DNA of 64,000 nt. Source: Phaeocystidibacter marisrubri (GTDB lineage: Bacteria > Bacteroidota > Bacteroidia > Flavobacteriales > Schleiferiaceae). The position numbers were made by a program, and so were the translations under genes. The stretch is taken from the NCBI RefSeq assembly GCF_008933165.1, contig NZ_WBVQ01000001.1:744001-808000 (forward strand). Reading direction: 5' to 3'. Positions 1 to 64,000 of this stretch are shown one piece after another (the first letter of the stretch is position 1; every line of letters starts with the position of its first letter). The notes beneath the pieces are model-generated. The model was not told the DNA's origin. It made no database searches and saw only the letters and a program-made list of their open reading frames with translations.

Positions 1-122
1 CTACTGATGTAATGATCGGACAAAAGAACGGTGAAATGGTTGAGGTGCCATTCAAGCAAGCGGTTAAGCATCATGAAACGCTCAGCAAACATTTGTTAGA
101 CCTAGTAGAAATTCTTTCTTAA
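1..122 (+). CDS. pfkA: 6-phosphofructokinase, C-terminal fragment (partial)
   Basis: An open frame enters from the left edge and ends at the TAA at 120-122, giving about 39 C-terminal residues. The tail has a VPFKQAVKHH stretch and ends in LVEILS, which resembles the end of bacterial ATP-dependent phosphofructokinases (typically a VPF.KAIK motif followed by a final helix ending in ILS or ELS). The family phosphorylates fructose 6-phosphate in glycolysis. The stop overlaps the priA start (TAATG), so the two genes are probably co-transcribed. The identification rests on a short tail and should be treated as likely rather than certain. Confidence 0.62.
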   Translation, partial: TDVMIGQKNGEMVEVPFKQAVKHHETLSKHLLDLVEILS

Positions 123-2563
123 TGGCCGTATACGCGGATGTTATTCTTCCCTTAGCTCTCAACCAAAGCTTTACCTATGGAATTCCATTGGTTTGGCAAG
201 AGGGGTTGAGTGAGGGACACCGCGTTTTGGTTCAATTTGGTCAGAGAAAGCTCTATGCTGGAATTGTACTTCGCGTACATGATACGCCTCCGGGATATGA
301 TGTGAAGGAGATTCTGGATGTAGAGGATGATATTCCGATCGTTACACCCATTCAACTGCACTACTGGAAGTGGTTGTCGGAGTACTACATGTGTTCTATG
401 GGAGAAGTGATGAACGCTGCACTTCCTGCGGCGTTTAAGATGCAATCAGAGACAAAAATCAGCATCAATCCTGAACTTGAGTTTGAGGAAAGCGACTTGA
501 AAGATAATGAATTTCAAGTGTTTAACCTCTTGCGTGAGTTAAAGGAAATGAAGATCACCGATCTCACCAAGAAATTGGGATGGAAGAATCCCATGCCTGT
601 CATTCGGAGAATGTACGCAGAAGGGTACATCGACTTGGATGAGGCTGTGAAGTCTACTGTGAAGTCCAAGGTGGAAAAGAAGGTTCGTTGGCCGGAAGGG
701 TACAATGAATCGATGACACAAGACGCCTTTGACTCACTTTCTAATGCCAAGGTTCAAAAGGAACTCTTGCTCACGTACTTTAAGATGAGTTTGGGCAGTG
801 AACCTTGGGTGAGAGAGAAGGAATTGCTCGAAGAGGCGAAAGCGACAAAAGCTCCGCTAAAAGCATTGATTGAGAAGGGGTGGCTAGAAATTGCTGAGTT
901 CAAAGTAGAAGAAGAGCAAATTGATGCTTCACTCGATAAACCGACTCTTACACCAGCTCAGGCGAAAGCGGCGAAAGATTTGGAGACGGGGTGGATGGAG
1001 AGCAATACTTCATTGCTTCATGGTGTAACCTCCAGTGGGAAGACGGAGATTTATATTCACTTCATTCATCAGCAAATAGAGCTTGGTCGGCAGTCGTTAT
1101 TTACGGTGCCGGAAATCGCACTAACGGCTCAAATGGTTCGTAGACTTCAATCCCATTTTGAATCGAAGGCGGCGGTATACCACAGTAAGATGAGTGATAG
1201 AGAACGCCTAGAGCTTTGGGAGAGAATGTTAGATCCAGAGCGCAAACCTATGGTTGTTCTTGGAGCGCGCTCATCGGTCTTTCTTCCTTTTGAAAACCTC
1301 GGACTCGTCATTGTGGATGAGGAGCACGAGTCTTCGTACAAGCAATACGATCCCGCACCTCGATATCATGGTAGAGATGCAGCAATTGTGCTGTCTCATC
1401 TTCACAAGGGGAAATCGCTGTTGGGCTCAGCAACACCTTCATTGGAATCGTACTACAATGCCAAAGAGGGAAAATATGGTTTTGCCTTTCTAGGAGAGCG
1501 ATACAGTGGCGTTCGATTGCCGATTGTGGAAGCGGTGGATATCAAGAAAGACACCATTCAAAAACAGATGCATGGGCACTTGTCTCATCGACTATATGAG
1601 GAGATGAGGATGCAATTGAAAGAGGATAAGAAGGTCATTCTATTCCAGAATAGAAGGGGGTTTGCTCCCGTCGTAATCTGCCAGAGTTGTGGTCATTCAG
1701 AACAATGTGTGAATTGCGATATCACGTTAACTTACCACAAAGGATCGCACCAATTGCGCTGCCATTATTGTGGGTACAGTATTGCACCGCCTCAGCGTTG
1801 TAAGTCGTGCGGTAGTTTTGAGTTGAAAATGCAAGGCTTTGGAACCGAAAAGATCGAGGAAGATCTTCAAATCTTGTTTCCCAATGCTTCCATTGCACGC
1901 ATGGATTTGGATGCCACGCGAAAGAAGAATGCCTTCCAAAAGTTGGTGGATCGATTTGAACGGGGGGAAATTGATATCCTTATCGGCACCCAGATGGTGG
2001 CCAAAGGCCTCGACTTCGACGATGTAGGCTTGGTGGGAGTGCTTTCGGCTGACAGTATGCTAAACTATCCCGATTTCCGTGCACATGAGCGTGCTTATCA
2101 GTTGATGAGTCAGGTGGCGGGTAGAGCGGGACGAAGGGAAGAACGCGGACTGGTTTTGATTCAGAGTTATCGTCCAGATCACCGCATCATCCAGCAGGTT
2201 ACCACCTATAGTTTTGAGGAGATGTTTCGCGAGCAACTGGCGGATCGCAAGCAGTATCACTATCCACCTTATTATCGAGTTATTCACGTTGAAATGCGTC
2301 ACCCAAAGGTGGAGGTAGTGAGTGCAGCGGCAGACTTTTTGGCTCAGAGGTTACATGGAATATTTGGCGAAAGAGTTTTGGGGCCAGAATTTGCGCCCAT
2401 CGCTCGAGTGAGAGGGCAGTATCAGAAGCGTATTATCCTCAAGCTAGAACAAGGATTGCCATTGCCTAAGGTGAAGGACGCATTGCTGACAGAAAGCAAG
2501 CGACTTCAGTTTCACAAAGACCACAGAAAAGTGCGGGTTTACTTTGATGTGGATCCTCATTGA
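122..2563 (+). CDS. priA: Primosomal protein N' (PriA), replication restart helicase
   Basis: PriA recognises stalled or collapsed replication forks and reloads the replicative helicase. The 813-residue protein has the family's full layout: an N-terminal DNA-binding region (about 1-105), a helicase core with Walker A GVTSSGKTE near residue 301 and a DEEH box near 398, a cysteine cluster near 520-566 with four CxxC pairs that binds two zinc ions, then helicase motifs V and VI (GTQMVAKGLDF, QVAGRAGR). Length is typical for PriA. The ATG overlaps the stop of the upstream phosphofructokinase frame. Its 3' end overlaps the end of the convergent YhhN gene by 7 bp. No oddities seen in the catalytic motifs. 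Confidence 0.97.
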   Translation: MAVYADVILPLALNQSFTYGIPLVWQEGLSEGHRVLVQFGQRKLYAGIVLRVHDTPPGYDVKEILDVEDDIPIVTPIQLHYWKWLSEYYMCSMGEVMNAALPAAFKMQSETKISINPELEFEESDLKDNEFQVFNLLRELKEMKITDLTKKLGWKNPMPVIRRMYAEGYIDLDEAVKSTVKSKVEKKVRWPEGYNESMTQDAFDSLSNAKVQKELLLTYFKMSLGSEPWVREKELLEEAKATKAPLKALIEKGWLEIAEFKVEEEQIDASLDKPTLTPAQAKAAKDLETGWMESNTSLLHGVTSSGKTEIYIHFIHQQIELGRQSLFTVPEIALTAQMVRRLQSHFESKAAVYHSKMSDRERLELWERMLDPERKPMVVLGARSSVFLPFENLGLVIVDEEHESSYKQYDPAPRYHGRDAAIVLSHLHKGKSLLGSATPSLESYYNAKEGKYGFAFLGERYSGVRLPIVEAVDIKKDTIQKQMHGHLSHRLYEEMRMQLKEDKKVILFQNRRGFAPVVICQSCGHSEQCVNCDITLTYHKGSHQLRCHYCGYSIAPPQRCKSCGSFELKMQGFGTEKIEEDLQILFPNASIARMDLDATRKKNAFQKLVDRFERGEIDILIGTQMVAKGLDFDDVGLVGVLSADSMLNYPDFRAHERAYQLMSQVAGRAGRREERGLVLIQSYRPDHRIIQQVTTYSFEEMFREQLADRKQYHYPPYYRVIHVEMRHPKVEVVSAAADFLAQRLHGIFGERVLGPEFAPIARVRGQYQKRIILKLEQGLPLPKVKDALLTESKRLQFHKDHRKVRVYFDVDPH

Positions 2564-3225
2564 TGGGAGGGAACAACACTTTTGTTCTCTTGCAGAATTC
2601 CCAAAATGAAAAGTAGTCGGCTTAGGTTGTGTAGAATCGACATGATGGGTTCACCGTATTCTAGCGGTTCTACGAAGAAGTGAAAAGCGTAAAGCGCATC
2701 CGAGATCAAGAAGGTGCTTACTCCAAATAAACATAGCATGTAGCTAAAGGAGTTTTTCAGATTCAACCCGGCCACCACAATAAAAATTACGGCATCAAAG
2801 ACGGCGTAGACAGCGATTGGTGCCAAAAGTTCTTTTGGAATGGCATCGTGGATGAGTTGAAAATACCCTGCTCCATAGGCCACTGCAATCAATCCGATAT
2901 ATGCTCTCTTCTTGATGTAGCCATTTCTCCATGTCAGAAATCCCGCGATGGTAAAAATGATAGTAAGAATAGACAGTAAGGAGCTTAAGATGGAAGAGAA
3001 GCTGTGATGAATGACGTACGAAGCATCGGTAATCACGTAGCCAATCCACGCAATGCTAAACAGTCGATACATCCATCCTTGGTTTTGAAACCAGAAATAA
3101 AGTAAAAGAAGACCAGGAACGGGAAGTGTGTAATAACCCCATGGACTTGGGGCTTCCATTAATGTGATAAAGCTCGCTATTGATAAGAGGGTGAATATCC
3201 AGATGAACTTCTGTTCAGACAACAT
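2557..3225 (-). CDS. YhhN/TMEM86-family membrane protein (putative lysoplasmalogenase)
   Basis: A 222-residue, almost wholly hydrophobic protein with about eight predicted membrane helices. It looks like the YhhN/TMEM86 family: a repeated helical core and an internal FLISDALYAFHFF segment resembling the family's conserved G..F..SD motif. Characterised animal members (TMEM86B) and some bacterial ones hydrolyse the vinyl-ether bond of lysoplasmalogens. It is the last gene of a leftward operon and its start lies 11 bp inside the end of the AGMO-like gene, suggesting coupled translation. That neighbour also belongs to an ether-lipid enzyme family, which supports the call. Another small polytopic membrane protein remains possible. 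Confidence 0.6.
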   Translation of the reverse strand: MLSEQKFIWIFTLLSIASFITLMEAPSPWGYYTLPVPGLLLLYFWFQNQGWMYRLFSIAWIGYVITDASYVIHHSFSSILSSLLSILTIIFTIAGFLTWRNGYIKKRAYIGLIAVAYGAGYFQLIHDAIPKELLAPIAVYAVFDAVIFIVVAGLNLKNSFSYMLCLFGVSTFLISDALYAFHFFVEPLEYGEPIMSILHNLSRLLFILGILQENKSVVPSHQ

Positions 3226-4417
3226 GTGCTGTGTTCTGAGATTTTCTATAGAAAGGGATGTAACAGACTAAAATTGCAATGATTAACCCGAAAACGAGAA
3301 TAGAGTTATGGGTAAACCAGAAAGTGAAAATGGGAGTGGCGAGCAGACCAAGCGCTTCCACGATTAGATTTGGGTTTCTGCCATTTGCACGAGTGCCAAG
3401 AGTTCCAATGTTGATGCTAATAATGAGAACAGCTGAGATAAGTGGAATTGGAGTAAGTGATTTAGCGCCGAAGAGTACTATCGAAACAAAGCCGATTTGA
3501 ACGATGAAGGCGGCTATGAGTGCCAGTCTCTGAGTGACACTGAGTGATACGGTATACTTCGATTCTTCTCTCACTTCAGGAGCATATTGTCGGCCTCCCA
3601 AGCGTTTAGGCGCCCAGCCAGGAGGGGCGAATAACAACTGAATTCTCTCCCGGACAGTCAGATCTCTGGCTTCATCCCATAAGTCAGAGATGGGTTTGAA
3701 ATGAGCGTCAATGGGATTGAAGCTGTTGACGGGTTTTGTGATACCGTAGTGAGGATGCTCTTCTTCCGCTTGGAAGGTACCAAAGATTTTATCCCAAATA
3801 ATCAATGTAGCCGCGTGGTTCTTATCGATGTATTTGGGGTCTCTACCATGATGAACGCGATGATGAGAAGGAGTGTTGAGGATCCATTCTAGCGGGCCTA
3901 GTTTGTCAATTTTCTCCGTGTGTATCCAAAACTGGTAGAGTGTGTTCCAGGCTAGGATGTACAGAAACCACTCTGGGGAGAACCCGATGATAGCCAGCGG
4001 AAGATAGAACGGAGAGGTGAAGATCTTTTGGAGCGCACCCTGTCGAAGAGCTACACTTAGATTGTACTCTTCACTTTGGTGATGAACGACGTGTCCAATC
4101 CAAAAGAGATTGACCTCATGACTCATTCGGTGTGCCCAATAATAAAGGAAATCGACCCCTAAAAAGAGTAGAACGCCATTGATGAAATTCTGCTCGAGAT
4201 TCCAGATGTGGAAATATTCATAGGTGATGGAATAGAGTCCAACAGTGAGAATGCTAACCAGTAGTCCGGTTGACTGTTCAAAGATTCCACAGGAGATATT
4301 GCCAAATGCGTCATTGGCTCGGTAGCTACTTCCTTTAGAAATCCAATCGTACACCCATTCAATGACGATAAGTCCAAAGAATACAGGAATGGAAAGTACG
4401 ATGGGATTAATGTCCAT
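3215..4417 (-). CDS. Fatty-acid hydroxylase superfamily protein, alkylglycerol monooxygenase (AGMO)-like
   Basis: A 400-residue integral membrane di-iron enzyme of the sterol desaturase/fatty acid hydroxylase superfamily. The histidine boxes are HRMSH near residue 96, HVVHH near 110 and HRVHH near 186. The flanking text is close to what I recall of animal alkylglycerol monooxygenase: EEYNLSVALRQ after box two, HRVHHGRD then IDKNH, and IIWDKIFGTF. AGMO uses tetrahydrobiopterin and oxygen to cleave the ether bond of alkylglycerols. About 100 further residues form C-terminal membrane helices. The start lies 3 nt after the M48 gene stop and the end overlaps the YhhN gene. The natural substrate and the pterin source in this organism are unknown. 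Confidence 0.82.
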   Translation of the reverse strand: MDINPIVLSIPVFFGLIVIEWVYDWISKGSSYRANDAFGNISCGIFEQSTGLLVSILTVGLYSITYEYFHIWNLEQNFINGVLLFLGVDFLYYWAHRMSHEVNLFWIGHVVHHQSEEYNLSVALRQGALQKIFTSPFYLPLAIIGFSPEWFLYILAWNTLYQFWIHTEKIDKLGPLEWILNTPSHHRVHHGRDPKYIDKNHAATLIIWDKIFGTFQAEEEHPHYGITKPVNSFNPIDAHFKPISDLWDEARDLTVRERIQLLFAPPGWAPKRLGGRQYAPEVREESKYTVSLSVTQRLALIAAFIVQIGFVSIVLFGAKSLTPIPLISAVLIISINIGTLGTRANGRNPNLIVEALGLLATPIFTFWFTHNSILVFGLIIAILVCYIPFYRKSQNTAHVV

Positions 4418-4420
4418 AGA

Positions 4421-5269
4421 CTATCGCTTAGGTATGAGTTTACCGTTGGAAGTTGTTCCGTTATTCGCAGAGCTTGAATTGTAGTATTCTGTGGCTTTTG
4501 TCATCCATCCGTTTAGATCGGTGATGCGTGTGTTGTGGCTAGGGTGTGTAGACATGAACTCTGGAATTGATCCGCCGCTCATGGCTGACATTCGCTGCCA
4601 GAATTTAGGAGCCTCTTGAGGGTTGTAACCCGCCATGGCCATAAAGTATAGGCCCAGTTCATCGGCTTCCGACTCATGAAGTCGAGAGAAGGGAAGCATG
4701 GCTCCATATTGAGCACCAATGCCATAAGCCATCATCGCCAGGCTCTGTGTTTTCTCAGGTTGGTCAGCAAGCGCAACACTCAATCCTAGTCCACCTAGTT
4801 GAGCGCCCAGTGCTTGCGACATACGCTCGTTACCGTGACGAGCGATAGCGTGAGCTACCTCGTGTCCCATGACTACAGCAACTCCAGCTTCAGATTGACA
4901 AACATCCATGATACCCGTGTAAAAAGCTACTTTGCCTCCAGGCATACACCACGCATTCAATTCGTCACTTTCAATCAAATTGAATTCCCACGCAAAGCCT
5001 TCTAATAATTCACTGTGACCTTCTGCATTGAGGTAGTTGGTTACAGCGGCGCTGATGCGTTCACCGACGCGTTTCACCATTTGAACTTGAGCCGTGTTCT
5101 GAGAGAGTTTACTCTCAGACAATACCTGATCGTATTGTGAAAAGCTCATGCTCATCATTTCATTGTCGCTGATCAAGTTGAATTGTCTCCTTCCCGTTAG
5201 AGGAACTGTGCTACACTGGATTAAAAAGAGCGTAGTAGTGAGAAGAAGTAGGAATGGCGTCCGTTTCAT
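4421..5269 (-). CDS. M48-family metalloprotease, lipoprotein
   Basis: A 282-residue zinc metallopeptidase of the BepA/LoiP type, which acts on the periplasmic side in envelope protein quality control. The zinc site HEVAHAIARHG lies near residue 134 and the third ligand probably sits in ESEADELG. I take the ATG at 5269 because it opens directly onto a lipoprotein signal peptide (MKRTPFLLLL..., lipobox LIQC); the frame extends 10 codons upstream without adding sense. Downstream by 3 nt is the AGMO-like membrane enzyme, so it is the first gene of a three-gene leftward operon. A role in turning over or maturing the membrane enzymes behind it is possible but only inferred. Confidence 0.9.
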   Translation of the reverse strand: MKRTPFLLLLTTTLFLIQCSTVPLTGRRQFNLISDNEMMSMSFSQYDQVLSESKLSQNTAQVQMVKRVGERISAAVTNYLNAEGHSELLEGFAWEFNLIESDELNAWCMPGGKVAFYTGIMDVCQSEAGVAVVMGHEVAHAIARHGNERMSQALGAQLGGLGLSVALADQPEKTQSLAMMAYGIGAQYGAMLPFSRLHESEADELGLYFMAMAGYNPQEAPKFWQRMSAMSGGSIPEFMSTHPSHNTRITDLNGWMTKATEYYNSSSANNGTTSNGKLIPKR

Positions 5270-5340
5270 GGGTGATTTGAATTTGCAGTTAAAATACAAA
5301 AAGAATAAGTCGCTTTGTCGGTAGGTTTGAATTCAAAACT

Positions 5341-5351
5341 GACGTTATGTC
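5341..5351. promoter_or_regulatory. Possible heat-shock operator-like inverted repeat upstream of hsp20
   Basis: GACGTTATGTC is an imperfect inverted repeat (GACn-N3-nGTC) 119 bp before the hsp20 start. It resembles GACA-N3-TGTC sites seen upstream of dnaK and clpB in this window. The relationship is inferred from three sequences only. Confidence 0.25.
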
Positions 5352-5469
5352 GTTTTGATATCACTCCAAGGTGTCAATGTGTCGTAATTCTTCAAGGAAT
5401 TTTCAATGGCATGTCGATTGACTAAAACCACTCAGAACTCGATTACGAACTCACAAAAAATTACAGAAT

Positions 5470-5892
5470 ATGAAAACTCGTTTTGCCCCAACACAGTCAC
5501 CCGTAGACCGAATGATGATGGATTTCTTCAACGATGGCTTGAACACCAACCGCAATGAAAGTTGGTCGCCTGCCTCTAATATTAAAGAAGGTGCTGAGCA
5601 ATGGAACATCGAGATGACGATTCCAGGAATTGAGAAATCAGAAATCACTATTTCAGTTGAGAATCACCAATTGGTGGTATCTGCAGAGCACAAATCCGAA
5701 GAGGAAAGTGAAAGAGGTTACAAATACCGCGAATTTAAAACCATGTCTTTCACTCGCAAGTTCAATTTGCCAAAGGGAAAGGTTCAAGAAGACCAGATTT
5801 CTGCCGAACATAGAAATGGAATTCTAAACATCACCGTTCCAAAAGTGGAAGAGGTGAAAGACAAAGGTCCAAGGACCATCGAGATTCGCTAA
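5470..5892 (+). CDS. Hsp20/alpha-crystallin small heat-shock protein
   Basis: A 140-residue ATP-independent holdase that keeps unfolding proteins soluble for DnaK and ClpB. The alpha-crystallin domain covers about residues 35-130: WNIEMTIPG..KSEITI begins it, an LVVSAEH strand follows, and the C-terminal signature region FNLPKGKVQEDQISAEHRNGIL is complete. A C-terminal RTIEIR ending resembles the I-x-I anchor of oligomers. The gene stands alone between a leftward operon and a convergent one, with its own terminator. Start choice: the ATG opens directly onto the canonical MKTRF...P N-terminus. dnaK and clpB lie elsewhere in this window. Confidence 0.95.
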   Translation: MKTRFAPTQSPVDRMMMDFFNDGLNTNRNESWSPASNIKEGAEQWNIEMTIPGIEKSEITISVENHQLVVSAEHKSEEESERGYKYREFKTMSFTRKFNLPKGKVQEDQISAEHRNGILNITVPKVEEVKDKGPRTIEIR

Positions 5893-5916
5893 GAATCCAC
5901 ACTATAGATTGCGCGA

Positions 5917-5947
5917 AAATCCTCGACATACGTCGGGGATTTTTTAT
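5917..5947. terminator. Bidirectional intrinsic terminator
   Basis: The arms ATCCTCGAC (5919-5927) and GTCGGGGAT (5932-5940) pair over 9 bp with one G-U, followed by a T run at 5941-5945. The site serves hsp20 and lies at the end of the convergent peptidase gene, whose stop is inside the T run. Confidence 0.85.
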
Positions 5948-6918
5948 TCTTCGTACATCAACGTGTACGTGGTATCGGCATTGCGCACACCTCTAAACAT
6001 TCCTTGGGTGTTGAACTGGAAAGTGTAATTTCCCGCTGTGTCTACCGCAATTACTCCACCTTCTCCACCGGCATTTTTCAAGGTTTGATGGATGATTACT
6101 GAACTGGCATCACGTATTGGCACGCCATTCGAAACGGTTTGGGATATGTGATGAGCAACGGCATAGCGAATGAAGTATTCACCGTGACCCGTGCAACTTA
6201 CCGCACATCCTTGATTGTCTGCATACGTTCCCGCACCGATGATAGGACTATCGCCAATTCTGCCAAATTCCTTCATCATCATTCCACCTGTGCTAGTTCC
6301 GGCCGCAAGGTTTCCGTGATTATCCAATACCACACATCCCACTGTGCCGTATTTCTCTTTCATGATTCTGCGGTAATTGGATTCGCTCTGAACAGTGTGG
6401 AATATTTCGTTCGAAACGGAATCCAACCCCATCATAAATCCAAAGTGTTCAGCACCTCTTCCGCTTAACATGACGTGTTTAGAGGAGTCCATCACCCAAT
6501 GTGCCAATGAAATGGGGTGTTCAATATGTTGAACACCGGAAACGGCACCAGCGTTGAGGTCTGATCCTCGCATAATAGACGCATCGAGTTCAACCTTGCC
6601 TTCCGCTGTATAAACCGCTCCTTTGCCGGCATTGAAGAGCGAGTCAGATTCCAAACGACGTATAACTTTTTCAACAACGGTTTCAGCATTTTCTCCTCGA
6701 CTCAGCCAAGCGTAACCACTATCTAAAGCATGCTGTAGAGATTGGTGATACTGAGCTTCTTCTTCAGCGGTATACCGACCTTCATAGATCTGCCCAGCAC
6801 CTCCGTGAATGAGAATGACCGGGCCTTTAGAATTGTTGTGTGGTTTCGTTACGGGAGTTTCTTTTGGATGACATTGCCATAGCAGCAACAGAAGAATGAA
6901 GAGCAAGAGATTTTTCAT
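5944..6918 (-). CDS. Isoaspartyl peptidase/L-asparaginase, Ntn-hydrolase family, lipoprotein
   Basis: A 324-residue member of the plant-type asparaginase/isoaspartyl aminopeptidase family, which removes isoaspartyl residues from peptides and cleaves asparagine. The precursor is cut before the nucleophilic threonine, seen in GTVGCVVLD near residue 191; the downstream GNLAAGTSTGG and GDSPIIGAGTYA segments form the rest of the active site. The N-terminal half has the conserved VILIHGGAG and ELDASIM motifs. A signal peptide with lipobox LWQC places it as a lipoprotein at the envelope, which is common in Bacteroidota. It is the last gene of the panB-rluA operon, 3 nt after the rluA-type gene. Confidence 0.93.
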   Translation of the reverse strand: MKNLLLFILLLLLWQCHPKETPVTKPHNNSKGPVILIHGGAGQIYEGRYTAEEEAQYHQSLQHALDSGYAWLSRGENAETVVEKVIRRLESDSLFNAGKGAVYTAEGKVELDASIMRGSDLNAGAVSGVQHIEHPISLAHWVMDSSKHVMLSGRGAEHFGFMMGLDSVSNEIFHTVQSESNYRRIMKEKYGTVGCVVLDNHGNLAAGTSTGGMMMKEFGRIGDSPIIGAGTYADNQGCAVSCTGHGEYFIRYAVAHHISQTVSNGVPIRDASSVIIHQTLKNAGGEGGVIAVDTAGNYTFQFNTQGMFRGVRNADTTYTLMYEE

Positions 6919-6921
6919 GCC

Positions 6922-7593
6922 CTAATTTAATGCATTCCAAACGGGATCATTTGGGGTGCTTGCTGTTAGATTTATTTCTTCATTCTTGATGGGATGAACG
7001 AAGGAAACACTGCGCGAGTGGAGATGGATGCTTCTATCCTTATTTGGTCGATCGGCTCCGTATTTAACATCTCCCTTGATCACACAACCGATATGGGTGA
7101 GTTGAGCTCTGATTTGATGGTGTCTTCCCGTTTCAAGATCAACTTCTATCAAATGATATCGGTCGGTGGACTTTAGGTACTTGTAATTGAGAATGGCCAG
7201 TTGAGAGCCCTGAGTGTTTTTGGGAACTACATAGCTCTTGTTCTGTTTTGGATTCTTTCGGAGGTAATCCTCCAACCGACCCGAAAGAGGAGAGGGTTGG
7301 GTAGCGGAAACCGCCCAATAGGTCTTGGAGATTTCTCGCTTCTTGAAGAGTTCTGTCATTCGCGTCAGCGCCTTACTTGTGCGTGTGAAAATGACAATTC
7401 CAGAAGTTGGTCGATCCAACCGGTGGGGAATACCGACAAACACATTACCTGGCTTTTCATACTTCGCCTTGATGTAATCGGCAACGTACTCCCCAAGGGT
7501 TTTATCGCGCGTGGCATCGGCCTGAACAATTTGTCCCGCCTGTTTATTAACAATAATGAGGTGGTTGTCCTCGTAGAGAATATCCAGCTTCAT
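6922..7593 (-). CDS. RluA-family pseudouridine synthase
   Basis: A 223-residue RNA pseudouridine synthase. The catalytic aspartate lies in HRLDRPTSGIVIF near residue 58, the RluA-family signature; a second conserved segment, RHHQIRAQL, is near residue 157. There is no N-terminal S4 domain, so it belongs with the short RluA/RluC-type enzymes. The actual rRNA or tRNA target cannot be read from sequence. It sits between panB (6 nt upstream) and the isoaspartyl peptidase gene (3 nt downstream), so the three are very probably one transcript. Confidence 0.93.
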   Translation of the reverse strand: MKLDILYEDNHLIIVNKQAGQIVQADATRDKTLGEYVADYIKAKYEKPGNVFVGIPHRLDRPTSGIVIFTRTSKALTRMTELFKKREISKTYWAVSATQPSPLSGRLEDYLRKNPKQNKSYVVPKNTQGSQLAILNYKYLKSTDRYHLIEVDLETGRHHQIRAQLTHIGCVIKGDVKYGADRPNKDRSIHLHSRSVSFVHPIKNEEINLTASTPNDPVWNALN

Positions 7594-7599
7594 TTTGTT

Positions 7600-8418
7600 T
7601 TAGTACGATTCTTTTTCGTTCGGGAAATCACGATTCTTAACATCGGACACATAATTTCCTACTGCTCCAGTGATTTGATCGTACAAATCGAGGTAGCGAC
7701 GGAGGAAGCGCGGGTGAAACTCGTGAGTCATTCCGAGCATGTCGTGTAATACGAGTACTTGTCCATCTACGTCTGGGCCAGCACCAATTCCGATAACTGG
7801 GATTTCTAAACTTTCAGCAACACGCTTGGCGAGTTTTCTTGGGATTTTTTCAAGAACCAAGGCAAAACATCCAGCTTCCTCAAGTGCTTTCGCATCTTCC
7901 AGCAACTTCTCTGCTTCGGCTTCCTCTTTGGCGCGAACCGTGTAGGTTCCAAATTTATAAATCGATTGAGGAGTGAGTCCAAGGTGACCCATAACCGGAA
8001 TTCCCGCTTTCAAGATGCGTTCAATGGAATCCACAATTTCAGTTCCGCCTTCCAGCTTCACAGCGTGTCCTCCTGATTCCTTCATGATGCGGATAGCTGA
8101 AGTCAGTGCCTCCTTAGAGTTTCCTTGGTAAGAGCCAAAAGGAAGATCAACCACCACCAATGCTCTATCAATAGCTCTTACTACAGAGCTAGCGTGGTAG
8201 ATCATTTGATCGAGTGTAATAGGCAATGTGGTTTCGTGTCCCGCCATCACGTTGGAGGCGGAGTCACCTACTAAAATTACGTCAATTCCTGCGGCGTCTA
8301 CTATCCTAGCAAGGGTGTAGTCGTACGCCGTCAACATGGAGATTTTCTCCCCGTTGCGCTTCATTTCTTGAACGGAATTGGTCGTGATCTTTTTATAGTC
8401 AGATTTAGCCGTTGACAT
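7600..8418 (-). CDS. panB: 3-methyl-2-oxobutanoate hydroxymethyltransferase
   Basis: PanB makes ketopantoate from 2-oxoisovalerate and 5,10-methylenetetrahydrofolate, the first committed step of pantothenate and coenzyme A synthesis. The 272-residue length is typical. Visible hallmarks are [38 protein letters not shown], the metal-binding DLPFGSYQ region, [14 protein letters not shown] and [17 protein letters not shown]. It is the first gene of a leftward operon with an RluA-type synthase and an isoaspartyl peptidase. A TACCTTCG -7-like element lies 26 nt before the start. Confidence 0.97.
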
Positions 8419-8443
8419 CAGCTTTTATTTAGCGTTTGAACAA

Positions 8444-8451
8444 CGAAGGTA
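8444..8451 (-). promoter_or_regulatory. Candidate -7 element for panB
   Basis: On the minus strand this reads TACCTTCG, one base from the Bacteroidota TAnnTTTG consensus, 25 nt before the panB ATG. No clear -33 element at the usual distance. Confidence 0.35.
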
Positions 8452-8510
8452 CGAACTTATGTCAACCGCTACGACTTTCTTTTAAGGTCTGTTTCTTTGG
8501 TGTGGGTCAA

Positions 8511-9845
8511 TTAACGTTCATCCTTTGGAATCATCAACAAGGCATAATCTACAAAGCCCAATTCTTGAAGGGTAAAGGAAGATAAGGCGTCGGAGGACTC
8601 TGGGAGATTAGAAATCTTAAGTCGGATGTATTTATCACTCTTTGCGAACGATGCATTTCTATATTCATGCAGAAGCACACGCTGTCCCGTCATTTTTCCT
8701 TCCGTGATTTCAAAGGTGTAAATGCTTCTACCTCTCAACGAATACGATTTGCGTATGATTTTACCATGCACCGGTAAGTCTATATTTCCCTTTGACATTT
8801 TGGAATTAGAAAGGGTGATGAGTTCGTCAATTTTAGAGGAGAGTATAACTTCATCTCCATCATCTCCTTCCACGATAAAATTTGGTCGTCCATCTATGAT
8901 TTGATAAATAAAGGGGAGTCGAAGTTCAAGTCGATTCCATACACCTTTCTCGAGTTTGAACCGTCCCATTCGGATAGCGAGAAGGGTCAGGATACTCATA
9001 TAAATCAGCACATTGCTGTACAGGGTTCCGAAGAAAAAGGAAAGGTTGTCATTGAAGATCGCCGCACCAATGAGCGCGACAAACACAAAGATGTACAGGT
9101 AAATGATGTGCCCCACTACGCGTTGAGGGTTGACGACCTTCTTGTACGTGAAATGAGGAGAGAAATTCAACGCGTTATTGATAATTTGGGCAAAGAGTGA
9201 AATCGAGTATACGTACACCACAATGGCGGCAAAGAATCCGAGATTGCTCACCAGTCCTTCGCCTTTATGCATCAAGGCAAAATCGTACATGCCGTGAAGT
9301 CCGCATGCGGCTAGAAAGTACAAGAGTGGAATGTGGAGCTTTCCTTTGTTCGGACTGTATTTGTAATGAATGATTCCATATCCAATTAACGCTGTGTCCA
9401 TCATATGTCCCACTGAAGTGAGGATGGCTCTTGAGAAAATCGTTCGACCTTCATCGCGCATGAAATAAAGCACATTCTCGAAAGCGGCGAAGCCTAGCGC
9501 GGCAGTACACAGGAAGGCTATGATATCAATGGGTTCCTCGATGTGTTTGTGGATCACCAGTACACCCACTCCAAATGCACATAATTTGGCGAACTCTTCA
9601 AGCGCTCCAACTTTGAAGGTTGTGTAAGCCAAATCGTTCCATGTGTTCCCGTTCATCCGCCAATTGATGGAGGAAAATATCCAGTCATTTAATCCCCACA
9701 CAATGTAGACCGAGCCTGCGCCTAAAGCAAAGAAGAAAATGAAATGAATGAGTTTATCGGAATGGTAAACATCTATAATTCTGTAGTAATCTACCCAAAT
9801 CCAAGAGATGTAAAGGGCAACTACGATGTAGAACAAATTGAGCAT
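8511..9845 (-). CDS. PrsW-family glutamic intramembrane protease
   Basis: A 444-residue membrane protein with about nine helices in its first 310 residues and a soluble C-terminal tail of about 110. Motifs match PrsW proteases: EEFAK near residue 82, GFAAFENVLYF near 120, SVGHMMDTALIGYG near 146 and HGMYDFA near 183. PrsW-type enzymes cut within or near membranes, for example the anti-sigma factor RsiW in Bacillus. The target here is unknown and no anti-sigma gene is adjacent. The soluble tail does not match anything I recognise. It is a single leftward gene, divergent from the lipoprotein gene at 10006. Confidence 0.8.
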   Translation of the reverse strand: MLNLFYIVVALYISWIWVDYYRIIDVYHSDKLIHFIFFFALGAGSVYIVWGLNDWIFSSINWRMNGNTWNDLAYTTFKVGALEEFAKLCAFGVGVLVIHKHIEEPIDIIAFLCTAALGFAAFENVLYFMRDEGRTIFSRAILTSVGHMMDTALIGYGIIHYKYSPNKGKLHIPLLYFLAACGLHGMYDFALMHKGEGLVSNLGFFAAIVVYVYSISLFAQIINNALNFSPHFTYKKVVNPQRVVGHIIYLYIFVFVALIGAAIFNDNLSFFFGTLYSNVLIYMSILTLLAIRMGRFKLEKGVWNRLELRLPFIYQIIDGRPNFIVEGDDGDEVILSSKIDELITLSNSKMSKGNIDLPVHGKIIRKSYSLRGRSIYTFEITEGKMTGQRVLLHEYRNASFAKSDKYIRLKISNLPESSDALSSFTLQELGFVDYALLMIPKDER

Positions 9846-9971
9846 CGGTGGCGTTTAGGAGAGCCAAAATAGAAAAGAGTCGGACTCGTTCGCAATTAAT
9901 CATGACAGAATGCCAACGGGACCTGCTGAAACTTCGTTACGTACGTATTCGAGTCATTGGTCTTCAAAGCT

Positions 9972-9979
9972 TACCTTTG
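9972..9979 (+). promoter_or_regulatory. Bacteroidota -7 promoter element
   Basis: TACCTTTG is an exact match to TAnnTTTG, 26 nt before the ATG of the lipoprotein gene at 10006. No good -33 TTG at the usual spacing was seen. Confidence 0.55.
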
Positions 9980-10005
9980 AACCCTATTGAATTTAAAGCA
10001 TTAGA

Positions 10006-11019
10006 ATGAAGCGTTTAGCTTTTGCACTTATTGGACTTGCGGCATTGATGCAATCGTGTGACAACGATATCAATGTAAATGCACCATTTAGAGAGACTAC
10101 GGTATTGTACGGCGCTATAGACGCCGATGATCCGGTACACTATATCCGAATTACTCGTGCCTACCTTGGTGAACAAGGTATTTTGGGCGGGAATAGCCAA
10201 AGCGATAGTTTGTATTACGATTCGCTTCAAGTAGAGTTGATTGAGTTGAATGAAAACGGCAACATCATCAATACTTTTCCGGCAGTTAAAGACAATTCTG
10301 TTCAGCTAGATTCGGGCTTCTTTGAAACCGAAGGCTATCACGTTTATCGCGTCAATGCGAATTTAGATGAAGTCAATAGCTACCGCGTAAAAGTGACCCG
10401 AGGAGATGATAAAACCATCACTGCTACCACAGATTTAGTTAAGGAGTTCAACATTCTCTATCCACGATTTGCTACGGTGAATCCCACTGCCATCAACGGA
10501 ATGCGCGTAGAATGGGAGCAAGCGGAAGATGGACGAATTTATCAAGCCCACTTGTACCTCTATTATGTAGAATTCCCTCGTGATAATAAGGCAGATAGTA
10601 TTCGAGGCAGAGTGGCTTATGATTTCCCAACCTTTACGGGAAGTTCACTTTCGGGAACGGGGAACATTCTTACCTCTATTAACACCGATCAGTTCTATGG
10701 CAACTTAGCCAACAAACTGGATGCCCCTACAGGAAATAGAATTCGCATTCACAGAAGAGTAGACCTCGTTGTGGATTGTGGAGGAGACGATTTGGCGACA
10801 CACATCAATGTGAGTCAACCACAAACGGGAGTTCTTCAAGATCCTCCGTTCTTCACCAATGTGGATGGAGGAGTGGGTGTGTTCTCTTCTATGAGAAGTT
10901 CATATGCATTGAATAAACGCCTTCATCAGCAGGCTATCGATGAATTGGTATACGGAGATTATACCTGCCACCTTCGCTTTGGTAAGGTGACATCAACCGA
11001 CACATTGTTCTGCCAGTGA
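10006..11019 (+). CDS. DUF4249-like lipoprotein
   Basis: A 337-residue secreted lipoprotein: signal peptide MKRLAFALIGLAALM, lipobox MQSC. The segment TVLYGAIDADDPVHYIRITRAYLG resembles the opening beta sandwich of the Bacteroidota DUF4249 family, where VxGLL...HYVRI.R.F is typical. The rest is beta-rich with several aromatic strands. DUF4249 proteins often accompany TonB-dependent receptors and may be surface or periplasmic ligand-handling lipoproteins, but the function is not established. It stands alone with its own -7 element and terminator; no receptor gene is directly next to it. Another DUF with the same architecture is possible. Confidence 0.65.
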   Translation: MKRLAFALIGLAALMQSCDNDINVNAPFRETTVLYGAIDADDPVHYIRITRAYLGEQGILGGNSQSDSLYYDSLQVELIELNENGNIINTFPAVKDNSVQLDSGFFETEGYHVYRVNANLDEVNSYRVKVTRGDDKTITATTDLVKEFNILYPRFATVNPTAINGMRVEWEQAEDGRIYQAHLYLYYVEFPRDNKADSIRGRVAYDFPTFTGSSLSGTGNILTSINTDQFYGNLANKLDAPTGNRIRIHRRVDLVVDCGGDDLATHINVSQPQTGVLQDPPFFTNVDGGVGVFSSMRSSYALNKRLHQQAIDELVYGDYTCHLRFGKVTSTDTLFCQ

Positions 11020-11031
11020 TGGAGTAAAGTG

Positions 11032-11042
11032 GACAATCTGTC
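11032..11042. promoter_or_regulatory. GACA-N3-TGTC inverted repeat upstream of dnaK
   Basis: A perfect GACA-ATC-TGTC repeat 131 bp before the dnaK ATG. It lies before the upstream gene's terminator, which weakens a direct role at dnaK. The same arms occur before clpB. Confidence 0.25.
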
Positions 11043-11056
11043 ACCAGAAAACAACA

Positions 11057-11090
11057 AATCCTGACATCTACGTCGGGATTTTTTGTTTTT
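11057..11090 (+). terminator. Intrinsic terminator after the DUF4249-like gene
   Basis: Arms AATCCTGAC (11057-11065) and GTCGGGATT (11072-11080) pair with one G-U; T-rich tract follows at 11079-11090. The same TCCYGAC/GTCGGGA stem type closes the hsp20 gene. Confidence 0.85.
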
Positions 11091-11172
11091 ACGCCACTGG
11101 CATATCCTTTGACCAATGGAGGATGTCTCAGGACAATCAATAGAATTAAGATCAAAATCAAAATAGGAACAA

Positions 11173-13065
11173 ATGAGTAAGATCATTGGAATCGACCTCG
11201 GAACGACCAACTCTTGTGTGGCGGTAATGGAGGGTAACGAACCCGTAGTTATCCCAAACAGTGAAGGTAAGCGTACTACTCCTTCGATGGTTGCTTTCGT
11301 GGAAGGCGGAGAGCGTAAAGTGGGCGACCCTGCAAAGCGTCAGGCGATCACCAACCCACATAAAACGATCTACTCTATCAAGCGTTTCATGGGTGAGTCT
11401 TATTCCAGCATTGCTAAGGAAGCAGGACGTGTACCTTACGCGGTAGAGAAAGGAGATAACGATACACCACGCGTTAAGATTGACGACCGTATGTACACTC
11501 CTCAGGAGATTTCAGCTATGATTCTTCAGAAGATGAAGAAGACAGCCGAAGATTACTTGGGTTCAAGTGTTACTGAAGCGGTTATTACTGTACCAGCATA
11601 TTTTAATGACGCACAGCGTCAGGCTACGAAAGAAGCCGGTGAGATTGCAGGCTTGAAAGTTCGTCGTATTATCAACGAACCTACTGCAGCAGCCCTTGCT
11701 TACGGTATCGATAAGAAGGGTGAGGATATGAAAGTTGTAGTGTTCGACTGTGGTGGTGGTACACATGACGTTTCAATTCTCGAGCTAGGTGATGGTGTAT
11801 TTGAAGTGAAGTCAACCGACGGTGATACACACTTGGGTGGTGACGACTTTGACCAACGCATCATTGACTGGTTGGCAGACGAGTTCAATAAGGAAGAAGG
11901 AATTGACCTTCGCAGTGACGCGATGGCTCTTCAGCGTTTGAAAGAAGCAGCTGAGAAAGCTAAGATTGAGTTGTCTAGCTCTTCTAGCACTGAAATCAAC
12001 CTTCCGTACATCACTGCAACGGCGAGTGGCCCTAAGCACTTGGTTCGCACACTTTCTCGTTCAGAATTTGAACGATTGGTAAGTGACCTTATTGACCGTA
12101 CCATTGAGCCTTGCCGTACAGCATTGAAGAACGCTAGCATGCAGGTAGGAGAAATTGACGAGGTAATCCTTGTTGGGGGTTCTACTCGTATTCCGGCCAT
12201 CCAAGATGCTGTTAAGAAGTTCTTTGGCAAAGAGCCATCTAAAGGGGTGAACCCTGATGAGGTTGTTGCGATTGGTGCTTCCATTCAAGGTGGTGTCCTT
12301 TCAGGGGACGTTAAAGACGTGCTTCTATTGGACGTGACTCCACTTTCTTTGGGTATTGAAACCATGGGTGGAGTGTTCACTCGCTTGATCGAGTCGAATA
12401 CAACCATTCCAACCAAGAAGTCAGAGACTTTCTCAACTGCAGCGGATAACCAACCTCAAGTAGATATCCACGTATTGCAGGGAGAGCGCCCAATGGCAAA
12501 AGACAACAAGACCATCGGTCGTTTCCACCTCGATGATATTCCACCAGCACCACGCGGTGTGCCTCAAATTGAAGTTACTTTCGATATCGACGCAAACGGT
12601 ATCTTGAATGTATCTGCAAAAGACAAGGCTACGGGTAAAGAGCAGTCTATTCGCATTGAGGCTTCAAGCGGACTTTCTCAAGAGGAAATTGATCGCATGA
12701 AGCGCGAAGCTGAAGCAAATGCTGATGCAGATAAGCAAGCGAAAGAAAGAGTTGAGAAGCTCAACCAAGCGGATCAAATGATTTTCCAAACGGAGAAGCA
12801 GCTTGGTGAGTTTGGCGACAAACTTTCTGAAGGCAACAAGTCGGCTATTGAAGGTGCGTTGAGCGAATTGAAAGCAGCGCATGAAAGTCAAGACTTGGCA
12901 GCGGTTGAGACCGCGCTTGAGAAAATCAACGAAGCTTGGAAGAATGCTTCTGAAGAAATGTACAAGGCTCAAGAAGAGGCAGGTGCAGGTCAGGAAGCAG
13001 GCTCTCAAGGTCCAGATAACGGCGGAGACGACGTTACTGACGTAGAATTTGAAGAAGTGAAGTAA
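11173..13065 (+). CDS. dnaK: Molecular chaperone DnaK (Hsp70)
   Basis: The 630-residue Hsp70 binds exposed hydrophobic peptides in an ATP-driven cycle with DnaJ and GrpE. The N-terminus [15 protein letters not shown], the phosphate-2 region near residue 195, and the VGGSTRIP motif near 335 form the ATPase domain (about 1-380). The substrate domain follows, with [13 protein letters not shown], then a helical lid and an acidic tail. The phosphate-2 motif reads CGGGTHDVS where DLGGGTFDVS is the widespread form; the THD variant is common in flavobacteria to my memory, but the preceding cysteine is less usual. No dnaJ or grpE is adjacent. Confidence 0.98.
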
Positions 13066-13090
13066 ACCTTGCTCACTTTATAGCATCATA

Positions 13091-13122
13091 GAAGGGTTGC
13101 CAGTATTGGCAGCCCTTTTTTG
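13091..13122 (+). terminator. Intrinsic terminator after dnaK
   Basis: GGGTTGCC and GGCAGCCC arms around a short loop, followed by a run of six or more T from 13115. Confidence 0.88.
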
Positions 13123-13193
13123 TTAATAGAAATATAAAAGTGTTTGAAATCAACGTTATCCTAAATACTTTCGGTTCAAACTATACACTAACT

Positions 13194-13913
13194 ATGAAAA
13201 GACTAGCCCTTGTGCTTGCTATCCTGGCGGGCACCGTGTTTTCCTTTGGTCAAGATTCAACTACCACAGGCTATATCCGATACAAATCGATTCGCGATAT
13301 CTCGGATAACGAGTGGATGAGAAGACGACCCGATATGCCTACTGAAGTTACGCAGCAATGGGAGTTGTACTTCACTCCAGAGAGTAGTGATTGCACCTTT
13401 AAACCAGAGGAGGAAGAAGACGAATTCAACACGGGTGGTATGCGCATGAGAATGATGCGCTGGGAACCCAAAGACGTGTATCACATCGATTTTGCTACCC
13501 AATTCTTCCAGCACTACACGGAGTTTATGACGAAGCCATTCTTGATTACCGACACCCTGAATATGGATGGATGGAAATTGACGGGGAAGCAAGGGATTGT
13601 ACTCGGATATCCTTGTATTGAAGCACGTACAACCAAATATGACACTGTAAATATTCTGGCTTGGTTTACCCCGCGTATTCGCCTTAAAACAGGACCTCAA
13701 GAATATGTTGGCTTCCCTGGAGCCGTCCTCTATGTGGATTACGATGATGGTCGTTATGTGATTACTGCAGAGGCGATTGCCATGGGCAAAACACGACCTG
13801 AAGACGAGGATGCTCCGGAGATTCCCGATAATGGCGAGGAAGTAACTCGTGAGGAATATGAGCAAATCGTCATCGAGAAAACGGCCGAAATGCGCCGAAT
13901 GTACGGTCGCTAG
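13194..13913 (+). CDS. GLPGLI-family secreted protein
   Basis: A 239-residue protein with signal peptide MKRLALVLAILAGTVFSFGQ. I start it at the ATG at 13194; a GTG-initiated extension at 13140 would bury the signal. The core has the family pattern: a WKLTGKQ.IVLGYPCIEA segment, an AWFTPRI.LKTGPQ stretch and GFPGAVLYV, a variant of the family's name-giving GLPGLIL. A long acidic linker (EEEEDE) is present near residue 67. GLPGLI proteins are Bacteroidota-specific and usually pair with an outer-membrane barrel like the one that follows by 15 nt. Their function is not known; a partner role in uptake or export at the outer membrane is inferred from context. Confidence 0.82.
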   Translation: MKRLALVLAILAGTVFSFGQDSTTTGYIRYKSIRDISDNEWMRRRPDMPTEVTQQWELYFTPESSDCTFKPEEEEDEFNTGGMRMRMMRWEPKDVYHIDFATQFFQHYTEFMTKPFLITDTLNMDGWKLTGKQGIVLGYPCIEARTTKYDTVNILAWFTPRIRLKTGPQEYVGFPGAVLYVDYDDGRYVITAEAIAMGKTRPEDEDAPEIPDNGEEVTREEYEQIVIEKTAEMRRMYGR

Positions 13914-13928
13914 ATTTCTACCTTCAAG

Positions 13929-16712
13929 ATGAATTCAATGAAAAGATTAGTATTCGCGGCTATGGCAATGGTCGCATCGCAGTTAGCCTTTGGACAGTCG
14001 GTTGCCTTTACAGGACGTACCATCGACTCTACAGGAGCTGCATTAGATATGGTTAGCGTAGCGGTTCTCACCGCAAGCGATAGCACAGTTGAGAGTTTTA
14101 CTTTTTCCAATCCAGATGGAACCTTTCAGACGGATAGAATCGGAGTTGGAGAATACATTCTTCAACTTTCCTTCTTAGGGTATGGAACTCATTCTGAGAA
14201 AATTAAAGTGGGCGAGAATGGAACGGCAGCCAATCGAGGAGATATCATTCTATCTCCCGAAATGAACGTGCTTTCCGAAGTTGTGGTGAATGGTCAACGT
14301 ATACCCGTGCTCATCAACAAAGACACCGTTGAATATGATGCCTCTGCTTTTCGAGTAAGAGCAGACGACAATGTGGAAGACCTTCTCAAGAAGCTTCCCG
14401 GTGTTGACGTAGACCGCGATGGAACCATTACCGCACAAGGTCAGAAAGTAGAGCAAGTTCTAGTGGATGGGAAAGAGTTCTTTAGTGGAGATCCTACCGT
14501 AGCCACACGAAATATTCCGGCTGATGCTGTTAAGAGTGTTCAAGTGTACGATAGACAAACAGACGAGGCAAAATACACAGGAGTAGACGATGGAGAGCGG
14601 TCGAAGACTATCAATCTAGAGCTTAAAGAGGATAGAAAGAACGGCTACTTTGGATATGCCGAAGGCGGTGGTGGAGTGGCCGACAACCGCGTTCCATTTA
14701 TGGCTAAAGGCGGAATTCACCGCTTTACTGCTACAACGCGCCTTTCAGTTTTAGCCAATATGAACAACGTGAATGATTACGGTTTCAGTTTTGGGGATTA
14801 CCGCGATATGGCGGGGGCTTCTTCAGGTGGAAGAGGCGGGTTTATGATTACGATGGATGGAACTGAAACGATTCCATTGAGCTGGGGTGGGCCAAATGAT
14901 GGTCAGTATTTCTCAGGTGCAGCAGGGGTGAACCTCAATTGGGATCCCAACAAGAATCACAGATTTAACTCTTCGTACTTCTTCACTCACTTGGATAACT
15001 TCACCAATACGATCCAGAACTCTGAGGAATTCGCCAACGATAGAACCATTTATGGCTACCGTGAAAGTGAAGATAATTCTGTGCTAAACAACCATGCTTT
15101 CTCACTTAGTCATCGTTCTGATTTAGATTCGATGAATCGAGTTGAAATCAAAGCTTCAGGTAGATATCAAGCGGGATTTTCAAATTCTAGCACGTATGAA
15201 ACTCGACGCCTTGACACAGTTGGAATGCTGCAAATCTCTGATCGTTCGGCCTATTCAGAGGATATGAATGTATCGGCCCAAGGGAGCTTGAATTACATTC
15301 ACAAGTTCAAGACAAAAGGGCGGATCATGTCGATTACAGGTGGACTCACAACTTCAGATAAGGAGAGTGATGGTATCTGGAATAACTACAACCAGTTTCC
15401 CATTGAAGGAACTATTGATAGTCTGAATCAGGCACGGAAAGACAATACCTCTTCCATGCAGTACAATGCGAGTGCTACTTATACTGAACCCATCGCGAAG
15501 AATCACTTCTTAGAAGGGACGGTTTCCATGAGTACCACAGATGAAACCTTGATTCGTGAAACAAGAGATGCTAATTCAGGTGGTCTTTTGGTGGATTACA
15601 GTCCAACGTTTACCCTAACAGAAGGCAATCAAACCGGACGTGTGGCTTATCGCTATACCGGCAGTGCACACAACATCGACGTAGGTGTTCGAGCCGCACG
15701 ATACACCCAGTCTGCGGTAGAGGAGCGTTTTGCTACTACCATTCCGATGCGTGAATTCGTATACGCACTTCCTTACGTGAATTACAACTGGAGTATCTCA
15801 ACTTTTAGTAGAGTAGGAGCTAATTACTCTACCAGCGTGGATATGCCAGAGCTCACACAGTTGCTTACGTTGCTCGATATCACCAACCCTCTCGTAAAGT
15901 ATGTTGGTAATCCTAACTTGGAACCTCAAGTGAGTCACAATATGTGGATGCACTACGGCAGGTGGAACAGTTTTGATGGATCTGGATTCTTTGCCAGCAT
16001 CAGTGGGGGGAGAACAGACAATGTGATCAGTACCGATCAGACCATCGACAGCAACTACGTTCGAATCTTTCGACCAGAGAATTATTCCGAACCAGCCTAC
16101 CGAGTGAGTGCCGATGCAAACTACCGCTTCACAATCAAGCAATTGGGAATGAGTACGCGTGTTCGTGTGAACGGTGGATACAATCAATCACCGAACAGCT
16201 TGAATGGCGAATTGAATATTCAAAGTGGTTCCAATGTAGGCGGTCAGCTTTCCTTCAGAAACACCAATCAGGAATTCTTTGGCTACAGCTTTGGTGGAGA
16301 ACTCAACTACAACTGGTCGTTCTATTCCCTTCAAGAACAACTCAATCAAGAGTATTTGAGTCACAGTTACTTTGCAAACGTTGAATGGACACCGAACAAG
16401 CGATTTGGAATTGAGACAGGGGTAGATCTTCAAACGTACACCAATGCATCTTTTGCAGATGATCAGTTTGTACCTGTTTGGAATGCGAATGTACGCTACA
16501 ACCTTTCTAAAGACGGAACGGCTCAGTTTGAATTAACAGTGTTCGATATTCTCAATCAGAACCGTGGAATTAATCGATATGCCACTTTGAACTCCATCGT
16601 GGAAACCCAAACCAACTCCTTGGGTAGGTATGTAATGCTCACCTTTTTGTACAAGTTTAATAGTGCTGGAGGTTCTGGAGGACAGAATGGTCCACCTCCA
16701 CCGCATCATTAA
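13929..16712 (+). CDS. Outer-membrane TonB-receptor-type beta-barrel with carboxypeptidase-regulatory-like N-domain
   Basis: A 927-residue outer-membrane protein. After a signal peptide ending LAFGQ, residues about 28-110 form a carboxypeptidase-regulatory-like beta sandwich, about 120-215 a plug-like region (VDRDGTITAQGQKVEQVLVDG), and the rest a large beta-barrel of the outer-membrane-protein type III family. There is no obvious TonB box, so energised uptake is not certain. The gene follows the GLPGLI gene by 15 nt, the standard Bacteroidota pairing. The C-terminus ends in a glycine- and proline-rich tail after a final barrel strand MLTFLYKF. A strong hairpin terminator follows at 16741. 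Confidence 0.88.
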   Translation: MNSMKRLVFAAMAMVASQLAFGQSVAFTGRTIDSTGAALDMVSVAVLTASDSTVESFTFSNPDGTFQTDRIGVGEYILQLSFLGYGTHSEKIKVGENGTAANRGDIILSPEMNVLSEVVVNGQRIPVLINKDTVEYDASAFRVRADDNVEDLLKKLPGVDVDRDGTITAQGQKVEQVLVDGKEFFSGDPTVATRNIPADAVKSVQVYDRQTDEAKYTGVDDGERSKTINLELKEDRKNGYFGYAEGGGGVADNRVPFMAKGGIHRFTATTRLSVLANMNNVNDYGFSFGDYRDMAGASSGGRGGFMITMDGTETIPLSWGGPNDGQYFSGAAGVNLNWDPNKNHRFNSSYFFTHLDNFTNTIQNSEEFANDRTIYGYRESEDNSVLNNHAFSLSHRSDLDSMNRVEIKASGRYQAGFSNSSTYETRRLDTVGMLQISDRSAYSEDMNVSAQGSLNYIHKFKTKGRIMSITGGLTTSDKESDGIWNNYNQFPIEGTIDSLNQARKDNTSSMQYNASATYTEPIAKNHFLEGTVSMSTTDETLIRETRDANSGGLLVDYSPTFTLTEGNQTGRVAYRYTGSAHNIDVGVRAARYTQSAVEERFATTIPMREFVYALPYVNYNWSISTFSRVGANYSTSVDMPELTQLLTLLDITNPLVKYVGNPNLEPQVSHNMWMHYGRWNSFDGSGFFASISGGRTDNVISTDQTIDSNYVRIFRPENYSEPAYRVSADANYRFTIKQLGMSTRVRVNGGYNQSPNSLNGELNIQSGSNVGGQLSFRNTNQEFFGYSFGGELNYNWSFYSLQEQLNQEYLSHSYFANVEWTPNKRFGIETGVDLQTYTNASFADDQFVPVWNANVRYNLSKDGTAQFELTVFDILNQNRGINRYATLNSIVETQTNSLGRYVMLTFLYKFNSAGGSGGQNGPPPPHH

Positions 16713-16740
16713 TTTTTACAGGATATCCTGTTGAAAGAAA

Positions 16741-16790
16741 TGGTTCAGACTTTGCACAGAAATGAGTTGAAGTCTGAACCATTCTTTTAT
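16741..16790 (+). terminator. Terminator with a perfect 12-bp stem
   Basis: Arms TGGTTCAGACTT (16741-16752) and AAGTCTGAACCA (16770-16781) are perfectly complementary over 12 bp with a 17-nt loop, followed by T-rich sequence. The T tract overlaps the -7 element of the next operon. Confidence 0.85.
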
Positions 16791-16795
16791 TTTTG
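16788..16795 (+). promoter_or_regulatory. -7 element 4 nt before the LysM gene ATG
   Basis: TATTTTTG exactly matches TAnnTTTG and ends 4 nt before the ATG at 16800. Transcription would start at or next to the start codon, giving a leaderless or near-leaderless mRNA. Confidence 0.5.
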
Positions 16796-16799
16796 GCAG

Positions 16800-17894
16800 A
16801 TGCGTCGAATCGCCGTTTTACTTTTTATTCTGATTACCTATGTCTCCCAAGCTCAGTCTATGGAGGCATTTGTGCATTCTAAGGGGTACCTCGTTCAAGG
16901 CATGGCTACTCTCAATTTAGAATCGAATCGCACAGGCTGGTGGCGTTTGTCGGCTCCCGTTGCAACACGTTACAATTTGGAGGTTTGGGAAGGATATGAT
17001 CAACGCATGGACCCGATTTGGTCTACCCGAGCGGCGAGGGAATATTGGAATGATTTATTCGATGAGTTTGAAGACTCTGTCCTCGCCGATGGAGCCTTTG
17101 TCTACGGTCCAACCTACGCTCGTAAACTCGCCTTTAATGCCATGGCCTATCTTGAGGCAGAAGCTCTTTTTGAAGCATGGAAAGAGGTTCGCATGGATAG
17201 TTTGCCCAAAATGGAACTTCGTGGTTCGAAAGTATCGGGCAGTTTGTATTGGATTGATTTGAAAGATGTCATGGGGTGGAATCAGCACGAATATGCGGCT
17301 TTTGCTCGTTTGAATCCTGCCATGAAAGGAGATCATCTCAATTGGGATGAAGATGCCTACCTCCGTTTCCCGAAGCCACTTACAGAAAACGAAATGGCCG
17401 ATTGGATAGAACTCGGTCGTCTGCACGATAGCGCTGCAGCGGTGGCACTTCATCAATCTAGAGAGCGCATTTCCAAAAATATTCCAGATCCAACGACGCA
17501 TGAACGCATAGTTTATCGCGTTCGCAGTGGTGATGCACTTGGACTCATTGCCAGTAGACACCATGTAGGACTTTCCGATTTAAAGAAGTGGAATGATCTG
17601 CGTTCGGATGTGATTCGCGTGGGACAAGAGCTGATTATCTACAAGCGAAGAGGGATGCCGGAAGTTCGCAGAGAGCCAATGACGGCGAGTACCTCCAGTT
17701 CGGAAGGAACCGTTCGAAGTGATGAAGAAGACCGAGAAGAAGTGAAATACAAAGTGAAAACTGGAGATACACTTTGGAAGATTGCTCGTGAATTTCCGGG
17801 CGTGAGTGCCGATGATATTATGAGATGGAACGGAATTAATGAAGACATCCGCGAAGGTCAAGAATTGTTGATTCTCAAACCGCGAGCCCAATGA
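16800..17894 (+). CDS. Secreted protein with two LysM domains
   Basis: A 364-residue exported protein. The ATG at 16800 is chosen because it opens onto a signal peptide (MRRIAVLLFILITYVSQAQ) and lies just after the terminator hairpin; the frame extends upstream only through that hairpin. The N-terminal 230 residues are unrecognised and contain many tryptophans and charged residues. Two LysM modules follow, near residues 238-285 (YRVRSGDALGLIASRHHVG) and 312-361 (YKVKTGDTLWKIAREFPG). LysM binds N-acetylglucosamine polymers such as peptidoglycan. It heads an operon with two SGNH proteins and an MBOAT acyltransferase, joined by ATGA overlaps, suggesting it anchors or guides that machinery at the wall. 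Confidence 0.87.
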   Translation: MRRIAVLLFILITYVSQAQSMEAFVHSKGYLVQGMATLNLESNRTGWWRLSAPVATRYNLEVWEGYDQRMDPIWSTRAAREYWNDLFDEFEDSVLADGAFVYGPTYARKLAFNAMAYLEAEALFEAWKEVRMDSLPKMELRGSKVSGSLYWIDLKDVMGWNQHEYAAFARLNPAMKGDHLNWDEDAYLRFPKPLTENEMADWIELGRLHDSAAAVALHQSRERISKNIPDPTTHERIVYRVRSGDALGLIASRHHVGLSDLKKWNDLRSDVIRVGQELIIYKRRGMPEVRREPMTASTSSSEGTVRSDEEDREEVKYKVKTGDTLWKIAREFPGVSADDIMRWNGINEDIREGQELLILKPRAQ

Positions 17895-19372
17895 TTCGCC
17901 CGCATCAAACCTTGTTATTCCTGCTGGGAGTAGGAGCGATTGCTATCGCCCTCATGTTTGTGGTTCCCAAAGGTGGAGTGAATGTACTCGGCGTTAGCTT
18001 GCGCTATCCCACTTGGGACGAGTTTGTGAGTTCCGATACCGCACAAGTAGTGGATATGGACGCGATACTGCGGGCATCACACATGACGCGACTAGATACC
18101 GCAGGTAAGGCTAGGAGTGAAGCAGAGAAACGTGCACAAGAGAAGTTGCTTCGAACACTGGAGTTTCGAAAACTACAATTCGCCGAAAGCGATACACTGA
18201 GACTGAGCAAGTTCAGCGCCGCGTTGGCTGGCATAGGGAACAATGGAAGAGTTCGTGTCCTGCACTTCGGCGATTCTCAGATTGAAGGAGATCGAATAAC
18301 CTCTTACTTACGGGAAGAATGGCAAGAAGAGTACGGTGGATACGGCCCTGGTATGCTTGCCGTTACGCCTTTAGCTCCCAATTTTTCCATTCGTCAGACA
18401 CATTCTGAGAACTGGAATCGATACACCGCCTTTGGTAGACGAGATTCCAATATCACTCATAGTGACTACGGATATAGAGCTGTTCTCTGTAGATATACTT
18501 CCCCTATCCTCGATACAACGTTGAGCGATACCACGATGGGGTGGCTAGAGTTCAGACCTTCCGTTCAAGGGTATAAACACGTGCGTCAATATTCGCGCAT
18601 GCGACTCTTCTTTGGCAAGAATAGAAAAGCTGTTCGACTCACCGTTTACGTGAATGATACTCTATACACAGAAGAGCTCATTCAGGCCAACTCAAAACTG
18701 ATGAGTAGATCGTGGAATTTCTCGGCAACACCAAAAGTGATTCGATTTGAATTTGAAGGAGCGGATTCTCCTGATGTTTATGGTTTAACCCTGGAAGGAA
18801 ATTCTGGAGTAACCGTAGATAATATTGCCATGCGCGGTGCCTCAGGGGTGGTGTTCACCAGAATGAGTCGCGCGAGTTTTGCTGAAATGGTAGGTACAGA
18901 ACCCGTTCATCTCATCATCTATCAATATGGCGGTAATACCGTTCCATACATCAAGGATGAACAACACGCCCAGCAATATGCTCGTAGAGTACGTCGACAA
19001 ATTCAGCGTTTGAAAGTACTCGCTCCAGAAGCGACAATCGTGATGGTAGGTCCATCGGACATGAGCCGAAAAGAGGGAACTTCCTATGTCACCTATGAGG
19101 CCGTTCCTTGGGTTCGCAACGAATTGAGAAAAGTGGCATTAAGCGAGAATGTAGGCTTCTGGGATATCTTTGGTGCAATGGGCGGACAGAACTCCATGCC
19201 AGAATGGGTAAGTGCGAAGCCTCCGTTAGCCGGACAAGATTACATTCACTTTACACCTAGAGGGGCACGTCAAGTGGCTACGTGGATGTACGAAGCATTT
19301 GAAAGAGAGATGTATCCTGAGCGCTATGCGGATACAACCGATGTTCAACCAGATACAACTGCGATTCAATGA
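17891..19372 (+). CDS. SGNH/GDSL-hydrolase-like protein (first of two)
   Basis: A 493-residue protein with an N-terminal membrane anchor or signal segment (LLFLLGVGAIAIALMFVV). The SGNH fold is indicated by LHFGDSQIEGD near residue 126 (nucleophile serine), a YQYGGN segment for the oxyanion region, MVGPSDMS, and DYIHFTPRG near 450, which supplies the catalytic aspartate and histidine. A beta-sandwich-like insert separates the first and later blocks, as in other Bacteroidota members. Such proteins hydrolyse or transfer acyl groups on glycans. The start overlaps the LysM stop (ATGA), and the stop overlaps the next gene the same way. Confidence 0.83.
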   Translation: MIRPHQTLLFLLGVGAIAIALMFVVPKGGVNVLGVSLRYPTWDEFVSSDTAQVVDMDAILRASHMTRLDTAGKARSEAEKRAQEKLLRTLEFRKLQFAESDTLRLSKFSAALAGIGNNGRVRVLHFGDSQIEGDRITSYLREEWQEEYGGYGPGMLAVTPLAPNFSIRQTHSENWNRYTAFGRRDSNITHSDYGYRAVLCRYTSPILDTTLSDTTMGWLEFRPSVQGYKHVRQYSRMRLFFGKNRKAVRLTVYVNDTLYTEELIQANSKLMSRSWNFSATPKVIRFEFEGADSPDVYGLTLEGNSGVTVDNIAMRGASGVVFTRMSRASFAEMVGTEPVHLIIYQYGGNTVPYIKDEQHAQQYARRVRRQIQRLKVLAPEATIVMVGPSDMSRKEGTSYVTYEAVPWVRNELRKVALSENVGFWDIFGAMGGQNSMPEWVSAKPPLAGQDYIHFTPRGARQVATWMYEAFEREMYPERYADTTDVQPDTTAIQ

Positions 19373-20595
19373 GAAAGGCTTGGATGATAGCCGCGTTGAG
19401 CGGGAGTTTATGTGCGTTTGGACAGTCGGAGATTCAAGAAAAGTATCCCTTCATGCACTTGGAAGCCAACGAGATTAAACTTCCAGGCGATGACGACAAA
19501 TGGGATGATTTTTTGGATAAACTCGATCAACTCGCATTTGAAGGGGAAGGGAAGATCAATGTATTGCACATGGGAGGATCTCACGTGCAAGCTGGAACCT
19601 TATCTCAGGCTATGCGTGAGAACATGCAGCGAATGAGTCCGGGTTTAAAAGGAGGAAGAGGATTCTTCTTTCCCTTCTCGCTCGCACAAACCAATGAGCC
19701 CCACAACTTCTCTTTCACTTCTCGAGCCGATTGGAAAGGATTCCGCTGCTCCGTGAGTAACCACGACGCAGAGTGGGGGATGAGTGGAATTACAACAGAA
19801 ACCACGGATAGAGATGCAACCGTATCCCTCCGTGCATACGATGGCGAAAATGACCGATATGTGTTTTCTGGGATTCGAATCTACCACCCCAAGCGAGACG
19901 AACTGTTTTATCCCGTGGTCGATTCATCCCAATTTGAGGTAGACACCATTTTCTATGACGAAAGGGGATTCACGGAATTTCGATTCACAAAAGAGTACCA
20001 AGAATTTACATTTTCCTTAGATGGCAAGGAGGATGCTGAGAAGTTCATTTGGCAAGGTGTGCAGTATCTCGATAACTACCCTGGACTCAGTTATCATGCA
20101 ATCGGAGTAAATGGAGCAAGCACTAAAAGCTATTTGCGTTGCGATGATTTTGAGCGGAACATCAAATCCATTGCACCTGATCTGGTTGTTTTTGGCATTG
20201 GAATTAACGATGCCTATATGAGTGAAGAGAGTTTTAAGCCCGAAGAGTTTGAAGCTCGATACGACACCTTGATGGACATCCTGGAGGAAGCCAATCCCGA
20301 CGTAGTATTCCTCTTCCTTACCAATAATGACAGCTACTACCGCAGGAGATATGCTAATCCAAATGCGATAGCTGTGCGTGACGTTATGATGAAGCTCGCC
20401 AAAGAGCGCGATGCAGCCGTGTGGGATCTGTTTGAAGTAATGGGAGGAATGGGCAGTGTGGATTTATGGGTAGACTCTGATTTGGCAAGAAGAGACCGAA
20501 TTCACTTCACGAGAGAAGGATATAGAATGCAAGCGGATTTGTTGGCGTATGCTTTTGAGCGCGCATGGTTAGACCACATTAGAGCGAACAGATGA
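19369..20595 (+). CDS. SGNH/GDSL-hydrolase-like protein (second of two), variant block I
   Basis: A 408-residue exported paralogue or distant relative of the preceding protein, with signal peptide MRKAWMIAALSGSLCAFGQ. Block I reads LHMGGSHVQAG near residue 69, so the usual aspartate before the serine is glycine while the serine is kept. VFGIGINDAYM resembles block III and RDRIHFTREG near 374 provides the DxxH pair. The active-site serine, aspartate and histidine are therefore all present. Overlaps with both neighbours (ATGA at 19369, 20592) imply translational coupling. With the first SGNH protein and the MBOAT protein it probably handles acyl groups on an envelope polymer. Confidence 0.8.
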   Translation: MRKAWMIAALSGSLCAFGQSEIQEKYPFMHLEANEIKLPGDDDKWDDFLDKLDQLAFEGEGKINVLHMGGSHVQAGTLSQAMRENMQRMSPGLKGGRGFFFPFSLAQTNEPHNFSFTSRADWKGFRCSVSNHDAEWGMSGITTETTDRDATVSLRAYDGENDRYVFSGIRIYHPKRDELFYPVVDSSQFEVDTIFYDERGFTEFRFTKEYQEFTFSLDGKEDAEKFIWQGVQYLDNYPGLSYHAIGVNGASTKSYLRCDDFERNIKSIAPDLVVFGIGINDAYMSEESFKPEEFEARYDTLMDILEEANPDVVFLFLTNNDSYYRRRYANPNAIAVRDVMMKLAKERDAAVWDLFEVMGGMGSVDLWVDSDLARRDRIHFTREGYRMQADLLAYAFERAWLDHIRANR

Positions 20596-22253
20596 GCTGG
20601 GAGGTAATAAGTCAATATCTGTTGTACGACGATAAGAGACCCCTCTTATTCACGTCCTATATCTTCTGGATTTTCTTTGCTGTGGTGCTCGCTGTATACA
20701 GCATTATCTACAAGAAGAATCACGCCAGGAACGCCTTTCTGTTCTTTGCGAGTTTGTATTTCTACTACTTGACCAATGGGTATTTCTTCACCATACTACT
20801 GTTTTCCACAGCTGTTGACTTTTTCTTGGGTCAAGCGATTTATTCAGCGAATAAAAAGCTCACCAAACAGATACTTGTAGCAACCAGCGTCACTATCAAC
20901 TTAGCCGTGCTGATTTATTTTAAGTACGCCTATTTCTTCACGGATTTCTTGAATACAAGCTTCGGACTCGATTTAGAAGTGACCAACCATTTTGCGGCTA
21001 TGGCCAACCATTGGTTTGGAACTTCCTTTGTGACCCAAAAGATCTTGCTGCCAGTAGGGATCAGCTTCTTTACCTTCCAGACCATTAGCTACAGCGTAGA
21101 CATCTATCGCGGACTCATTAAGCCCGTAAAGAACCCGCTTGATTTTGGATTCTACGTTTCTTTCTTTCCTCAACTTGTTGCTGGACCTATTGTGCGTGCC
21201 AGTGAGTTTATTCCGCAGCTATACCGTGATTATAAGCTCGACAAAATCGCGTGGGGAACGGGGATTTTCTGGATTCTAAATGGTCTGTTGAAGAAGGTTA
21301 TTTTGGCGGATTACATCGCCGTAAACTTTGTAGATCGTGTATTTGACAACCCAGGTATGTACACTGGATTTGAAAACATGATGGCCCTCTTTGGCTATTC
21401 ACTTCAGGTATATGCCGATTTCTCAGGATACACAGATATTGCCATCGGTGTAGCCCTACTTCTAGGGTTCCAACTTCCTGTTAACTTCAACTCTCCCTAT
21501 AAGGCCACAAGTGTAAGCGATTTCTGGAGACGTTGGCATATATCGTTGAGTACTTGGCTTCGCGATTACCTCTATATTCCAATGGGCGGGAACCGCAAAG
21601 GAAGTGTCTTCTCTTACAGTACCATGTTTGTTATACTCTTTACCGTTAGCTACTTGGCGGAATCATGGGTGGTTCCTGTCGCTTGTGCTGGGGTGGTGGG
21701 AAGTGCGGCCATTTTATCTCATGTGAGTGAAAAATTCCGCCACTGGATGGAGAATAACATCAACATCATGCTCACCATGTTGATTGGTGGATTGTGGCAT
21801 GGCTCCAGTTGGAACTTTGTGATTTGGGGTGGATTGAACGGCTTCGGACTTGTGTTCTACAAACTTTGGAAGAAGATCAGTCCTTGGGGCGACCGCTCCA
21901 AATGGTACTTCCGCGCATGGGGAATACTACTCACTTTTGTCTTTATCACATTTACCCGTACGTGGTTCCGGAATGTGAGCTTCGACAATGCCCGACTCAT
22001 GCTTCAACGCATTGGTACGGATTTCCAACTTGAATTGGCTCCACAGATTCTCGGAGCCTTCTGGAACGTCTTTGCAGTAATGGGGCTCGGCATGATAATA
22101 CACTGGTTACCGTCCTCCTTCAAACTCAAGTATAGAGAGGCCTTCATACATAGTCATTGGGCGGTTAAAATCCTCATCAGTGTGGTGGCAATCTATGTGG
22201 CTTATCAGGTGCTTTCTGCGGATTTGCAGCCGTTTATTTATTTTGCATTCTAG
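20592..22253 (+). CDS. MBOAT-family O-acyltransferase (AlgI/DltB/PatA type)
   Basis: A 553-residue polytopic membrane protein with about 11-12 helices. The MBOAT core shows FFPQLVAGPIVRA near residue 195, the YADFSGYTDIAIG segment near 275, FWRRWHISLSTWLRDYLYIP near 312, and the catalytic histidine in GLWHGSSWNFVIWG near 402. Relatives pass acetyl groups across the inner membrane to alginate, peptidoglycan or teichoic acids, with SGNH partner proteins finishing the transfer. It is the fourth gene of the LysM-SGNH-SGNH-MBOAT operon, with a 4-bp overlap. Whether the acceptor is peptidoglycan or another surface polymer cannot be decided here; the LysM protein favours peptidoglycan. Confidence 0.93.
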   Translation: MSWEVISQYLLYDDKRPLLFTSYIFWIFFAVVLAVYSIIYKKNHARNAFLFFASLYFYYLTNGYFFTILLFSTAVDFFLGQAIYSANKKLTKQILVATSVTINLAVLIYFKYAYFFTDFLNTSFGLDLEVTNHFAAMANHWFGTSFVTQKILLPVGISFFTFQTISYSVDIYRGLIKPVKNPLDFGFYVSFFPQLVAGPIVRASEFIPQLYRDYKLDKIAWGTGIFWILNGLLKKVILADYIAVNFVDRVFDNPGMYTGFENMMALFGYSLQVYADFSGYTDIAIGVALLLGFQLPVNFNSPYKATSVSDFWRRWHISLSTWLRDYLYIPMGGNRKGSVFSYSTMFVILFTVSYLAESWVVPVACAGVVGSAAILSHVSEKFRHWMENNINIMLTMLIGGLWHGSSWNFVIWGGLNGFGLVFYKLWKKISPWGDRSKWYFRAWGILLTFVFITFTRTWFRNVSFDNARLMLQRIGTDFQLELAPQILGAFWNVFAVMGLGMIIHWLPSSFKLKYREAFIHSHWAVKILISVVAIYVAYQVLSADLQPFIYFAF

Positions 22254-22320
22254 TCGGGAGTCTTTAATCTGTAGACGGAAGACTGTCCGCGGTAGCCAAA
22301 GGCCGGAGACTACGTTAGGT
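22254..22320. repeat. Degenerate 7-nt periodic tract
   Basis: Directly after the MBOAT stop the DNA can be read as imperfect heptads (TAGACGG, AAGACTG, TAGCCAA, AGACTAC). It contains TCCGCGGTAGC (22286-22296), repeated at 22518-22528 on the other side of the minisatellite. Confidence 0.45.
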
Positions 22321-22450
22321 GGCTTTGCAGGGGTTGCACAGTTGGCATTGCAGGGGTTGCACGGATGGCGTTGCAGGGGTTGCACAGATAGCTTTGCAAG
22401 GGCTTTGCAAGGGCTGTGCAAGGGCTGACGCAGGGGTTTTACAGGGAGGT
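22321..22450. repeat. G-rich minisatellite of TTGCAGGGGTTGCAC and TTGCAAGGGCT units
   Basis: Three units of about 23 nt based on TTGCAGGGGTTGCAC (starting near 22325, 22349 and 22371) run into shorter 11-12 nt units TTGCAAGGGCT and end in decayed copies. Unit length drifts from 23 to 11 nt, so it is not a CRISPR. No coding sense on either strand: the open frame across it is just the translated repeat. Confidence 0.8.
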
Positions 22451-22473
22451 GGAAATTTAGACTCCAGAACACT

Positions 22474-22557
22474 GCCCACTGTGGACCGCAGATTGTAAAC
22501 TATCAACCGAAGCTTGATCCGCGGTAGCTATTAACAGGAAGCCAAAGACCAATGACC
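22474..22557. repeat. Degenerate 7-nt periodic tract running into a start codon
   Basis: Heptads such as GGACCGC, AGATTGT, CAACCGA, AAGCCAA, AGACCAA continue without a break to the ATG at 22558. TCCGCGGTAGC recurs at 22518-22528. Confidence 0.55.
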
Positions 22558-23013
22558 ATGAAACATCTATTGCTACTCCTCCTATGTCTCTTTTCTATCA
22601 TTGGCACAGCACAGATCTCAGATTCAACCTTCAATGATGGGGGATTGGATTTGTTCTCTAAAGCCTATCATGATGTTAGTCAGTTTGGATATAAGGAAGG
22701 AGAAGATTCGCTTTTGATTTGGATGGATCTACCAATAGTAGCAGAAGTGTTCGATTTTTTTGAATTAAAATCTCCTATGATCCTAGATAGTTCTGCTCCG
22801 ATTGAGTTCTATCTTAAAAGATATTCTACAGATTATTTTGTTCTAGAGTTTGAAGAACTATTCCATGAGGGGGATTCATGGAAGACTAAATACAATGTGT
22901 ATCAGATTGAAGAAAATAAGATCACGCTCTTGTCATCCTATGCAGAGGAAGTCACTCAACTTTCAGAGAACTCTGTTGAGATTCGAATATTGTGGCATTG
23001 GATAAGTGAGTGA
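22558..23013 (+). CDS. Small secreted protein of unknown function
   Basis: A 151-residue protein I do not recognise. It starts with a clear signal peptide (MKHLLLLLLCLFSIIGTAQ) followed by a polar, acidic mature region of about 130 residues with no cysteines and alternating hydrophobic strands, ending HWISE. A second ATG lies two codons upstream inside the periodic tract; I prefer the one at 22558. It has no operon partner: repeats lie before it and a gene-poor 490 bp after it. Its position in a variable patch suggests an accessory gene. Start is uncertain by two codons. Confidence 0.6.
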   Translation: MKHLLLLLLCLFSIIGTAQISDSTFNDGGLDLFSKAYHDVSQFGYKEGEDSLLIWMDLPIVAEVFDFFELKSPMILDSSAPIEFYLKRYSTDYFVLEFEELFHEGDSWKTKYNVYQIEENKITLLSSYAEEVTQLSENSVEIRILWHWISE

Positions 23014-23234
23014 TAAGGCTCTAGTTGCCTGTCTTTAGTATGAAGCTTATTACGCGCCTATCATTAGCCAATGGCCAACTTGTTCAAGAGGAGGTCTCTA
23101 AGTGTTTTATATTGAAGTAATAGCAGTAATTTCTATCAGTATAAAATTACAATGAACTGAATAGCTTGATGAGCGTAAATGAAAGTATCACCTTGATTTA
23201 TCTCGCTCATGAATTATTGAGTAATATCTCTTAA
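23014..23234. other. Gene-free stretch
   Basis: Stops occur in all frames at short intervals. I see no clear hairpin terminator, RNA gene or repeat here; it leads into the broken gene at 23235. Confidence 0.5.
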
Positions 23235-23501
23235 ATCGAAAGTAAGAGTAGCTCGTGGATTTGCCCTAACTCTCGTGTTATGCACTTCAATGGGGGGGAA
23301 TCGTTGGAGTAGGAATGCAAACCATGGGGGCATGGCCAAAGTGGCTAGGTGGTTCTTATGTGAGTTCGAATGGATGTGATTGTCAGTATTATCCCAATAT
23401 CGATCAGCATTGGATTACTTGCCCAGTTCGTAGCTTGTGGGGGGGTGAACGACACAGGTTCATGGTCGGAACTGCAAATTAATCCAGGAGAATGTCCTTG
23501 A
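23235..23501 (+). pseudogene. Remnant of a small Cys/Trp-rich protein with two G7 runs
   Basis: Coding-like sequence that changes frame twice. The first part ends at a run of seven G (23292-23298); the frame then shifts to one reading IVGVGMQTMGAWPKW and on through NGCDCQYYPNIDQHW; at a second G7 run (23439-23445) it shifts again into VNDTGSWSELQINPGECP and a TGA at 23499-23501. Reading straight through needs eight (or five) G at the first and six (or nine) at the second, so the shifts compensate and the total from the ATG at 23280 is a multiple of three. The product would be about 73 residues. I do not recognise it. It may be a pseudogene, a phase-variable gene or two homopolymer errors. Confidence 0.4.
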
Positions 23502-23504
23502 TGA

Positions 23505-24377
23505 ATGATGAGAATTAGATTAATGATTCTTCTACTAACGGGAATGAATCAGCTAGGCTTGTCTCAAGCTTCGCATTCCATCTATTTTGTAGATACTTCC
23601 CACGCACTTATACAGGATGTCATTGTGTTAAGTTGGAAAGGAGCAACTTGGTTGTCCGATTTAGAAGGGAAAGCATCTATTCCCGAAGATCAAATGGACG
23701 CATTGTACCTTCATTCAATGTCATTTCATGATACTTTGGTCAGTGTTCATACTGGGGATACAATTGTGTTGATAGAAGAATCTATTCTCCTTGATGAGGC
23801 TGCGGTTTATGACCGGTCGGGTTTGACCTTTCTTGATCACAGGAAATGGCGCTATCAACTTCAGCGAGAACCTGGTGAGTACTATCTTCTCGGTTACTTC
23901 GCGGAAGGGGCTGTCGTTTTAGACTCTCTAACTTTACGGGTAGAGGAGATTCTCCGCAGTACTTCGATAATTAGACTGGTAATATGGAAAGATGGTCGGT
24001 TTATTTTTGAATCTCCAGTGATTGACTTTCCAATTCAATACCAGGATAAAGTAGTTACCATCCCTATAGATTTCCACAGTATCATCAATGGTGAATTCTA
24101 CGTAGGTATACAATTTCTTGAGGTAGGAAGAGACCCCTTTGGACAAACGTCACACCTCTATCAATATCGTGGAAAAGGAGATGTTTTATCCTCTAGAAAT
24201 ACGGGTATTACGGTTGGGAGTATTCGACTTAAACCGGGGGAAAGCATGATGCTTGGCTGGTGGTATAACGGAGAACTCGAAATGAAAACCAAGCAAGCCA
24301 CCGAGGACTATAGACCCATAGCGCCTTATTTTGGAATTCATTACTTCGGTACGGGAGAGGTGAGAAGAAGTTTCTAA
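23505..24377 (+). CDS. Secreted protein of unknown function with regulatory-like N-domain
   Basis: A 290-residue exported protein starting 3 nt after the preceding remnant. The signal peptide is MRIRLMILLLTGMNQLGLSQ. Residues about 22-90 resemble a short carboxypeptidase-regulatory-like beta sandwich: HALIQDVIVLSWKGATWLSDLEGKASIP has the alternation of A/V-x-V and a following D-x-x-G. The rest is beta-rich with aromatic strands and a FGIHYFGTGE ending. No known enzyme motif is visible. The start could be the ATG at 23505 or 23508. It sits in the repeat-rich patch with no operon partners downstream on the same strand. Confidence 0.6.
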   Translation: MMRIRLMILLLTGMNQLGLSQASHSIYFVDTSHALIQDVIVLSWKGATWLSDLEGKASIPEDQMDALYLHSMSFHDTLVSVHTGDTIVLIEESILLDEAAVYDRSGLTFLDHRKWRYQLQREPGEYYLLGYFAEGAVVLDSLTLRVEEILRSTSIIRLVIWKDGRFIFESPVIDFPIQYQDKVVTIPIDFHSIINGEFYVGIQFLEVGRDPFGQTSHLYQYRGKGDVLSSRNTGITVGSIRLKPGESMMLGWWYNGELEMKTKQATEDYRPIAPYFGIHYFGTGEVRRSF

Positions 24378-24439
24378 TTGCAAGTGTGCGGAAAGTAGTG
24401 TGTAGATCCTAATATTGATGTAGACTTGATACTCAAGCT

Positions 24440-24500
24440 AGGTAGACGTTCGCTAAAAATGAGAAGCTAGAGACCAAAGATCAATCCCAATCACTCATCC
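24440..24500. repeat. 7-nt periodic tract at the 3' end of mltF
   Basis: Heptads such as AGAAGCT, AGAGACC, AAAGATC, AATCCCA, ATCACTC lead into the end of the mltF reading frame, whose stop is at 24491. The last codons of mltF may therefore derive from the tract. Confidence 0.45.
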
Positions 24501-26017
24501 AACTTTCCAACCCCAACGTTTCCCATTAGAGTAGGTCTTGTGGAAAGGTCAGCTAAATCTTCTAAAGTGCTATTGTGATCTGTAAATTCTCTGTAGTACT
24601 GGTAGATTTCTAGGATATTTCGAACGTAGTGGTAGGGTTCTGATCCACGGCAATAACCGTGGTCAACAACGGGGTCGTTGTAGTATTTAGGAAGCATTTT
24701 GTTCTTTAACATAACCTCCACATTGTCGTACCAAACATCGGGTTCTAGATTGTACTTGATGGCAAGGTTGCGGGCGTCAATAACGTGACCAAGACCAACA
24801 TTATAGGATGCAAGGATGAACTTTTTTATATCTGTAGAGTCTTCCATCTTCCGCTTCCAATAGTCTTCTAACCAAAGTAGGAATCCTGTTCCGGCTTGAA
24901 GATTTTGAGCGGGGATGTGCAATTCGCTTGGCGATACACCAAAGCGCTCTCCAGTAGCGGGCATCACTTGCATTAAGCCAGTAGCACCGAAAGGTGATTT
25001 GGCATTGGCATTGAATCGAGATTCTTGATGAATGAGAGCTGCTACTAATCGCCAGTCCCATCCCATATCTTGAGCGCGTTCCTTGATCATTTCATCGTAA
25101 GAAGAAATACGGCCATCTTGGATTTCGCGGATGCTCTCCCTAGAGTTTCGAATGGAATTGCTAAAGTATTTGTTGTAGATAATGTTGTATCGAGCACTAG
25201 TGGTTTTGGTAGCTAACCAATTGTTGATCGACATTTTAAGACTGTCGCGATCGGGTGGGATGGCCCAGGCAATGGCCTGTGTGAGGGAGATAGGCGTATT
25301 GATATCGAGGTTCGAGTAATAGGCACGGTGGAGACGAGCAATGTTTTCATCGGCTACCGTAAGGTCGATATCTCCTTCGCTAACCATTTCAATGAGTCGT
25401 GTGTAACCTACATCTGCAGGAACTTCTACAATGTCCATTTGGATGCCGTTTTCGCGAACGATATTGTAGAGTCGTTCTGCGAAAGAACTCGTTCGATTTA
25501 CGTGAATCGTTCGGCCCTCCAATTCCAAAACATGATCAACTAACCACTCTTTGCGCTTGGAGCGTGATCTGCGAGCTTCTGGTGTAATACGCTGAACCAG
25601 CACCTGACGTGTATAGTGGAGAGGTGTAGAGAATTGAACCTTGCGTAGACGTTCTCCAGTAATAGTGAGATTGCCCGCAGCTAAATCACCTTTTCCAGCC
25701 GTTAAACTGTCAAGGATATAATCAAAATTAGGAATGACATCGATTTCTAAATTCAAACCATGATCCTTACAATACCATTTTAGAATCTCATAATCGAAGC
25801 CACGCGGCTGGCCTTTCAATATGTAATAACTCGCAACATTGTTGTCCATTAAAACGTGAAGGGTACCCCGTTTCATGGTGAAAGGCATGTATGCGATGGT
25901 CGTGTCCGTAGAGTCTTGTCCAGTCTCTACAGATTTCGAGTCTGATCCACATCCAAGAAAGAGAAACGGAATGGAAAAGATCGCTAGGGTTAGGTATGGT
26001 CGGAGGCAAAATCTCAC
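24491..26017 (-). CDS. mltF: Membrane-bound lytic murein transglycosylase F
   Basis: A 508-residue lipoprotein (lipobox FLGC) of MltF architecture. Residues about 45-275 form a type-3 solute-binding-protein-like domain (VLMDNNVASYYILKGQPRGFDYEIL), and about 305-425 an SLT lytic transglycosylase domain with the catalytic glutamate in ALIHQESRFNANAKSP near residue 330, then GATGLMQVMPAT. The enzyme cuts glycan strands to 1,6-anhydro-muropeptides at the outer membrane. The start codon is GTG at 26015-26017; it opens directly onto the signal peptide RFCLRPYLTLAIFSIPFLFLG. The gene is divergent from the usp operon, 116 bp away. Confidence 0.93.
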   Translation of the reverse strand: MRFCLRPYLTLAIFSIPFLFLGCGSDSKSVETGQDSTDTTIAYMPFTMKRGTLHVLMDNNVASYYILKGQPRGFDYEILKWYCKDHGLNLEIDVIPNFDYILDSLTAGKGDLAAGNLTITGERLRKVQFSTPLHYTRQVLVQRITPEARRSRSKRKEWLVDHVLELEGRTIHVNRTSSFAERLYNIVRENGIQMDIVEVPADVGYTRLIEMVSEGDIDLTVADENIARLHRAYYSNLDINTPISLTQAIAWAIPPDRDSLKMSINNWLATKTTSARYNIIYNKYFSNSIRNSRESIREIQDGRISSYDEMIKERAQDMGWDWRLVAALIHQESRFNANAKSPFGATGLMQVMPATGERFGVSPSELHIPAQNLQAGTGFLLWLEDYWKRKMEDSTDIKKFILASYNVGLGHVIDARNLAIKYNLEPDVWYDNVEVMLKNKMLPKYYNDPVVDHGYCRGSEPYHYVRNILEIYQYYREFTDHNSTLEDLADLSTRPTLMGNVGVGKLDE

Positions 26018-26133
26018 AAAACCAATTTAGCAATACTCTTTCAAGACTGAGCGTCAGAACTTTCCGTCTTTTAAACATACCGTAGTGAATAACCCTGTGT
26101 TGGCGAGTGAAATCAAAGCTTTATCTTCACAAA

Positions 26134-27042
26134 ATGACCGAACTAGAATCAGCGAAAGAGAAGCGATTTCCGGTGACTTTTAAACGAGTTGCACTGGCTA
26201 TTGCTCTGTCTCCTCGTGCGGAAGCTCTGCTTTTTGAAGCCGTTCGTATCGCAAAGATGTTTGAAGCTCAGCTCACTTTAATCCACGTAGGTGAATTGAG
26301 CGATGCACAACGGGTGGAGTTTGACGAATTAATTACTCGGGCTGGTGGACAAGAGTTGGCCCCAGAAATTGTTGCTAAAAGTGGCAAACCCGTGGATGTA
26401 ATTCTAAATGTCTGCAAAGAGAAGAACACCGACTTATTGATTGCAGGAGCCCTTCAAAAGGAGAACCTGGTTCGGTATTTCCGTGGATCCATTGCCCGCA
26501 AGCTCAGTAGAGAAGCAAACTGTAGCATCTTGTTGATCACTAACCCCAAAAAGGAAAGTGAGATATGCTCGCGCATTCTCGTAAATGGATTATCTCATCC
26601 CAAAACACCCGATACGGTTAAAACCGCGGTATATGTAGCTGGAAAGTTCAATGCCAACGAGTTGATGATTGCCGATGAGGTACCAACGAAAGCTATTCGC
26701 GTGCGTGTGAATGACGACAAGGGATTGATCAATGCAGAACGAAAGAGGAGGGTGCTAGCCCGAGCAGAACACCGCCGATTGAACAAGGCCATCCGTGAAG
26801 TAGATGTACCCAATAATACAGAACTGACGAAGCATGTGCTATATGGTCGACCGGGATATAGCATTGGTCACTTTGCTGCTGATAAAGGGGTGGACTTGCT
26901 GGTAATGAATTCTCCCGATACACGATTGGGGTTATTTGATCGACTATTTACTCACGATATAGAATACGTATTGAGCGATTTACCGTGCGATTTATTGATT
27001 GTGCACACGACACGAGAAACTGCTAAAAAGGCTTTATCATGA
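26134..27042 (+). CDS. Universal stress protein with tandem UspA domains
   Basis: A 302-residue cytoplasmic protein made of two UspA-like halves. The first (about 15-140) begins FKRVALAIALSPRAEALLFEAVRIAKMF and ends with the nucleotide-binding-like GSIARKLSREANCSILL. The second half (about 150-300) begins ILVNGLSHPKTPDTVKTA and ends LFDRLFTHDIEYVLSDLPCDLLIV. I take the ATG at 26134 over a GTG nine codons upstream, because TATCTTCA lies 4 nt before it. Its stop overlaps the SulP gene start (ATGA at 27039), so it probably tunes or is co-expressed with that transporter. The ligand is unknown. Confidence 0.88.
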   Translation: MTELESAKEKRFPVTFKRVALAIALSPRAEALLFEAVRIAKMFEAQLTLIHVGELSDAQRVEFDELITRAGGQELAPEIVAKSGKPVDVILNVCKEKNTDLLIAGALQKENLVRYFRGSIARKLSREANCSILLITNPKKESEICSRILVNGLSHPKTPDTVKTAVYVAGKFNANELMIADEVPTKAIRVRVNDDKGLINAERKRRVLARAEHRRLNKAIREVDVPNNTELTKHVLYGRPGYSIGHFAADKGVDLLVMNSPDTRLGLFDRLFTHDIEYVLSDLPCDLLIVHTTRETAKKALS

Positions 27043-29249
27043 GTGGAGCACGTTTACAAAACTGGACTTTCGTAAAGAAGGATAGTCTACCGGCATTGCT
27101 GGTTGGACCAGTTTCTCTGATGTTTGCCATTGGGCTTTCTCTCGTTGCTCATGCGCCCATAGAGGCGGGTGTGATTGCAGTCGTTATCGGAGGATTTATG
27201 GTGTCTGCCTTTGGTGGAGCCTATGTGAATATCTCCGGTCCCGGAGTTCATTCTGCCGCTGCTTGGATGATGGGGGCGCTTATATTGGGTGGAGGAAGTT
27301 TAGATCGTGGTTACTTTATGATGCTGGCCGCAGGTGCGATTTCAGGTGCACTTATTATGGCGGTTGGATTAACCCGACAAGTGCACCGATTTGATATCAT
27401 TCCCATTGCCGTTCGACGAGGCATTGTGGCGCTTTTGGGTGTTTGGATTATTATCGGACAAATTCCCTTGCTATTTGGGGCTGAGCCCTTTTACGATTAT
27501 CACAGTATTGGAGAGATCATCTCGAAGTATCCTTATTTCTTGAATAGGGCCGTAGATGGAATTACCGATTATTGGATTTCAGGTCTAGGGCTAACCGCCT
27601 TGGTGTTCATGATTATTTATAGCAGTTATCAGAACCGTCTTATCCGCATGCTTCCCGCACCTATTTGGTTGCTCTTTGGAGGAATTGCTTTGGCGGGATA
27701 TCTACGAATTAATGAAGGAGCGGGATATGTAGCGTCCTTACACGAACAAGTTCACTTTCACGAAGGGGTCATGGAGTGGTTTCACCGTGCGAACTTCAGT
27801 ATGATTGGAACATGGAATTTTTGGAGTGTGGTTTTGGGCTTTACCCTGGTTTCGCTGAATGAATCGGTAACAAACCTCCGCGCTACAGATCGCCTCGATG
27901 TTCAACACAGAAGGAGTGATATCAATACAGAGCTTACAGCCTTGGGATTGGCCTCGGTTTTTTCATGTCTATTAGGCGGACTCAACGTTACAGCGACCAT
28001 TGCCCAAAGTTCTACCAACGTACAACTCGGTGCCACGTCACGCTTTTCCAATCTCAATAATGTATTGGTTGTCTTGTTGTTGATGTTGCTGGCTTCTCCT
28101 ATTGTTGAAGAATTATTGGTGCCCGCAGTTGCGGCAATGATGGTGTACATCGGATATCGAATGGCAGCACCTTCTCATTTGAGAAGTGTGGCTGAAATTG
28201 GATGGGAAGATTTTGTGGGATGGGCCGTGGCCTTTGGACTTGGGTGGGAATTTGGATTGCTTTACGGCATCCTTGGAGGAGTGTTAACCATGATACTCTT
28301 ACAACTGCTCACATCGGGTAAATTCGGTCATATTCTTCGATTCCTTTTTCGCCCAAACACCCTATTGTACCAAGAAGACGACAATTCCTACCTCCTTTCC
28401 ATCAAGCATTATGGGAGCTTCTTGAACCTCGGAAGAGTGCGAGAGAAAATTGATACGGTACCCTCTTCAGCAGAGATGATTGTCGATTGTTCCTTGGCCG
28501 AGTTTGTAGATCAAAATGTATTGATCCAATTGGAATACTATGAAGAGCTCTTTATGCGAAGAGGGGGACGATTTGAGGTAGTAGGGGTAGATGATCTTCC
28601 GGTAAAAGTACATCACCCATTTGCCTCTTGGATGCCATTTGGAGAGGCTCCGTCTGACACGGGACCTTTATCGAATCGTCAGGAAGCCTTGGCAGAATGG
28701 GCGGAAGAGAGCGGATATTCCTACCATCCAGGTGTTTTGTATACCGGACAACCGTATTATCGATTCCAGTACTTTAAAACAGTACGGATTGAAGGGCAGC
28801 GCAACCGACTTGTGGGAGAAGTGGCAGGATTGAATTTCATCATGGCCGATGTAGATTACTTCCAAGGAGAATTCATCGCCAGAGGTTCAACTCATTCCAC
28901 CATGATGTACATTCAGACAGAGGTGCAGTTGCCACAGTTCGTGTTAGATAGAGAGCGACTCCTCGACCGTGTTGCTTCCTTTGCGGGCTTTAGTGATATC
29001 AACTTCGATGAACATCCAACCTTTAGTTCTAAGTTTAAATTGCAAGGCAGTAATGAGAAGGCGATTCGTGAATTCTTTAGCAAAGATTTGATCGAGCTAC
29101 ACTTGGCCAATCCAGAATATCACCTTGAAGCGCGAGGCAATCAAGTATTGATATTTGAGAAAGAGAGGCTTGCAGGTGCGAATGAGATGAAAGGAATGGT
29201 TAGCTTTGCCGAAAAATTAGCCGTCTTTCTGAAGAACGCCGAAGAATGA
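27039..29249 (+). CDS. SulP-family anion transporter with STAS domain and extra C-terminal region
   Basis: A 736-residue protein. The first 430 residues form the polytopic SulP/SLC26 transport core, starting with ALLVGPVSLMFAIGLSLVAHAP and including a GGLNVTATIAQSSTNVQLGA segment. A STAS-like domain follows at about 445-535 (SLAEFVDQNVLIQLEYYEELF). Beyond that lie roughly 190 more residues that ordinary SulP proteins lack: VLYTGQPYYRFQYFKTVRIEG, then a FKLQGSNEKAIREFF region. This part looks globular and cytoplasmic, and I do not recognise it. Substrate may be bicarbonate or sulfate. It is coupled by 4-bp overlaps to a universal stress protein gene before and miaE after. Confidence 0.9.
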   Translation: MSGARLQNWTFVKKDSLPALLVGPVSLMFAIGLSLVAHAPIEAGVIAVVIGGFMVSAFGGAYVNISGPGVHSAAAWMMGALILGGGSLDRGYFMMLAAGAISGALIMAVGLTRQVHRFDIIPIAVRRGIVALLGVWIIIGQIPLLFGAEPFYDYHSIGEIISKYPYFLNRAVDGITDYWISGLGLTALVFMIIYSSYQNRLIRMLPAPIWLLFGGIALAGYLRINEGAGYVASLHEQVHFHEGVMEWFHRANFSMIGTWNFWSVVLGFTLVSLNESVTNLRATDRLDVQHRRSDINTELTALGLASVFSCLLGGLNVTATIAQSSTNVQLGATSRFSNLNNVLVVLLLMLLASPIVEELLVPAVAAMMVYIGYRMAAPSHLRSVAEIGWEDFVGWAVAFGLGWEFGLLYGILGGVLTMILLQLLTSGKFGHILRFLFRPNTLLYQEDDNSYLLSIKHYGSFLNLGRVREKIDTVPSSAEMIVDCSLAEFVDQNVLIQLEYYEELFMRRGGRFEVVGVDDLPVKVHHPFASWMPFGEAPSDTGPLSNRQEALAEWAEESGYSYHPGVLYTGQPYYRFQYFKTVRIEGQRNRLVGEVAGLNFIMADVDYFQGEFIARGSTHSTMMYIQTEVQLPQFVLDRERLLDRVASFAGFSDINFDEHPTFSSKFKLQGSNEKAIREFFSKDLIELHLANPEYHLEARGNQVLIFEKERLAGANEMKGMVSFAEKLAVFLKNAEE

Positions 29250-29833
29250 GCATGCTAGGATTAAAGTTGCCAACGGATCCACGTTGGGTGAACATCGCTG
29301 AAAAGAACATTGAAGAGATTCTCACAGATCATGCGTATTGTGAGCAAAAAGCGGCATCTACCGCCATCTCTCTCATTATTGGTTACCACGATTATCCTGA
29401 GTTGGTGGAGGCTATGGCCGCATTGGCTAGAGAGGAAATGAGCCATTTTGAGATGGTTCACCAGCAAATCGTAAAAAGAGGAATGAAGCTTGGACGTGAA
29501 CGCAGAGACGAGTACGTGCATAGCATCATGGACTTCTTTCCGAAATCGGGTGATCGAGTGATGCGATTGGTGCATCGATTGCTCATCGCAGGACTGATTG
29601 AAGCGCGTTCATGTGAGCGTTTTAAGGTGCTTTCAGAAAATATCCAAGATGCCGAATTGGCTGAATTCTACCGTCGATTGATGGTGAGTGAGGCCAATCA
29701 CTATACCATGTTCCTCAAGTTTGCCCGCGAAATTGGCGGTAGAGAGAAGGTGGATCCCCTGTGGAATGATTTGCTGGAATACGAAGCGACCGTAATGGCT
29801 CAGCTTGGTGTGAAGGAACACATCCACGGATAG
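29246..29833 (+). CDS. miaE: tRNA-(ms2io6A)-hydroxylase
   Basis: MiaE is a non-haem di-iron monooxygenase that hydroxylates the isopentenyl side chain of ms2i6A at position 37 of tRNAs. The 195-residue helical protein carries the ferritin-like metal ligands: EKNIEEILTDHAYCEQKAAS, LAREEMSHFEMVHQQI, then ARSCERFKVLSE and EANHYTMFLKFA. The first residues LGLKLPTDPRWVNIAEKNI are typical. It shares a 4-bp ATGA overlap with the SulP gene. Why a tRNA hydroxylase should be coupled to an anion transporter is unclear. Confidence 0.93.
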   Translation: MSMLGLKLPTDPRWVNIAEKNIEEILTDHAYCEQKAASTAISLIIGYHDYPELVEAMAALAREEMSHFEMVHQQIVKRGMKLGRERRDEYVHSIMDFFPKSGDRVMRLVHRLLIAGLIEARSCERFKVLSENIQDAELAEFYRRLMVSEANHYTMFLKFAREIGGREKVDPLWNDLLEYEATVMAQLGVKEHIHG

Positions 29834-29863
29834 TAGACAGTTGCTAACCCAGAATCGATTGAA

Positions 29864-30946
29864 ATGAAGAATACAGCTCTAACCGCTGTTCACGAGAAAC
29901 TCGGTGCCAAGATGGTTCCGTTTGCTGGTTATAACATGCCAGTTCAGTACGAAGGTGTAATTGCTGAACACAACAACGTTCGCGAGCATGTGGGTGTTTT
30001 TGACGTGAGTCACATGGGTGAGTTTTGGGTTCGTGGACCTCAAGCACTCGATCTTATTCAAAAAGTAACCTCAAACGATGCTGCTAAGCTTGTTCCAGGG
30101 AAAGTTCAATATAGTTGCTTGCCCAATGACAAAGGGGGGATAGTAGATGATCTGCTTGTTTATTGTCAGGATGATCAAAACTACCTTTTGGTGGTCAATG
30201 CTTCGAACATTGAGAAGGATTGGAATTGGATTTCTTCACACAACACATTTGACTGTGAGCTCGAGAATCAATCTGACGAGCTCTCTCTTTTAGCTATTCA
30301 AGGTCCAAAAGCGGTAGCTGCACTTCAGTCACTAACCGACATCAATCTTTCAGAAATGACCTACTACACCTTTGAAGTAGGAACCTTTGCTGGAGTTGAG
30401 AACGTAATTGTATCTGCCACGGGTTACACAGGAGCCGGAGGTTTTGAAATCTACTTCCCAAATGATGCGGCAGAGACAATCTGGAATGCGGTATTTGAAG
30501 CAGGTGCAGATCATAATATTAAGCCGATAGGATTGGCCGCACGCGATACCCTACGTTTGGAAATGGGCTTCTGCCTTTACGGAAACGATATTGACGACAC
30601 GACTTCTCCTATAGAAGCAGGTCTGGGGTGGATTACCAAATTCACGAAAGACTTCATCAATTCTGAAGCTATCAAAGCACAGAAGGAAGCGGGAGTAGAG
30701 AAGAAGTTGGTTGGATTTGAATTGGTAGATAGAGGGGTGCCTCGCCACGGTTATCCGATTGTGGATGCCAATGGAAATGAAGTGGGAGTTGTTACCAGTG
30801 GAACAATGTCGCCAAGCACCGGAAAGGCAATTGGATTGGGCTATGTTCCTGTTGGAATGTCTGCTGCAGATTCTGAAATCTTTATTCAAGTGAGAAACAA
30901 GGCTTTGAAAGCCGTTGTGGTAAAGCTTCCTTTTTACAAAGGCTAA
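29864..30946 (+). CDS. gcvT: Glycine cleavage system T protein (aminomethyltransferase)
   Basis: GcvT takes the aminomethyl group from lipoylated GcvH, releases ammonia and passes the one-carbon unit to tetrahydrofolate. The 360-residue length is typical. Visible features are the N-terminal [24 protein letters not shown], the folate-binding-region aspartate segment with [26 protein letters not shown], and [21 protein letters not shown]. It is a single gene with its own terminator; gcvH and gcvP are not in this window. Confidence 0.97.
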
Positions 30947-30974
30947 CATAAGCGAAACACAATCATAACACCGA

Positions 30975-31008
30975 AGAGCCCACCATTGAGTGGGCTCTTT
31001 CTATTTTT
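30975..31008 (+). terminator. Intrinsic terminator after gcvT
   Basis: Perfect arms AGAGCCCAC (30975-30983) and GTGGGCTCT (30990-30998), then a T-rich tract. Confidence 0.9.
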
Positions 31009-31031
31009 CGCAGCTCGTAAAATAGATAGCT

Positions 31032-31697
31032 GTGATGAAGATTAGTCCTAAACTAATCCTTGGTGTTTTATTGGTTTCGCTTACTTCATGTGAATGTGAG
31101 AGAAGTGTAGAAATTTCAGGAACTGTCTTGGAATCCTGTGCGAATCCCATTCCAGTTGAAGGAGCGGTATTGACGTATTACTCGCATTCTGAAGGTCAAT
31201 TATTTGATACAACAGGAGCAGATGGGAAGTTCCGATTCTCCATGATAGAAGAACCTGGTCTGGGGTATAGCAACAACAGTTTGTCTCTCCTGAAAGACGA
31301 CACCTCTGATATTCCCATCGGACATCGGTTTTTACAAACTACCCAATTGGGGGATATATATTTGGATCACCGTGTTCAATTTCAGTTTCTGCTCAACGGT
31401 TTATCCGACTCTGTTGGATTTTCTGAAAAGGCCGAGCTTCACATTAAGCCTGCGTTTACAGATGACGAATGGGTGATCAACGGTCCATTTTACAACTCGA
31501 TGATATTGGAGGAGGTAACCTTAAATCTGCCTCCACATACTGGGTATTTAGCGCAGGATGGGAATTTTTATATCATTGGACAGTTGGAAAACATTGGAGA
31601 TTCGACAGCATTCTACAGGGCTGTTTTGCCCCTTAACCATGAGAATATCGACTGTAACGAGCAGGCTTACACCACTATTTTAGAGTTTGTGAATTGA
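31032..31697 (+). CDS. Lipoprotein with carboxypeptidase-regulatory-like domain, paralogue 1 of 3
   Basis: A 221-residue lipoprotein (lipobox LTSC, then ECERS). Residues about 25-85 form a regulatory-like beta sandwich: EISGTVLESCANPIPVEGAVLTYY then TTGADGKFRFS. The C-terminal half has a conserved PPHTGYLAQDG segment followed by an IDCNEQ ending. The same three landmarks (VLESC.N.P, PPHTGY, a final CxE) occur in the next two genes, so they are tandem paralogues. No enzyme motif is visible. A role as surface or periplasmic binding lipoproteins is only inferred. It is the first of three genes after the gcvT terminator. Confidence 0.65.
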   Translation: MMKISPKLILGVLLVSLTSCECERSVEISGTVLESCANPIPVEGAVLTYYSHSEGQLFDTTGADGKFRFSMIEEPGLGYSNNSLSLLKDDTSDIPIGHRFLQTTQLGDIYLDHRVQFQFLLNGLSDSVGFSEKAELHIKPAFTDDEWVINGPFYNSMILEEVTLNLPPHTGYLAQDGNFYIIGQLENIGDSTAFYRAVLPLNHENIDCNEQAYTTILEFVN

Positions 31698-31778
31698 TGG
31701 ATTGATGCGTGTCCCACGTGAAGGTGAGGATGGAAATCGTGGAGGAATTGTCTAAATTCGAAAGGACAAAACTCTCTC

Positions 31779-32477
31779 ATGTTAAAACACCTCCTACAAC
31801 TCCTCAGTGGTATTACTCTTATGGCCACGCTTGCATCCTGCTCATGTGATCGGACGGAAACCATAGAAATCAGTGGGCAATTGGTAGAATCTTGTGCCAA
31901 TGAAACTCCGATTTCAGATGTGATCATAGAGTATAGCACCGCGTATGATGGTATTGTTTATGACACTACCGATTCCCAGGGACGTTTTAAGTTGACCCTA
32001 TCCACAGAGAAGAGAATCAGCTTGTGGACGGTGAAGCAGAATAGTTTGTATGCCTATCGGACCGTTTCTGGAGTGATAGCCGATACCGTTCGCATTGCGC
32101 AAGATATTTTTGAGTCAAGAGACCTGCATCAGATGGCATGGCGACAACAGGTTTATACGTCATTTGACTTTTCGGAATCACTGGTGCCTTTTGATTCCAG
32201 TGATAGTTTATATGTGTTCGTAATGTCTACAGATTTTAGCGTCTTTTCAAGAGCTCGTATGGTTGGACCGATCGATTCTACGACCGTACTCGATTCTGTC
32301 GCTTTGGTATTTCCTCCTCACACAGGATACTTCCATTCAAGTGGGACGATTGAAATCTGGATTGGAGCTTCTCCGGTCCCATATGATGATATATTGTATA
32401 AAGCCAGCTTGAGCACCATTCGTGGAAATATTGCCTGCATGGATTATGTTCAACCCTTACTTTTCGAAGATTACTGA
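31779..32477 (+). CDS. Lipoprotein with carboxypeptidase-regulatory-like domain, paralogue 2 of 3
   Basis: A 232-residue lipoprotein (signal peptide LLQLLSGITLMATL, lipobox LASC followed by SCDR). It shares with its neighbours the segment EISGQLVESCANETPISDVIIEY, a TTDSQGRFKLT turn, and PPHTGYFHSSG, ending IACMDY. Length and order of landmarks match the first paralogue. The 81-bp gap before it holds no clear terminator, so the cluster may be one transcript. Unknown function. Confidence 0.65.
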   Translation: MLKHLLQLLSGITLMATLASCSCDRTETIEISGQLVESCANETPISDVIIEYSTAYDGIVYDTTDSQGRFKLTLSTEKRISLWTVKQNSLYAYRTVSGVIADTVRIAQDIFESRDLHQMAWRQQVYTSFDFSESLVPFDSSDSLYVFVMSTDFSVFSRARMVGPIDSTTVLDSVALVFPPHTGYFHSSGTIEIWIGASPVPYDDILYKASLSTIRGNIACMDYVQPLLFEDY

Positions 32478-32494
32478 CCTCAATCCACTCTCTT

Positions 32495-33178
32495 ATGAAA
32501 CAAATAAAGGGTATACTCCTAAGTGCTGGAATCCTCTTCAGCCTTGCCTCTTGTAAGCGTTCTGTTGAATTTGAGTATTCGGGGACCATTCTAGAATCGT
32601 GTGACACTGGGGCACCTTTGGCAAATGTAGAAGTGGTTTATGAAGGGGATTGGCAGGAATTCAGAACCACTACCGACGAAAATGGTCGGTTTCGAATTGC
32701 GGGTAAATACAAGACAGAAGGATGTACGATGTGCAAAGAAGAGAATCCGCGATTGTGGATATCGGGCATGACGGGAAGAGATCCTGTTTTTGCATTCTTC
32801 AATCCTAGTGATTACCATGTAGACCTTGGAGTGATGCCACTTGATAGATTGGAAAAAGTCATTCTCAATGTTCGATTTGAAACCGACTCAACGGTATCAA
32901 GAAGTGGTGACACCTTGCGTGTATACGCCATTAACCCTCAAACTTTAGAGTCGGAGGAATTCACCTATTCAGGTCCTTTTTTGGATGATCAAGTGTTAGA
33001 TACACTTTACTTCAAGTTACCACCACACATTGGATATACGGAACACATGGATATAGATGTTCGATTCTCCTCGAATTCTGCCAACAGCAGTTACTGGGTT
33101 CGCGTTCGTGATATGTATGGGGCACCCAATCCAGATTGTGGCGAAATCATAGAAATGGATTTAGAGATCCGAGAATAA
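32495..33178 (+). CDS. Lipoprotein with carboxypeptidase-regulatory-like domain, paralogue 3 of 3
   Basis: A 227-residue lipoprotein (lipobox LASC, then KRSVEF). It keeps the family landmarks TILESCDTGAPLANVEVVYEG, TTDENGRFRI, and PPHIGYTEHMDID, ending with PDCGEIIEMDLEI. It has an extra CTMC pair near residue 78 that the other two lack. It follows the second paralogue by 17 nt, so the two are probably co-transcribed. A bidirectional terminator lies immediately after. Function unknown. Confidence 0.65.
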   Translation: MKQIKGILLSAGILFSLASCKRSVEFEYSGTILESCDTGAPLANVEVVYEGDWQEFRTTTDENGRFRIAGKYKTEGCTMCKEENPRLWISGMTGRDPVFAFFNPSDYHVDLGVMPLDRLEKVILNVRFETDSTVSRSGDTLRVYAINPQTLESEEFTYSGPFLDDQVLDTLYFKLPPHIGYTEHMDIDVRFSSNSANSSYWVRVRDMYGAPNPDCGEIIEMDLEIRE

Positions 33179-33180
33179 AA

Positions 33181-33209
33181 AATCCCCTTAGCGATGAACT
33201 AAGGGGATT
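33181..33209. terminator. Bidirectional terminator between the lipoprotein cluster and gapA
   Basis: Perfect 11-bp arms AATCCCCTTAG (33181-33191) and CTAAGGGGATT (33199-33209). The T run is stronger on the minus strand, so it mainly ends gapA transcription. Confidence 0.88.
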
Positions 33210-33262
33210 CTTGATTTGAGCCTTTTTATCTGTAGAAAGTTCTACGCCTTCCTTCGATAATC

Positions 33263-34717
33263 TTAATAGTAACGCTTGCGACGAACTTGAGCGATGTACT
33301 TGCTCAAGCGCATTACCTGACGAGTATAACCGTATTCGTTATCATACCAAACGTACAATACCATAGAGCGGTTATCGCTATGAACGATAGTCGCCTTGCT
33401 GTCGAAAATAGACGGACAAGAGTTACCGATGATATCGCTAGATACCAATTCGTTGCTAATGCTGTAGTTGATTTGTTCAACCAAGTTACCGTGAAGGGCG
33501 GCATCGCGCATGATGTCGTTGATACCCTCTACAGTTGTATCTTTTTGAACGGTCAAGTTCAAGATAGCCAATGAACCATCTGGAACTGGAACACGAATGG
33601 CGTTCGAAGTCAATTTAGCTCCCAAGCCTGGGATTACCTTATCAACAGCCTTACCTGCACCTGTTTCAGTGATAACCATGTTCAAGGCAGCAGCGCGACC
33701 ACGACGGTATTTGCTGTGCATGTTATCAACCAAGTTTTGGTCGTTGGTGTAGGCGTGGATGGTCTCAATGTGACCTTTATCAATGCCCAATTTGTCATTG
33801 ATCACTTTCAATACAGGAACAATCGCGTTGGTTGTACAAGACGCTGCAGAGAAAATGTCAATTTCGTTCGGGTTGTAGTCCATTTGGTTAACCCCGTGAA
33901 CGATGTTTGGAACTCCTTTACCTGGAGCCGTCAAAAGAACTTTAGCAGCTCCTTTCGCTTTTAGGTGACGTGCAAGTGCTACATCATCGCGGAATGCACC
34001 GGTATTGTCGATGATAAGTGCATTGTTGATGCCGTAGGCTGTGTAGTCGATATCTTCTGGCTGGTTGGCAGAAATCATGTTGATTACACGACCGTTGATC
34101 AACAGGTTCATGTTTTCAACGTCAGCCTCAACCGTTCCAGGGAATTCACCATGTACAGAGTCAACGCGAAGAAGCGATGCACGCTTTTCTAATGATTCAG
34201 GAGTTTCGCCACGAGAAACAATCGCGCGAAGGCGCAACTGCTGACCACGACCTTCCTGAGCAATAAGCTCGCGAGCTACGAGACGGCCGATACGACCAAA
34301 TCCGTAAAGAACCACGTCTTTCGGCTCAACTTCACTATCGCTAGAGCCTCCGATGAACTCGCCCATCTTCGCAGCAACAAATGCCGCTTTGCTGTCGAAT
34401 GAAGAACCTTCTTCCATCCATTCTGCTGTCAATCGACCAATGTCGAAACGAGCAGGGCAGATATCGGCTGCCAATACTTCCGTTGCAAGAGCAAGTGTGT
34501 CTGCAATCGTGATGTCTTTTCCCACTACTTTCTTAGCGTAGTTGTGGAGATTCAAAATCTCGCTTGGACGCTTGTCGATAAGCTGGTTGCGGAAAAGAAC
34601 GGTCTCAACGCCTTTGTCATAGAAAAGATCGCTGATTACTTTGATGAATTCAGTGGCGGATTTCTCCATACCGATGCGTTCTTGAACGGCAGTTTCGTAT
34701 GCACGTGGCTCAGCCAT
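33263..34717 (-). CDS. gapA: Glyceraldehyde-3-phosphate dehydrogenase, long Bacteroidota form
   Basis: A 484-residue GAPDH. The NAD-binding fold begins only near residue 142 (VVLYGFGRIGRLVA), after an N-terminal extension absent from standard 330-residue enzymes but known in Bacteroidota long-form GAPDH. The catalytic cysteine is in SAASCTTNAIVPVLKV near residue 295, followed by HAYTNDQNLVDN and the C-terminal WYDNEYGYTRQ. The extension, helical and charged, is of unknown role. The gene is leftward and alone, with a -7 element (TATTTTTG) 35 nt upstream and a terminator. It is a glycolysis/gluconeogenesis step in the same window as a phosphofructokinase end. Confidence 0.96.
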   Translation of the reverse strand: MAEPRAYETAVQERIGMEKSATEFIKVISDLFYDKGVETVLFRNQLIDKRPSEILNLHNYAKKVVGKDITIADTLALATEVLAADICPARFDIGRLTAEWMEEGSSFDSKAAFVAAKMGEFIGGSSDSEVEPKDVVLYGFGRIGRLVARELIAQEGRGQQLRLRAIVSRGETPESLEKRASLLRVDSVHGEFPGTVEADVENMNLLINGRVINMISANQPEDIDYTAYGINNALIIDNTGAFRDDVALARHLKAKGAAKVLLTAPGKGVPNIVHGVNQMDYNPNEIDIFSAASCTTNAIVPVLKVINDKLGIDKGHIETIHAYTNDQNLVDNMHSKYRRGRAAALNMVITETGAGKAVDKVIPGLGAKLTSNAIRVPVPDGSLAILNLTVQKDTTVEGINDIMRDAALHGNLVEQINYSISNELVSSDIIGNSCPSIFDSKATIVHSDNRSMVLYVWYDNEYGYTRQVMRLSKYIAQVRRKRYY

Positions 34718-34751
34718 GATGTGTGTTTTAAGTGAGCATGAAAAACTGCCG

Positions 34752-34759
34752 CAAAAATA
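34752..34759 (-). promoter_or_regulatory. -7 element for gapA
   Basis: On the minus strand TATTTTTG, an exact TAnnTTTG match, 34 nt before the gapA ATG. No convincing -33 at normal spacing. Confidence 0.6.
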
Positions 34760-34798
34760 ACCCCCCTAGATGGTATCGGCAATAATTATCAAATAAAT

Positions 34799-34821
34799 AA
34801 ACCCCTCATATAGAGGGGTTT
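34799..34821 (-). terminator. Terminator downstream of the Do-type protease gene
   Basis: Arms AAACCCCTC (34799-34807) and GAGGGGTTT (34813-34821), perfectly complementary, with T/A-rich flank on the minus strand. Confidence 0.8.
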
Positions 34822-34862
34822 ACAATTAATTTTATAGTGTAAAAAATACACTTACTATGGAA

Positions 34863-36302
34863 TCACATCCCGAACGCGAAATAGGCAGGTCTTCCGTTGG
34901 GGTGGTAGCCTTGAATGAGAAGTCCGTCTCCCGGACGTAGGTCGCTGAGAATCTTCTCGATATCTTCTGGTGAAGTCACATTGATGTTGTTCATCTTAGT
35001 GATGATAAAACCACGCGGAACACCTGCATCTTTTAGCTTACCGTCACCTCGTTCGGTTACAATCACACCTCCACGCAATTTTAGACTGCGTTTTTGTTCA
35101 TTGCTCAATGCTTCAAAGGTGGCTCCCAAATCGGTTGTGAAATCGCTTTGTGTGGCAGTGATCAATGCAGTATTTCCAATACTATTGGTGAGTGTGAGGT
35201 CGAATACTTCTTCAGAACCTTCGCGGTCTACAGTGACCCTTACAATGTCACCCGGACGTTTTCTACCTACTACTTCGAGAAGTTCACTGGAACGCGTTAT
35301 CTGGCGATCTTCAATCCTTGTAATGACATCGCCTGTTTTGATTCCTGCACTTTGTGCAGCGCTTCCTTCTACAACGTTGGCAATGTAAACACCGGTTGTG
35401 CGGTTGAGATCCAGCTCGGTAGCCAATTGTGGAGTCACGTTCGATATATTCACCCCGAGGTAGGCACGTTGCACCACACCGTATTCAATGATATCATCGA
35501 CCACTTTTTGAACCAAATTGCTAGGAACCGCAAAGGAGTAACCTTCAAATGTACCTGTATGTGTACTGATGGCGGTGTTGATTCCCACCAAATCACCGTT
35601 GAGGTTTACCAGAGCACCTCCGCTGTTTCCTGGGTTTACCACCGCATCCGTTTGTAAGAAGGATTCTATGGCAGAGCGCTCATCTATCACGTTGATACTT
35701 CGGCCCTTTGCACTGATGATTCCGGCTGTAACGGTAGAGTTAAGGTTGAAAGGATTGCCTACTGCCAACACCCATTGTCCTAATCGGACATCATCAGAAT
35801 TAGCGATGGGAAGCGGTTTGAGATCATCCGCTTCTACTTTGAGGACAGCGATGTCTGTTGTAGGATCAGACCCAATCACCACCGCCTTTAATTCGCGATT
35901 GTCGTTCGTGGTTACCGACACCTCACGTGCATCCTTAATTACGTGGTTGTTGGTAACAATGTATCCGTCTTCAGAAATAATTACCCCGGAACCGCTGCCC
36001 TCGACAATACGTGGAGTTCGGTTTCCATTGCCAAAGAAGGAGCCGCCAAAAGGACTCATGTAATAGCCTTGCTCTACGGCCGTTTTTACGTGTACAACGG
36101 AACTAACCGTGGATTCAGCTGCTTCCGAAAAATTGTCCCAACGTAGGGGAGAAGCACTCGATGTAGTTATACTGTGGTGGTTTGGCGATTCTTGAATAAC
36201 CACTTTTTGAGTGGGTTCCATGAATAGGGCATAGCTCGAAACAGCAATAGCACCACCCGCAACGGCAATTCCGAGGGAGGATAGAATTTGTTTTGAATTC
36301 AT
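34863..36302 (-). CDS. Do/DegP-type periplasmic serine protease with two PDZ domains
   Basis: A 479-residue HtrA-family protease that degrades or refolds damaged envelope proteins. The catalytic triad is readable: His in TNNHVI near residue 119, Asp in TTDIAVL near 149, Ser in NPGNSGGALVNLNG near 226. Two PDZ domains follow, about 265-360 (AYLGVNISNVTPQLA) and about 390-475. The start is the ATG at 36302, opening onto a membrane anchor or signal (LSSLGIAVAGGAIAVSSYALF); a frame extending upstream by 17 codons gives no better start. It is alone, divergent from dapF. Confidence 0.94.
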   Translation of the reverse strand: MNSKQILSSLGIAVAGGAIAVSSYALFMEPTQKVVIQESPNHHSITTSSASPLRWDNFSEAAESTVSSVVHVKTAVEQGYYMSPFGGSFFGNGNRTPRIVEGSGSGVIISEDGYIVTNNHVIKDAREVSVTTNDNRELKAVVIGSDPTTDIAVLKVEADDLKPLPIANSDDVRLGQWVLAVGNPFNLNSTVTAGIISAKGRSINVIDERSAIESFLQTDAVVNPGNSGGALVNLNGDLVGINTAISTHTGTFEGYSFAVPSNLVQKVVDDIIEYGVVQRAYLGVNISNVTPQLATELDLNRTTGVYIANVVEGSAAQSAGIKTGDVITRIEDRQITRSSELLEVVGRKRPGDIVRVTVDREGSEEVFDLTLTNSIGNTALITATQSDFTTDLGATFEALSNEQKRSLKLRGGVIVTERGDGKLKDAGVPRGFIITKMNNINVTSPEDIEKILSDLRPGDGLLIQGYHPNGRPAYFAFGM

Positions 36303-36418
36303 CACTATTGATTTATGTTTGATTTTGTGTTGATTCTCATAGCAAGTTAACAACTCTTAGGCCTTATGGATTGTGGGTTAACACGAATTTAACCATCTGT
36401 TCTAAAGGATCTTATTGC

Positions 36419-36426
36419 TACCTTCG
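36419..36426 (+). promoter_or_regulatory. -7-like element 4 nt before dapF
   Basis: TACCTTCG, one mismatch from TAnnTTTG, ends 4 nt before the ATG at 36431. It would give a leaderless or near-leaderless dapF transcript. Confidence 0.4.
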
Positions 36427-36430
36427 CCAA

Positions 36431-37207
36431 ATGAAATTCTCATTCCACAAATACCAAGGTACTGGAAACGACTTTGTGATGGTTGACCATCGTGAAGGAG
36501 GACTTTCTCACCTTTCTCAAGAGCAAATTGCCCTCATATGTCATCGCAGGTTTGGCATTGGCGCCGATGGTTTCATCTTGATAGAAGACGATCCCAATGC
36601 CGATTTCAAGATGGTGTATTACAACAGCGATGGAAGAGAGAGTACGATGTGTGGCAATGGTGGGCGATGTTCGGTCCGGTTCGCTAGATATCTAGGGATT
36701 GGTAAGGATGAACATATCACCTTCACGGCTATTGATGGTTTGCACGAGGCATCCGTTGCGGATGGTATTGTATCGCTAGGGATGAATGATGTTCGTGAAA
36801 TTCGCGATTCAAACGGCGATTGGTTCTTGGATACGGGGTCACCGCATCATGTATGCTTTGTTGAGAATGTAGAAGACTTTCCAGTAGACAAGGAAGGACG
36901 TCGAATTCGCAACGAGGTTTACGGTGTAGAGGGATCAAATGTAAATTTCATTGAATGGGATTCGGAAACCCTTCATGTTAGAACCTATGAGCGTGGAGTG
37001 GAAGGTGAAACCTATAGTTGTGGTACAGGTGTAACTGCCTCAGCTTTAGCTCTTCACCACAGTGGGGTGTCAAACGCTCAGAATATTCAGATTAAAACTC
37101 CGGGTGGAAACCTATCTGTATCTTTTACCTTTGAAAACAACGCGTATCACCATGTTAAACTCGTTGGACCTGCACAATTTGTATTTGCAGGTGTTTGGGA
37201 AAGGTAG
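36431..37207 (+). CDS. dapF: Diaminopimelate epimerase
   Basis: DapF turns LL- into meso-diaminopimelate for lysine and peptidoglycan. The 258-residue protein has both active-site cysteines, in MCGNGGRCSVRFA near residue 76 and YSCGTGVTASALAL near 196. The N-terminus FHKYQGTGNDFVMVD is typical. I chose the ATG at 36431 because a -7-like element lies just before it; an alternative frame start at 36371 would add 20 residues with no family match. It heads an operon with a GNAT gene, a multihaem cytochrome and mltG. Confidence 0.96.
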   Translation: MKFSFHKYQGTGNDFVMVDHREGGLSHLSQEQIALICHRRFGIGADGFILIEDDPNADFKMVYYNSDGRESTMCGNGGRCSVRFARYLGIGKDEHITFTAIDGLHEASVADGIVSLGMNDVREIRDSNGDWFLDTGSPHHVCFVENVEDFPVDKEGRRIRNEVYGVEGSNVNFIEWDSETLHVRTYERGVEGETYSCGTGVTASALALHHSGVSNAQNIQIKTPGGNLSVSFTFENNAYHHVKLVGPAQFVFAGVWER

Positions 37208-37210
37208 AAT

Positions 37211-37729
37211 ATGACGAACAATACGGAAAGATTGCACTTTAGGCCATTGGAAGTAACCGATGTAGATTGGTTGATGGATTGGGAGAACAATCCCTCCAAC
37301 TGGACAGCGGGTGATCGTCAGGTTCCACTTTCGCGAGGCACATTTCAACGCTATGTCAACAATGCTTCAGAGACGCTAGCAGAGGCTGGTCAGTTCCGGT
37401 GGGTCATTGAGCGTAGGGATACGAAATCGCCTGTAGGCTTACTCGATCTTTATCAATATTCAGAACGCCACCAAAGAGCAGCAGTGGGTATCTTGATTGA
37501 ATCTAGTGCTCGTAATTTAGGGTTCGGTAAGGAGGCTCTCCGCTGGTTGATTGACTATTCGAGAGATGTCGCTTTCCTTCATCAACTCTTTGCCGAAATT
37601 GGTAGTAGAAATGAAGGTAGCATTAAGCTATTTGAGTCGGTGGGCTTTGTGAGCGTAGGCGTTCTGAAGGATTGGCTGCGCAAGAAGGATTACTTCGAAG
37701 ATGTGGTTCAAATGCAGCATCTCTTATGA
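37211..37729 (+). CDS. GNAT-family acetyltransferase
   Basis: A 172-residue GNAT protein of the RimJ/RimL or SpeG-like group. The fold is seen in LHFRPLEVTDVDWLMDWENNP, QFRWVIERRDTKSPVGLLDLY, and the acetyl-CoA loop AVGILIESSARNLGFGKEALRWLIDY near residue 90, ending with ERIGSVGF-like NEGSIKLFESVGF. Substrate cannot be inferred. It starts 4 nt after the dapF stop and its stop overlaps the ATG of the cytochrome gene (ATGA), so the genes are co-translated. Confidence 0.88.
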   Translation: MTNNTERLHFRPLEVTDVDWLMDWENNPSNWTAGDRQVPLSRGTFQRYVNNASETLAEAGQFRWVIERRDTKSPVGLLDLYQYSERHQRAAVGILIESSARNLGFGKEALRWLIDYSRDVAFLHQLFAEIGSRNEGSIKLFESVGFVSVGVLKDWLRKKDYFEDVVQMQHLL

Positions 37730-39705
37730 AGCGTTCATTCCTTATCATAATCGCTATTTTCTCATTGGGCATTTTTCTCGCGCAATGTGATTTCAGTTCA
37801 GACAAACCGTCGGAAGTGAAAGCTGAACTCACTTGGAGAAATCATGCAGATTCCGTGAAATACATGGGGATTGAAACGTGTTCGTCCTGTCATGCAGACA
37901 TTCGTCACACGTTCGTGCACACTGGGATGGGAAGCTCTTTCGGCCCGGCGAACAAAGAAAAGGCCCATTACGATTGGAATGGTTCTGTGGTTATCCACGA
38001 TGAAGAATCGAACCTATCCTACAAACCTTATTTCTACGGTGACCAGTTAATGGTTCTGGAGTTTCGCCTAGACGGAGTGGACACCATTCACAAGCGCATT
38101 CAAAAGATAGATTATATCATAGGGTCTGGACAGCACACGAATAGTCACATTTACAATGTGAATGGATTCTTGTATCAAGCGCCTTTTACGTTCTACACAC
38201 AATCTGAGAAAGCCGACCTGCCACCAGGGTTTGAGCATGGCAATAACACAAGGTTTAGTCGACAGATTGGATTGGAGTGCATGAGTTGTCACAATGCAAT
38301 GCCCGTGGATTTCGTGCGCGGGTCTAACAATAAGTTCAATCGTGTTCCCATGGGAATTGACTGCGAAAGATGTCATGGACCGGGGGAGATTCACGTCAAA
38401 GAAAAGCTTGCAGGAATTCACGTAGACACCAGTCAGGGTCCGGATTACAGCATTGTTAATCCTCGACGATTAGATGCCAAACGACAAGTGGAGATTTGCC
38501 AGCGGTGTCATTTACAAGGAAATGCAGTTTTGGCAGAGGGGAAGAGCTTCTTCGATTTCAAACCGGGTATGGTATTGTCGGATGTGATGGATGTTTACTT
38601 GCCGCGCTATGAAGACAGTGATGAATCTTTCATTATGGCAAGTCATGTAGACCGATTTGCTCAGTCGCAATGTGTGATTCACTCCGAGGGCACCTTTAAC
38701 TGTATTTCATGTCACAACCCGCATATCAGTGTACGGGAGACGAATATTGATATCTTCAATGCTCGATGCGCGACGTGCCATACGACTGGAGGAGAATTGC
38801 AGTTGTGTTCAGAAGAACTTCCTGTTCGAAAGGAAGTAGCTGATAACTGTGTTTCGTGTCATATGCCAGTTTCAAGCTCTGAAGATATTCCTCACGTCAC
38901 AGTGCACGATCACAAGATTGCTGTTCCGAGTACTAGGACTCGCGAGCGATTAGAACAAACAGAAAGAGTTCTTCAAGCGTTGGTTGCCATCAACAATCCT
39001 AATCCGTCTGTTCGAAGTAAGGCAAGAGCCTTTATTCAGCAGTATGAGCAGTTCTCAGGGGCCATTACTTTATTGGATTCAGCTTGGAAATATGTTCAAA
39101 AACTTCCTGAAGGATCCTCAGTTTCGGAGAGAGTGCACATTTACTATTTGAGAAACACACCTGCCTTGATGGTTCAGTATATTGAAAGCGAAGGGGCTCA
39201 ACGTGTGTTAGATGGACTGATGTCTACAACCTACGACAATAGAGATGCGTGGACCGCATACCGGATTGGTCAAGCCTATGATGAGCTAGGACAATTGGAG
39301 AAGGCGAGAGGTTTTTATGCAAAGGCAACCTTACTGGCACCTCACGTGCTCGAATTTGAGAATAAATTTGGGGCTGTTGCATTAAAGATGGGCGACATAC
39401 AAACGGCAGAAACTTCTTTCAAAAAGATTGTGGAAGCCAATCCATATTTGCCAGAAGGACACGGAAACCTGGGTTATGTGGACCTTTTGTATGGAGATAC
39501 CGCTACAGCAGTGACTCAGTTTGAAACGGCAATAAAACTCAATCCAGATTACGAGCCTGCCCGCTTAAACTTGGTTTCCTGTTATATAGCACAAAAGAAA
39601 TATTCCGATGCCAAGGTTGTATTGAAACCGTTAATGGAGCTGTATCCCAATAACGAAAGGTACCAGAGCGTTTGGAAGTTCCTGAATCAACAGGGAAAAA
39701 ACTAG
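37726..39705 (+). CDS. Multihaem c-type cytochrome with TPR repeats
   Basis: A 659-residue lipoprotein (lipobox LAQC in MKRSFLIIIAIFSLGIF). I count seven CXXCH haem-attachment motifs: CSSCH near residue 52, CMSCH near 185, CERCH near 213, CQRCH near 258, CISCH near 325, CATCH near 348 and CVSCH near 375. The last 220 residues (about 440-650) are TPR-like helices, for example AYRIGQAYDELGQLEKARGFYAKA. It resembles Bacteroidota/Planctomycetota multihaem cytochromes of the c554 group with a KYMGIETCSSCH start. Its electron partners are unknown. The start overlaps the GNAT stop. Its place between dapF and mltG, two cell-wall genes, is unexpected. Confidence 0.9.
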   Translation: MKRSFLIIIAIFSLGIFLAQCDFSSDKPSEVKAELTWRNHADSVKYMGIETCSSCHADIRHTFVHTGMGSSFGPANKEKAHYDWNGSVVIHDEESNLSYKPYFYGDQLMVLEFRLDGVDTIHKRIQKIDYIIGSGQHTNSHIYNVNGFLYQAPFTFYTQSEKADLPPGFEHGNNTRFSRQIGLECMSCHNAMPVDFVRGSNNKFNRVPMGIDCERCHGPGEIHVKEKLAGIHVDTSQGPDYSIVNPRRLDAKRQVEICQRCHLQGNAVLAEGKSFFDFKPGMVLSDVMDVYLPRYEDSDESFIMASHVDRFAQSQCVIHSEGTFNCISCHNPHISVRETNIDIFNARCATCHTTGGELQLCSEELPVRKEVADNCVSCHMPVSSSEDIPHVTVHDHKIAVPSTRTRERLEQTERVLQALVAINNPNPSVRSKARAFIQQYEQFSGAITLLDSAWKYVQKLPEGSSVSERVHIYYLRNTPALMVQYIESEGAQRVLDGLMSTTYDNRDAWTAYRIGQAYDELGQLEKARGFYAKATLLAPHVLEFENKFGAVALKMGDIQTAETSFKKIVEANPYLPEGHGNLGYVDLLYGDTATAVTQFETAIKLNPDYEPARLNLVSCYIAQKKYSDAKVVLKPLMELYPNNERYQSVWKFLNQQGKN

Positions 39706-39711
39706 AGGTGA

Positions 39712-40743
39712 TTGATCATGATGCGTAAGAGGATTCTATTCTTTCTTGGAGTTTTTGTTGTACTCGCTGGCTCGATAGTAGCCGTTATTGGATATGATGT
39801 TTTGTTTGAATCGAACTTCAAAGGTGAGCCTATTGAGTTTTTCGTTCATCCCAACTCGGAGTTGCAGGATATTGTTGCTGCTTTGGATTCAGGTCTAGTA
39901 GATGCGGATAGCTTTGAAAAATGGGCGGAACTCAAAGGCCTTCCTGAAAAACTGAAGCCAGGCCGGTATGTATTTACGGAGGGAATGACCAATCGAGAAA
40001 TGGTAAACCGACTTGTAGCGGGTATTCAGACTCCTACGAAGTTACAGTTTCATCATGTGATTGATTTTGCGGATTTAGCCGGAGAGTTAGCACGGGACCT
40101 TCAAGCCGATTCTGTAGCCTTTTACTTGGCATTGAACAGTGATGAGATCTGGGGAGAACACAAGGTTAAAGCTGAGTATCGATTGGCTTATATCGTACCG
40201 AACACTTATGAAGTATATTGGACTACTTCGCCGACAGATGTGGTAAACCGCTTGATTACAGAGAGAGATAAGTTCTGGAATAACACTAGAGTGGAGAAGG
40301 CCAAAAATTTGGGGCTCACACCTGAGGAAGTCGCGACACTTGCATCCATCGTTCAAAGTGAAACCTATATGACGGATGAAATGTCCAAAGTAGCAGGATT
40401 GTACCTGAATCGATTGGACAAGAGTATCAAGCTCCAGGCGGACCCTACGGTGAAGTATGCCTATGAGAAGGCGAATCCAGATCAACCCAAGGTGCGCAGA
40501 GTGCTGTATGGTATGCTGGAATTGGATTCTCCTTACAACACCTACAAATACTCAGGCCTACCTCCTGGACCTCTCTCTATCCCAGAGATTACGGCCATTG
40601 AAGCGGTGCTGAATCCTGAAAAACACGATTATATCTTCATGTGCGCCGACCCTGACCGTCCGGGCTACCATGCCTTTGCAAAAACGGTTCGTCAACATGC
40701 TCGAAATGCGCAACGCTATCAACACAGCCAATGGGGAAACTAA
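39712..40743 (+). CDS. mltG: Endolytic transglycosylase MltG
   Basis: MltG cuts nascent glycan strands and so sets peptidoglycan chain length. The 343-residue protein has an N-terminal membrane anchor (FFLGVFVVLAGSIVAVIGYDV), a LysM-like subdomain, and a YceG core. The catalytic glutamate is in ASIVQSETY near residue 218, and QADPTVKYA, PYNTYKYSGLPPGPLSIP and a final DYIFMCADPDRPGYHAFAKT are all present. The start codon follows an AGAGGTG Shine-Dalgarno-like site by about 10 nt. It is the fourth gene of the dapF operon. Confidence 0.95.
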   Translation: MIMMRKRILFFLGVFVVLAGSIVAVIGYDVLFESNFKGEPIEFFVHPNSELQDIVAALDSGLVDADSFEKWAELKGLPEKLKPGRYVFTEGMTNREMVNRLVAGIQTPTKLQFHHVIDFADLAGELARDLQADSVAFYLALNSDEIWGEHKVKAEYRLAYIVPNTYEVYWTTSPTDVVNRLITERDKFWNNTRVEKAKNLGLTPEEVATLASIVQSETYMTDEMSKVAGLYLNRLDKSIKLQADPTVKYAYEKANPDQPKVRRVLYGMLELDSPYNTYKYSGLPPGPLSIPEITAIEAVLNPEKHDYIFMCADPDRPGYHAFAKTVRQHARNAQRYQHSQWGN

Positions 40744-40790
40744 CTACTCTCGATGCACTTTCAATTCAATTGAGTGCATAGTACTTCTGA

Positions 40791-41140
40791 TCGCCTTCAG
40801 ATACGCTCAATGAACCTCGACTTTACACGATTGCTGGATTTGGCGGGGTAGGAGAGCAGTAGGTTATGGTGCTACAGGGTTGAAAGGAGGTAGTGAGAAT
40901 CCGAGTTATAATTCCGCTGGATAAGCCATTCCGTTATTCATTCGAGGCTCAAAATACTATTGGAGTCTGGGTATTGGTTTGTCACGTTTCCCCGTAAGGA
41001 GTCACTTGTGGAAAGGCGTGTTTAGTGTCGTGAATATGATCAAGATTCCCGCACCCGACTCGAATACCACACTTCAGATGGAAACTTTTACTTCCATCTT
41101 ATTTACTATGAAGAGAAGCTTATTCTACTGTGACGGTTGA
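40791..41140 (+). pseudogene. Decayed outer-membrane-barrel-like gene
   Basis: A coding-like stretch in what would be a 376-bp gap. Frame one reads LNEPRLYTIAGFGGVGEQ then hits TAG at 40860. A one-base shift near 40859 continues as VGYGATGLKGGSENPSYNSAG, then a TAA at 40922-40924 in the same frame, and again AIPLFIRGSKYYWSLGIGLS and a long tail to TGA at 41138. The alternating glycine/aromatic pattern is that of a beta-barrel. With one frameshift and one stop it is probably dead. It overlaps the 3' end of the convergent T9SS gene. I cannot name the family. Confidence 0.45.
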
Positions 41141-41926
41141 ACGAGCAATCAGTTCACCATTTTCACCGCGGACAGCCACAATGTACATTCCAGCGGCTAG
41201 GGTAGATGTAGAGATGCTAGATTGATTCGCTTCTGCATTTTCTGAGTGAACCAATTGGCCACTAACTGAATAGAAATCTACTTGAGCGGAGGTTGTCAAT
41301 TCAGGCAATGAAATCCAATCTGTAGCAGGATTCGGATAAGTAGACCAAGATTCATGGGTCGTTTCTTCTAGACCCACACCGTATACCATATTCATAGTGA
41401 AATAGGGGAATACTTTGTCGGGATCAACGGGTTGATCTGCTACTCCGATTAACTCTGTACTTTCAATATCAATAGGATCAGCATTGTCTGGTCTCCAAGG
41501 GAATACGTTGTTGGAGTAGATAGAAATACTGGTTTGATTGAGGTCAAATTCCAAGGTGTAAGTGAAGCCTGTTTCGAAGAAGACGGATGCCACTTCAAAT
41601 TGATGATCTCCGTTGGAACGCTCAGTTGGGTAGCCTGTGTACAGCTCTGTGCCTTCGGCATCAAGAATTCGCAAATATGCACTACCTGAATTGCTCAGTC
41701 CAAAATTATCCCAGTTGATGGATTCAATTCGAGACTGCACACCTGTCCATGTAACTTCCATGCTGAAAATCCCAGACACTTCAACCACTTCTGGTGTAGA
41801 CTTTTCCGGAAAGAGTTCAACATTCTGAACGCCATCATTGGATTGACCCAGCATAGCAACCGACGAAAAAGCGGTGATGAGGGCCAAAGCATTAGAGCGT
41901 AATCTGAAGGTGTGCGACTTCTTCAT
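41120..41926 (-). CDS. T9SS type A sorting-domain protein, small
   Basis: A 268-residue secreted protein: signal peptide MKKSHTFRLRSNALALITAFSSVAMLGQ. The middle is beta-rich with no domain I can name (YLRILDAEGTELYTGYP...). The last 75 residues form a type IX secretion sorting domain: WSTYPNPATDWISLPEL, VDFYSVSGQLV, and a GMYIVAVRG strand, which target the protein through the T9SS to the cell surface or outside. The gene is leftward and stands alone, followed at its 3' end by an overlapping gene remnant on the other strand. Confidence 0.85.
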   Translation of the reverse strand: MKKSHTFRLRSNALALITAFSSVAMLGQSNDGVQNVELFPEKSTPEVVEVSGIFSMEVTWTGVQSRIESINWDNFGLSNSGSAYLRILDAEGTELYTGYPTERSNGDHQFEVASVFFETGFTYTLEFDLNQTSISIYSNNVFPWRPDNADPIDIESTELIGVADQPVDPDKVFPYFTMNMVYGVGLEETTHESWSTYPNPATDWISLPELTTSAQVDFYSVSGQLVHSENAEANQSSISTSTLAAGMYIVAVRGENGELIARSTVTVE

Positions 41927-42006
41927 AGTAGCGTATAATTAGGCTTCGGTGAAGAAAGTTACAAATAAAATCTTTTTAATTCCCAATAATGATAGCAACC
42001 AATTGT

Positions 42007-42038
42007 AAAAGGGGCCTTTTCCTAGTGGAAAAAGCCCC
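42007..42038 (-). terminator. Terminator after clpB
   Basis: Arms GGGGCCTTTTCC (42011-42022) and GGAAAAAGCCCC (42027-42038), with one mismatch, and a T-rich flank on the minus strand. Confidence 0.78.
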
Positions 42039-42062
42039 TCATTTAGTGCGTATTATCGAATA

Positions 42063-44654
42063 TTATATGTTCCTAAAAACGATGTTTCCTTCAAATTCAT
42101 CTACGAGAATTACACTGTCTGCAGTCACTTCTTCACCGATGATTTTCACCGATAGAGGATTGAGTACTTCTCGCTGTATCACTCGTTTTACGGGCCTAGC
42201 GCCAAAAAGTGGATCAAATCCAACGCGCGCAATATGACCTACAGCTTCTGGAGTGAAATCCAGAGTAATATCCTTTTTCGCCAGCATCTTTTTGAGCTGT
42301 TGTAGATGGATGTCAACAATTCCTGAAATTTCTTTTGAACTCAGTGGAGTAAAGGTGACAATTTCATCCACACGATTGATAAATTCTGGTCGCATGTGCG
42401 CTTTTAGCATCGTGAGAATTTCATCTTTCAATGAATTCATCACATCATTTGGCCTGTTTTCGTCATAGTCTGCCAGTTTCTCCTGGATCAATTGAGAACC
42501 GAGGTTGGAGGTCATGATGATGATGGTGTTTTTAAAATTGACCGTACGACCTTTGTTGTCGGTAAGTCGACCATCGTCCAAGACCTGAAGCAGAATGTTG
42601 AATACATCTGGATGTGCTTTCTCTATTTCGTCGAGCAAGACAACCGAATACGGTCTTCTGCGAACTGCTTCAGTGAGTTGGCCTCCTTCATCATATCCAA
42701 CATAGCCCGGAGGTGCTCCAATGAGTCGGCTCACTGCGTGTCTCTCTTGATATTCGCTCATATCAATGCGCGTTAACGCATTTTCATCATCAAAGAGGAA
42801 TGACGCAAGTGTTTTCGCCAATTCGGTTTTACCTACTCCGGTTGAGCCCAAGAAGATGAAACTACCAATGGGTCGTTTGTCATCACCTAAACCTGCTCTA
42901 CTTCTGCGAATGGCATCGGAAACTGCAGATATGGCTTCATCTTGACCAACTACTCTTTTGTGGAGTTCCTCTTCTAAGCGCAAGAGCTTGGAGCGTTCAG
43001 ATTCCAGCATTTTATTCACTGGTATACCTGTCCATTTAGAAACGACTTCGGCAATGTCTTCTGAGGTAACCTCTTCATTGATAAGCGAATTGCCGGTTTC
43101 TCGCGCTTCTAGATCAGCTTCGCTTTTCTTCAAGTCTTCTTCGGCTTCTTTGATGCGTCCATAGCGGAGTTCTGCCACTTTCCCGAAATCCCCAGCGCGT
43201 TCAGCTTGATCAGCTTCATGCTTGAAGCGCTCAATATCTTCCCTCGCTTTTTGGATGCGCTCAACGATTTCCTTTTCGCCTTCCCATCTTGCAGCAAGCG
43301 CGTTTCTGTCTTCGCGTAGATTTGCCAACTCCTCTTTAATAAGAGCCAACTTCTTTTTGTCGTCCTCGCGTTTAATGGCTTCCTGTTCAATTTCAAGTTG
43401 CATGATCTTGCGGTCCAAGACGTCAATTTCCTCAGGTTTTGAGTTGATTTCAAGTCGCAATTTCGAAGCAGCTTCGTCTACCAAATCGATGGCCTTGTCT
43501 GGCAAGAATCGATCAGTGATGTAGCGTTGTGAAAGTTCTACAGCGGAGATTATTGCCTCATCCTTGATTCGAACTTTGTGATGGGTTTCATACTTGTCTT
43601 TGATCCCACGCAAGATGGAAATCGAACTTTCGGTATCCGGTTCAGCAACGATCACTTTCTGGAATCGACGTTCAAGCGCCTTGTCCTTTTCGAAGTACTT
43701 CTGATATTCATTCAGGGTTGTTGCTCCGATAGCTCTCAGCTCTCCTCTTGCCAATGCTGGCTTAAGAATGTTAGCGGCATCCATGGCCCCTTCACCACCA
43801 CCAGCACCAACTAATGTGTGAATTTCATCAATAAAGAGGATGATTTCTCCATCACTGCTCGTTACTTCCTTTACCACTGCCTTTAGTCGTTCTTCAAACT
43901 CACCTTTGTATTTGGCACCAGCAATCAAACTGGCCATATCCAATGAGTGAATGACTTTCGATTTTAGGTTTTCCGGAACATCTCCTTGAACGATACGGTG
44001 TGCTAAACCTTCGGCTATCGCAGTTTTACCTACCCCTGGTTCTCCCACGAGGATAGGGTTGTTCTTGGTTCGTCTTGAGAGAATTTGAAGGATGCGACGA
44101 ATTTCGTCATCTCTACCAATTACAGGATCAAGTTTACCGGTATCTGCAAGTTCATTTAGGTTGAGCGCATACTTACCCAGAGCATTGTAACTGTCTTCTG
44201 CACTGGCGGTATTTGCTTTGGACCCTTTGCGCAATTCATCAATGGCAATTTGAAGATCCTTTTGATTGATACCTGCATCTTTCAAGATTCTACTAACGGT
44301 ACCATTGGCAGAAAGCAACCCAATAAGAACATGTTCTAGTGATACGAATTCATCACCGTTTTTTTGAGCGGCGCCTTGCGCTTTGCTGAGAACGTCGTTT
44401 GCTTCACGACTCAAGTACTGCTGACCTCCTTCTACGCGAGGCAGACTTTCAATGTGTGCACGGACTGCTGTTCGAATGGGGTCTAGATTTGCCCCCAATT
44501 TTTTGAGTAGGAAGGGGAGGACTTGATCGTCAACTTCAAGAATTCCCTCCATAATATGAGCATCAGAAATGGCCTGATGCCCGCGATCCATCGCGAGCTG
44601 TTGAGCAGCTTGGATGGCTTCTTGTGATTTGATGGTGAATTTATCGAGTTTCAT
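42063..44654 (-). CDS. clpB: ClpB disaggregase
   Basis: An 863-residue AAA+ chaperone that pulls proteins out of aggregates with DnaK and small heat-shock proteins. Layout: N-domain with two Clp repeats (1-145), first AAA with [16 protein letters not shown] near residue 200, coiled-coil middle domain (about 400-520), second AAA with [16 protein letters not shown] near 595, and a C-terminal region. The true start is the ATG at 44654 ([13 protein letters not shown]); a frame open 30 codons upstream is not part of the protein. Hsp20 and dnaK are in the same window, but not the same transcripts. Confidence 0.97.
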
Positions 44655-44725
44655 TGTGTATATGCTTGTGATATGCTCAGCTTTCATCAATTGTAAGACC
44701 AAGACAGAAAGTTGATGTGGAATCA

Positions 44726-44736
44726 GACATTTTGTC
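44726..44736. promoter_or_regulatory. GACA-N3-TGTC inverted repeat upstream of clpB
   Basis: A perfect GACA-TTT-TGTC repeat about 72-82 bp before the clpB ATG, well placed for a promoter or operator. Similar arms lie before dnaK and hsp20. Confidence 0.35.
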
Positions 44737-44773
44737 CTACACAACTGAGGGCGAGTGTCTTATGGTCAGTTGA

Positions 44774-44805
44774 AATAAAAAAAGGGCGCCAATTTGGCGC
44801 CCTTT
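44774..44805 (-). terminator. Strong terminator after the large T9SS gene
   Basis: Perfect 12-bp palindrome with a single central T: AAAGGGCGCCAA (44781-44792) and TTGGCGCCCTTT (44794-44805), followed on the minus strand by a run of T. Confidence 0.93.
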
Positions 44806-44826
44806 CTATTCATCTATCGGAGTTAA

Positions 44827-47800
44827 CTATCGAGCAACTACAAACTTAATTGTACTTACTTCTCCGTTCAATTCAGTACTTACAATGTAAACACCGTTCG
44901 TCAATTCAGAGGTATTGATTCGAATGTTGTTCTTGCCTACTGTAATTCTCTCGTTGATGGTCTGAAGTGTCTGACCTACGAGATTGGTTACTGTAAACTT
45001 AGCATCTCCGTTTTCAGCTGCGATGAGTTGAATATCGGTGTAGTCTACCGCTGGGTTAGGGTAGAGCTGGATGCTAGAGATCGCATTTTTCTCAAGCTCA
45101 TTGATGCTGATTGGACCAGTTGTTGGCGCTTCGCCGGTAATATTGAAACAGAAGTCATCAATAATCCAACCTGCACCGTCTACGGTGTAATCAGCCGCAA
45201 ATCTCCAACGGAATACTACTGTACCTGGGGTGTCAACTTGGAATGAACAAGAAGAATGTGTCCATCCAAAGTTCCCTGTCCAACCACCGTTCAATCTACT
45301 CAGTGATGTAACGTGAGTAGTGTTGTACCAGTCGCCACTAGGGAATACTTGACCCAATGCATACCAAGTGATACCACCGTTGAAGCTAAATTCTACACCA
45401 CCACCATCGTGGTATTCTTCACCGCTCATCTTGTGCCAGAACTCCATTTTGTAGGTAGAATCTGGAACGAGAGCAAAGAAAGGAGTGTGAAGTGAGCTCT
45501 CCGTTAAGTTATGGTAGTTCGAATCCAAACGAGTTGCCCACGCGTTTACACCTGAGTGAGTACCGTTCAACAATGGGTGGTTCGGCGTACCAAACTCCCA
45601 GTCGTGATCTCTGTTCTTGTTGTAAGAGTGAAGAGCCACAAGTGGAGTGAGGGATGCATCTTCAAAGTCGTTACAGTAAGCAGAAGTATCTCTTGTCGGA
45701 GTTACGTCTTGCAATACATCAACGGTGAAGCTAAACATGTCATCCGCAGGGCGGTTGTCATTCTTCGGCATACCATCATACGTGCTGATAGGAAGCGAAG
45801 TCTGAATATCGATTGTGTGCTGACCAGGAGCCAAAGGAACGGTCTTCGTATCGAATTCAAATGGAATCACTCTTCCTTTGTACCATGTACCATTGTCTGG
45901 TGCAACGTATTCAATTGGTGACCAAGGGCCGTTATCTACACGGAATTGGATTGAACATGAGTCCAGTGTTTTCTCACCTGTATTTTGAACCTTGGCAAGA
46001 ATCGTAGCAGGGTTGTTAGGAACAACGAGGTATTCTTTCGTGTCACCAAAGATTGGACTCACGCTGTTTTGAGGAGGAACAATCACTTGGAAATCGTCAA
46101 TACTCCAACCTTGACCACCACTAGAAGTATTGGTCGTTTGCATTGCGTAACGCAAGCGCAGTGGGTTGGTGTTGAAGTTCCAAATCAAGAGTGGAAATTC
46201 TGAAATTGCCCAAGGCTGGTTTCCAGTCCAAGCTTCTTGACCGTTAAAGGCGCCAACTCCGGCATTGCCATACCAATTAATACCCACTTGTGATGAGTTG
46301 AAACCGAACTGGTTCCACTGACCGTTTTGGAAGTATTCGAGGCGACCACCGTCGTTTGCTGCAAAGTTGAACTTATGACGGAAGCGGAGGATTGCACCCA
46401 CAACTGTATCAAAATCGATAAGTGGTGGTACGCGCAAGTATTCGTCTTGGTTTTGGTAGTCGAAGTTGTTCGCTACGTTCCAAGAGTTAGGTGAGCTAAA
46501 TGCAGTAGTCCATCCTCCACCTTTGTTTGGTGTACCGTGCTCCCAAGCAAGAAGACCTCCTTGAGAGAACCAACCTTTCGTATCGAATCCACAGCTGTCA
46601 TAGTTTTCAGCATAAGGAATGGATAGAGACTGGAAAGTAGCAGAGTAACTAACCGTGGTGTCGTTGTAGCTATTTGCATCACCCGTCATTCCTGTCCAAG
46701 CTCTCATTTCAAATGTACCCAATGGGTAATTTGGAGTAGTAGGGAAGGTTACTTCTGTACCCGAGTGCGCTGCGAGAGGGCCAGGGTGAGTGTACGTTAG
46801 CGTTTGAGTTTGAGTAGGATCACAAGCGTCTGTAATAGTGATGTTCACTGGAATGTTAGACACAGCAGACTCACCAAAGTTTTGAATGTAAACCTTAGCT
46901 TGTGGAAGTGTAGCCACCGTTTTGTTTACAACAACAGGGGAAGTAATGTAGGCTGCACCAACGTCTGTCTGACCATCTTCGTCCCAAATCATTACGTTAT
47001 CAATCGCCACGTCTGTAGCATTGCTCGTTCCTTTAGATCGAACGAGTACGCGTAGACGGATTAGGCCACCAACATAAGGAGTTAGGTCGACATTCTTGTA
47101 TTTCCAAGCGTCAGTCTCGTGGGTGTGAGGAGGTACGTTATTTGAAATCGTACCGCCGTTAATGTCTGACCAAGCTGTAGATCCATCAAGCTGAACTTGA
47201 ATCTTGAGGAAATCAATATTTGAACCGTACATGTGATACCAGAACGAGAATGTAGGATGAGTCATGCTTGTCAAATCAAGACAGCGAGTAAGCTCAATTC
47301 TACCGAAATTCTGTCCAACAGCGCGGCTATCTGCATAGAGGTACTGACCAAAATTTGAAAAGTCTCTACGTGGACCTGTGTTGTGATCTTCCGTTACTTC
47401 ACGATTAACAACGAAGCCAATTTGAGCTTGGTTGTGTGGCGGGAATTGTTCCCAATCGGTTGTACCGAAAGTACCTGGGTTATTCAATGTACCATCACCG
47501 TACACCCAACTTGGATCGTCGAATGTCATGACGTAAGGGAAGGTTGAGATCGGCTGAATGTGCTCAATGTAAAGTGGACCGATTGTATCGTTGTCACGGT
47601 CTCCATCACCAGGCATATCTACCCAAGCGTAAATCTCAAACAAACCGTAACCACTCAAGTCAGCTTTAGGATTGTAGATGCGTTGAAGCGATGAACCAAG
47701 ATCGAGTGTATCTGTAACCAAATCTGTATGGATTACAGGAGTACCTCCGTTCAAGCTCACACTAAATCCTACTGGAATTGAGTCTTGAGAAAGACATCCT

Positions 47801-49608
47801 TTAGAACGCATTACAATTTCTATGTCTTCAGCATTGCTATATGAACACAAGCCGTTGATAGGATTTACGAATGAAATCATCTCCATATCCACTGGATCTG
47901 GTTCGTAAATCTTTACATCGTCAATCGCGATATCTTGCTTCGCTCCAGAAGTTCTCTTTACACCGAAGAAACGGAAGTTAACTGTTTGACCAGCATAATC
48001 TTCTAGAGGAATAATAGCTGTCTGCCATGGGTCTGAACTAGAAGTGTTTTGCTGACCCACAAGAATCTCAATACCGTTCACATACGCATTGAATCCTGAG
48101 TTAGCAGTGCTTGTAGAGGTGTCAATGTCAACACGGAGTACACCAGGAAGTTGCACGTCAAGGTCAGAACCGTACATGTGGTAACGGAATTCAAGTACTG
48201 CACATGTGTTTTGTGGAAGGTCAATACAAGGAGTAATCAACGGTGAGGTATTCACTGGAGAAGAACCTTGTGAGGCTTCTGTATAGAGATACTTACCATT
48301 ACCGGTAGTCGCATCTCCGGCAGGGCCTGTATTTGCTGTACCTGTGGCTCCAGAACGAACACTCCAACCGTAACCCGCATTGGTAGGAAGAGGGGAGACT
48401 TGCCAGTTTCGACCCGCAGGAGGATTACCCATAGGGAATGTACCACGGTGAGATGAACCCGCGTCACCAGAACCAGAACCAGCCGACCAAAGGGCAGGGT
48501 TTTCAAAGTTCTCTGTCCAAGGCAAGTTGGAAATCAAATAAGGGAAACTGTTTACAGAAGTCTGACCACATTTACGTGGAGGAGGAGTATCTAGCCAGAA
48601 AGTAGCGTATGGATCCGGCGATGCTGGACCAGGATAGATGGTAGTATTCGGACAGGCACAGTCAGTAGCTTCAACTCGCCAGCGAACGGTGTCGCCAATA
48701 TTCAAGCTGTCAATTTGGTGGAAGTACTGAGCTGTAGTAGGACATGAGCCTGCAACGGTTGGAGTCATTACAATCACTGAGTCTGGACCACCATTGATGT
48801 TGTAATACAACCATACAGTATCCACACCAGAGCCTGCATCGCTCACTTCTAAGCGAATTTCTTGACTTGTTTGGTAACGAGCACCTACGGGTTGACGAGC
48901 CGTCGCAAAGCTCCAATCGAGAACTGGCGGCTGAAGCTCACACGTTGCACCGATGATTTCGATGTTATCAATGAACCATCCAGCATACGTGGCAACACTT
49001 GGATTAGGGTTTACATCAACTAAACCCCAACGAAGTTGTACTTGCGTGTACGGAGTAGTTGCATTAACAATAATTGGTGTTAGGTCAAAGGTTTCGTGCG
49101 CCCACCACGAAGCGTTTGGAGTGGTGTTTGCCAACGGATCCCAATAAGGAGTATTGCTTGGGTTGGCGTACGATGTACCGTTAAAGTAGTTCGTAGATGG
49201 GTAACCTGTACTAGAACCTAAGTAGGTAGTAGAGGCAGGAACTTGTGTCCAAGTAGTACCGTTGTCTACAGAGTACTCTAAACGACCTTGTTGTACCAAG
49301 TTAATCTTGGCAATGTGGTCAAATTCTAAAGTTACATAAGCGAGTGTAGCTGTAGAGAATACCGAAGTATATAAGTATTTCGACTTATTCGGAGTTCTTG
49401 TAGCGTGGAAGCTATTTGGGTTCGAAACTGCAAGGGAGGTGTTGGAAGACCATCCACCGGCAACCGAAGGACCACCAAGGTTATCTTCAGTCTCGGCTGT
49501 CGTAGTGACAGTACCGCCATCAAAATTTTCTTGAAACAGCGTTACGAACTGAGCGTGCGAGGCAGTTCCCAACAGCAAAAGCCCCAGTAGGGGTAACCAT
49601 TTTTTCAT
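44827..49608 (-). CDS. Large T9SS-secreted protein with repeated choice-of-anchor-J/MAM-like modules
   Basis: A 1593-residue secreted protein with signal peptide MKKWLPLLGLLLLGTASHAQ. I see about five similar beta-sandwich modules, each starting with an ENF/ENY segment and ending near W-I-D-D: FQENFDGG...GWFIDNIEI, WTENFENP...IAIDDVKIY, YVMTFDDP...VAIDNVMIW, YAENYDSCG...GWSIDDFQV, and YCNDFED...GWIIDDFCF. They resemble MAM or choice-of-anchor-J domains of Bacteroidota adhesins. CARDB-like stretches fill the gaps. The C-terminal 80 residues are a type IX sorting domain (YPNPAVDYTDIQL...GVYIVST). The start is at 49608; an upstream extension of 13 codons is not part of it. Confidence 0.87.
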   Translation of the reverse strand: MKKWLPLLGLLLLGTASHAQFVTLFQENFDGGTVTTTAETEDNLGGPSVAGGWSSNTSLAVSNPNSFHATRTPNKSKYLYTSVFSTATLAYVTLEFDHIAKINLVQQGRLEYSVDNGTTWTQVPASTTYLGSSTGYPSTNYFNGTSYANPSNTPYWDPLANTTPNASWWAHETFDLTPIIVNATTPYTQVQLRWGLVDVNPNPSVATYAGWFIDNIEIIGATCELQPPVLDWSFATARQPVGARYQTSQEIRLEVSDAGSGVDTVWLYYNINGGPDSVIVMTPTVAGSCPTTAQYFHQIDSLNIGDTVRWRVEATDCACPNTTIYPGPASPDPYATFWLDTPPPRKCGQTSVNSFPYLISNLPWTENFENPALWSAGSGSGDAGSSHRGTFPMGNPPAGRNWQVSPLPTNAGYGWSVRSGATGTANTGPAGDATTGNGKYLYTEASQGSSPVNTSPLITPCIDLPQNTCAVLEFRYHMYGSDLDVQLPGVLRVDIDTSTSTANSGFNAYVNGIEILVGQQNTSSSDPWQTAIIPLEDYAGQTVNFRFFGVKRTSGAKQDIAIDDVKIYEPDPVDMEMISFVNPINGLCSYSNAEDIEIVMRSKGCLSQDSIPVGFSVSLNGGTPVIHTDLVTDTLDLGSSLQRIYNPKADLSGYGLFEIYAWVDMPGDGDRDNDTIGPLYIEHIQPISTFPYVMTFDDPSWVYGDGTLNNPGTFGTTDWEQFPPHNQAQIGFVVNREVTEDHNTGPRRDFSNFGQYLYADSRAVGQNFGRIELTRCLDLTSMTHPTFSFWYHMYGSNIDFLKIQVQLDGSTAWSDINGGTISNNVPPHTHETDAWKYKNVDLTPYVGGLIRLRVLVRSKGTSNATDVAIDNVMIWDEDGQTDVGAAYITSPVVVNKTVATLPQAKVYIQNFGESAVSNIPVNITITDACDPTQTQTLTYTHPGPLAAHSGTEVTFPTTPNYPLGTFEMRAWTGMTGDANSYNDTTVSYSATFQSLSIPYAENYDSCGFDTKGWFSQGGLLAWEHGTPNKGGGWTTAFSSPNSWNVANNFDYQNQDEYLRVPPLIDFDTVVGAILRFRHKFNFAANDGGRLEYFQNGQWNQFGFNSSQVGINWYGNAGVGAFNGQEAWTGNQPWAISEFPLLIWNFNTNPLRLRYAMQTTNTSSGGQGWSIDDFQVIVPPQNSVSPIFGDTKEYLVVPNNPATILAKVQNTGEKTLDSCSIQFRVDNGPWSPIEYVAPDNGTWYKGRVIPFEFDTKTVPLAPGQHTIDIQTSLPISTYDGMPKNDNRPADDMFSFTVDVLQDVTPTRDTSAYCNDFEDASLTPLVALHSYNKNRDHDWEFGTPNHPLLNGTHSGVNAWATRLDSNYHNLTESSLHTPFFALVPDSTYKMEFWHKMSGEEYHDGGGVEFSFNGGITWYALGQVFPSGDWYNTTHVTSLSRLNGGWTGNFGWTHSSCSFQVDTPGTVVFRWRFAADYTVDGAGWIIDDFCFNITGEAPTTGPISINELEKNAISSIQLYPNPAVDYTDIQLIAAENGDAKFTVTNLVGQTLQTINERITVGKNNIRINTSELTNGVYIVSTELNGEVSTIKFVVAR

Positions 49609-49644
49609 ACTTAGTGTTTTATTGCGAGTGTACACCACAGGAAA

Positions 49645-49652
49645 CAAATATA
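49645..49652 (-). promoter_or_regulatory. -7 element for the large T9SS gene
   Basis: On the minus strand TATATTTG, an exact TAnnTTTG match, 36 nt before the ATG at 49608. Confidence 0.55.
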
Positions 49653-49702
49653 ATTATCTCTTCCACTCCAGCAGCGTTCTTTTATTCACAGTTGTGAATA
49701 GA

Positions 49703-50317
49703 TTATTTAACGTCTACTTTAAAAGTGCTTCGATTATTAATAAATCCTTCTAAACAATCTCCTTGCTTTACGGCTGCAACCCCAGCAGGAGTTCCAGTGA
49801 AAATCAAGTCGCCTTGTCTTAATGTATAGTACGTAGACAAATGCGAAATGAGGTCATCCACTTGAAAAATCATTTCAGAAGTATTGCCATGCTGCGCTGT
49901 TTCCCCGTTCACAGTCAGGCGTATATCAGTATTTTGAATATCGGTTTCGAGTTCATCTATCCCCACAAAATCACCTACAATTGCCGATCCGTCAAATCCT
50001 TTAGAGATTTCCCAAGGTAGGCCCTTGCTCTTCAATTTGGATTGTAAATCTCGAGCGGTGAAGTCGATTCCAACGGTAACTCTATCGTAGTATTTTTTGG
50101 CAAACTTGGGTTGAATGTGCTTCCCATGTTTGCAAATACGTACCACTAATTCAAGCTCGTGATGGATTTCCGAACTGAATTCTGGGATGTAGAAATCCTG
50201 TCCATTGGGTAGAATCGCCGAATCGGGCTTGCCAAAAATGACGGGTTCTGATGGAACGGGATTGTTCAACTCTTTTGCGTGGTCAATGTAATTCCGACCA
50301 ATGCATAGAATTTTCAT
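49703..50317 (-). CDS. Fumarylacetoacetate hydrolase (FAH) family protein
   Basis: A 204-residue member of the FAH family, whose metal-dependent enzymes break carbon-carbon bonds in dioxo acids or act as oxaloacetate/acylpyruvate hydrolases. Typical features are the opening ILCIGRNYIDHAKELNNPVP, the metal-site region EIHHELELVVRICKHGKHI, a GIDFTARDLQSKLKSKGLPWEISKGFDG segment and the TGTPAGVAAVKQGD loop. At about 205 residues it is of the short YcgM type. The exact substrate is not readable. Leftward, downstream of the DnaQ-like gene with a 51-bp gap, so possibly the same transcript. Confidence 0.9.
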   Translation of the reverse strand: MKILCIGRNYIDHAKELNNPVPSEPVIFGKPDSAILPNGQDFYIPEFSSEIHHELELVVRICKHGKHIQPKFAKKYYDRVTVGIDFTARDLQSKLKSKGLPWEISKGFDGSAIVGDFVGIDELETDIQNTDIRLTVNGETAQHGNTSEMIFQVDDLISHLSTYYTLRQGDLIFTGTPAGVAAVKQGDCLEGFINNRSTFKVDVK

Positions 50318-50368
50318 GCAACTTAGTATTTAGGAAGGCGGAAGATAGTAACAGTAGGGCAATCGACC

Positions 50369-51136
50369 TTACATCTTCATTCCCTTTAGCTTGATAGATG
50401 TGAGGATTTTCTTGGTGTAAAGGGGGAAATCGGAATTTAATATCCAACCATAATACCCTGGATCCTTGTCCAATACATCTTTCACCAAGTGATTCTTATA
50501 CTTTCCAAAAGTGAAGACTTCCTCGTCTTTTTCATTGTAGGCGATGAATCCGGCAAAATCTACTACACGCTGACGATTTGAGAATTCACTCAGCCATTCC
50601 ATGTCGTTCTGCAATTCCTCGTACTTGTCCAATTGAGACTTTAGAACTTCATAGGTCGCAGTAACATCAGCCTCTGCGGTATGGGCATTTTCTAGATCTT
50701 TTCCGCAATAGAACTTGTAAGCTGCAGAAAGCGTGCGTTGCTCCATTCGGTGGAAAATATTCTGTACGTCTACAGCCACTCGCTTGTTCATTTCAAAATC
50801 AACATCAGCTCTAAGGAATTCTTCAGCCAAAAGCGGAATGTCGAATTTATTAGAGTTGTATCCCGCCAGGTCGCTATCCTTCACCATGTCGTATACACGG
50901 TGCGCCAGTTCTTTGAACGTTGGCTTGTCTTTCACCTTGTCGTCGGTGATTCCGTGAATGTCAGACGACTCTTTTGGAATGGGAATAGTAGGATTTACTA
51001 ACCAGGTTCTGCTTTCGCGTTCTCCATCTGGGAATACTTTCATGATGGAAATTTCCACGATTCGATCTTTTACCACATTGATGCCTGTGGTTTCTAAATC
51101 GAAAAAGCAAATAGGTCTTTTGAGTTGTAACTCCAT
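50369..51136 (-). CDS. DnaQ-like 3'-5' exonuclease with C-terminal FGKYK domain
   Basis: A 255-residue nuclease. The exonuclease domain (about 8-175) shows the DEDDh motifs: CFFDLETTGINVVKDRIVEIS (ExoI), GYNSNKFDIPLLAEEFLR (ExoII), and HTAEADVTATYEVL (ExoIII). The C-terminal 60 residues read EVFTFGKYKNHLVKDVLDKDPGYYGWIL, a FGKYKG-type domain resembling DUF3820 that often accompanies such nucleases. It is not the polymerase III epsilon subunit of E. coli type, though a proofreading or repair role is possible. The gene lies between the FAH gene and the E2 gene, with a terminator before the latter. Confidence 0.87.
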   Translation of the reverse strand: MELQLKRPICFFDLETTGINVVKDRIVEISIMKVFPDGERESRTWLVNPTIPIPKESSDIHGITDDKVKDKPTFKELAHRVYDMVKDSDLAGYNSNKFDIPLLAEEFLRADVDFEMNKRVAVDVQNIFHRMEQRTLSAAYKFYCGKDLENAHTAEADVTATYEVLKSQLDKYEELQNDMEWLSEFSNRQRVVDFAGFIAYNEKDEEVFTFGKYKNHLVKDVLDKDPGYYGWILNSDFPLYTKKILTSIKLKGMKM

Positions 51137-51223
51137 GAATCGTAATTGTAGCGTTTAGAAGTGAGAGCAAGATCGCACTTTTATATGGTTTGGATCGTGC
51201 TAGTGAACAGATAAGAGCCGTAA

Positions 51224-51255
51224 ACAACAAAAAAGGGAACCTTTCGGCTCCCTTT
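51224..51255 (-). terminator. Terminator after the E2 gene
   Basis: Arms AAAGGGAACC (51232-51241) and GGCTCCCTTT (51246-51255), one mismatch, with a T run following on the minus strand. Confidence 0.8.
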
Positions 51256-51274
51256 ATTTATGAGAATGAGTAGA

Positions 51275-52624
51275 TCAGATATCTCTGTTCGGATCCCATT
51301 GTTCCAGATAATCAGCAACTCGACGAACAAACATTCCACCTAGTGCACCGTCTACAACGCGGTGGTCGTAGGAGTGACTCAAGAACATCTTGTGACGAAT
51401 GGCAATCATATCTCCCTCTGGTGTTTCAATTACAGAAGGCTTCTTCTGAATAGCACCAACAGCCATGATGGCTACTTGAGGTTGGTTGATGATAGGTGTA
51501 CCCATCACATTGCCGAATGAACCGACATTGGTAAGGGTGTACGTTCCGTCCTTGATTTCGTCAGGTGACAATTTGCCGGCGCGTGCGCGATTGGCCAAAT
51601 CGTTTACTTGCTTGGTCAAGCCATTCAAGTTGTATTGATCTGCATTCTTAATAACAGGAACAATAAGGTTACCTGAAGGAAGTGCAGCAGCCATACCAAT
51701 ATTGATTTGGCGGTGCTTGATCAAATTGGTTCCATCAACAGAAATGTTGATGTTCGGGAAGTCTTTAATCGCCTTTGCCAAAGCTTCAATGAAGATTGGA
51801 GTGAAGGTGATTTTTTCGCCTTCGCGAGCTTCGTAGGATTTCTTGATCTTATTTCTCCAGTTGACGATGTTGGTTACATCGGCTTCAACAAAGCTTGTTA
51901 CGTGTGGAGAAACGTGCTTGCTCATCACCATGTGTTCGGAGATAAGCTTACGCATACGGTCCATTTCTACGATTTCATCACCAGGGAATACAGGGATTGT
52001 ACCCGTGTACTTAGGCATTCCACCACCTTGTGCTGGAGCTGCTGGAGCTGCTGCCGGGGTAGCTGCAGGTGCTGCTGGCTTAGCTGGAGCAGAACCTCTG
52101 TTTTCGATGAAATTAAGAATGTCACTTTTCGTTACGCGGCCTTCAGATCCTGTTCCTTCAATTGAATCGAGTTCAGATTGAGAGATGCCTTCAGTTTCTG
52201 CAATGCTGCGTACCAAAGGAGAGTAGAATCTACCGTTGCTTTCGCGTGCAATACTTCCCGTAGCTTCCATTGCGTCAGAAACGCGCTTTTCAGCTTCAGA
52301 TGCAGCCGCTGGAGCAGCCGGAGTGTTGCTCTCTTTTGGGGTTTCGCTTCCATTCGACGAAGCAGTTGGGGCAGCGTCGCCGCCTTCTGTTTCGATGATA
52401 GCAATTACTTCACCAACTTTTACCACATCGTTTTCAGCAAACAATCTCTTAACGAGTGTTCCCTCCACTGGAGACGGAACTTCACTGTCTACTTTATCAG
52501 TGGCAATCTCCAAGACAGACTCTTCCATTTCAATGGTTTCGCCTTCTTCTTTGAGCCAATTGATGATTGTAGCTTCAGCTACACTTTCGCCCATTTTGGG
52601 CATGATCAATTCGTGTTGAGCCAT
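51275..52624 (-). CDS. 2-oxoacid dehydrogenase E2 (dihydrolipoamide acyltransferase)
   Basis: A 449-residue E2 core that forms acyl-CoA from a lipoyl-bound acyl group. A lipoyl domain occupies residues 1-80, with the lysine to be lipoylated in EIATDKVDSEVPSP near 44; an Ala/Pro/Glu-rich linker follows; an E3-binding domain lies near 130-170 (RFYSPLVRSIAETEGIS), a second Ala/Pro linker, and a catalytic domain with HSYDHRVVDGALGG near residue 420. The start MAQHELIMPKMGESVAEATI is closer to the branched-chain E2 of Bacteroidota than to PdhC or SucB, but which complex it serves is not certain. No E1 gene is adjacent. Confidence 0.92.
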   Translation of the reverse strand: MAQHELIMPKMGESVAEATIINWLKEEGETIEMEESVLEIATDKVDSEVPSPVEGTLVKRLFAENDVVKVGEVIAIIETEGGDAAPTASSNGSETPKESNTPAAPAAASEAEKRVSDAMEATGSIARESNGRFYSPLVRSIAETEGISQSELDSIEGTGSEGRVTKSDILNFIENRGSAPAKPAAPAATPAAAPAAPAQGGGMPKYTGTIPVFPGDEIVEMDRMRKLISEHMVMSKHVSPHVTSFVEADVTNIVNWRNKIKKSYEAREGEKITFTPIFIEALAKAIKDFPNINISVDGTNLIKHRQINIGMAAALPSGNLIVPVIKNADQYNLNGLTKQVNDLANRARAGKLSPDEIKDGTYTLTNVGSFGNVMGTPIINQPQVAIMAVGAIQKKPSVIETPEGDMIAIRHKMFLSHSYDHRVVDGALGGMFVRRVADYLEQWDPNRDI

Positions 52625-52715
52625 GGGTGCGTTGTTTTTCGCGACTGCGAAGGTAAGAAAAAGGTCGGGTAGAAAGTGTGGATTTGAACACGAGTTGCGA
52701 GGTGGCGTGTGGATT

Positions 52716-54602
52716 TTATCCCTTTCTCAAGAAACGAATCAAGGCCCTAGCATCCACATTTATATCGGCCGTGGAGGCATAGGCGTTGTCTGCTTTCATC
52801 TGTAAGTCTTTGTCTTGCAGATTTTTGATAGGAATAACACCTTTCTTGATGTTCGGAAGCGAAGGTAGTGGGTTGGCATATCCCACCCAAGTTTTCATTC
52901 CCAAAAGAACCGAAAAAGTTTGCCACCACAGTACGCGTAAGCGAGGCGCCCATATAGCAATAGGGGATAATGTCCACAAAAAGAGACACACCAAAATGTC
53001 AAATGTCCGCTTGTTACGGAGCACCTTTGCTTCACTCAAAGCAAAGCTCTTTTTCCCCAATGCTTGTCCGCGTGTATGAATACTGTTACTCCCAATCATC
53101 CAACCTTCCTCTGGGTATGCAATTTGGAAACGAATTTTTTGGCGACCATATTCTTTGAAAATCTCTGTAATCTGAGCGTAGGAAAGCGCAGTGCTATCCA
53201 ATATCAATTCGTTGATATCTAAGGCGTAACACTCCGATTGTAGGTTTTCCAACTCAAGGATGTCAAAGGTGCTTAATGGCCTTTCATCGCTACTTAGGAG
53301 AGATTTGACACCATTTGCATTCTTTTCAAAGCCTATGAAGCCAACCCGTCGTTGATCGGTGCTCCAAAGTCCAGTTTGAGATCCCGGAACAAAACTGATC
53401 GCAAAGCGAAGGGTAAGTACTGCGAATGTCATCCATGCACTGCCCATGATAATCAGTGCTCTTGAAAATCGGAACTCATCGGGACTCAGTGCATAGAGAA
53501 TGAAGATGAATGAGGTTCCCAAAATCAATCCCGACAAAATGCGATTTAGCTTGATTGGCTTTCGATAACCTCCGGCCAATATCAATCCAATGACCCATAA
53601 AAGCGCATAAATTGGGGTGATTCCCCACTTGTAGAAATCGGGATAACTACCTCCTTCAATAAAACGATGGTTGTGTTCCCAGTACTTGATGATGAACTGC
53701 ATGCCACCAGTGAACACGAGGATGTCGAGCACGGGAAGTGCCAATCGAGATACAATTCGCTTGCCTATACTAAGTGCTGCTCGAAGGTAGATTGCCATGC
53801 GAATAAGTAGCGAAAAGGCGCTGGCATATCCTTTAGACAAGTGTTTTTTTGCAAAGATGAGCATGGCGTTGTAAAAGATGAACACGTAATTCAAGCTTCC
53901 CTTTTTCGTGCTTTCACCTTTGTAATGGATGATAGGAGCGTTTGCGAGATAATGGACTTCATATCCCGCTTTTTCTATGGAATAACTCAGGTCAATGTCT
54001 TCCCCGTACATGAAGTAGGTTTCATCCAACATGCCAGCCTTATTCCAAGCATCTCTGCGCATCATCATGTATGCCCCAGCGAGAATTTCAACCCGTTGGT
54101 TTTCGTTTGGATCTAGATGTCCCAAGTGGTAACGAGCAAATTTCTCGGACTTGGGAAAAATGGAGCTGAGTCCGAAAATCTTGTAAAAAGCAACCCATGG
54201 TGTAGGTAAACCTCTCTTTGATTCAGGAAGAAATGTTCCTGCACCATCGTACATTCGAACACCTGAAGCACCGCATTTGGGATGGGAATCCATGTAGGCA
54301 AGTACTTTCTTCAGATTGTCTTCAGGGAGGATGGTATCTGGATTGAGAAGAAGGACGTATTCGCTGTTCGATGCAATTGCAGCTTGATTGTTGGCCTTTG
54401 CGAAACCCACATTTTCTGCATTGTCGATGCATTGAACCCAAGGGAACTTCTCTCGAACCATCTCCATAGAGTCATCTACAGAGGCATTATCTACCACCCA
54501 GACATCCGCTTCTATACCCGAGATAGCTTTCTCCACCGAATAGAGACACTGCTCTAAAAAGTGGCGAACATTATAGTTCACGATGATGATGGAAAGTTTC
54601 AC
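52716..54602 (-). CDS. Glycosyltransferase family 2 with C-terminal sugar-transferase-like membrane region
   Basis: A 628-residue protein. Residues 1-260 are a GT2 domain (SIIIVNYNVRHFLEQCLYSV, VVDNASVDDS, VLLLNPDTILPEDNL, FMYGEDIDLSYSIEKAGYEV), similar to rhamnosyltransferase-type WbbL. Several membrane helices follow (about 280-410). The last 200 residues look like part of a polyprenyl-phosphate glycosyltransferase: a Rossmann-like piece (NELILDSTALSY) and a final TWVGYANPLPSLPNIKKG, but I cannot find the full catalytic motif. It belongs to a leftward operon with recR and a GT-C-like protein, overlapping it by 4 bp, likely in surface polysaccharide synthesis. Confidence 0.8.
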   Translation of the reverse strand: MKLSIIIVNYNVRHFLEQCLYSVEKAISGIEADVWVVDNASVDDSMEMVREKFPWVQCIDNAENVGFAKANNQAAIASNSEYVLLLNPDTILPEDNLKKVLAYMDSHPKCGASGVRMYDGAGTFLPESKRGLPTPWVAFYKIFGLSSIFPKSEKFARYHLGHLDPNENQRVEILAGAYMMMRRDAWNKAGMLDETYFMYGEDIDLSYSIEKAGYEVHYLANAPIIHYKGESTKKGSLNYVFIFYNAMLIFAKKHLSKGYASAFSLLIRMAIYLRAALSIGKRIVSRLALPVLDILVFTGGMQFIIKYWEHNHRFIEGGSYPDFYKWGITPIYALLWVIGLILAGGYRKPIKLNRILSGLILGTSFIFILYALSPDEFRFSRALIIMGSAWMTFAVLTLRFAISFVPGSQTGLWSTDQRRVGFIGFEKNANGVKSLLSSDERPLSTFDILELENLQSECYALDINELILDSTALSYAQITEIFKEYGRQKIRFQIAYPEEGWMIGSNSIHTRGQALGKKSFALSEAKVLRNKRTFDILVCLFLWTLSPIAIWAPRLRVLWWQTFSVLLGMKTWVGYANPLPSLPNIKKGVIPIKNLQDKDLQMKADNAYASTADINVDARALIRFLRKG

Positions 54603-56011
54603 TCAGTCAGGATTTCGAGGGGTGTACCGTACTTAGCTACGAGATTATGTCCGTAACGTTGCTCGTTGTAGATTTCTGATTCAGGGGTGAAAAATATGGA
54701 CTTTCCTTCGCTTATTGCTCGTTGTATGTCTATTTCATTCGCATAATACACATATTCTACATCCGCTCTCCGAGGCTCAGAAGGATCGGGAACGACATGT
54801 GTAAAATTCTTCAGCCGCAGTTCTTCTACCTGAATAAAAGGATACCACCATCCGGTAATTACTAAGGCTGGTTGATTCAATTCATCTAGCTTTCGAACGA
54901 TCTTTTTGGTGGTGTTTATCTTGTTTTCAGCCTTTATGATACTTGCGCGAGCGGGGCCTTTAAAAAGCATCACAGCGATATCTTGATTTCCAGCAGGAAT
55001 AGTGAAGGAAGCCTGATCGGAAGGAATACCTCTCATATCATCACTGAGATCGGTTCCCAATGTGAATGCGCCCAGGACACTCATCACCACAATTGCTTTC
55101 GAGAAGCGCTGGTTGGAATATTGGAAGAGGATAAACCAACCTAGAGTTGCGAAAGGAATGAGGAACGCAGACTTTTCTGGTAAGAAAATATAGGAGCCAA
55201 GACTCATGAGGAAGGCAACGGCCACAGGTAGGGAATTTTGCTTGAATACATTGATTAAGAACATATTCCATTTTAGTCCGGCCTTAGCCCATACGATTGC
55301 AATCAATTGGAAAATGCCATAGGTACCCAAGGTGGCTTTGTAAACGACTTTTGCAATGGGTGGATAGGGAAGGTCGTAAGTTGTGAAGAAATCCCAACCA
55401 TATTCACGATAAACGGGGAAGTAGAGCACACAAGACAGAATAAAACTCAACCCTCCAAAGAAAAGAGCTTTAGAGAGTGAAGAATTTTGCCAAAGCAGTA
55501 TAAAGAGAGGAAGACCGTACATCAAAGAAGGAAGTCGACAACCTGTTGCCAATGCCGTAAAGACTGCTGCAATCATCCAGTTCTTTTGCTCGGCCGAATT
55601 CCAAGCCGCTAATAAGAAAGCCAACGTTAGCATGTATTCCATGGTTTGCCAAGCCATGATACCAACAATGGGGGTCAATAGAAAAGTAATACCAACCCAA
55701 TGTGCTTTGGTTTCTCCCATGTGTCTTTTGGCAATGCGAATCACCAATAGAAAACTCACATAGGTAGCAATGATACTAAGTAGGGAGTAGCCGATGCGGT
55801 TGACGGGATATAACCATCTAAGGAGGTATTCGTACACGGGATGCCCAGGGAAACGCGAGAGGACATAGGTATTTGAGGAATGACTCTCGTATGCTGTCAT
55901 CACAGCCGTATACGCATCTTCTTCATTTCCATAATTCGTGAATTGCCAAAGCGAGAAAAGCCAGGCAAATACCGCAAGGTGTAGAAGTATTTTGACGCGG
56001 GTAGCGTTCAT
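54599..56011 (-). CDS. Polytopic membrane protein, GT-C glycosyltransferase-like
   Basis: A 470-residue protein with about ten membrane helices, then a soluble C-terminal 130 residues. The first extracytoplasmic loop contains NYGNEEDAYTAVMTAYES and LSRFPGHPVYEYLLRWLYP, where acidic residues follow the first helix, as in GT-C enzymes that use a lipid-linked sugar donor. I cannot name a family; ArnT/PMT-like or a DUF2079-like relative would fit. It overlaps recR by 4 bp on one side and the GT2 gene by 4 bp on the other, so it is probably part of the same glycan pathway as the GT2 protein. Confidence 0.55.
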   Translation of the reverse strand: MNATRVKILLHLAVFAWLFSLWQFTNYGNEEDAYTAVMTAYESHSSNTYVLSRFPGHPVYEYLLRWLYPVNRIGYSLLSIIATYVSFLLVIRIAKRHMGETKAHWVGITFLLTPIVGIMAWQTMEYMLTLAFLLAAWNSAEQKNWMIAAVFTALATGCRLPSLMYGLPLFILLWQNSSLSKALFFGGLSFILSCVLYFPVYREYGWDFFTTYDLPYPPIAKVVYKATLGTYGIFQLIAIVWAKAGLKWNMFLINVFKQNSLPVAVAFLMSLGSYIFLPEKSAFLIPFATLGWFILFQYSNQRFSKAIVVMSVLGAFTLGTDLSDDMRGIPSDQASFTIPAGNQDIAVMLFKGPARASIIKAENKINTTKKIVRKLDELNQPALVITGWWYPFIQVEELRLKNFTHVVPDPSEPRRADVEYVYYANEIDIQRAISEGKSIFFTPESEIYNEQRYGHNLVAKYGTPLEILTE

Positions 56012-56622
56012 CGCGTTGAATTCTCGTACGGAACGCGGTGTTGAAGAGAGCGTCCCAAAGTGATTTCGTCAGCGTATTCCAGCGCATCGCCAACGGCCAG
56101 TCCTCGAGCGATGGTAGAGACCGTAAGATCAGGATTGTTCAACCGTTTGAAGATGTAGAATGTGGTAGTATCTCCTTCCATGTTGGAGCTCAGGGCAAAG
56201 ATCACCTCTTTGATTTCGCCCGATTCAATTTTGGAAACCAGCGATTGTATCGTCAGTTCACCCGGACCAATTCCCTCCATGGGAGAAATGAGTCCACCGA
56301 GAACGTGATATAATCCTTTGTATTGTCCGGTTTGCTCTATCGCCATCACATCTCGGATGTCTTCAACAACGCAAAGTGTTTCTCTATCTCTAGTCTGATC
56401 TGCACAGATCCCACAAATGTCCGAGTCACTCAAATTGTGGCAGTTTTTACAATACATTACATCATCCACCAACACCCGAATAGCGTCCGAAAGCAAGTGC
56501 ATTTCCTCCGGCGATTGTCGTAGAATATGCAGTGCCAATCTCAACGCCGTACGTCTGCCAATGCCCGGTAATTTCGCAATTTCATGAATCGCGTTCTCCA
56601 GAACTTTTGATGAGTATTGCAT
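56008..56622 (-). CDS. recR: Recombination mediator RecR
   Basis: RecR works with RecO and RecF to load RecA on gapped DNA. The 204-residue protein has a helix-hairpin-helix (KLPGIGRRTALRLALHIL), a C4 zinc finger (CKNCHNLSDSDICGIC) near residue 57, and a Toprim domain (TLCVVEDIRDVMAIEQTGQYKGLYHVLGG). Length is typical. It is the first gene of a leftward operon whose next two genes overlap it by 4 bp and resemble glycosyltransferases, an odd pairing. Just before its ATG lies a -7-like element with a 4-nt spacer, preceded by a 7-nt periodic tract. Confidence 0.97.
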   Translation of the reverse strand: MQYSSKVLENAIHEIAKLPGIGRRTALRLALHILRQSPEEMHLLSDAIRVLVDDVMYCKNCHNLSDSDICGICADQTRDRETLCVVEDIRDVMAIEQTGQYKGLYHVLGGLISPMEGIGPGELTIQSLVSKIESGEIKEVIFALSSNMEGDTTTFYIFKRLNNPDLTVSTIARGLAVGDALEYADEITLGRSLQHRVPYENSTR

Positions 56623-56626
56623 GGGG

Positions 56627-56634
56627 TAAAGTTA
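56627..56634 (-). promoter_or_regulatory. -7-like element 4 nt before recR
   Basis: On the minus strand TAACTTTA (one base from TAnnTTTG), then CCCC, then the recR ATG at 56622. A nearly identical arrangement precedes the symporter gene at 57013. Confidence 0.4.
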
Positions 56635-56662
56635 ATCTTTGGTCTTTGGTCTTGGGGCGTTG
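56635..56662. repeat. 7-nt periodic tract upstream of recR
   Basis: Two perfect TGGTCTT heptads and flanking imperfect ones. On the recR strand they read as ACCAAAG units running into the -7-like element. Confidence 0.5.
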
Positions 56663-56960
56663 TGCGGCCAATTTCTGCCTAAGGCTAGAATTTTTTATTC
56701 AAATAGGTTTAGTCAACAACATTGACCTTCGCAAACTAGACAGCATTTTTTGAATTCACGACGTATGTTCAATGCACATAGGAAGTACCTCTTCCTTTCG
56801 TAGAATCTGTCTGAGAATTTCTAATGGTGAATCTCGTTCCGCAACTGCCTCAAGGTGCTAGAAATGAACTGTTCAAAGTTATTTTCATTGTAGTGCGTTC
56901 TTCCATTCGGGATTACCTTGTTACCCATTGCCCCATATTTGAAGCGGAAGCCAGTGGCAT
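56663..56960. other. Gap with a short coding-like remnant
   Basis: No clear gene. On the minus strand 56821-56928 holds a 35-codon frame (MGNKVIPNGRTHYNEN...) ending at TAG, and beyond it, after that stop, a further run of sense codons. It may be the remains of a gene, too short to name. A weak T-rich spot lies near 56692. No RNA gene seen. Confidence 0.3.
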
Positions 56961-57012
56961 GAAGCTAGAACCATAGACGAAAGACCCAAGACCAAATCCT
57001 ATCTTTACCCCC
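56961..57012. repeat. 7-nt periodic tract with -7-like element before the symporter gene
   Basis: AGACGAA, AGACCCA and AGACCAA heptads lead into TATCTTTA (57000-57007), 5 nt before the ATG at 57013. This suggests a leaderless or near-leaderless transcript start. Confidence 0.5.
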
Positions 57013-58527
57013 ATGAACGCAAACCTTATTCTACTCCTCATACTCCTGTATTTCGCTGTATTGTTGATTATAGCGAAGGTAACGGGCAAGAACGACAGCA
57101 ATGAAACCTTCTTTACGGGGAACCGAAATTCTCCGTGGTATGTAGTCGCTTTTGGAATGATTGGGGCTTCGCTTTCAGGCGTGACGTTCATTTCAGTTCC
57201 AGGATGGGTAGCGGGTTCTCAGTTTTCCTATATGCAGATGGTGTTGGGGTACTTTGCTGGATATATGGTGATTGCGCATGTGTTACTGCCGCTGTACTAC
57301 CGATTAAACCTGACATCGATCTATTCCTATTTGGAAGAGCGGTTTGGTCGAAGTACCTATAAGACAGGAGCTTCCTTCTTCTTGTTGTCCAGAATAGTAG
57401 GAGCGAGTTTTCGACTCTTCTTGGTTGCGAATATTCTTCAATTTACAGTGTTTGAAGCGATGGGCGTACCTTTCTGGGTAACGGTGAGTGGAACCATTTC
57501 ATTGATTTGGATTTACACGTTTAGAGGAGGGATCAAAACGATTGTTTATACAGATACGCTGCAGACGCTCTTTATGCTTGGAGCAGTGGGACTAACCGTT
57601 TACTATTTGTCGGATGCGATTGTTCCAGAAGGCGTTTCACTCACACAGTACATTTCAGAATCTTCCATGAGTCGGGTGTTTTTCCTCGGACAAGAATCTG
57701 GAGAAGGGGGCTTTTGGGGATCTTTCTTTGGGGATGATTCAAAACGTCATTTTTTAAAGCAATTCCTTGGAGGTATGTTTATTACAATCTGTATGACGGG
57801 GTTGGATCAAGATATGATGCAGAAGAATCTCACCTGTAGATCTTTGAAGGATGCACAGAAGAACATGTATGGCCTCAGCACTTCCTTGATTTTTGTGAAT
57901 CTACTTTTCTTGGCACTCGGTGTTTTGCTCTATGACTACGGTTCTGCAATGGGATTGCCTGCCGCGGATGACAACTTATTTCCAACCATCGCTTTGGGCG
58001 GACATCTTCCCGTGATTGTTGGTGTGATGTTCATCATTGGACTGATTGCAGCAGCATATTCCAGTGCTGATTCAGCATTAGCCGCGCTGACTACTTCTTT
58101 CTGTGTGGATATTCTAGAAATCGATAGAAGAAAGGAAGTGACTACGCCAATAGATTCAGATTTGTTAAAGAACGATGAGCGATCACTCGTTAGAAAACGC
58201 CGCCTTGTTCATATTGGGATGTCGATAACCATTCTCATCGTTATCATCCTCTTCAAGTATACCGCTCCTCAGAATGTGATTTCTCGAATTTTTGAAGCTG
58301 CGGGATACACCTATGGCCCTTTACTTGGACTCTATTCCTTTGGCTTGTTTACATCATTAAAGGTTCGCGACAAATGGGTTCCTCTTGCAGCCATTGCAAG
58401 TCCGATTTTAACCTTCCTATTTAACATGTACTCCGAGCAACTCATCGGTTATACCGCAGGGTTTGAGCTGTTGCTAATTAATGGAGCCATCATGTTTATG
58501 TTGTTATTGGCTCTGCATAGGAGGTAG
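57013..58527 (+). CDS. Sodium:solute symporter (SSS) family protein
   Basis: A 504-residue symporter of the SSS family with about 13 membrane helices. Characteristic segments are NETFFTGNRNSPWYVVAFGMIGASLSGVTFISVPG near residue 30, SRIVGASFRLFLVANI, VYTDTLQTLFMLGAV and IGLIAAAYSSADSALAALTT near residue 340, which supplies sodium-site residues. The substrate could be a sugar, amino acid or other small solute and cannot be named. A 7-nt periodic tract and a -7-like element lie before it, and another tract separates it from marC. Confidence 0.93.
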   Translation: MNANLILLLILLYFAVLLIIAKVTGKNDSNETFFTGNRNSPWYVVAFGMIGASLSGVTFISVPGWVAGSQFSYMQMVLGYFAGYMVIAHVLLPLYYRLNLTSIYSYLEERFGRSTYKTGASFFLLSRIVGASFRLFLVANILQFTVFEAMGVPFWVTVSGTISLIWIYTFRGGIKTIVYTDTLQTLFMLGAVGLTVYYLSDAIVPEGVSLTQYISESSMSRVFFLGQESGEGGFWGSFFGDDSKRHFLKQFLGGMFITICMTGLDQDMMQKNLTCRSLKDAQKNMYGLSTSLIFVNLLFLALGVLLYDYGSAMGLPAADDNLFPTIALGGHLPVIVGVMFIIGLIAAAYSSADSALAALTTSFCVDILEIDRRKEVTTPIDSDLLKNDERSLVRKRRLVHIGMSITILIVIILFKYTAPQNVISRIFEAAGYTYGPLLGLYSFGLFTSLKVRDKWVPLAAIASPILTFLFNMYSEQLIGYTAGFELLLINGAIMFMLLLALHRR

Positions 58528-58636
58528 GATTTTTGGTTCCAGACTTCTGGCTTCTAACTTCAGACTTCGAGCGTACCTAGAACCCAGTTGGGCATCATTG
58601 CTCCAAACTCCCAACTTCTTTTCCGAACTTTGCCTC
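58528..58636. repeat. 7-nt periodic tract between the symporter and marC
   Basis: Heptads such as CAGACTT, CTGGCTT, CTAACTT, then CCAAACT, CCCAACT, CGAACTT fill the whole gap between the stop at 58527 and the ATG at 58637. The last units contain GAACTTTG, which ends 4 nt before the ATG and resembles a -7 element. A frame through the tract that adds 52 codons to marC is a translated repeat. Confidence 0.6.
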
Positions 58637-59272
58637 ATGAATGAAGCGCTATCCTTTGCCTTATTGGCTTTCACATCCTTCTTTACCCTGATCAATCCAT
58701 TGGGAACCATGCCGATTTTCATGACCATGACGGCAGAATTGGATCAATCGAATAGAACGAAGACAGCAAAGAAAGCGTCATTGGTGGCCTTTTTTACCAT
58801 CATTGCTTTTGCTTTTTCCGGACAACTGCTGTTTAGCTTTTTTGGGATTTCGGTGAACAGCTTCAAGATTGTTGGAGGGATCATCTTCTTCTTGATGGGG
58901 ATGGATATGCTTCAAGCCCGCTTGGCACGAATGAAGGTGCAAGACGATCAGGTGAAGAGCTATGTGAATGATATTTCGGTAACACCCTTGGCCATTCCCA
59001 TGATCTGTGGTCCCGGTGCTATGACCAATGCCATTGTCCTTATGGAAGGTGCGGATACATTGATGAAGAAAATTGCACTCATCACGGCCATCGCTGTAGT
59101 CATGCTTCTCACGTACATCATTCTTTACTCTTCTTCTAAGATCATCAAAATTCTAGGCGAAACCGGAAACACTGTGATGATGCGCCTGATGGGCTTGATC
59201 GTTATGGTGATTGCCGTTGAATTCTTCTTATCTGGACTTCGTCCGATTGTGGACGAGATGTTCCATGCCTAA
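58637..59272 (+). CDS. MarC-family integral membrane protein
   Basis: A 211-residue protein with six membrane helices. The opening LSFALLAFTSFFTLINPLGTMPIFMTMT, the middle GPGAMTNAIVLMEG near residue 120, and NTVMMRLMGLIVMVIAVEFFLSGL near the end are the MarC-family pattern. Members are conserved in bacteria but their function is unsettled; links to multidrug resistance were not confirmed. The start at 58637 follows the repeat tract directly. The protein could be a transporter; nothing next to it tells which. Confidence 0.87.
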   Translation: MNEALSFALLAFTSFFTLINPLGTMPIFMTMTAELDQSNRTKTAKKASLVAFFTIIAFAFSGQLLFSFFGISVNSFKIVGGIIFFLMGMDMLQARLARMKVQDDQVKSYVNDISVTPLAIPMICGPGAMTNAIVLMEGADTLMKKIALITAIAVVMLLTYIILYSSSKIIKILGETGNTVMMRLMGLIVMVIAVEFFLSGLRPIVDEMFHA

Positions 59273-59293
59273 TTCACTTGTTACCCCACTTTT

Positions 59294-59668
59294 ATGTCTT
59301 CAAAAACGAAAGTGATCTTGTTGATAGGTATTGTGCTTTTTAGTGCGTTGATGCTAAGTACGGAGCCTACTTTAGACCCTGCTTTAGAAGATTGCTCGGT
59401 GGTAAGCGGCGTTTTAGATTCTACGGAAGTCCCAGATAAAATCAATTTGTCATGGGTTTATCTTGAAGAAGATTCTCACCGCTATCTTATTCGAGAGGGG
59501 ATTCACACGTCAGACGCTGCCCATATTCTTGCGGAAAGTGAGGGAAAGAACTTAGAGATAGGGACAATCAATCACTTTTCACTCCTCGATCCAAATGGAA
59601 CGATTCAATATGTCGCTTGGATTGTTCTTGAAGGGGACACGGTTGTTGGGGGGATGGCTGGTGACTGA
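59294..59668 (+). CDS. Small membrane-anchored or secreted protein, unknown
   Basis: A 124-residue protein with one N-terminal hydrophobic segment (VILLIGIVLFSALML). The rest is polar and acidic, with two cysteines absent but for one at residue 33 (LEDCSVVSG). No family is recognised. It starts 21 nt after marC and may share its transcript. The final codons enter a 7-nt periodic tract, so the C-terminus GGMAGD may be repeat-derived. Confidence 0.55.
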   Translation: MSSKTKVILLIGIVLFSALMLSTEPTLDPALEDCSVVSGVLDSTEVPDKINLSWVYLEEDSHRYLIREGIHTSDAAHILAESEGKNLEIGTINHFSLLDPNGTIQYVAWIVLEGDTVVGGMAGD

Positions 59669-59731
59669 TGGGTGATGGGTGACTGATGACGGGTGACTGA
59701 TGACTGATGTTTGATGTTAGATGACTGATGA
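59662..59731. repeat. Clear 7-nt tandem tract between two convergent stops
   Basis: Ten consecutive heptads of the form GACTGAT, GGGTGAT, GGGTGAC, TGATGAC, TGATGTT. The stop of the small gene (59666-59668) lies inside it and the DinB-like stop (59732-59734) comes right after. Confidence 0.75.
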
Positions 59732-60193
59732 TTAATCCCAAATAAACGGTCGCTCTACGTTTAGCTGACGAAGATAGGACTGAAACTGTCCCGCATGTAC
59801 GGCTTCGTGATAGGCAGTACGCAAGATGTATTCCGCCATGTGTTTTGGTTTGGCTCTTCCGGGATGGTGAACAGAAACAGCCTCGAGATCTTCAGTGCTC
59901 AATCCACGGATGGTGGAGAGAAATGCCTTGCGATAAGGCTCAGCAAAGTCTAATTCGGTTTGGAGATCAAGGATGGGTTTTCCTTTCCATGGTGCGGAGT
60001 AATTGGACATATCCTCGTGACGAATAATCATGTTCCAACCGTAATCAGCTTCGAGCACATGTCGGATGAGCTCTCCTGCAGTCATGGCTGTTTCATCGGG
60101 TTTCCAATTCATCTTTTCAGTGGGTAATGCACTCCATAGTAGAATGCTTCTTCTTCGGGTTTCGCTGAGGTGGGTGAGTAGGAGGTTGTGCAT
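59732..60193 (-). CDS. DinB-family protein
   Basis: A 153-residue four-helix-bundle protein of the DinB/YfiT-like group. The expected metal-binding histidines are in ELIRHVLEADYGWN (near 47) and AYHEAVHAGQFQSYLRQL (near 127-131). Members include thiol transferases and metal-dependent hydrolases; no substrate can be inferred. I use the ATG at 60193; the frame continues upstream to a GTG at 60313, but the added 40 residues are only the translated 9-nt repeat (LKPIKPLKP...). Confidence 0.78.
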   Translation of the reverse strand: MHNLLLTHLSETRRRSILLWSALPTEKMNWKPDETAMTAGELIRHVLEADYGWNMIIRHEDMSNYSAPWKGKPILDLQTELDFAEPYRKAFLSTIRGLSTEDLEAVSVHHPGRAKPKHMAEYILRTAYHEAVHAGQFQSYLRQLNVERPFIWD

Positions 60194-60200
60194 GGGGAGT

Positions 60201-60300
60201 GGGTTTGATGGGGTGATGGGTTTGATGGGTTTGATGGGTTTAAGGGGTTTGATGGGTTTAAGGAGTTTTAGTGGTTGGGTGACGGATGACTGTTGATGGA
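60201..60300. repeat. 9-nt tandem repeat GGGTTTGAT and variants
   Basis: About seven units of GGGTTTGAT or GGGTTTAAG sit immediately before the DinB-like start and decay into 7-nt units at the far end. An annotation that takes the upstream GTG would include this as protein. Confidence 0.8.
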
Positions 60301-60302
60301 TG

Positions 60303-60351
60303 AGAGGTGACACCTCTACCGCGCGAATCCTTTCGCGTGGGTAAGGTAGAG
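60303..60351. repeat. Nested inverted-repeat element
   Basis: AGAGGTG/CACCTCT around one base (60303-60317), then CTCTACC (60314-60320) pairing with GGTAGAG (60345-60351), enclosing CGCGAA/TTCGCG (60322-60327 / 60332-60337). The DNA could form alternative stem-loops. It resembles a small palindromic mobile or REP-like element, but no other copy was seen. Confidence 0.5.
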
Positions 60352-60352
60352 T

Positions 60353-60426
60353 GTTTTGGGTTTGAGGAGTTTTAGGGGTTGGATGACGGATGGTGGTAGT
60401 TGGATGACTGGGGCTTAGGTGGAGTA
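60353..60426. repeat. Decayed 7-nt periodic tract
   Basis: Imperfect heptads (GATGACG, GATGGTG, GTAGTTG, GATGACT) continue the tract of the DinB region up to the pseudogene at 60427. Confidence 0.4.
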
Positions 60427-60708
60427 TTAAGGCAAGCTCGAACTCTCAACATCCTTAATTACTTTATATAATTCGTCAATTGTGACAGGAAGTGAGGAGG
60501 TGTGTTGAGTTTTTCCATCGTTTAATTGAAGGAAGCCGAGTTTCTCCTCTGTATGTACAACATTGTAGATCTAATTCTCTTCATAAAACTCCTTTCGATT
60601 GTCTTTAAACCACTTGTAGTCGGCATAATAAATGACCGTCTCTTTCTCAAAAGTATAAACTTCTTTTCCAAAGGCATTCCACAAGATCAATCGCAGCAAA
60701 TAGAACCC
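60427..60708 (-). pseudogene. Remnant of a small protein, one in-frame stop
   Basis: On the minus strand a frame reads GFYLLRLILWNAFGKEVYTFEKE, on through KWFKDNRKEFYEEN, then a TAG at 60571-60573, then continues IYNVVHTEEKLGFLQL...SLPVTIDELYKVIKDVESS to a TAA at 60427-60429. Both halves share the same frame and the C-terminal half is convincingly protein-like. The 5' end is missing and blurs into AACCCCTAAA repeats. I do not recognise the family; a PH-like fold is a guess. Confidence 0.5.
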
Positions 60709-60734
60709 CTAAAACCCCTAAAACAATAAAAAAA

Positions 60735-60760
60735 ACGACCCTCAATTTCTCGAGGGTCGT
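60735..60760 (-). terminator. Terminator after the partial T9SS gene
   Basis: Arms ACGACCCTC (60735-60743) and GAGGGTCGT (60752-60760), perfectly complementary, followed on the minus strand by eight T. Confidence 0.93.
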
Positions 60761-60784
60761 CAGTTATTTCACTCACTCACATAC

Positions 60785-63700
60785 TTACCTTCCCACTACA
60801 AAGCGGTAAGTAATGACTTCACCGTTAGATTGAACGCGAAGGAAATACACTCCAACTGGAAGTTGGCTGGTGTTGAATGTGATGCTCTGAAGTGTTGATT
60901 CACTCGATACTTCAGAAAGCAGTTGTCCTTGCATATTGTAAATCGCTGAAGATTGAATTTCCAAGTTTCCATCCGTGTTCATCAATGTGATGAAGTCGCT
61001 GGCAGGAACTGGAGCGAGTACCCAACTTGCCGGAGCGTTTTCAGGAACAGAAATGCCCGCAATGGTGGTTATGACTGTATCTGGACCACAACGGTTCTCG
61101 GCAATTAACATCACATCGTGATCTCCTCCAGTTGAGAAGGTGTGTTGAGCATTCGTACTGGTGCTCGTAGCTCCATTATCGTCAAAGTCCCAAGTGTAGT
61201 TAGTGATGGTTCCCAAACTTGTATTGGTGAAATTGTATGTCATGGAATCAGTGACATCCACGGCATAATTAAATCGTGCAATAGGAGGGTTACCCAAGAT
61301 GAAGTACAAGTCTGTATGAGTGGATCCACCCAAGTTGGTAGCATCCATTTGTACTCTCTTAGATCCGCTAAAGCTGTACAAGACAGCATGAGGACCAACG
61401 CCCGATGCTATTGATGGTGTAGCTCCAGATCCGAAGTCCCATTCTACATCCGTAGCGTTACCTGTATAAGTGAAGGTCAATGTTCTACTTAAACAAGAGT
61501 CTTGTAAGTCGCTCACAAATCCAGCTGAAGGGGCGGCAACGCTCAAATCGTACAACTGAATGTTGTCGAGGTAGAGATTGTTTCCACCATCGGTGATATT
61601 CACGAAACGAATTTTAACACTCTGACCAGCATAAGAAGTTAAGTCGACCGTATCCTGACGCCAAGCGGCAGCGCTTGTTGGAATGTAGTTGCTAGAAGTG
61701 GTTGCCGTAGTACGCAAATCACTACCGGTGTAGTCATATCCAGTGGCATTCCAAGTCAGTCCACAGTCCGTAGAAACCTCCATGCGCAGACGATCGTTTG
61801 AATTGTTAGTGTGCCCGGAATATGAAATATCAAACACCACGGCAGGGTTGCCCAGTGAAATCAGATCGAAGCTACTTGAAACCAGTGCATCCAACTGTCC
61901 AGATGCATTGTAACTGAAGTTGTTCACTCGTGCAGCAATGGTAGCTGTGCCATCGGGGCCTAAACAAGACTGTCCTTCCCAGGTGAGGAGGTTGTCAGGA
62001 TTGTCCAACTCCCATCCGGTAGGCACAAATCCGTTTTGGAAATCTTCTATAAATGGAAGAGTTAATCCGTTGTTTAGAGTGATGAATCCGGCCTTGGTAA
62101 TGGAATCTGACCCCACAGAATTGCTAGCCACGAGCTTGATGTCATAGTTCCCCAAAGCGGTAAACTGAACTTCAGGATTTTGACTATTTGCTGTAGTACC
62201 ATTCACAAAGTTGAAGGTAGAAGGAGTGATGCTCCAATTCCAAGAAGAGGCTACATTCACACTTTTATCCTCAAGGCGAACGGTTTCGCCCAAACAAGGA
62301 GTATTCTTATCGGCGATGAAGTCGGCCGTAGGAGCTACATTGGATTCAATGACACTCAAATCGTCAATGGCTAAGTCGCCTTGGTAATCACCACCAGTTG
62401 ACCCTCTAAATCGAACAGAAACTACTTTTCCAGCCCAAGGAATCAAACTCGTAGAAACACGCATCCAAGCATTTCCTTGTGGTCCCGTTAGTGGGGTAAT
62501 GACATCTAAATACCAAATGCCTTCGCTGAAAATATCCACGCGAAGTTCACCAATATCTGCACCATTCATGTGGTACCAGAAGGAAAGCTCAGGTTGATTA
62601 GCAGCTGTAATATCGATACATGGACTCATCAATACGGCTTCTTTGAAGTTACATGAGCCGCTGGCTTCCAAGTAGAGATATTTGCCCAATGAATTTCCTT
62701 GGGTGTGATCATTTGAAGGTCCTGTTCCACTGGACGAAGTGGAGCCGTTGTTGGTTCTCCAATCGATATCATCAATCACACCATTCGCGAGATTTTCGAA
62801 ATCATTGAATAGTGAACAAACCGTTGCTCCACAGTCGGTGGCAATTCCACAGTTGGTCCATGAATCGAAGGTTTCCACAAAAGGTATGGCTTTAGCCGAT
62901 CCAGAAGTTACTACTGTGAAATTCACTTCTGCTGTATCGTTGTATCGGTTGCCGTCATTTGACAATTCACTCCAAACTTTCACATCAAAACTACCTCCTA
63001 CATTTCCATTAATGGTAGTGGAAAGTGTCATTTGGGTTGAACCCGAAGTGTTAAGCGTCGTGAAAAGGGTGTCGCGATACAGCGTACTATTCACCGAATA
63101 GGCAATCGGCAAGGTATCCAAAGTACTCAACCCTGCATTGGATAGCTCAATGATGATAGGCATCGCACTTAGATCATGACAACTCTGAATGTTTCCAGGT
63201 TGTGGACTCGAAATTTCAAATGCTGCTAAGTCGCGATAGATTGCACAGTTTTGAAGTCCAGTGGCCTTGGTCTTGGCAATGGCACGTTGGCCTGCTTTTC
63301 CTCCAACCGTAGGAACGGCTGAAACGGAATACCAAATTTCGTTGTTTGGCGAGTAACCGCGGAATACGTAGAAGGTATCGGTAGTTCTACCAATACTGTC
63401 CATGTATTTGTTGCCCAAAGTGTATATCTCGTATTCATTAGCGCCAATTACCGGCTGCCAACGTACCGTGAAACTGTCGGGACAAGCTTGAACCACTCCA
63501 ATTTGATTGGGTCTACCTACAACTACAAGTGGACTGTTTACCACATCGGTTTGAGTTCCACGAGAAATTCGAACAAGCGCCTGATCGGTTGCGAGGTTAC
63601 TCGGTACATTCCATGTTGCTCGTCGAGCATTGGCACCAGCGGTGGTCAAGGCCGACCAGCTCGAGCCGTTATCATCCGAGAATTCAATCGTAAATGATGA

Positions 63701-64000
63701 AGTTCCCGGAGAAGCATCCCAGTAGATTTCGGTCTGAGTTCCAGCAATGATAGCCTCACCACCAAATGGATAGGTCAACTCAACGGCATCAGGTACAAAA
63801 GAGTAAACGATGTAATATTTCTGAGGACCAAGTGGAACGTTTGTTCCCTCCACCTTTACATAAACATCACCAGCACTTGGGTTATCAATGGTGATTTGTT
63901 CTGTATTATTCAATGAATCTGTTGCACGAACAGCAGGAGCATTCAAATTGGCCACTTGTGGGGTAGGGTCGAGTACCCAAGGTTGATATACCGTGCCATT
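60785..64000 (-). CDS. Large T9SS-secreted multidomain protein, N-terminus outside the window
   Basis: The frame is open from the right edge (64000) to a stop at 60785, giving at least 1071 residues. The first part (VLDPTPQVANLNAPAVRA, EQITIDNPSAGDVYVKVEG) resembles the end of a pre-peptidase-type domain of secreted S8 proteases. A fibronectin-like module and CARDB-like stretches follow, then two choice-of-anchor-J/MAM-like modules (IPFVETFDSW...LAIDDLSVIE, LPFIEDFQNG...LYLDNIQLYD), two PKD-like repeats (FNYAVDVTDSMTYNF), and a T9SS sorting domain (VLAPVPASDFITLMNT..GVYFLRV). It is the window's third T9SS cargo and may be a protease; the catalytic part, if any, lies upstream. Confidence 0.85.
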   Translation of the reverse strand, partial: NGTVYQPWVLDPTPQVANLNAPAVRATDSLNNTEQITIDNPSAGDVYVKVEGTNVPLGPQKYYIVYSFVPDAVELTYPFGGEAIIAGTQTEIYWDASPGTSSFTIEFSDDNGSSWSALTTAGANARRATWNVPSNLATDQALVRISRGTQTDVVNSPLVVVGRPNQIGVVQACPDSFTVRWQPVIGANEYEIYTLGNKYMDSIGRTTDTFYVFRGYSPNNEIWYSVSAVPTVGGKAGQRAIAKTKATGLQNCAIYRDLAAFEISSPQPGNIQSCHDLSAMPIIIELSNAGLSTLDTLPIAYSVNSTLYRDTLFTTLNTSGSTQMTLSTTINGNVGGSFDVKVWSELSNDGNRYNDTAEVNFTVVTSGSAKAIPFVETFDSWTNCGIATDCGATVCSLFNDFENLANGVIDDIDWRTNNGSTSSSGTGPSNDHTQGNSLGKYLYLEASGSCNFKEAVLMSPCIDITAANQPELSFWYHMNGADIGELRVDIFSEGIWYLDVITPLTGPQGNAWMRVSTSLIPWAGKVVSVRFRGSTGGDYQGDLAIDDLSVIESNVAPTADFIADKNTPCLGETVRLEDKSVNVASSWNWSITPSTFNFVNGTTANSQNPEVQFTALGNYDIKLVASNSVGSDSITKAGFITLNNGLTLPFIEDFQNGFVPTGWELDNPDNLLTWEGQSCLGPDGTATIAARVNNFSYNASGQLDALVSSSFDLISLGNPAVVFDISYSGHTNNSNDRLRMEVSTDCGLTWNATGYDYTGSDLRTTATTSSNYIPTSAAAWRQDTVDLTSYAGQSVKIRFVNITDGGNNLYLDNIQLYDLSVAAPSAGFVSDLQDSCLSRTLTFTYTGNATDVEWDFGSGATPSIASGVGPHAVLYSFSGSKRVQMDATNLGGSTHTDLYFILGNPPIARFNYAVDVTDSMTYNFTNTSLGTITNYTWDFDDNGATSTSTNAQHTFSTGGDHDVMLIAENRCGPDTVITTIAGISVPENAPASWVLAPVPASDFITLMNTDGNLEIQSSAIYNMQGQLLSEVSSESTLQSITFNTSQLPVGVYFLRVQSNGEVITYRFVVGR

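Follow-up and report, generated by a model that had tools for sequence, protein, structure and literature searches.

Degenerate period-7 tracts in the intergenic DNA of Phaeocystidibacter marisrubri, a variant of published heptamer repeats

The intergenic DNA of P. marisrubri carries degenerate tandem tracts with a step of 7 nt. These tracts, which an earlier note had picked out by eye, are largely real and in part as first described. They are biased towards intergenic DNA, neighbouring units in the long tracts are more alike than distant ones, and both the units and the leading period are lineage-specific and differ between sister species. We class the tracts as a variant of the already published intergenic heptamer repeats. 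Probably they are neutral tandem tracts that arose by local duplication (replication slippage) and were later worn by mutation.

Period-7 tracts in the window

The window is the whole stretch of 64,000 nucleotides that was analysed; its features are listed in Table 1. The lag-7 identity of eight sites named in the earlier note was compared with 2000 dinucleotide shuffles per site. Seven of the eight exceeded the shuffles: 22254-22320 (0.42 versus 0.25 shuffled, p=0.0035), 22474-22557 (0.43 versus 0.25, p=0.0005), 24440-24500 (0.41 versus 0.27, p=0.023), 56635-56662 (0.76 versus 0.35, p=0.0005), 56961-57012 (0.51 versus 0.28, p=0.001), 58528-58636 (0.42 versus 0.26, p=0.001) and 59662-59731 (0.76 versus 0.30, p=0.0005). 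The eighth, 60353-60426, showed no significant excess (0.43 versus 0.34, p=0.07). Because the sites were chosen by eye these p values carry selection, of which the genome-sample counts given below are free. With identities ranging from 0.41 to 0.76 the window tracts are degenerate, and their units are AAAGACC, CAGACTT, TGACTGA and GGRTGAC.

The gaps were thought to be occupied completely, which holds for 59669-59731 only (98% period-7); the share in the five other tested gaps was 28, 23, 19, 43 and 13%. That tracts enter the last codons of genes was seen at 59652-59668 and, if the weak tract is taken as 24440-24500, for about 10 nt at 24491-24500. One tract also reaches a start codon: its end at 22557 overlaps the called start at 22552, and a second ATG follows at 22558. 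The tracts are not the single family that had been proposed, since GGRTGAC often occurs together with a palindrome and 9-nt repeats, neither of which accompanies AAAGACC or CAGACTT in the window. An Rfam search of the window at gathering thresholds gave no match.

Table 1. Tandem tracts and associated elements in the window.
Feature	Position	Strand	Remarks
Period-7 tract (GTAGACG GAAGACT ...) adjoining MBOAT stop codon	22254..22297	+	score 26.0; lag-7 test
Tandem repeats of 23 and 11 nt within that gap, not of period 7	22320..22436	+	Tandem Repeats Finder rows 22320-22402, 22391-22436
Period-7 tract ending AAAGACCAATGACC over called start 22552	22478..22557	+	segment 22478-22516 scores 17.6
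Weak period-7 tract at 3' end of SLT gene (24491-26017, minus)	24440..24500	+	score only 12.2 over 24458-24483
AAAGACC tract directly upstream of recR start (ORF 56008-56622, minus)	56636..56665	-	
AAAGACC tract directly upstream of symporter start (57013)	56954..56996	+	
CAGACTT tract from symporter stop codon toward MarC start	58528..58574	+	
GGGTGAC/TGACTGA tract across the end of ORF 59294-59668 (final codons and stop), to DinB-like ORF	59652..59731	+	
9-nt repeats (GGGTTTGAT / GGGTTTAAG)	60192..60276	+	Tandem Repeats Finder
GGRTGAC-type period-7 tract adjoining palindrome	60270..60310	+	
Palindromic element CGCGAAAGGATTCGCGCGGTA	60317..60337	-	one of 56 copies (at most 3 mismatches)
GGRTGAC-type period-7 tract on the palindrome's other flank	60377..60410	+	

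Intergenic excess in the genome sample

A sample of 864 kb of the genome, window included, contained 400 intergenic regions of at least 40 nt, in which tracts scoring at least 30 were counted as strong. The lag-7 excess over intergenic DNA that the earlier note implied was present in this sample: 10 of the 400 regions reached the threshold at period 7, against means of 0.0 and 0.3 in two shuffle sets. Period 9 gave 9 such regions and the harmonic period 14 gave 5, and each of the remaining periods from 4 to 16 gave 0 to 2 of the 400. When coding DNA was scored at period 7 in chunks of 150 nt, 3 of 1200 chunks reached 16 and 0 of 1200 reached 20. The choice of places by eye and the non-significant site 60353-60426 could point to chance or to pattern seeking, but the genome-sample counts exceed those of shuffles, other periods and coding DNA; chance is thus ruled out as an explanation, and we give it a negligible probability.

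Unit drift and origin of the tracts

Drift of the unit was analysed in 19 tracts of 84-260 nt, of which 4 came from this genome, 2 each from the genomes G001 and G005, and 11 from other Bacteroidota; at least 2 of the 19 include a palindrome copy, and the set holds none of the window tracts, which are too short for the test. Lag-7 identity was higher than the identity at lags 42-56 in 19/19 long tracts, with a mean difference of 0.205 to which phase slips contribute and for which lag 7 had also served in tract finding. In a column-shuffled control the mean was -0.002 and 0 of 500 shuffles reached the observed drift. Lag 28, which the tract finder does not use, likewise exceeded lags 42-56 in 18/19 long tracts (mean 0.082). 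Given the drift in all 19 long tracts, one fixed consensus, as in a protein-binding array, is not the general rule, although the columns are uneven (see below).

We suggest that weakly constrained intergenic DNA provides the setting in which neutral short-period tandem repeats can form. Slippage, or equally local copying, would duplicate a single unit or a few neighbouring ones, each 7 nt long (or 8 or 9), and point mutation with further local duplication would shift the unit along the tract, the step thereby outliving the unit. The GGRTGAC unit was probably amplified genome-wide in this lineage as well, in many cases as part of compound blocks that also contain 9-nt repeats and the palindromic element. 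The short tracts of the window presumably share the mode of origin of the long ones.

Three observations count against such a neutral decay. Column conservation was uneven, with a nominal p<0.01 in 10 of 41 tracts, and among 113 GGRTGAC-like units G2 was conserved in 93% and G5 in 97%; simple decay does not predict uneven columns, which copying of variants can cause. Differences between adjacent units showed a weak transition bias (Ts/Tv 0.65 versus 0.51 by chance). Finally, exact runs of at least three heptads are few (only 4 in the intergenic DNA of 1.264 Mb), so slippage need not be active today. Slippage as the copying mechanism, the neutrality of the tracts and the manner in which the compound blocks spread are our reading of the sequence patterns. 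Since searches for exact repeats would miss most worn tracts, such tracts may be undercounted in Bacteroidota.

Units and step length in related genomes

Compared were 1.264 Mb of this genome, 1.0 Mb of the sister species G001 and 0.17 Mb of the same-genus genome G002, with one genome per species. This genome has tract families of 7 and 9 nt, G001 mainly of 8 nt. Octad tracts scoring at least 25 numbered 26 in the 1.0 Mb of G001 and 3 in the 1.264 Mb analysed here, and exact runs of at least three octads 10 and 0, respectively. Matches to GGRTGACGGRTGAC (at most 1 mismatch) numbered 144 in this genome, against 0 for its backward control, and 3 and 5 in the two same-genus genomes.

A further set consisted of 80 named loci of other Bacteroidota (570 kb), picked for holding the palindrome. 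Period-7 scores of at least 30 were found in 27 of their 342 intergenic regions versus 0.7 in shuffles, and period 8 gave 18 versus 1.7. The period-7 units of these loci appear by eye to differ from those of this genome.

Conceivably, worn tracts with a step of 7, 8 or 9 nt might all be made by a single polymerase or repair activity whose preferred step is tuned to the lineage and which copies DNA at opened junctions and next to palindromes; we consider this a long shot. If it were true, each species would fill new gaps between genes with a step and unit of its own. On the preferred reading, local duplication followed by wear, the tracts may be taken as a natural record of how intergenic DNA forms, in which the unit drifts under a retained step of 7, 8 or 9 nt. 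As two species of one genus differ in their leading step, the old puzzle of the bacterial preference for 7 nt could be tested by setting the step found in related genomes against their polymerases and repair genes. GC skew was positive in 43/43 pieces of C1 and negative in 20/20 pieces of C2 (measured up to 880 kb); the heptad clusters among the matches listed, counted by eye, showed no clear replication-strand preference.

The palindrome and compound blocks

The palindrome CGCGAAAGGATTCGCGCGGTA occurs in this genome in 56 copies at up to 3 mismatches, against 0 for the backward control. At up to 2 mismatches G001 has 0 copies and G002 has 3, and the element is present in 6 of 40 genomes including this one. 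The exact 21-mer was found in 81 stretches of named genomes, and 77 of the 80 listed titles bear Bacteroidota names. Folded as DNA, 60303-60365 gave -13.7 kcal/mol (z -4.6). The copy in the window is thus a dispersed short palindrome, as REP elements are, and CGCGCGGTAG is seen in most copies shown, a putative counterpart, on one side or the other, of the GTAG next to the stem of published REPs. The site 60353-60426 is near the 9-nt repeats and the palindrome.

These data raise the possibility that a compound mobile element of palindrome, heptads and nonamers, similar to REP/BIME, carries the GGRTGAC tracts around the genome, as opposed to their birth in place. The many copies of the palindrome here and its rarity in relatives fit such an element. 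Defining a heptad island as two or more overlapping unit pairs (n=20), we found the palindrome within 200 nt of 11 and within 1 kb of 13 islands, and by eye the order heptads, AACCCC, nonamers, palindrome is repeated at several loci. Nevertheless 9 of the 20 islands lack a palindrome within 200 nt, only 3 of 65 single unit pairs have one, and no copy is nearer than 1.7 kb to the scored tracts of the window at 22254, 56954 and 58528. Judged by eye, most palindrome copies in other genomes lack adjoining heptads, and in G001 the exact local palindrome lies within 200 nt of only 3 of 21 octad tracts, a lower bound because variants are uncounted. A profile search of this genome with PF01797 (Y1_Tnp, RAYT-type) gave 0 matches, while a control search gave matches in 5 of 14 known genomes; we therefore set aside the reading of palindromes driven by a RAYT. 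We regard spread by a compound element as possible for the GGRTGAC tracts, though doubtful.

Gene order at tract junctions

In the window the tracts suggest scars, or even agents, of rearrangement, formed at insertion or inversion breakpoints or bringing them about. The block of MarC and a hypothetical gene (58637-59668) has the opposite orientation in G001 and G002 and is flanked here by tracts on both sides; the junction at the 58528-58574 tract is unlike both relatives. The 2.2 kb stretch 22254-24490 is missing there in G002, where the flanking gene ends are 10 nt apart, and tracts stand at both of its ends, the 24440-24500 tract at the right-hand one. A role in rearrangement was also suggested by MacGregor 2015 (PMC4679880). 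In this genome 9 of the 146 changed junctions contained tracts scoring at least 20, as did 1 of the 206 conserved ones (Fisher p=0.002), and with three genomes pooled the counts were 14/322 and 5/466 (p=0.0035); an earlier smaller count against G001 alone had given 9/137 and 1/199.

However, the gaps at changed junctions are longer. Once gap length was taken into account, the 19 tract gaps included 14 changed ones versus 13.0 expected (p=0.41), which leaves this attractive explanation unsupported. In gaps above 350 nt the direction was even opposite (tracts in 5/55 changed and 5/12 conserved), whereas at 60-350 nt 9 tract gaps were changed and 0 conserved, a cut that was chosen after the data were seen. 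G001 alone gave 4/143 changed versus 3/203 conserved (p=0.31) and G002 alone 1/33 versus 1/57. Ku was not found in this genome (it was found in 2 of the 40 genomes searched, a set that includes this one), a scar of end joining by Ku/LigD is therefore unlikely, and we discarded that candidate. Overall, a causal link between tracts and rearrangement seems improbable.

Tracts upstream of start codons

The earlier note had set replication slippage filler beside a functional spacer or regulator. Filler is the better backed of the two, by the drift, by the lack of strong tracts in the coding sample and by units and periods that vary with the species; a regulatory role is weakly backed. On the regulatory view, AAAGACC-type tracts in sense orientation would govern the spacing to the following gene's promoter, or binding close to it. 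The whole genome yielded 7 matches to the AAAGACC pair; four are sense and end about 20 nt or less from a start codon (starts 22558, recR 56622, symporter 57013 and one at L004), but the other 3 lack this placement. Among 1068 called starts, 11 are preceded within 60 nt by two AAAGACC units (up to 3 mismatches) in sense orientation and 1 by such units in antisense (shuffles 4.4 and 2.4), but the backward control gave 6 and 3, and at up to 4 mismatches the counts of 46 and 24 are nearly equalled by the control (42 and 18). In 39 relatives the AAAGACC pair was found 103 times versus 100 for the backward control (hand count). As a promoter element AAAGACC is accordingly a weak candidate. Most of the 33 tracts scoring at least 20 have other units, tract gaps occur in all gene orientations (8 ++, 7 --, 5 -+, 4 +-), the leading units of the sister species differ, and two tracts folded as single-stranded DNA did no better than shuffles. 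A promoter-proximal spacer is for these reasons unlikely.

Relation to published repeats

Cyanobacteria possess STRR heptanucleotide repeats, degenerate heptads between genes such as CCCCAGT and CCCCAAT. These and the tracts described here are both degenerate intergenic heptads of different unit and phylum, and we set them apart by description.

The earlier note's remark that it knew of no named equivalent needs qualifying, as there are publications on intergenic heptamer repeats in Cyanobacteria, Xanthomonas, Beggiatoaceae and five Bacteroidetes (PMC4679880, PMC4692102). According to these papers, heptads form the most frequent class of long simple repeats in the majority of genomes, and polymerase slippage has already been put forward to explain them (PMC4679880, PMC4692102). 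The G-rich heptamers of Xanthomonas and Nostoc, GGGAATC and GGGGA(C/T)T, are dispersed with a strong non-coding bias; they vary in length and sequence among relatives, slippage has been proposed, and their function is given as unknown (PMC4692102). In dispersal, non-coding bias and variability they resemble the tracts here. They differ in that their units form G-quadruplexes (PMC4692102), whereas 59662-59731 gave no stem-loop as single-stranded DNA in a fold model limited to stem-loops. Most of them also keep the same neighbouring genes in two related organisms (PMC4692102), whereas 9 of 10 classified tract gaps here have changed neighbours.

Like the palindrome here, REP/GTAG palindromes are short, mostly intergenic, clustered and present in tens of copies; they are followed by GTAG, as the palindrome here may be too (PMC3733652, PMC6006769). 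The part of the GTAG survey used here lists these repeats for Proteobacteria, Cyanobacteria, Chloroflexi and PVC; Bacteroidetes appear in it for CGTC repeats alone (PMC3733652). A Bacteroidetes class of RAYT-type transposases with atypical adjacent structures is known (PMC6006769), yet this genome yielded no Y1_Tnp.

Our literature search on heptanucleotide or heptamer repeats in Bacteroidetes or Flavobacterium found only PMC4679880. There, MacGregor 2015 describes intergenic TAACTGA direct repeats, often proximal to start codons, in five Bacteroidetes and mentions regions with other heptamers (PMC4679880). The tracts here are likewise direct 7-nt repeats, intergenic and often near start codons. 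In contrast to the one fixed heptamer searched in that study (PMC4679880), we found many strongly degenerate units, accompanied by 9-nt families in the same gaps and by 8-nt families in the sister species. TAACTGA is not among the units of the window, where TGACTGA is one base off. Doubled TGACTGA (at most 1 mismatch) occurred in 87 of 198 genomes of the phylum, mostly in 1-3 copies, with the backward control at about 51 by hand count.

Period-7 tracts in the intergenic DNA

The earlier note had described, by eye, degenerate 7-nt tracts filling the intergenic gaps at eight places of the window. At seven of these the identity of letters 7 nt apart (lag 7) exceeded that of dinucleotide-shuffled controls. 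The eighth, 60353-60426, showed no significant lag-7 excess; around it are short runs of heptads, 9-nt repeats and a palindrome. Almost complete filling held for the gap 59669-59731 (98% period-7 DNA) and failed for five other tested gaps (13-43%).

The analysis was extended to 864 kb of the P. marisrubri assembly (3.35 Mb, 22 contigs), comprising the window and 40 stretches of 20 kb, with gap borders that are approximate because genes were called with a simple codon-usage script. Pooled intergenic identity reached 0.272 at lag 7 and 0.271 at each of lags 9, 14 and 21, compared with 0.263-0.266 at lags 3-6 and 8. At a tract-finder score of at least 30, period-7 tracts were present in 10 of 400 gaps, compared with 0.0 in shuffles and 0.3 in a repeat run; period-9 tracts occurred in 9 gaps, and each period outside 7, 9 and 14 in 0-2 gaps. 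The claim had beforehand been staked on a lag-7 excess in intergenic DNA; given the excess of tracts over shuffles it therefore survives in this sample. The period-7 tracts are real, mostly of an ordinary kind and unusual in degree.

Drift of the units along long tracts

For the analysis of drift we used 19 tracts of 84-260 nt, four from P. marisrubri (none from the window), two each from the sister species G001 and a further genome, G005, and 11 from other loci, mostly Bacteroidota. Identity at lag 7 was higher than at lags 42-56 in all 19, with a mean drop of 0.205 that is partly fed by indel phase slips and by palindromes within some of the tracts. A control that permuted the letters of each column, leaving consensus and phase intact, matched this drop in none of 500 trials, and at lag 28, outside the tract finder's criteria, identity still exceeded that at lags 42-56 in 18 tracts. 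Adjacent units therefore resemble one another beyond any shared consensus, the pattern that local duplication and later mutation would leave. The best explanation of the tracts, a probable one, is neutral duplication of adjacent units with later decay of the copies by mutation. Uneven column conservation (nominal p<0.01 in 10 of 41 tracts) and the small transition bias between adjacent units count against simple decay.

Units and palindromic element

Most strong tracts of the P. marisrubri genome share the unit GGRTGAC. Its doubled form (at most one mismatch) gave 144 matches in the whole genome and none for the reversed motif. It was matched in 50 of 88 genomes of the family, P. marisrubri included; since each of the others had at most 7 matches, the amplification is a property of the P. 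marisrubri lineage.

The palindrome CGCGAAAGGATTCGCGCGGTA (Table) has 56 copies in this genome at up to three mismatches. Its 20-letter core, at up to two mismatches, was found 54 times in P. marisrubri, 0 times in G001 and 3 times in the second sister species, G002. In a collection of named genomes the exact 21-mer turned up in 81 stretches, with Bacteroidota names on 77 of 80 among the matches listed; Bacteroidota with exact copies include Flavobacterium, Draconibacterium, Carboxylicivirga and Marinifilum. The palindrome resembles REP elements, apparently with GTAG adjoining its stem; a search of the P. marisrubri genome for a Y1_Tnp gene found none. In a 1.264 Mb sample a palindrome copy lay within 200 nt of 11 of 20 heptad islands (two or more overlapping unit pairs) and of 3 of 65 single unit pairs. 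By eye, heptads, 9-nt repeats and palindrome recur in this order. We treat the palindrome as a companion that does not cause all tracts. On contig C2 of P. marisrubri (62215-62984), eight copies at a near-constant spacing of about 108 nt form a tandem array of palindrome and spacer.

Coordinates of palindrome, reading frames and repeat tracts
Feature	Genome	Position	Strand	Remarks
Palindrome CGCGAAAGGATTCGCGCGGTA	P. marisrubri, window	60317-60337	minus	other loci: L056-L085; L086-L165
Two ORFs without Pfam matches, in stretch 22254-24490	P. marisrubri, window	22552-23013; 23505-24377		period-7 tracts at both ends
Degenerate 8-nt tracts, examples	G001	C1:786735-786852; C1:608346-608446		
Gaps with 23-24-nt repeats	P. 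marisrubri	22320-22436 (window); C1 ~822106-822395 (outside window)		

Other units and steps in relatives

Both sister species carry tracts, with mostly different units. The leading period in G001 is 8 (TCTAACCC, GTCCATAA), a different leading step from that of its congener P. marisrubri: 26 octad tracts scoring at least 25 were found in 1.0 Mb of G001 versus 3 in 1.264 Mb of P. marisrubri. G001 also has heptads such as CAGGCTT (8 tracts at the same score). Some of its octad tracts adjoin its own palindrome, CCCGAATCGGCTCCGCC.

In 80 loci chosen for their copy of the palindrome, from genomes with names that are mostly those of Bacteroidota, period 7 came first (27 of 342 gaps at a score of at least 30; shuffles 0.7) and period 8 second (18 of 342; shuffles 1.7); the units vary by eye. 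At this score the period-7 excess was smaller in the AT-rich genome G027 (8 versus 2.7 in shuffles), and G005 had 2 tracts versus 0.

In the parts of the literature covered here, TAACTGA heptads are described between genes of Beggiatoaceae, Cyanobacteria and five Bacteroidetes, with further heptads close to them in some of these organisms (MacGregor 2015, PMC4679880). G-rich heptads are described for Xanthomonas and Nostoc, and slippage is reported there as an idea on how heptads in general arise (PMC4692102). A prokaryotic survey derives some abundant bacterial satellite families from heptamers and hexamers (PMC6749651). Neither degenerate tracts with drifting units nor a change of the leading step within one genus was met in these parts of the work on bacterial heptamer repeats. 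Two features deserve attention: the compound blocks with the palindrome, and the different leading steps of sister species.

Gene order

The block of MarC and a hypothetical gene (58637-59668) is inverted relative to G001 and G002 and has tracts on both flanks; as judged by eye, the symporter and ORF 59294-59668 diverge from their relatives at the C-terminus, where the tracts set in. G002 lacks the stretch 22254-24490 at the matching place; there the ends of the MBOAT and SLT genes are separated by 10 nt. Tracts scoring at least 20 lay at 9 of 146 junctions with changed gene neighbours versus 1 of 206 conserved junctions in P. marisrubri (p=0.002), and at 14 of 322 versus 5 of 466 with three genomes pooled. 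Gaps are longer at changed than at conserved junctions, and with gap length controlled the excess vanished in the sampled genomes (14 observed versus 13.0 expected, p=0.41). Under post hoc length cuts, which carry no test value, all nine tract gaps of 60-350 nt were changed, and above 350 nt a tract was present in 5 of 55 gaps at changed junctions and in 5 of 12 at conserved ones.

Gene starts and minor observations

Four of the seven AAAGACC-pair matches in the P. marisrubri genome lead in sense orientation to start codons. In a count upstream of 1068 called starts, the AAAGACC pair at up to three mismatches gave 11 sense and 1 antisense matches (shuffles 4.4 and 2.4; reversed motif 6 and 3); at up to four, the 46 and 24 matches were near the 42 and 18 of the reversed motif. 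A possible regulatory role of this motif at starts is a lead and not evidence.

TAnnTTT-like words stand closely 5' of ATG at 56623-56640, 56998-57012 and 58620-58636 (TAACTTTACCCC-ATG, TATCTTTACCCCC-ATG and GAACTTTGCCTC-ATG). A Bacteroidota -7 box at leaderless genes would look like this. The window also encodes a T9SS sorting domain (PF18962), a domain linked to Bacteroidota. Two gaps hold repeats of 23-24 nt that look alike by eye; their cores resemble TTGCAGGGG and CTGCGCAGCCC.
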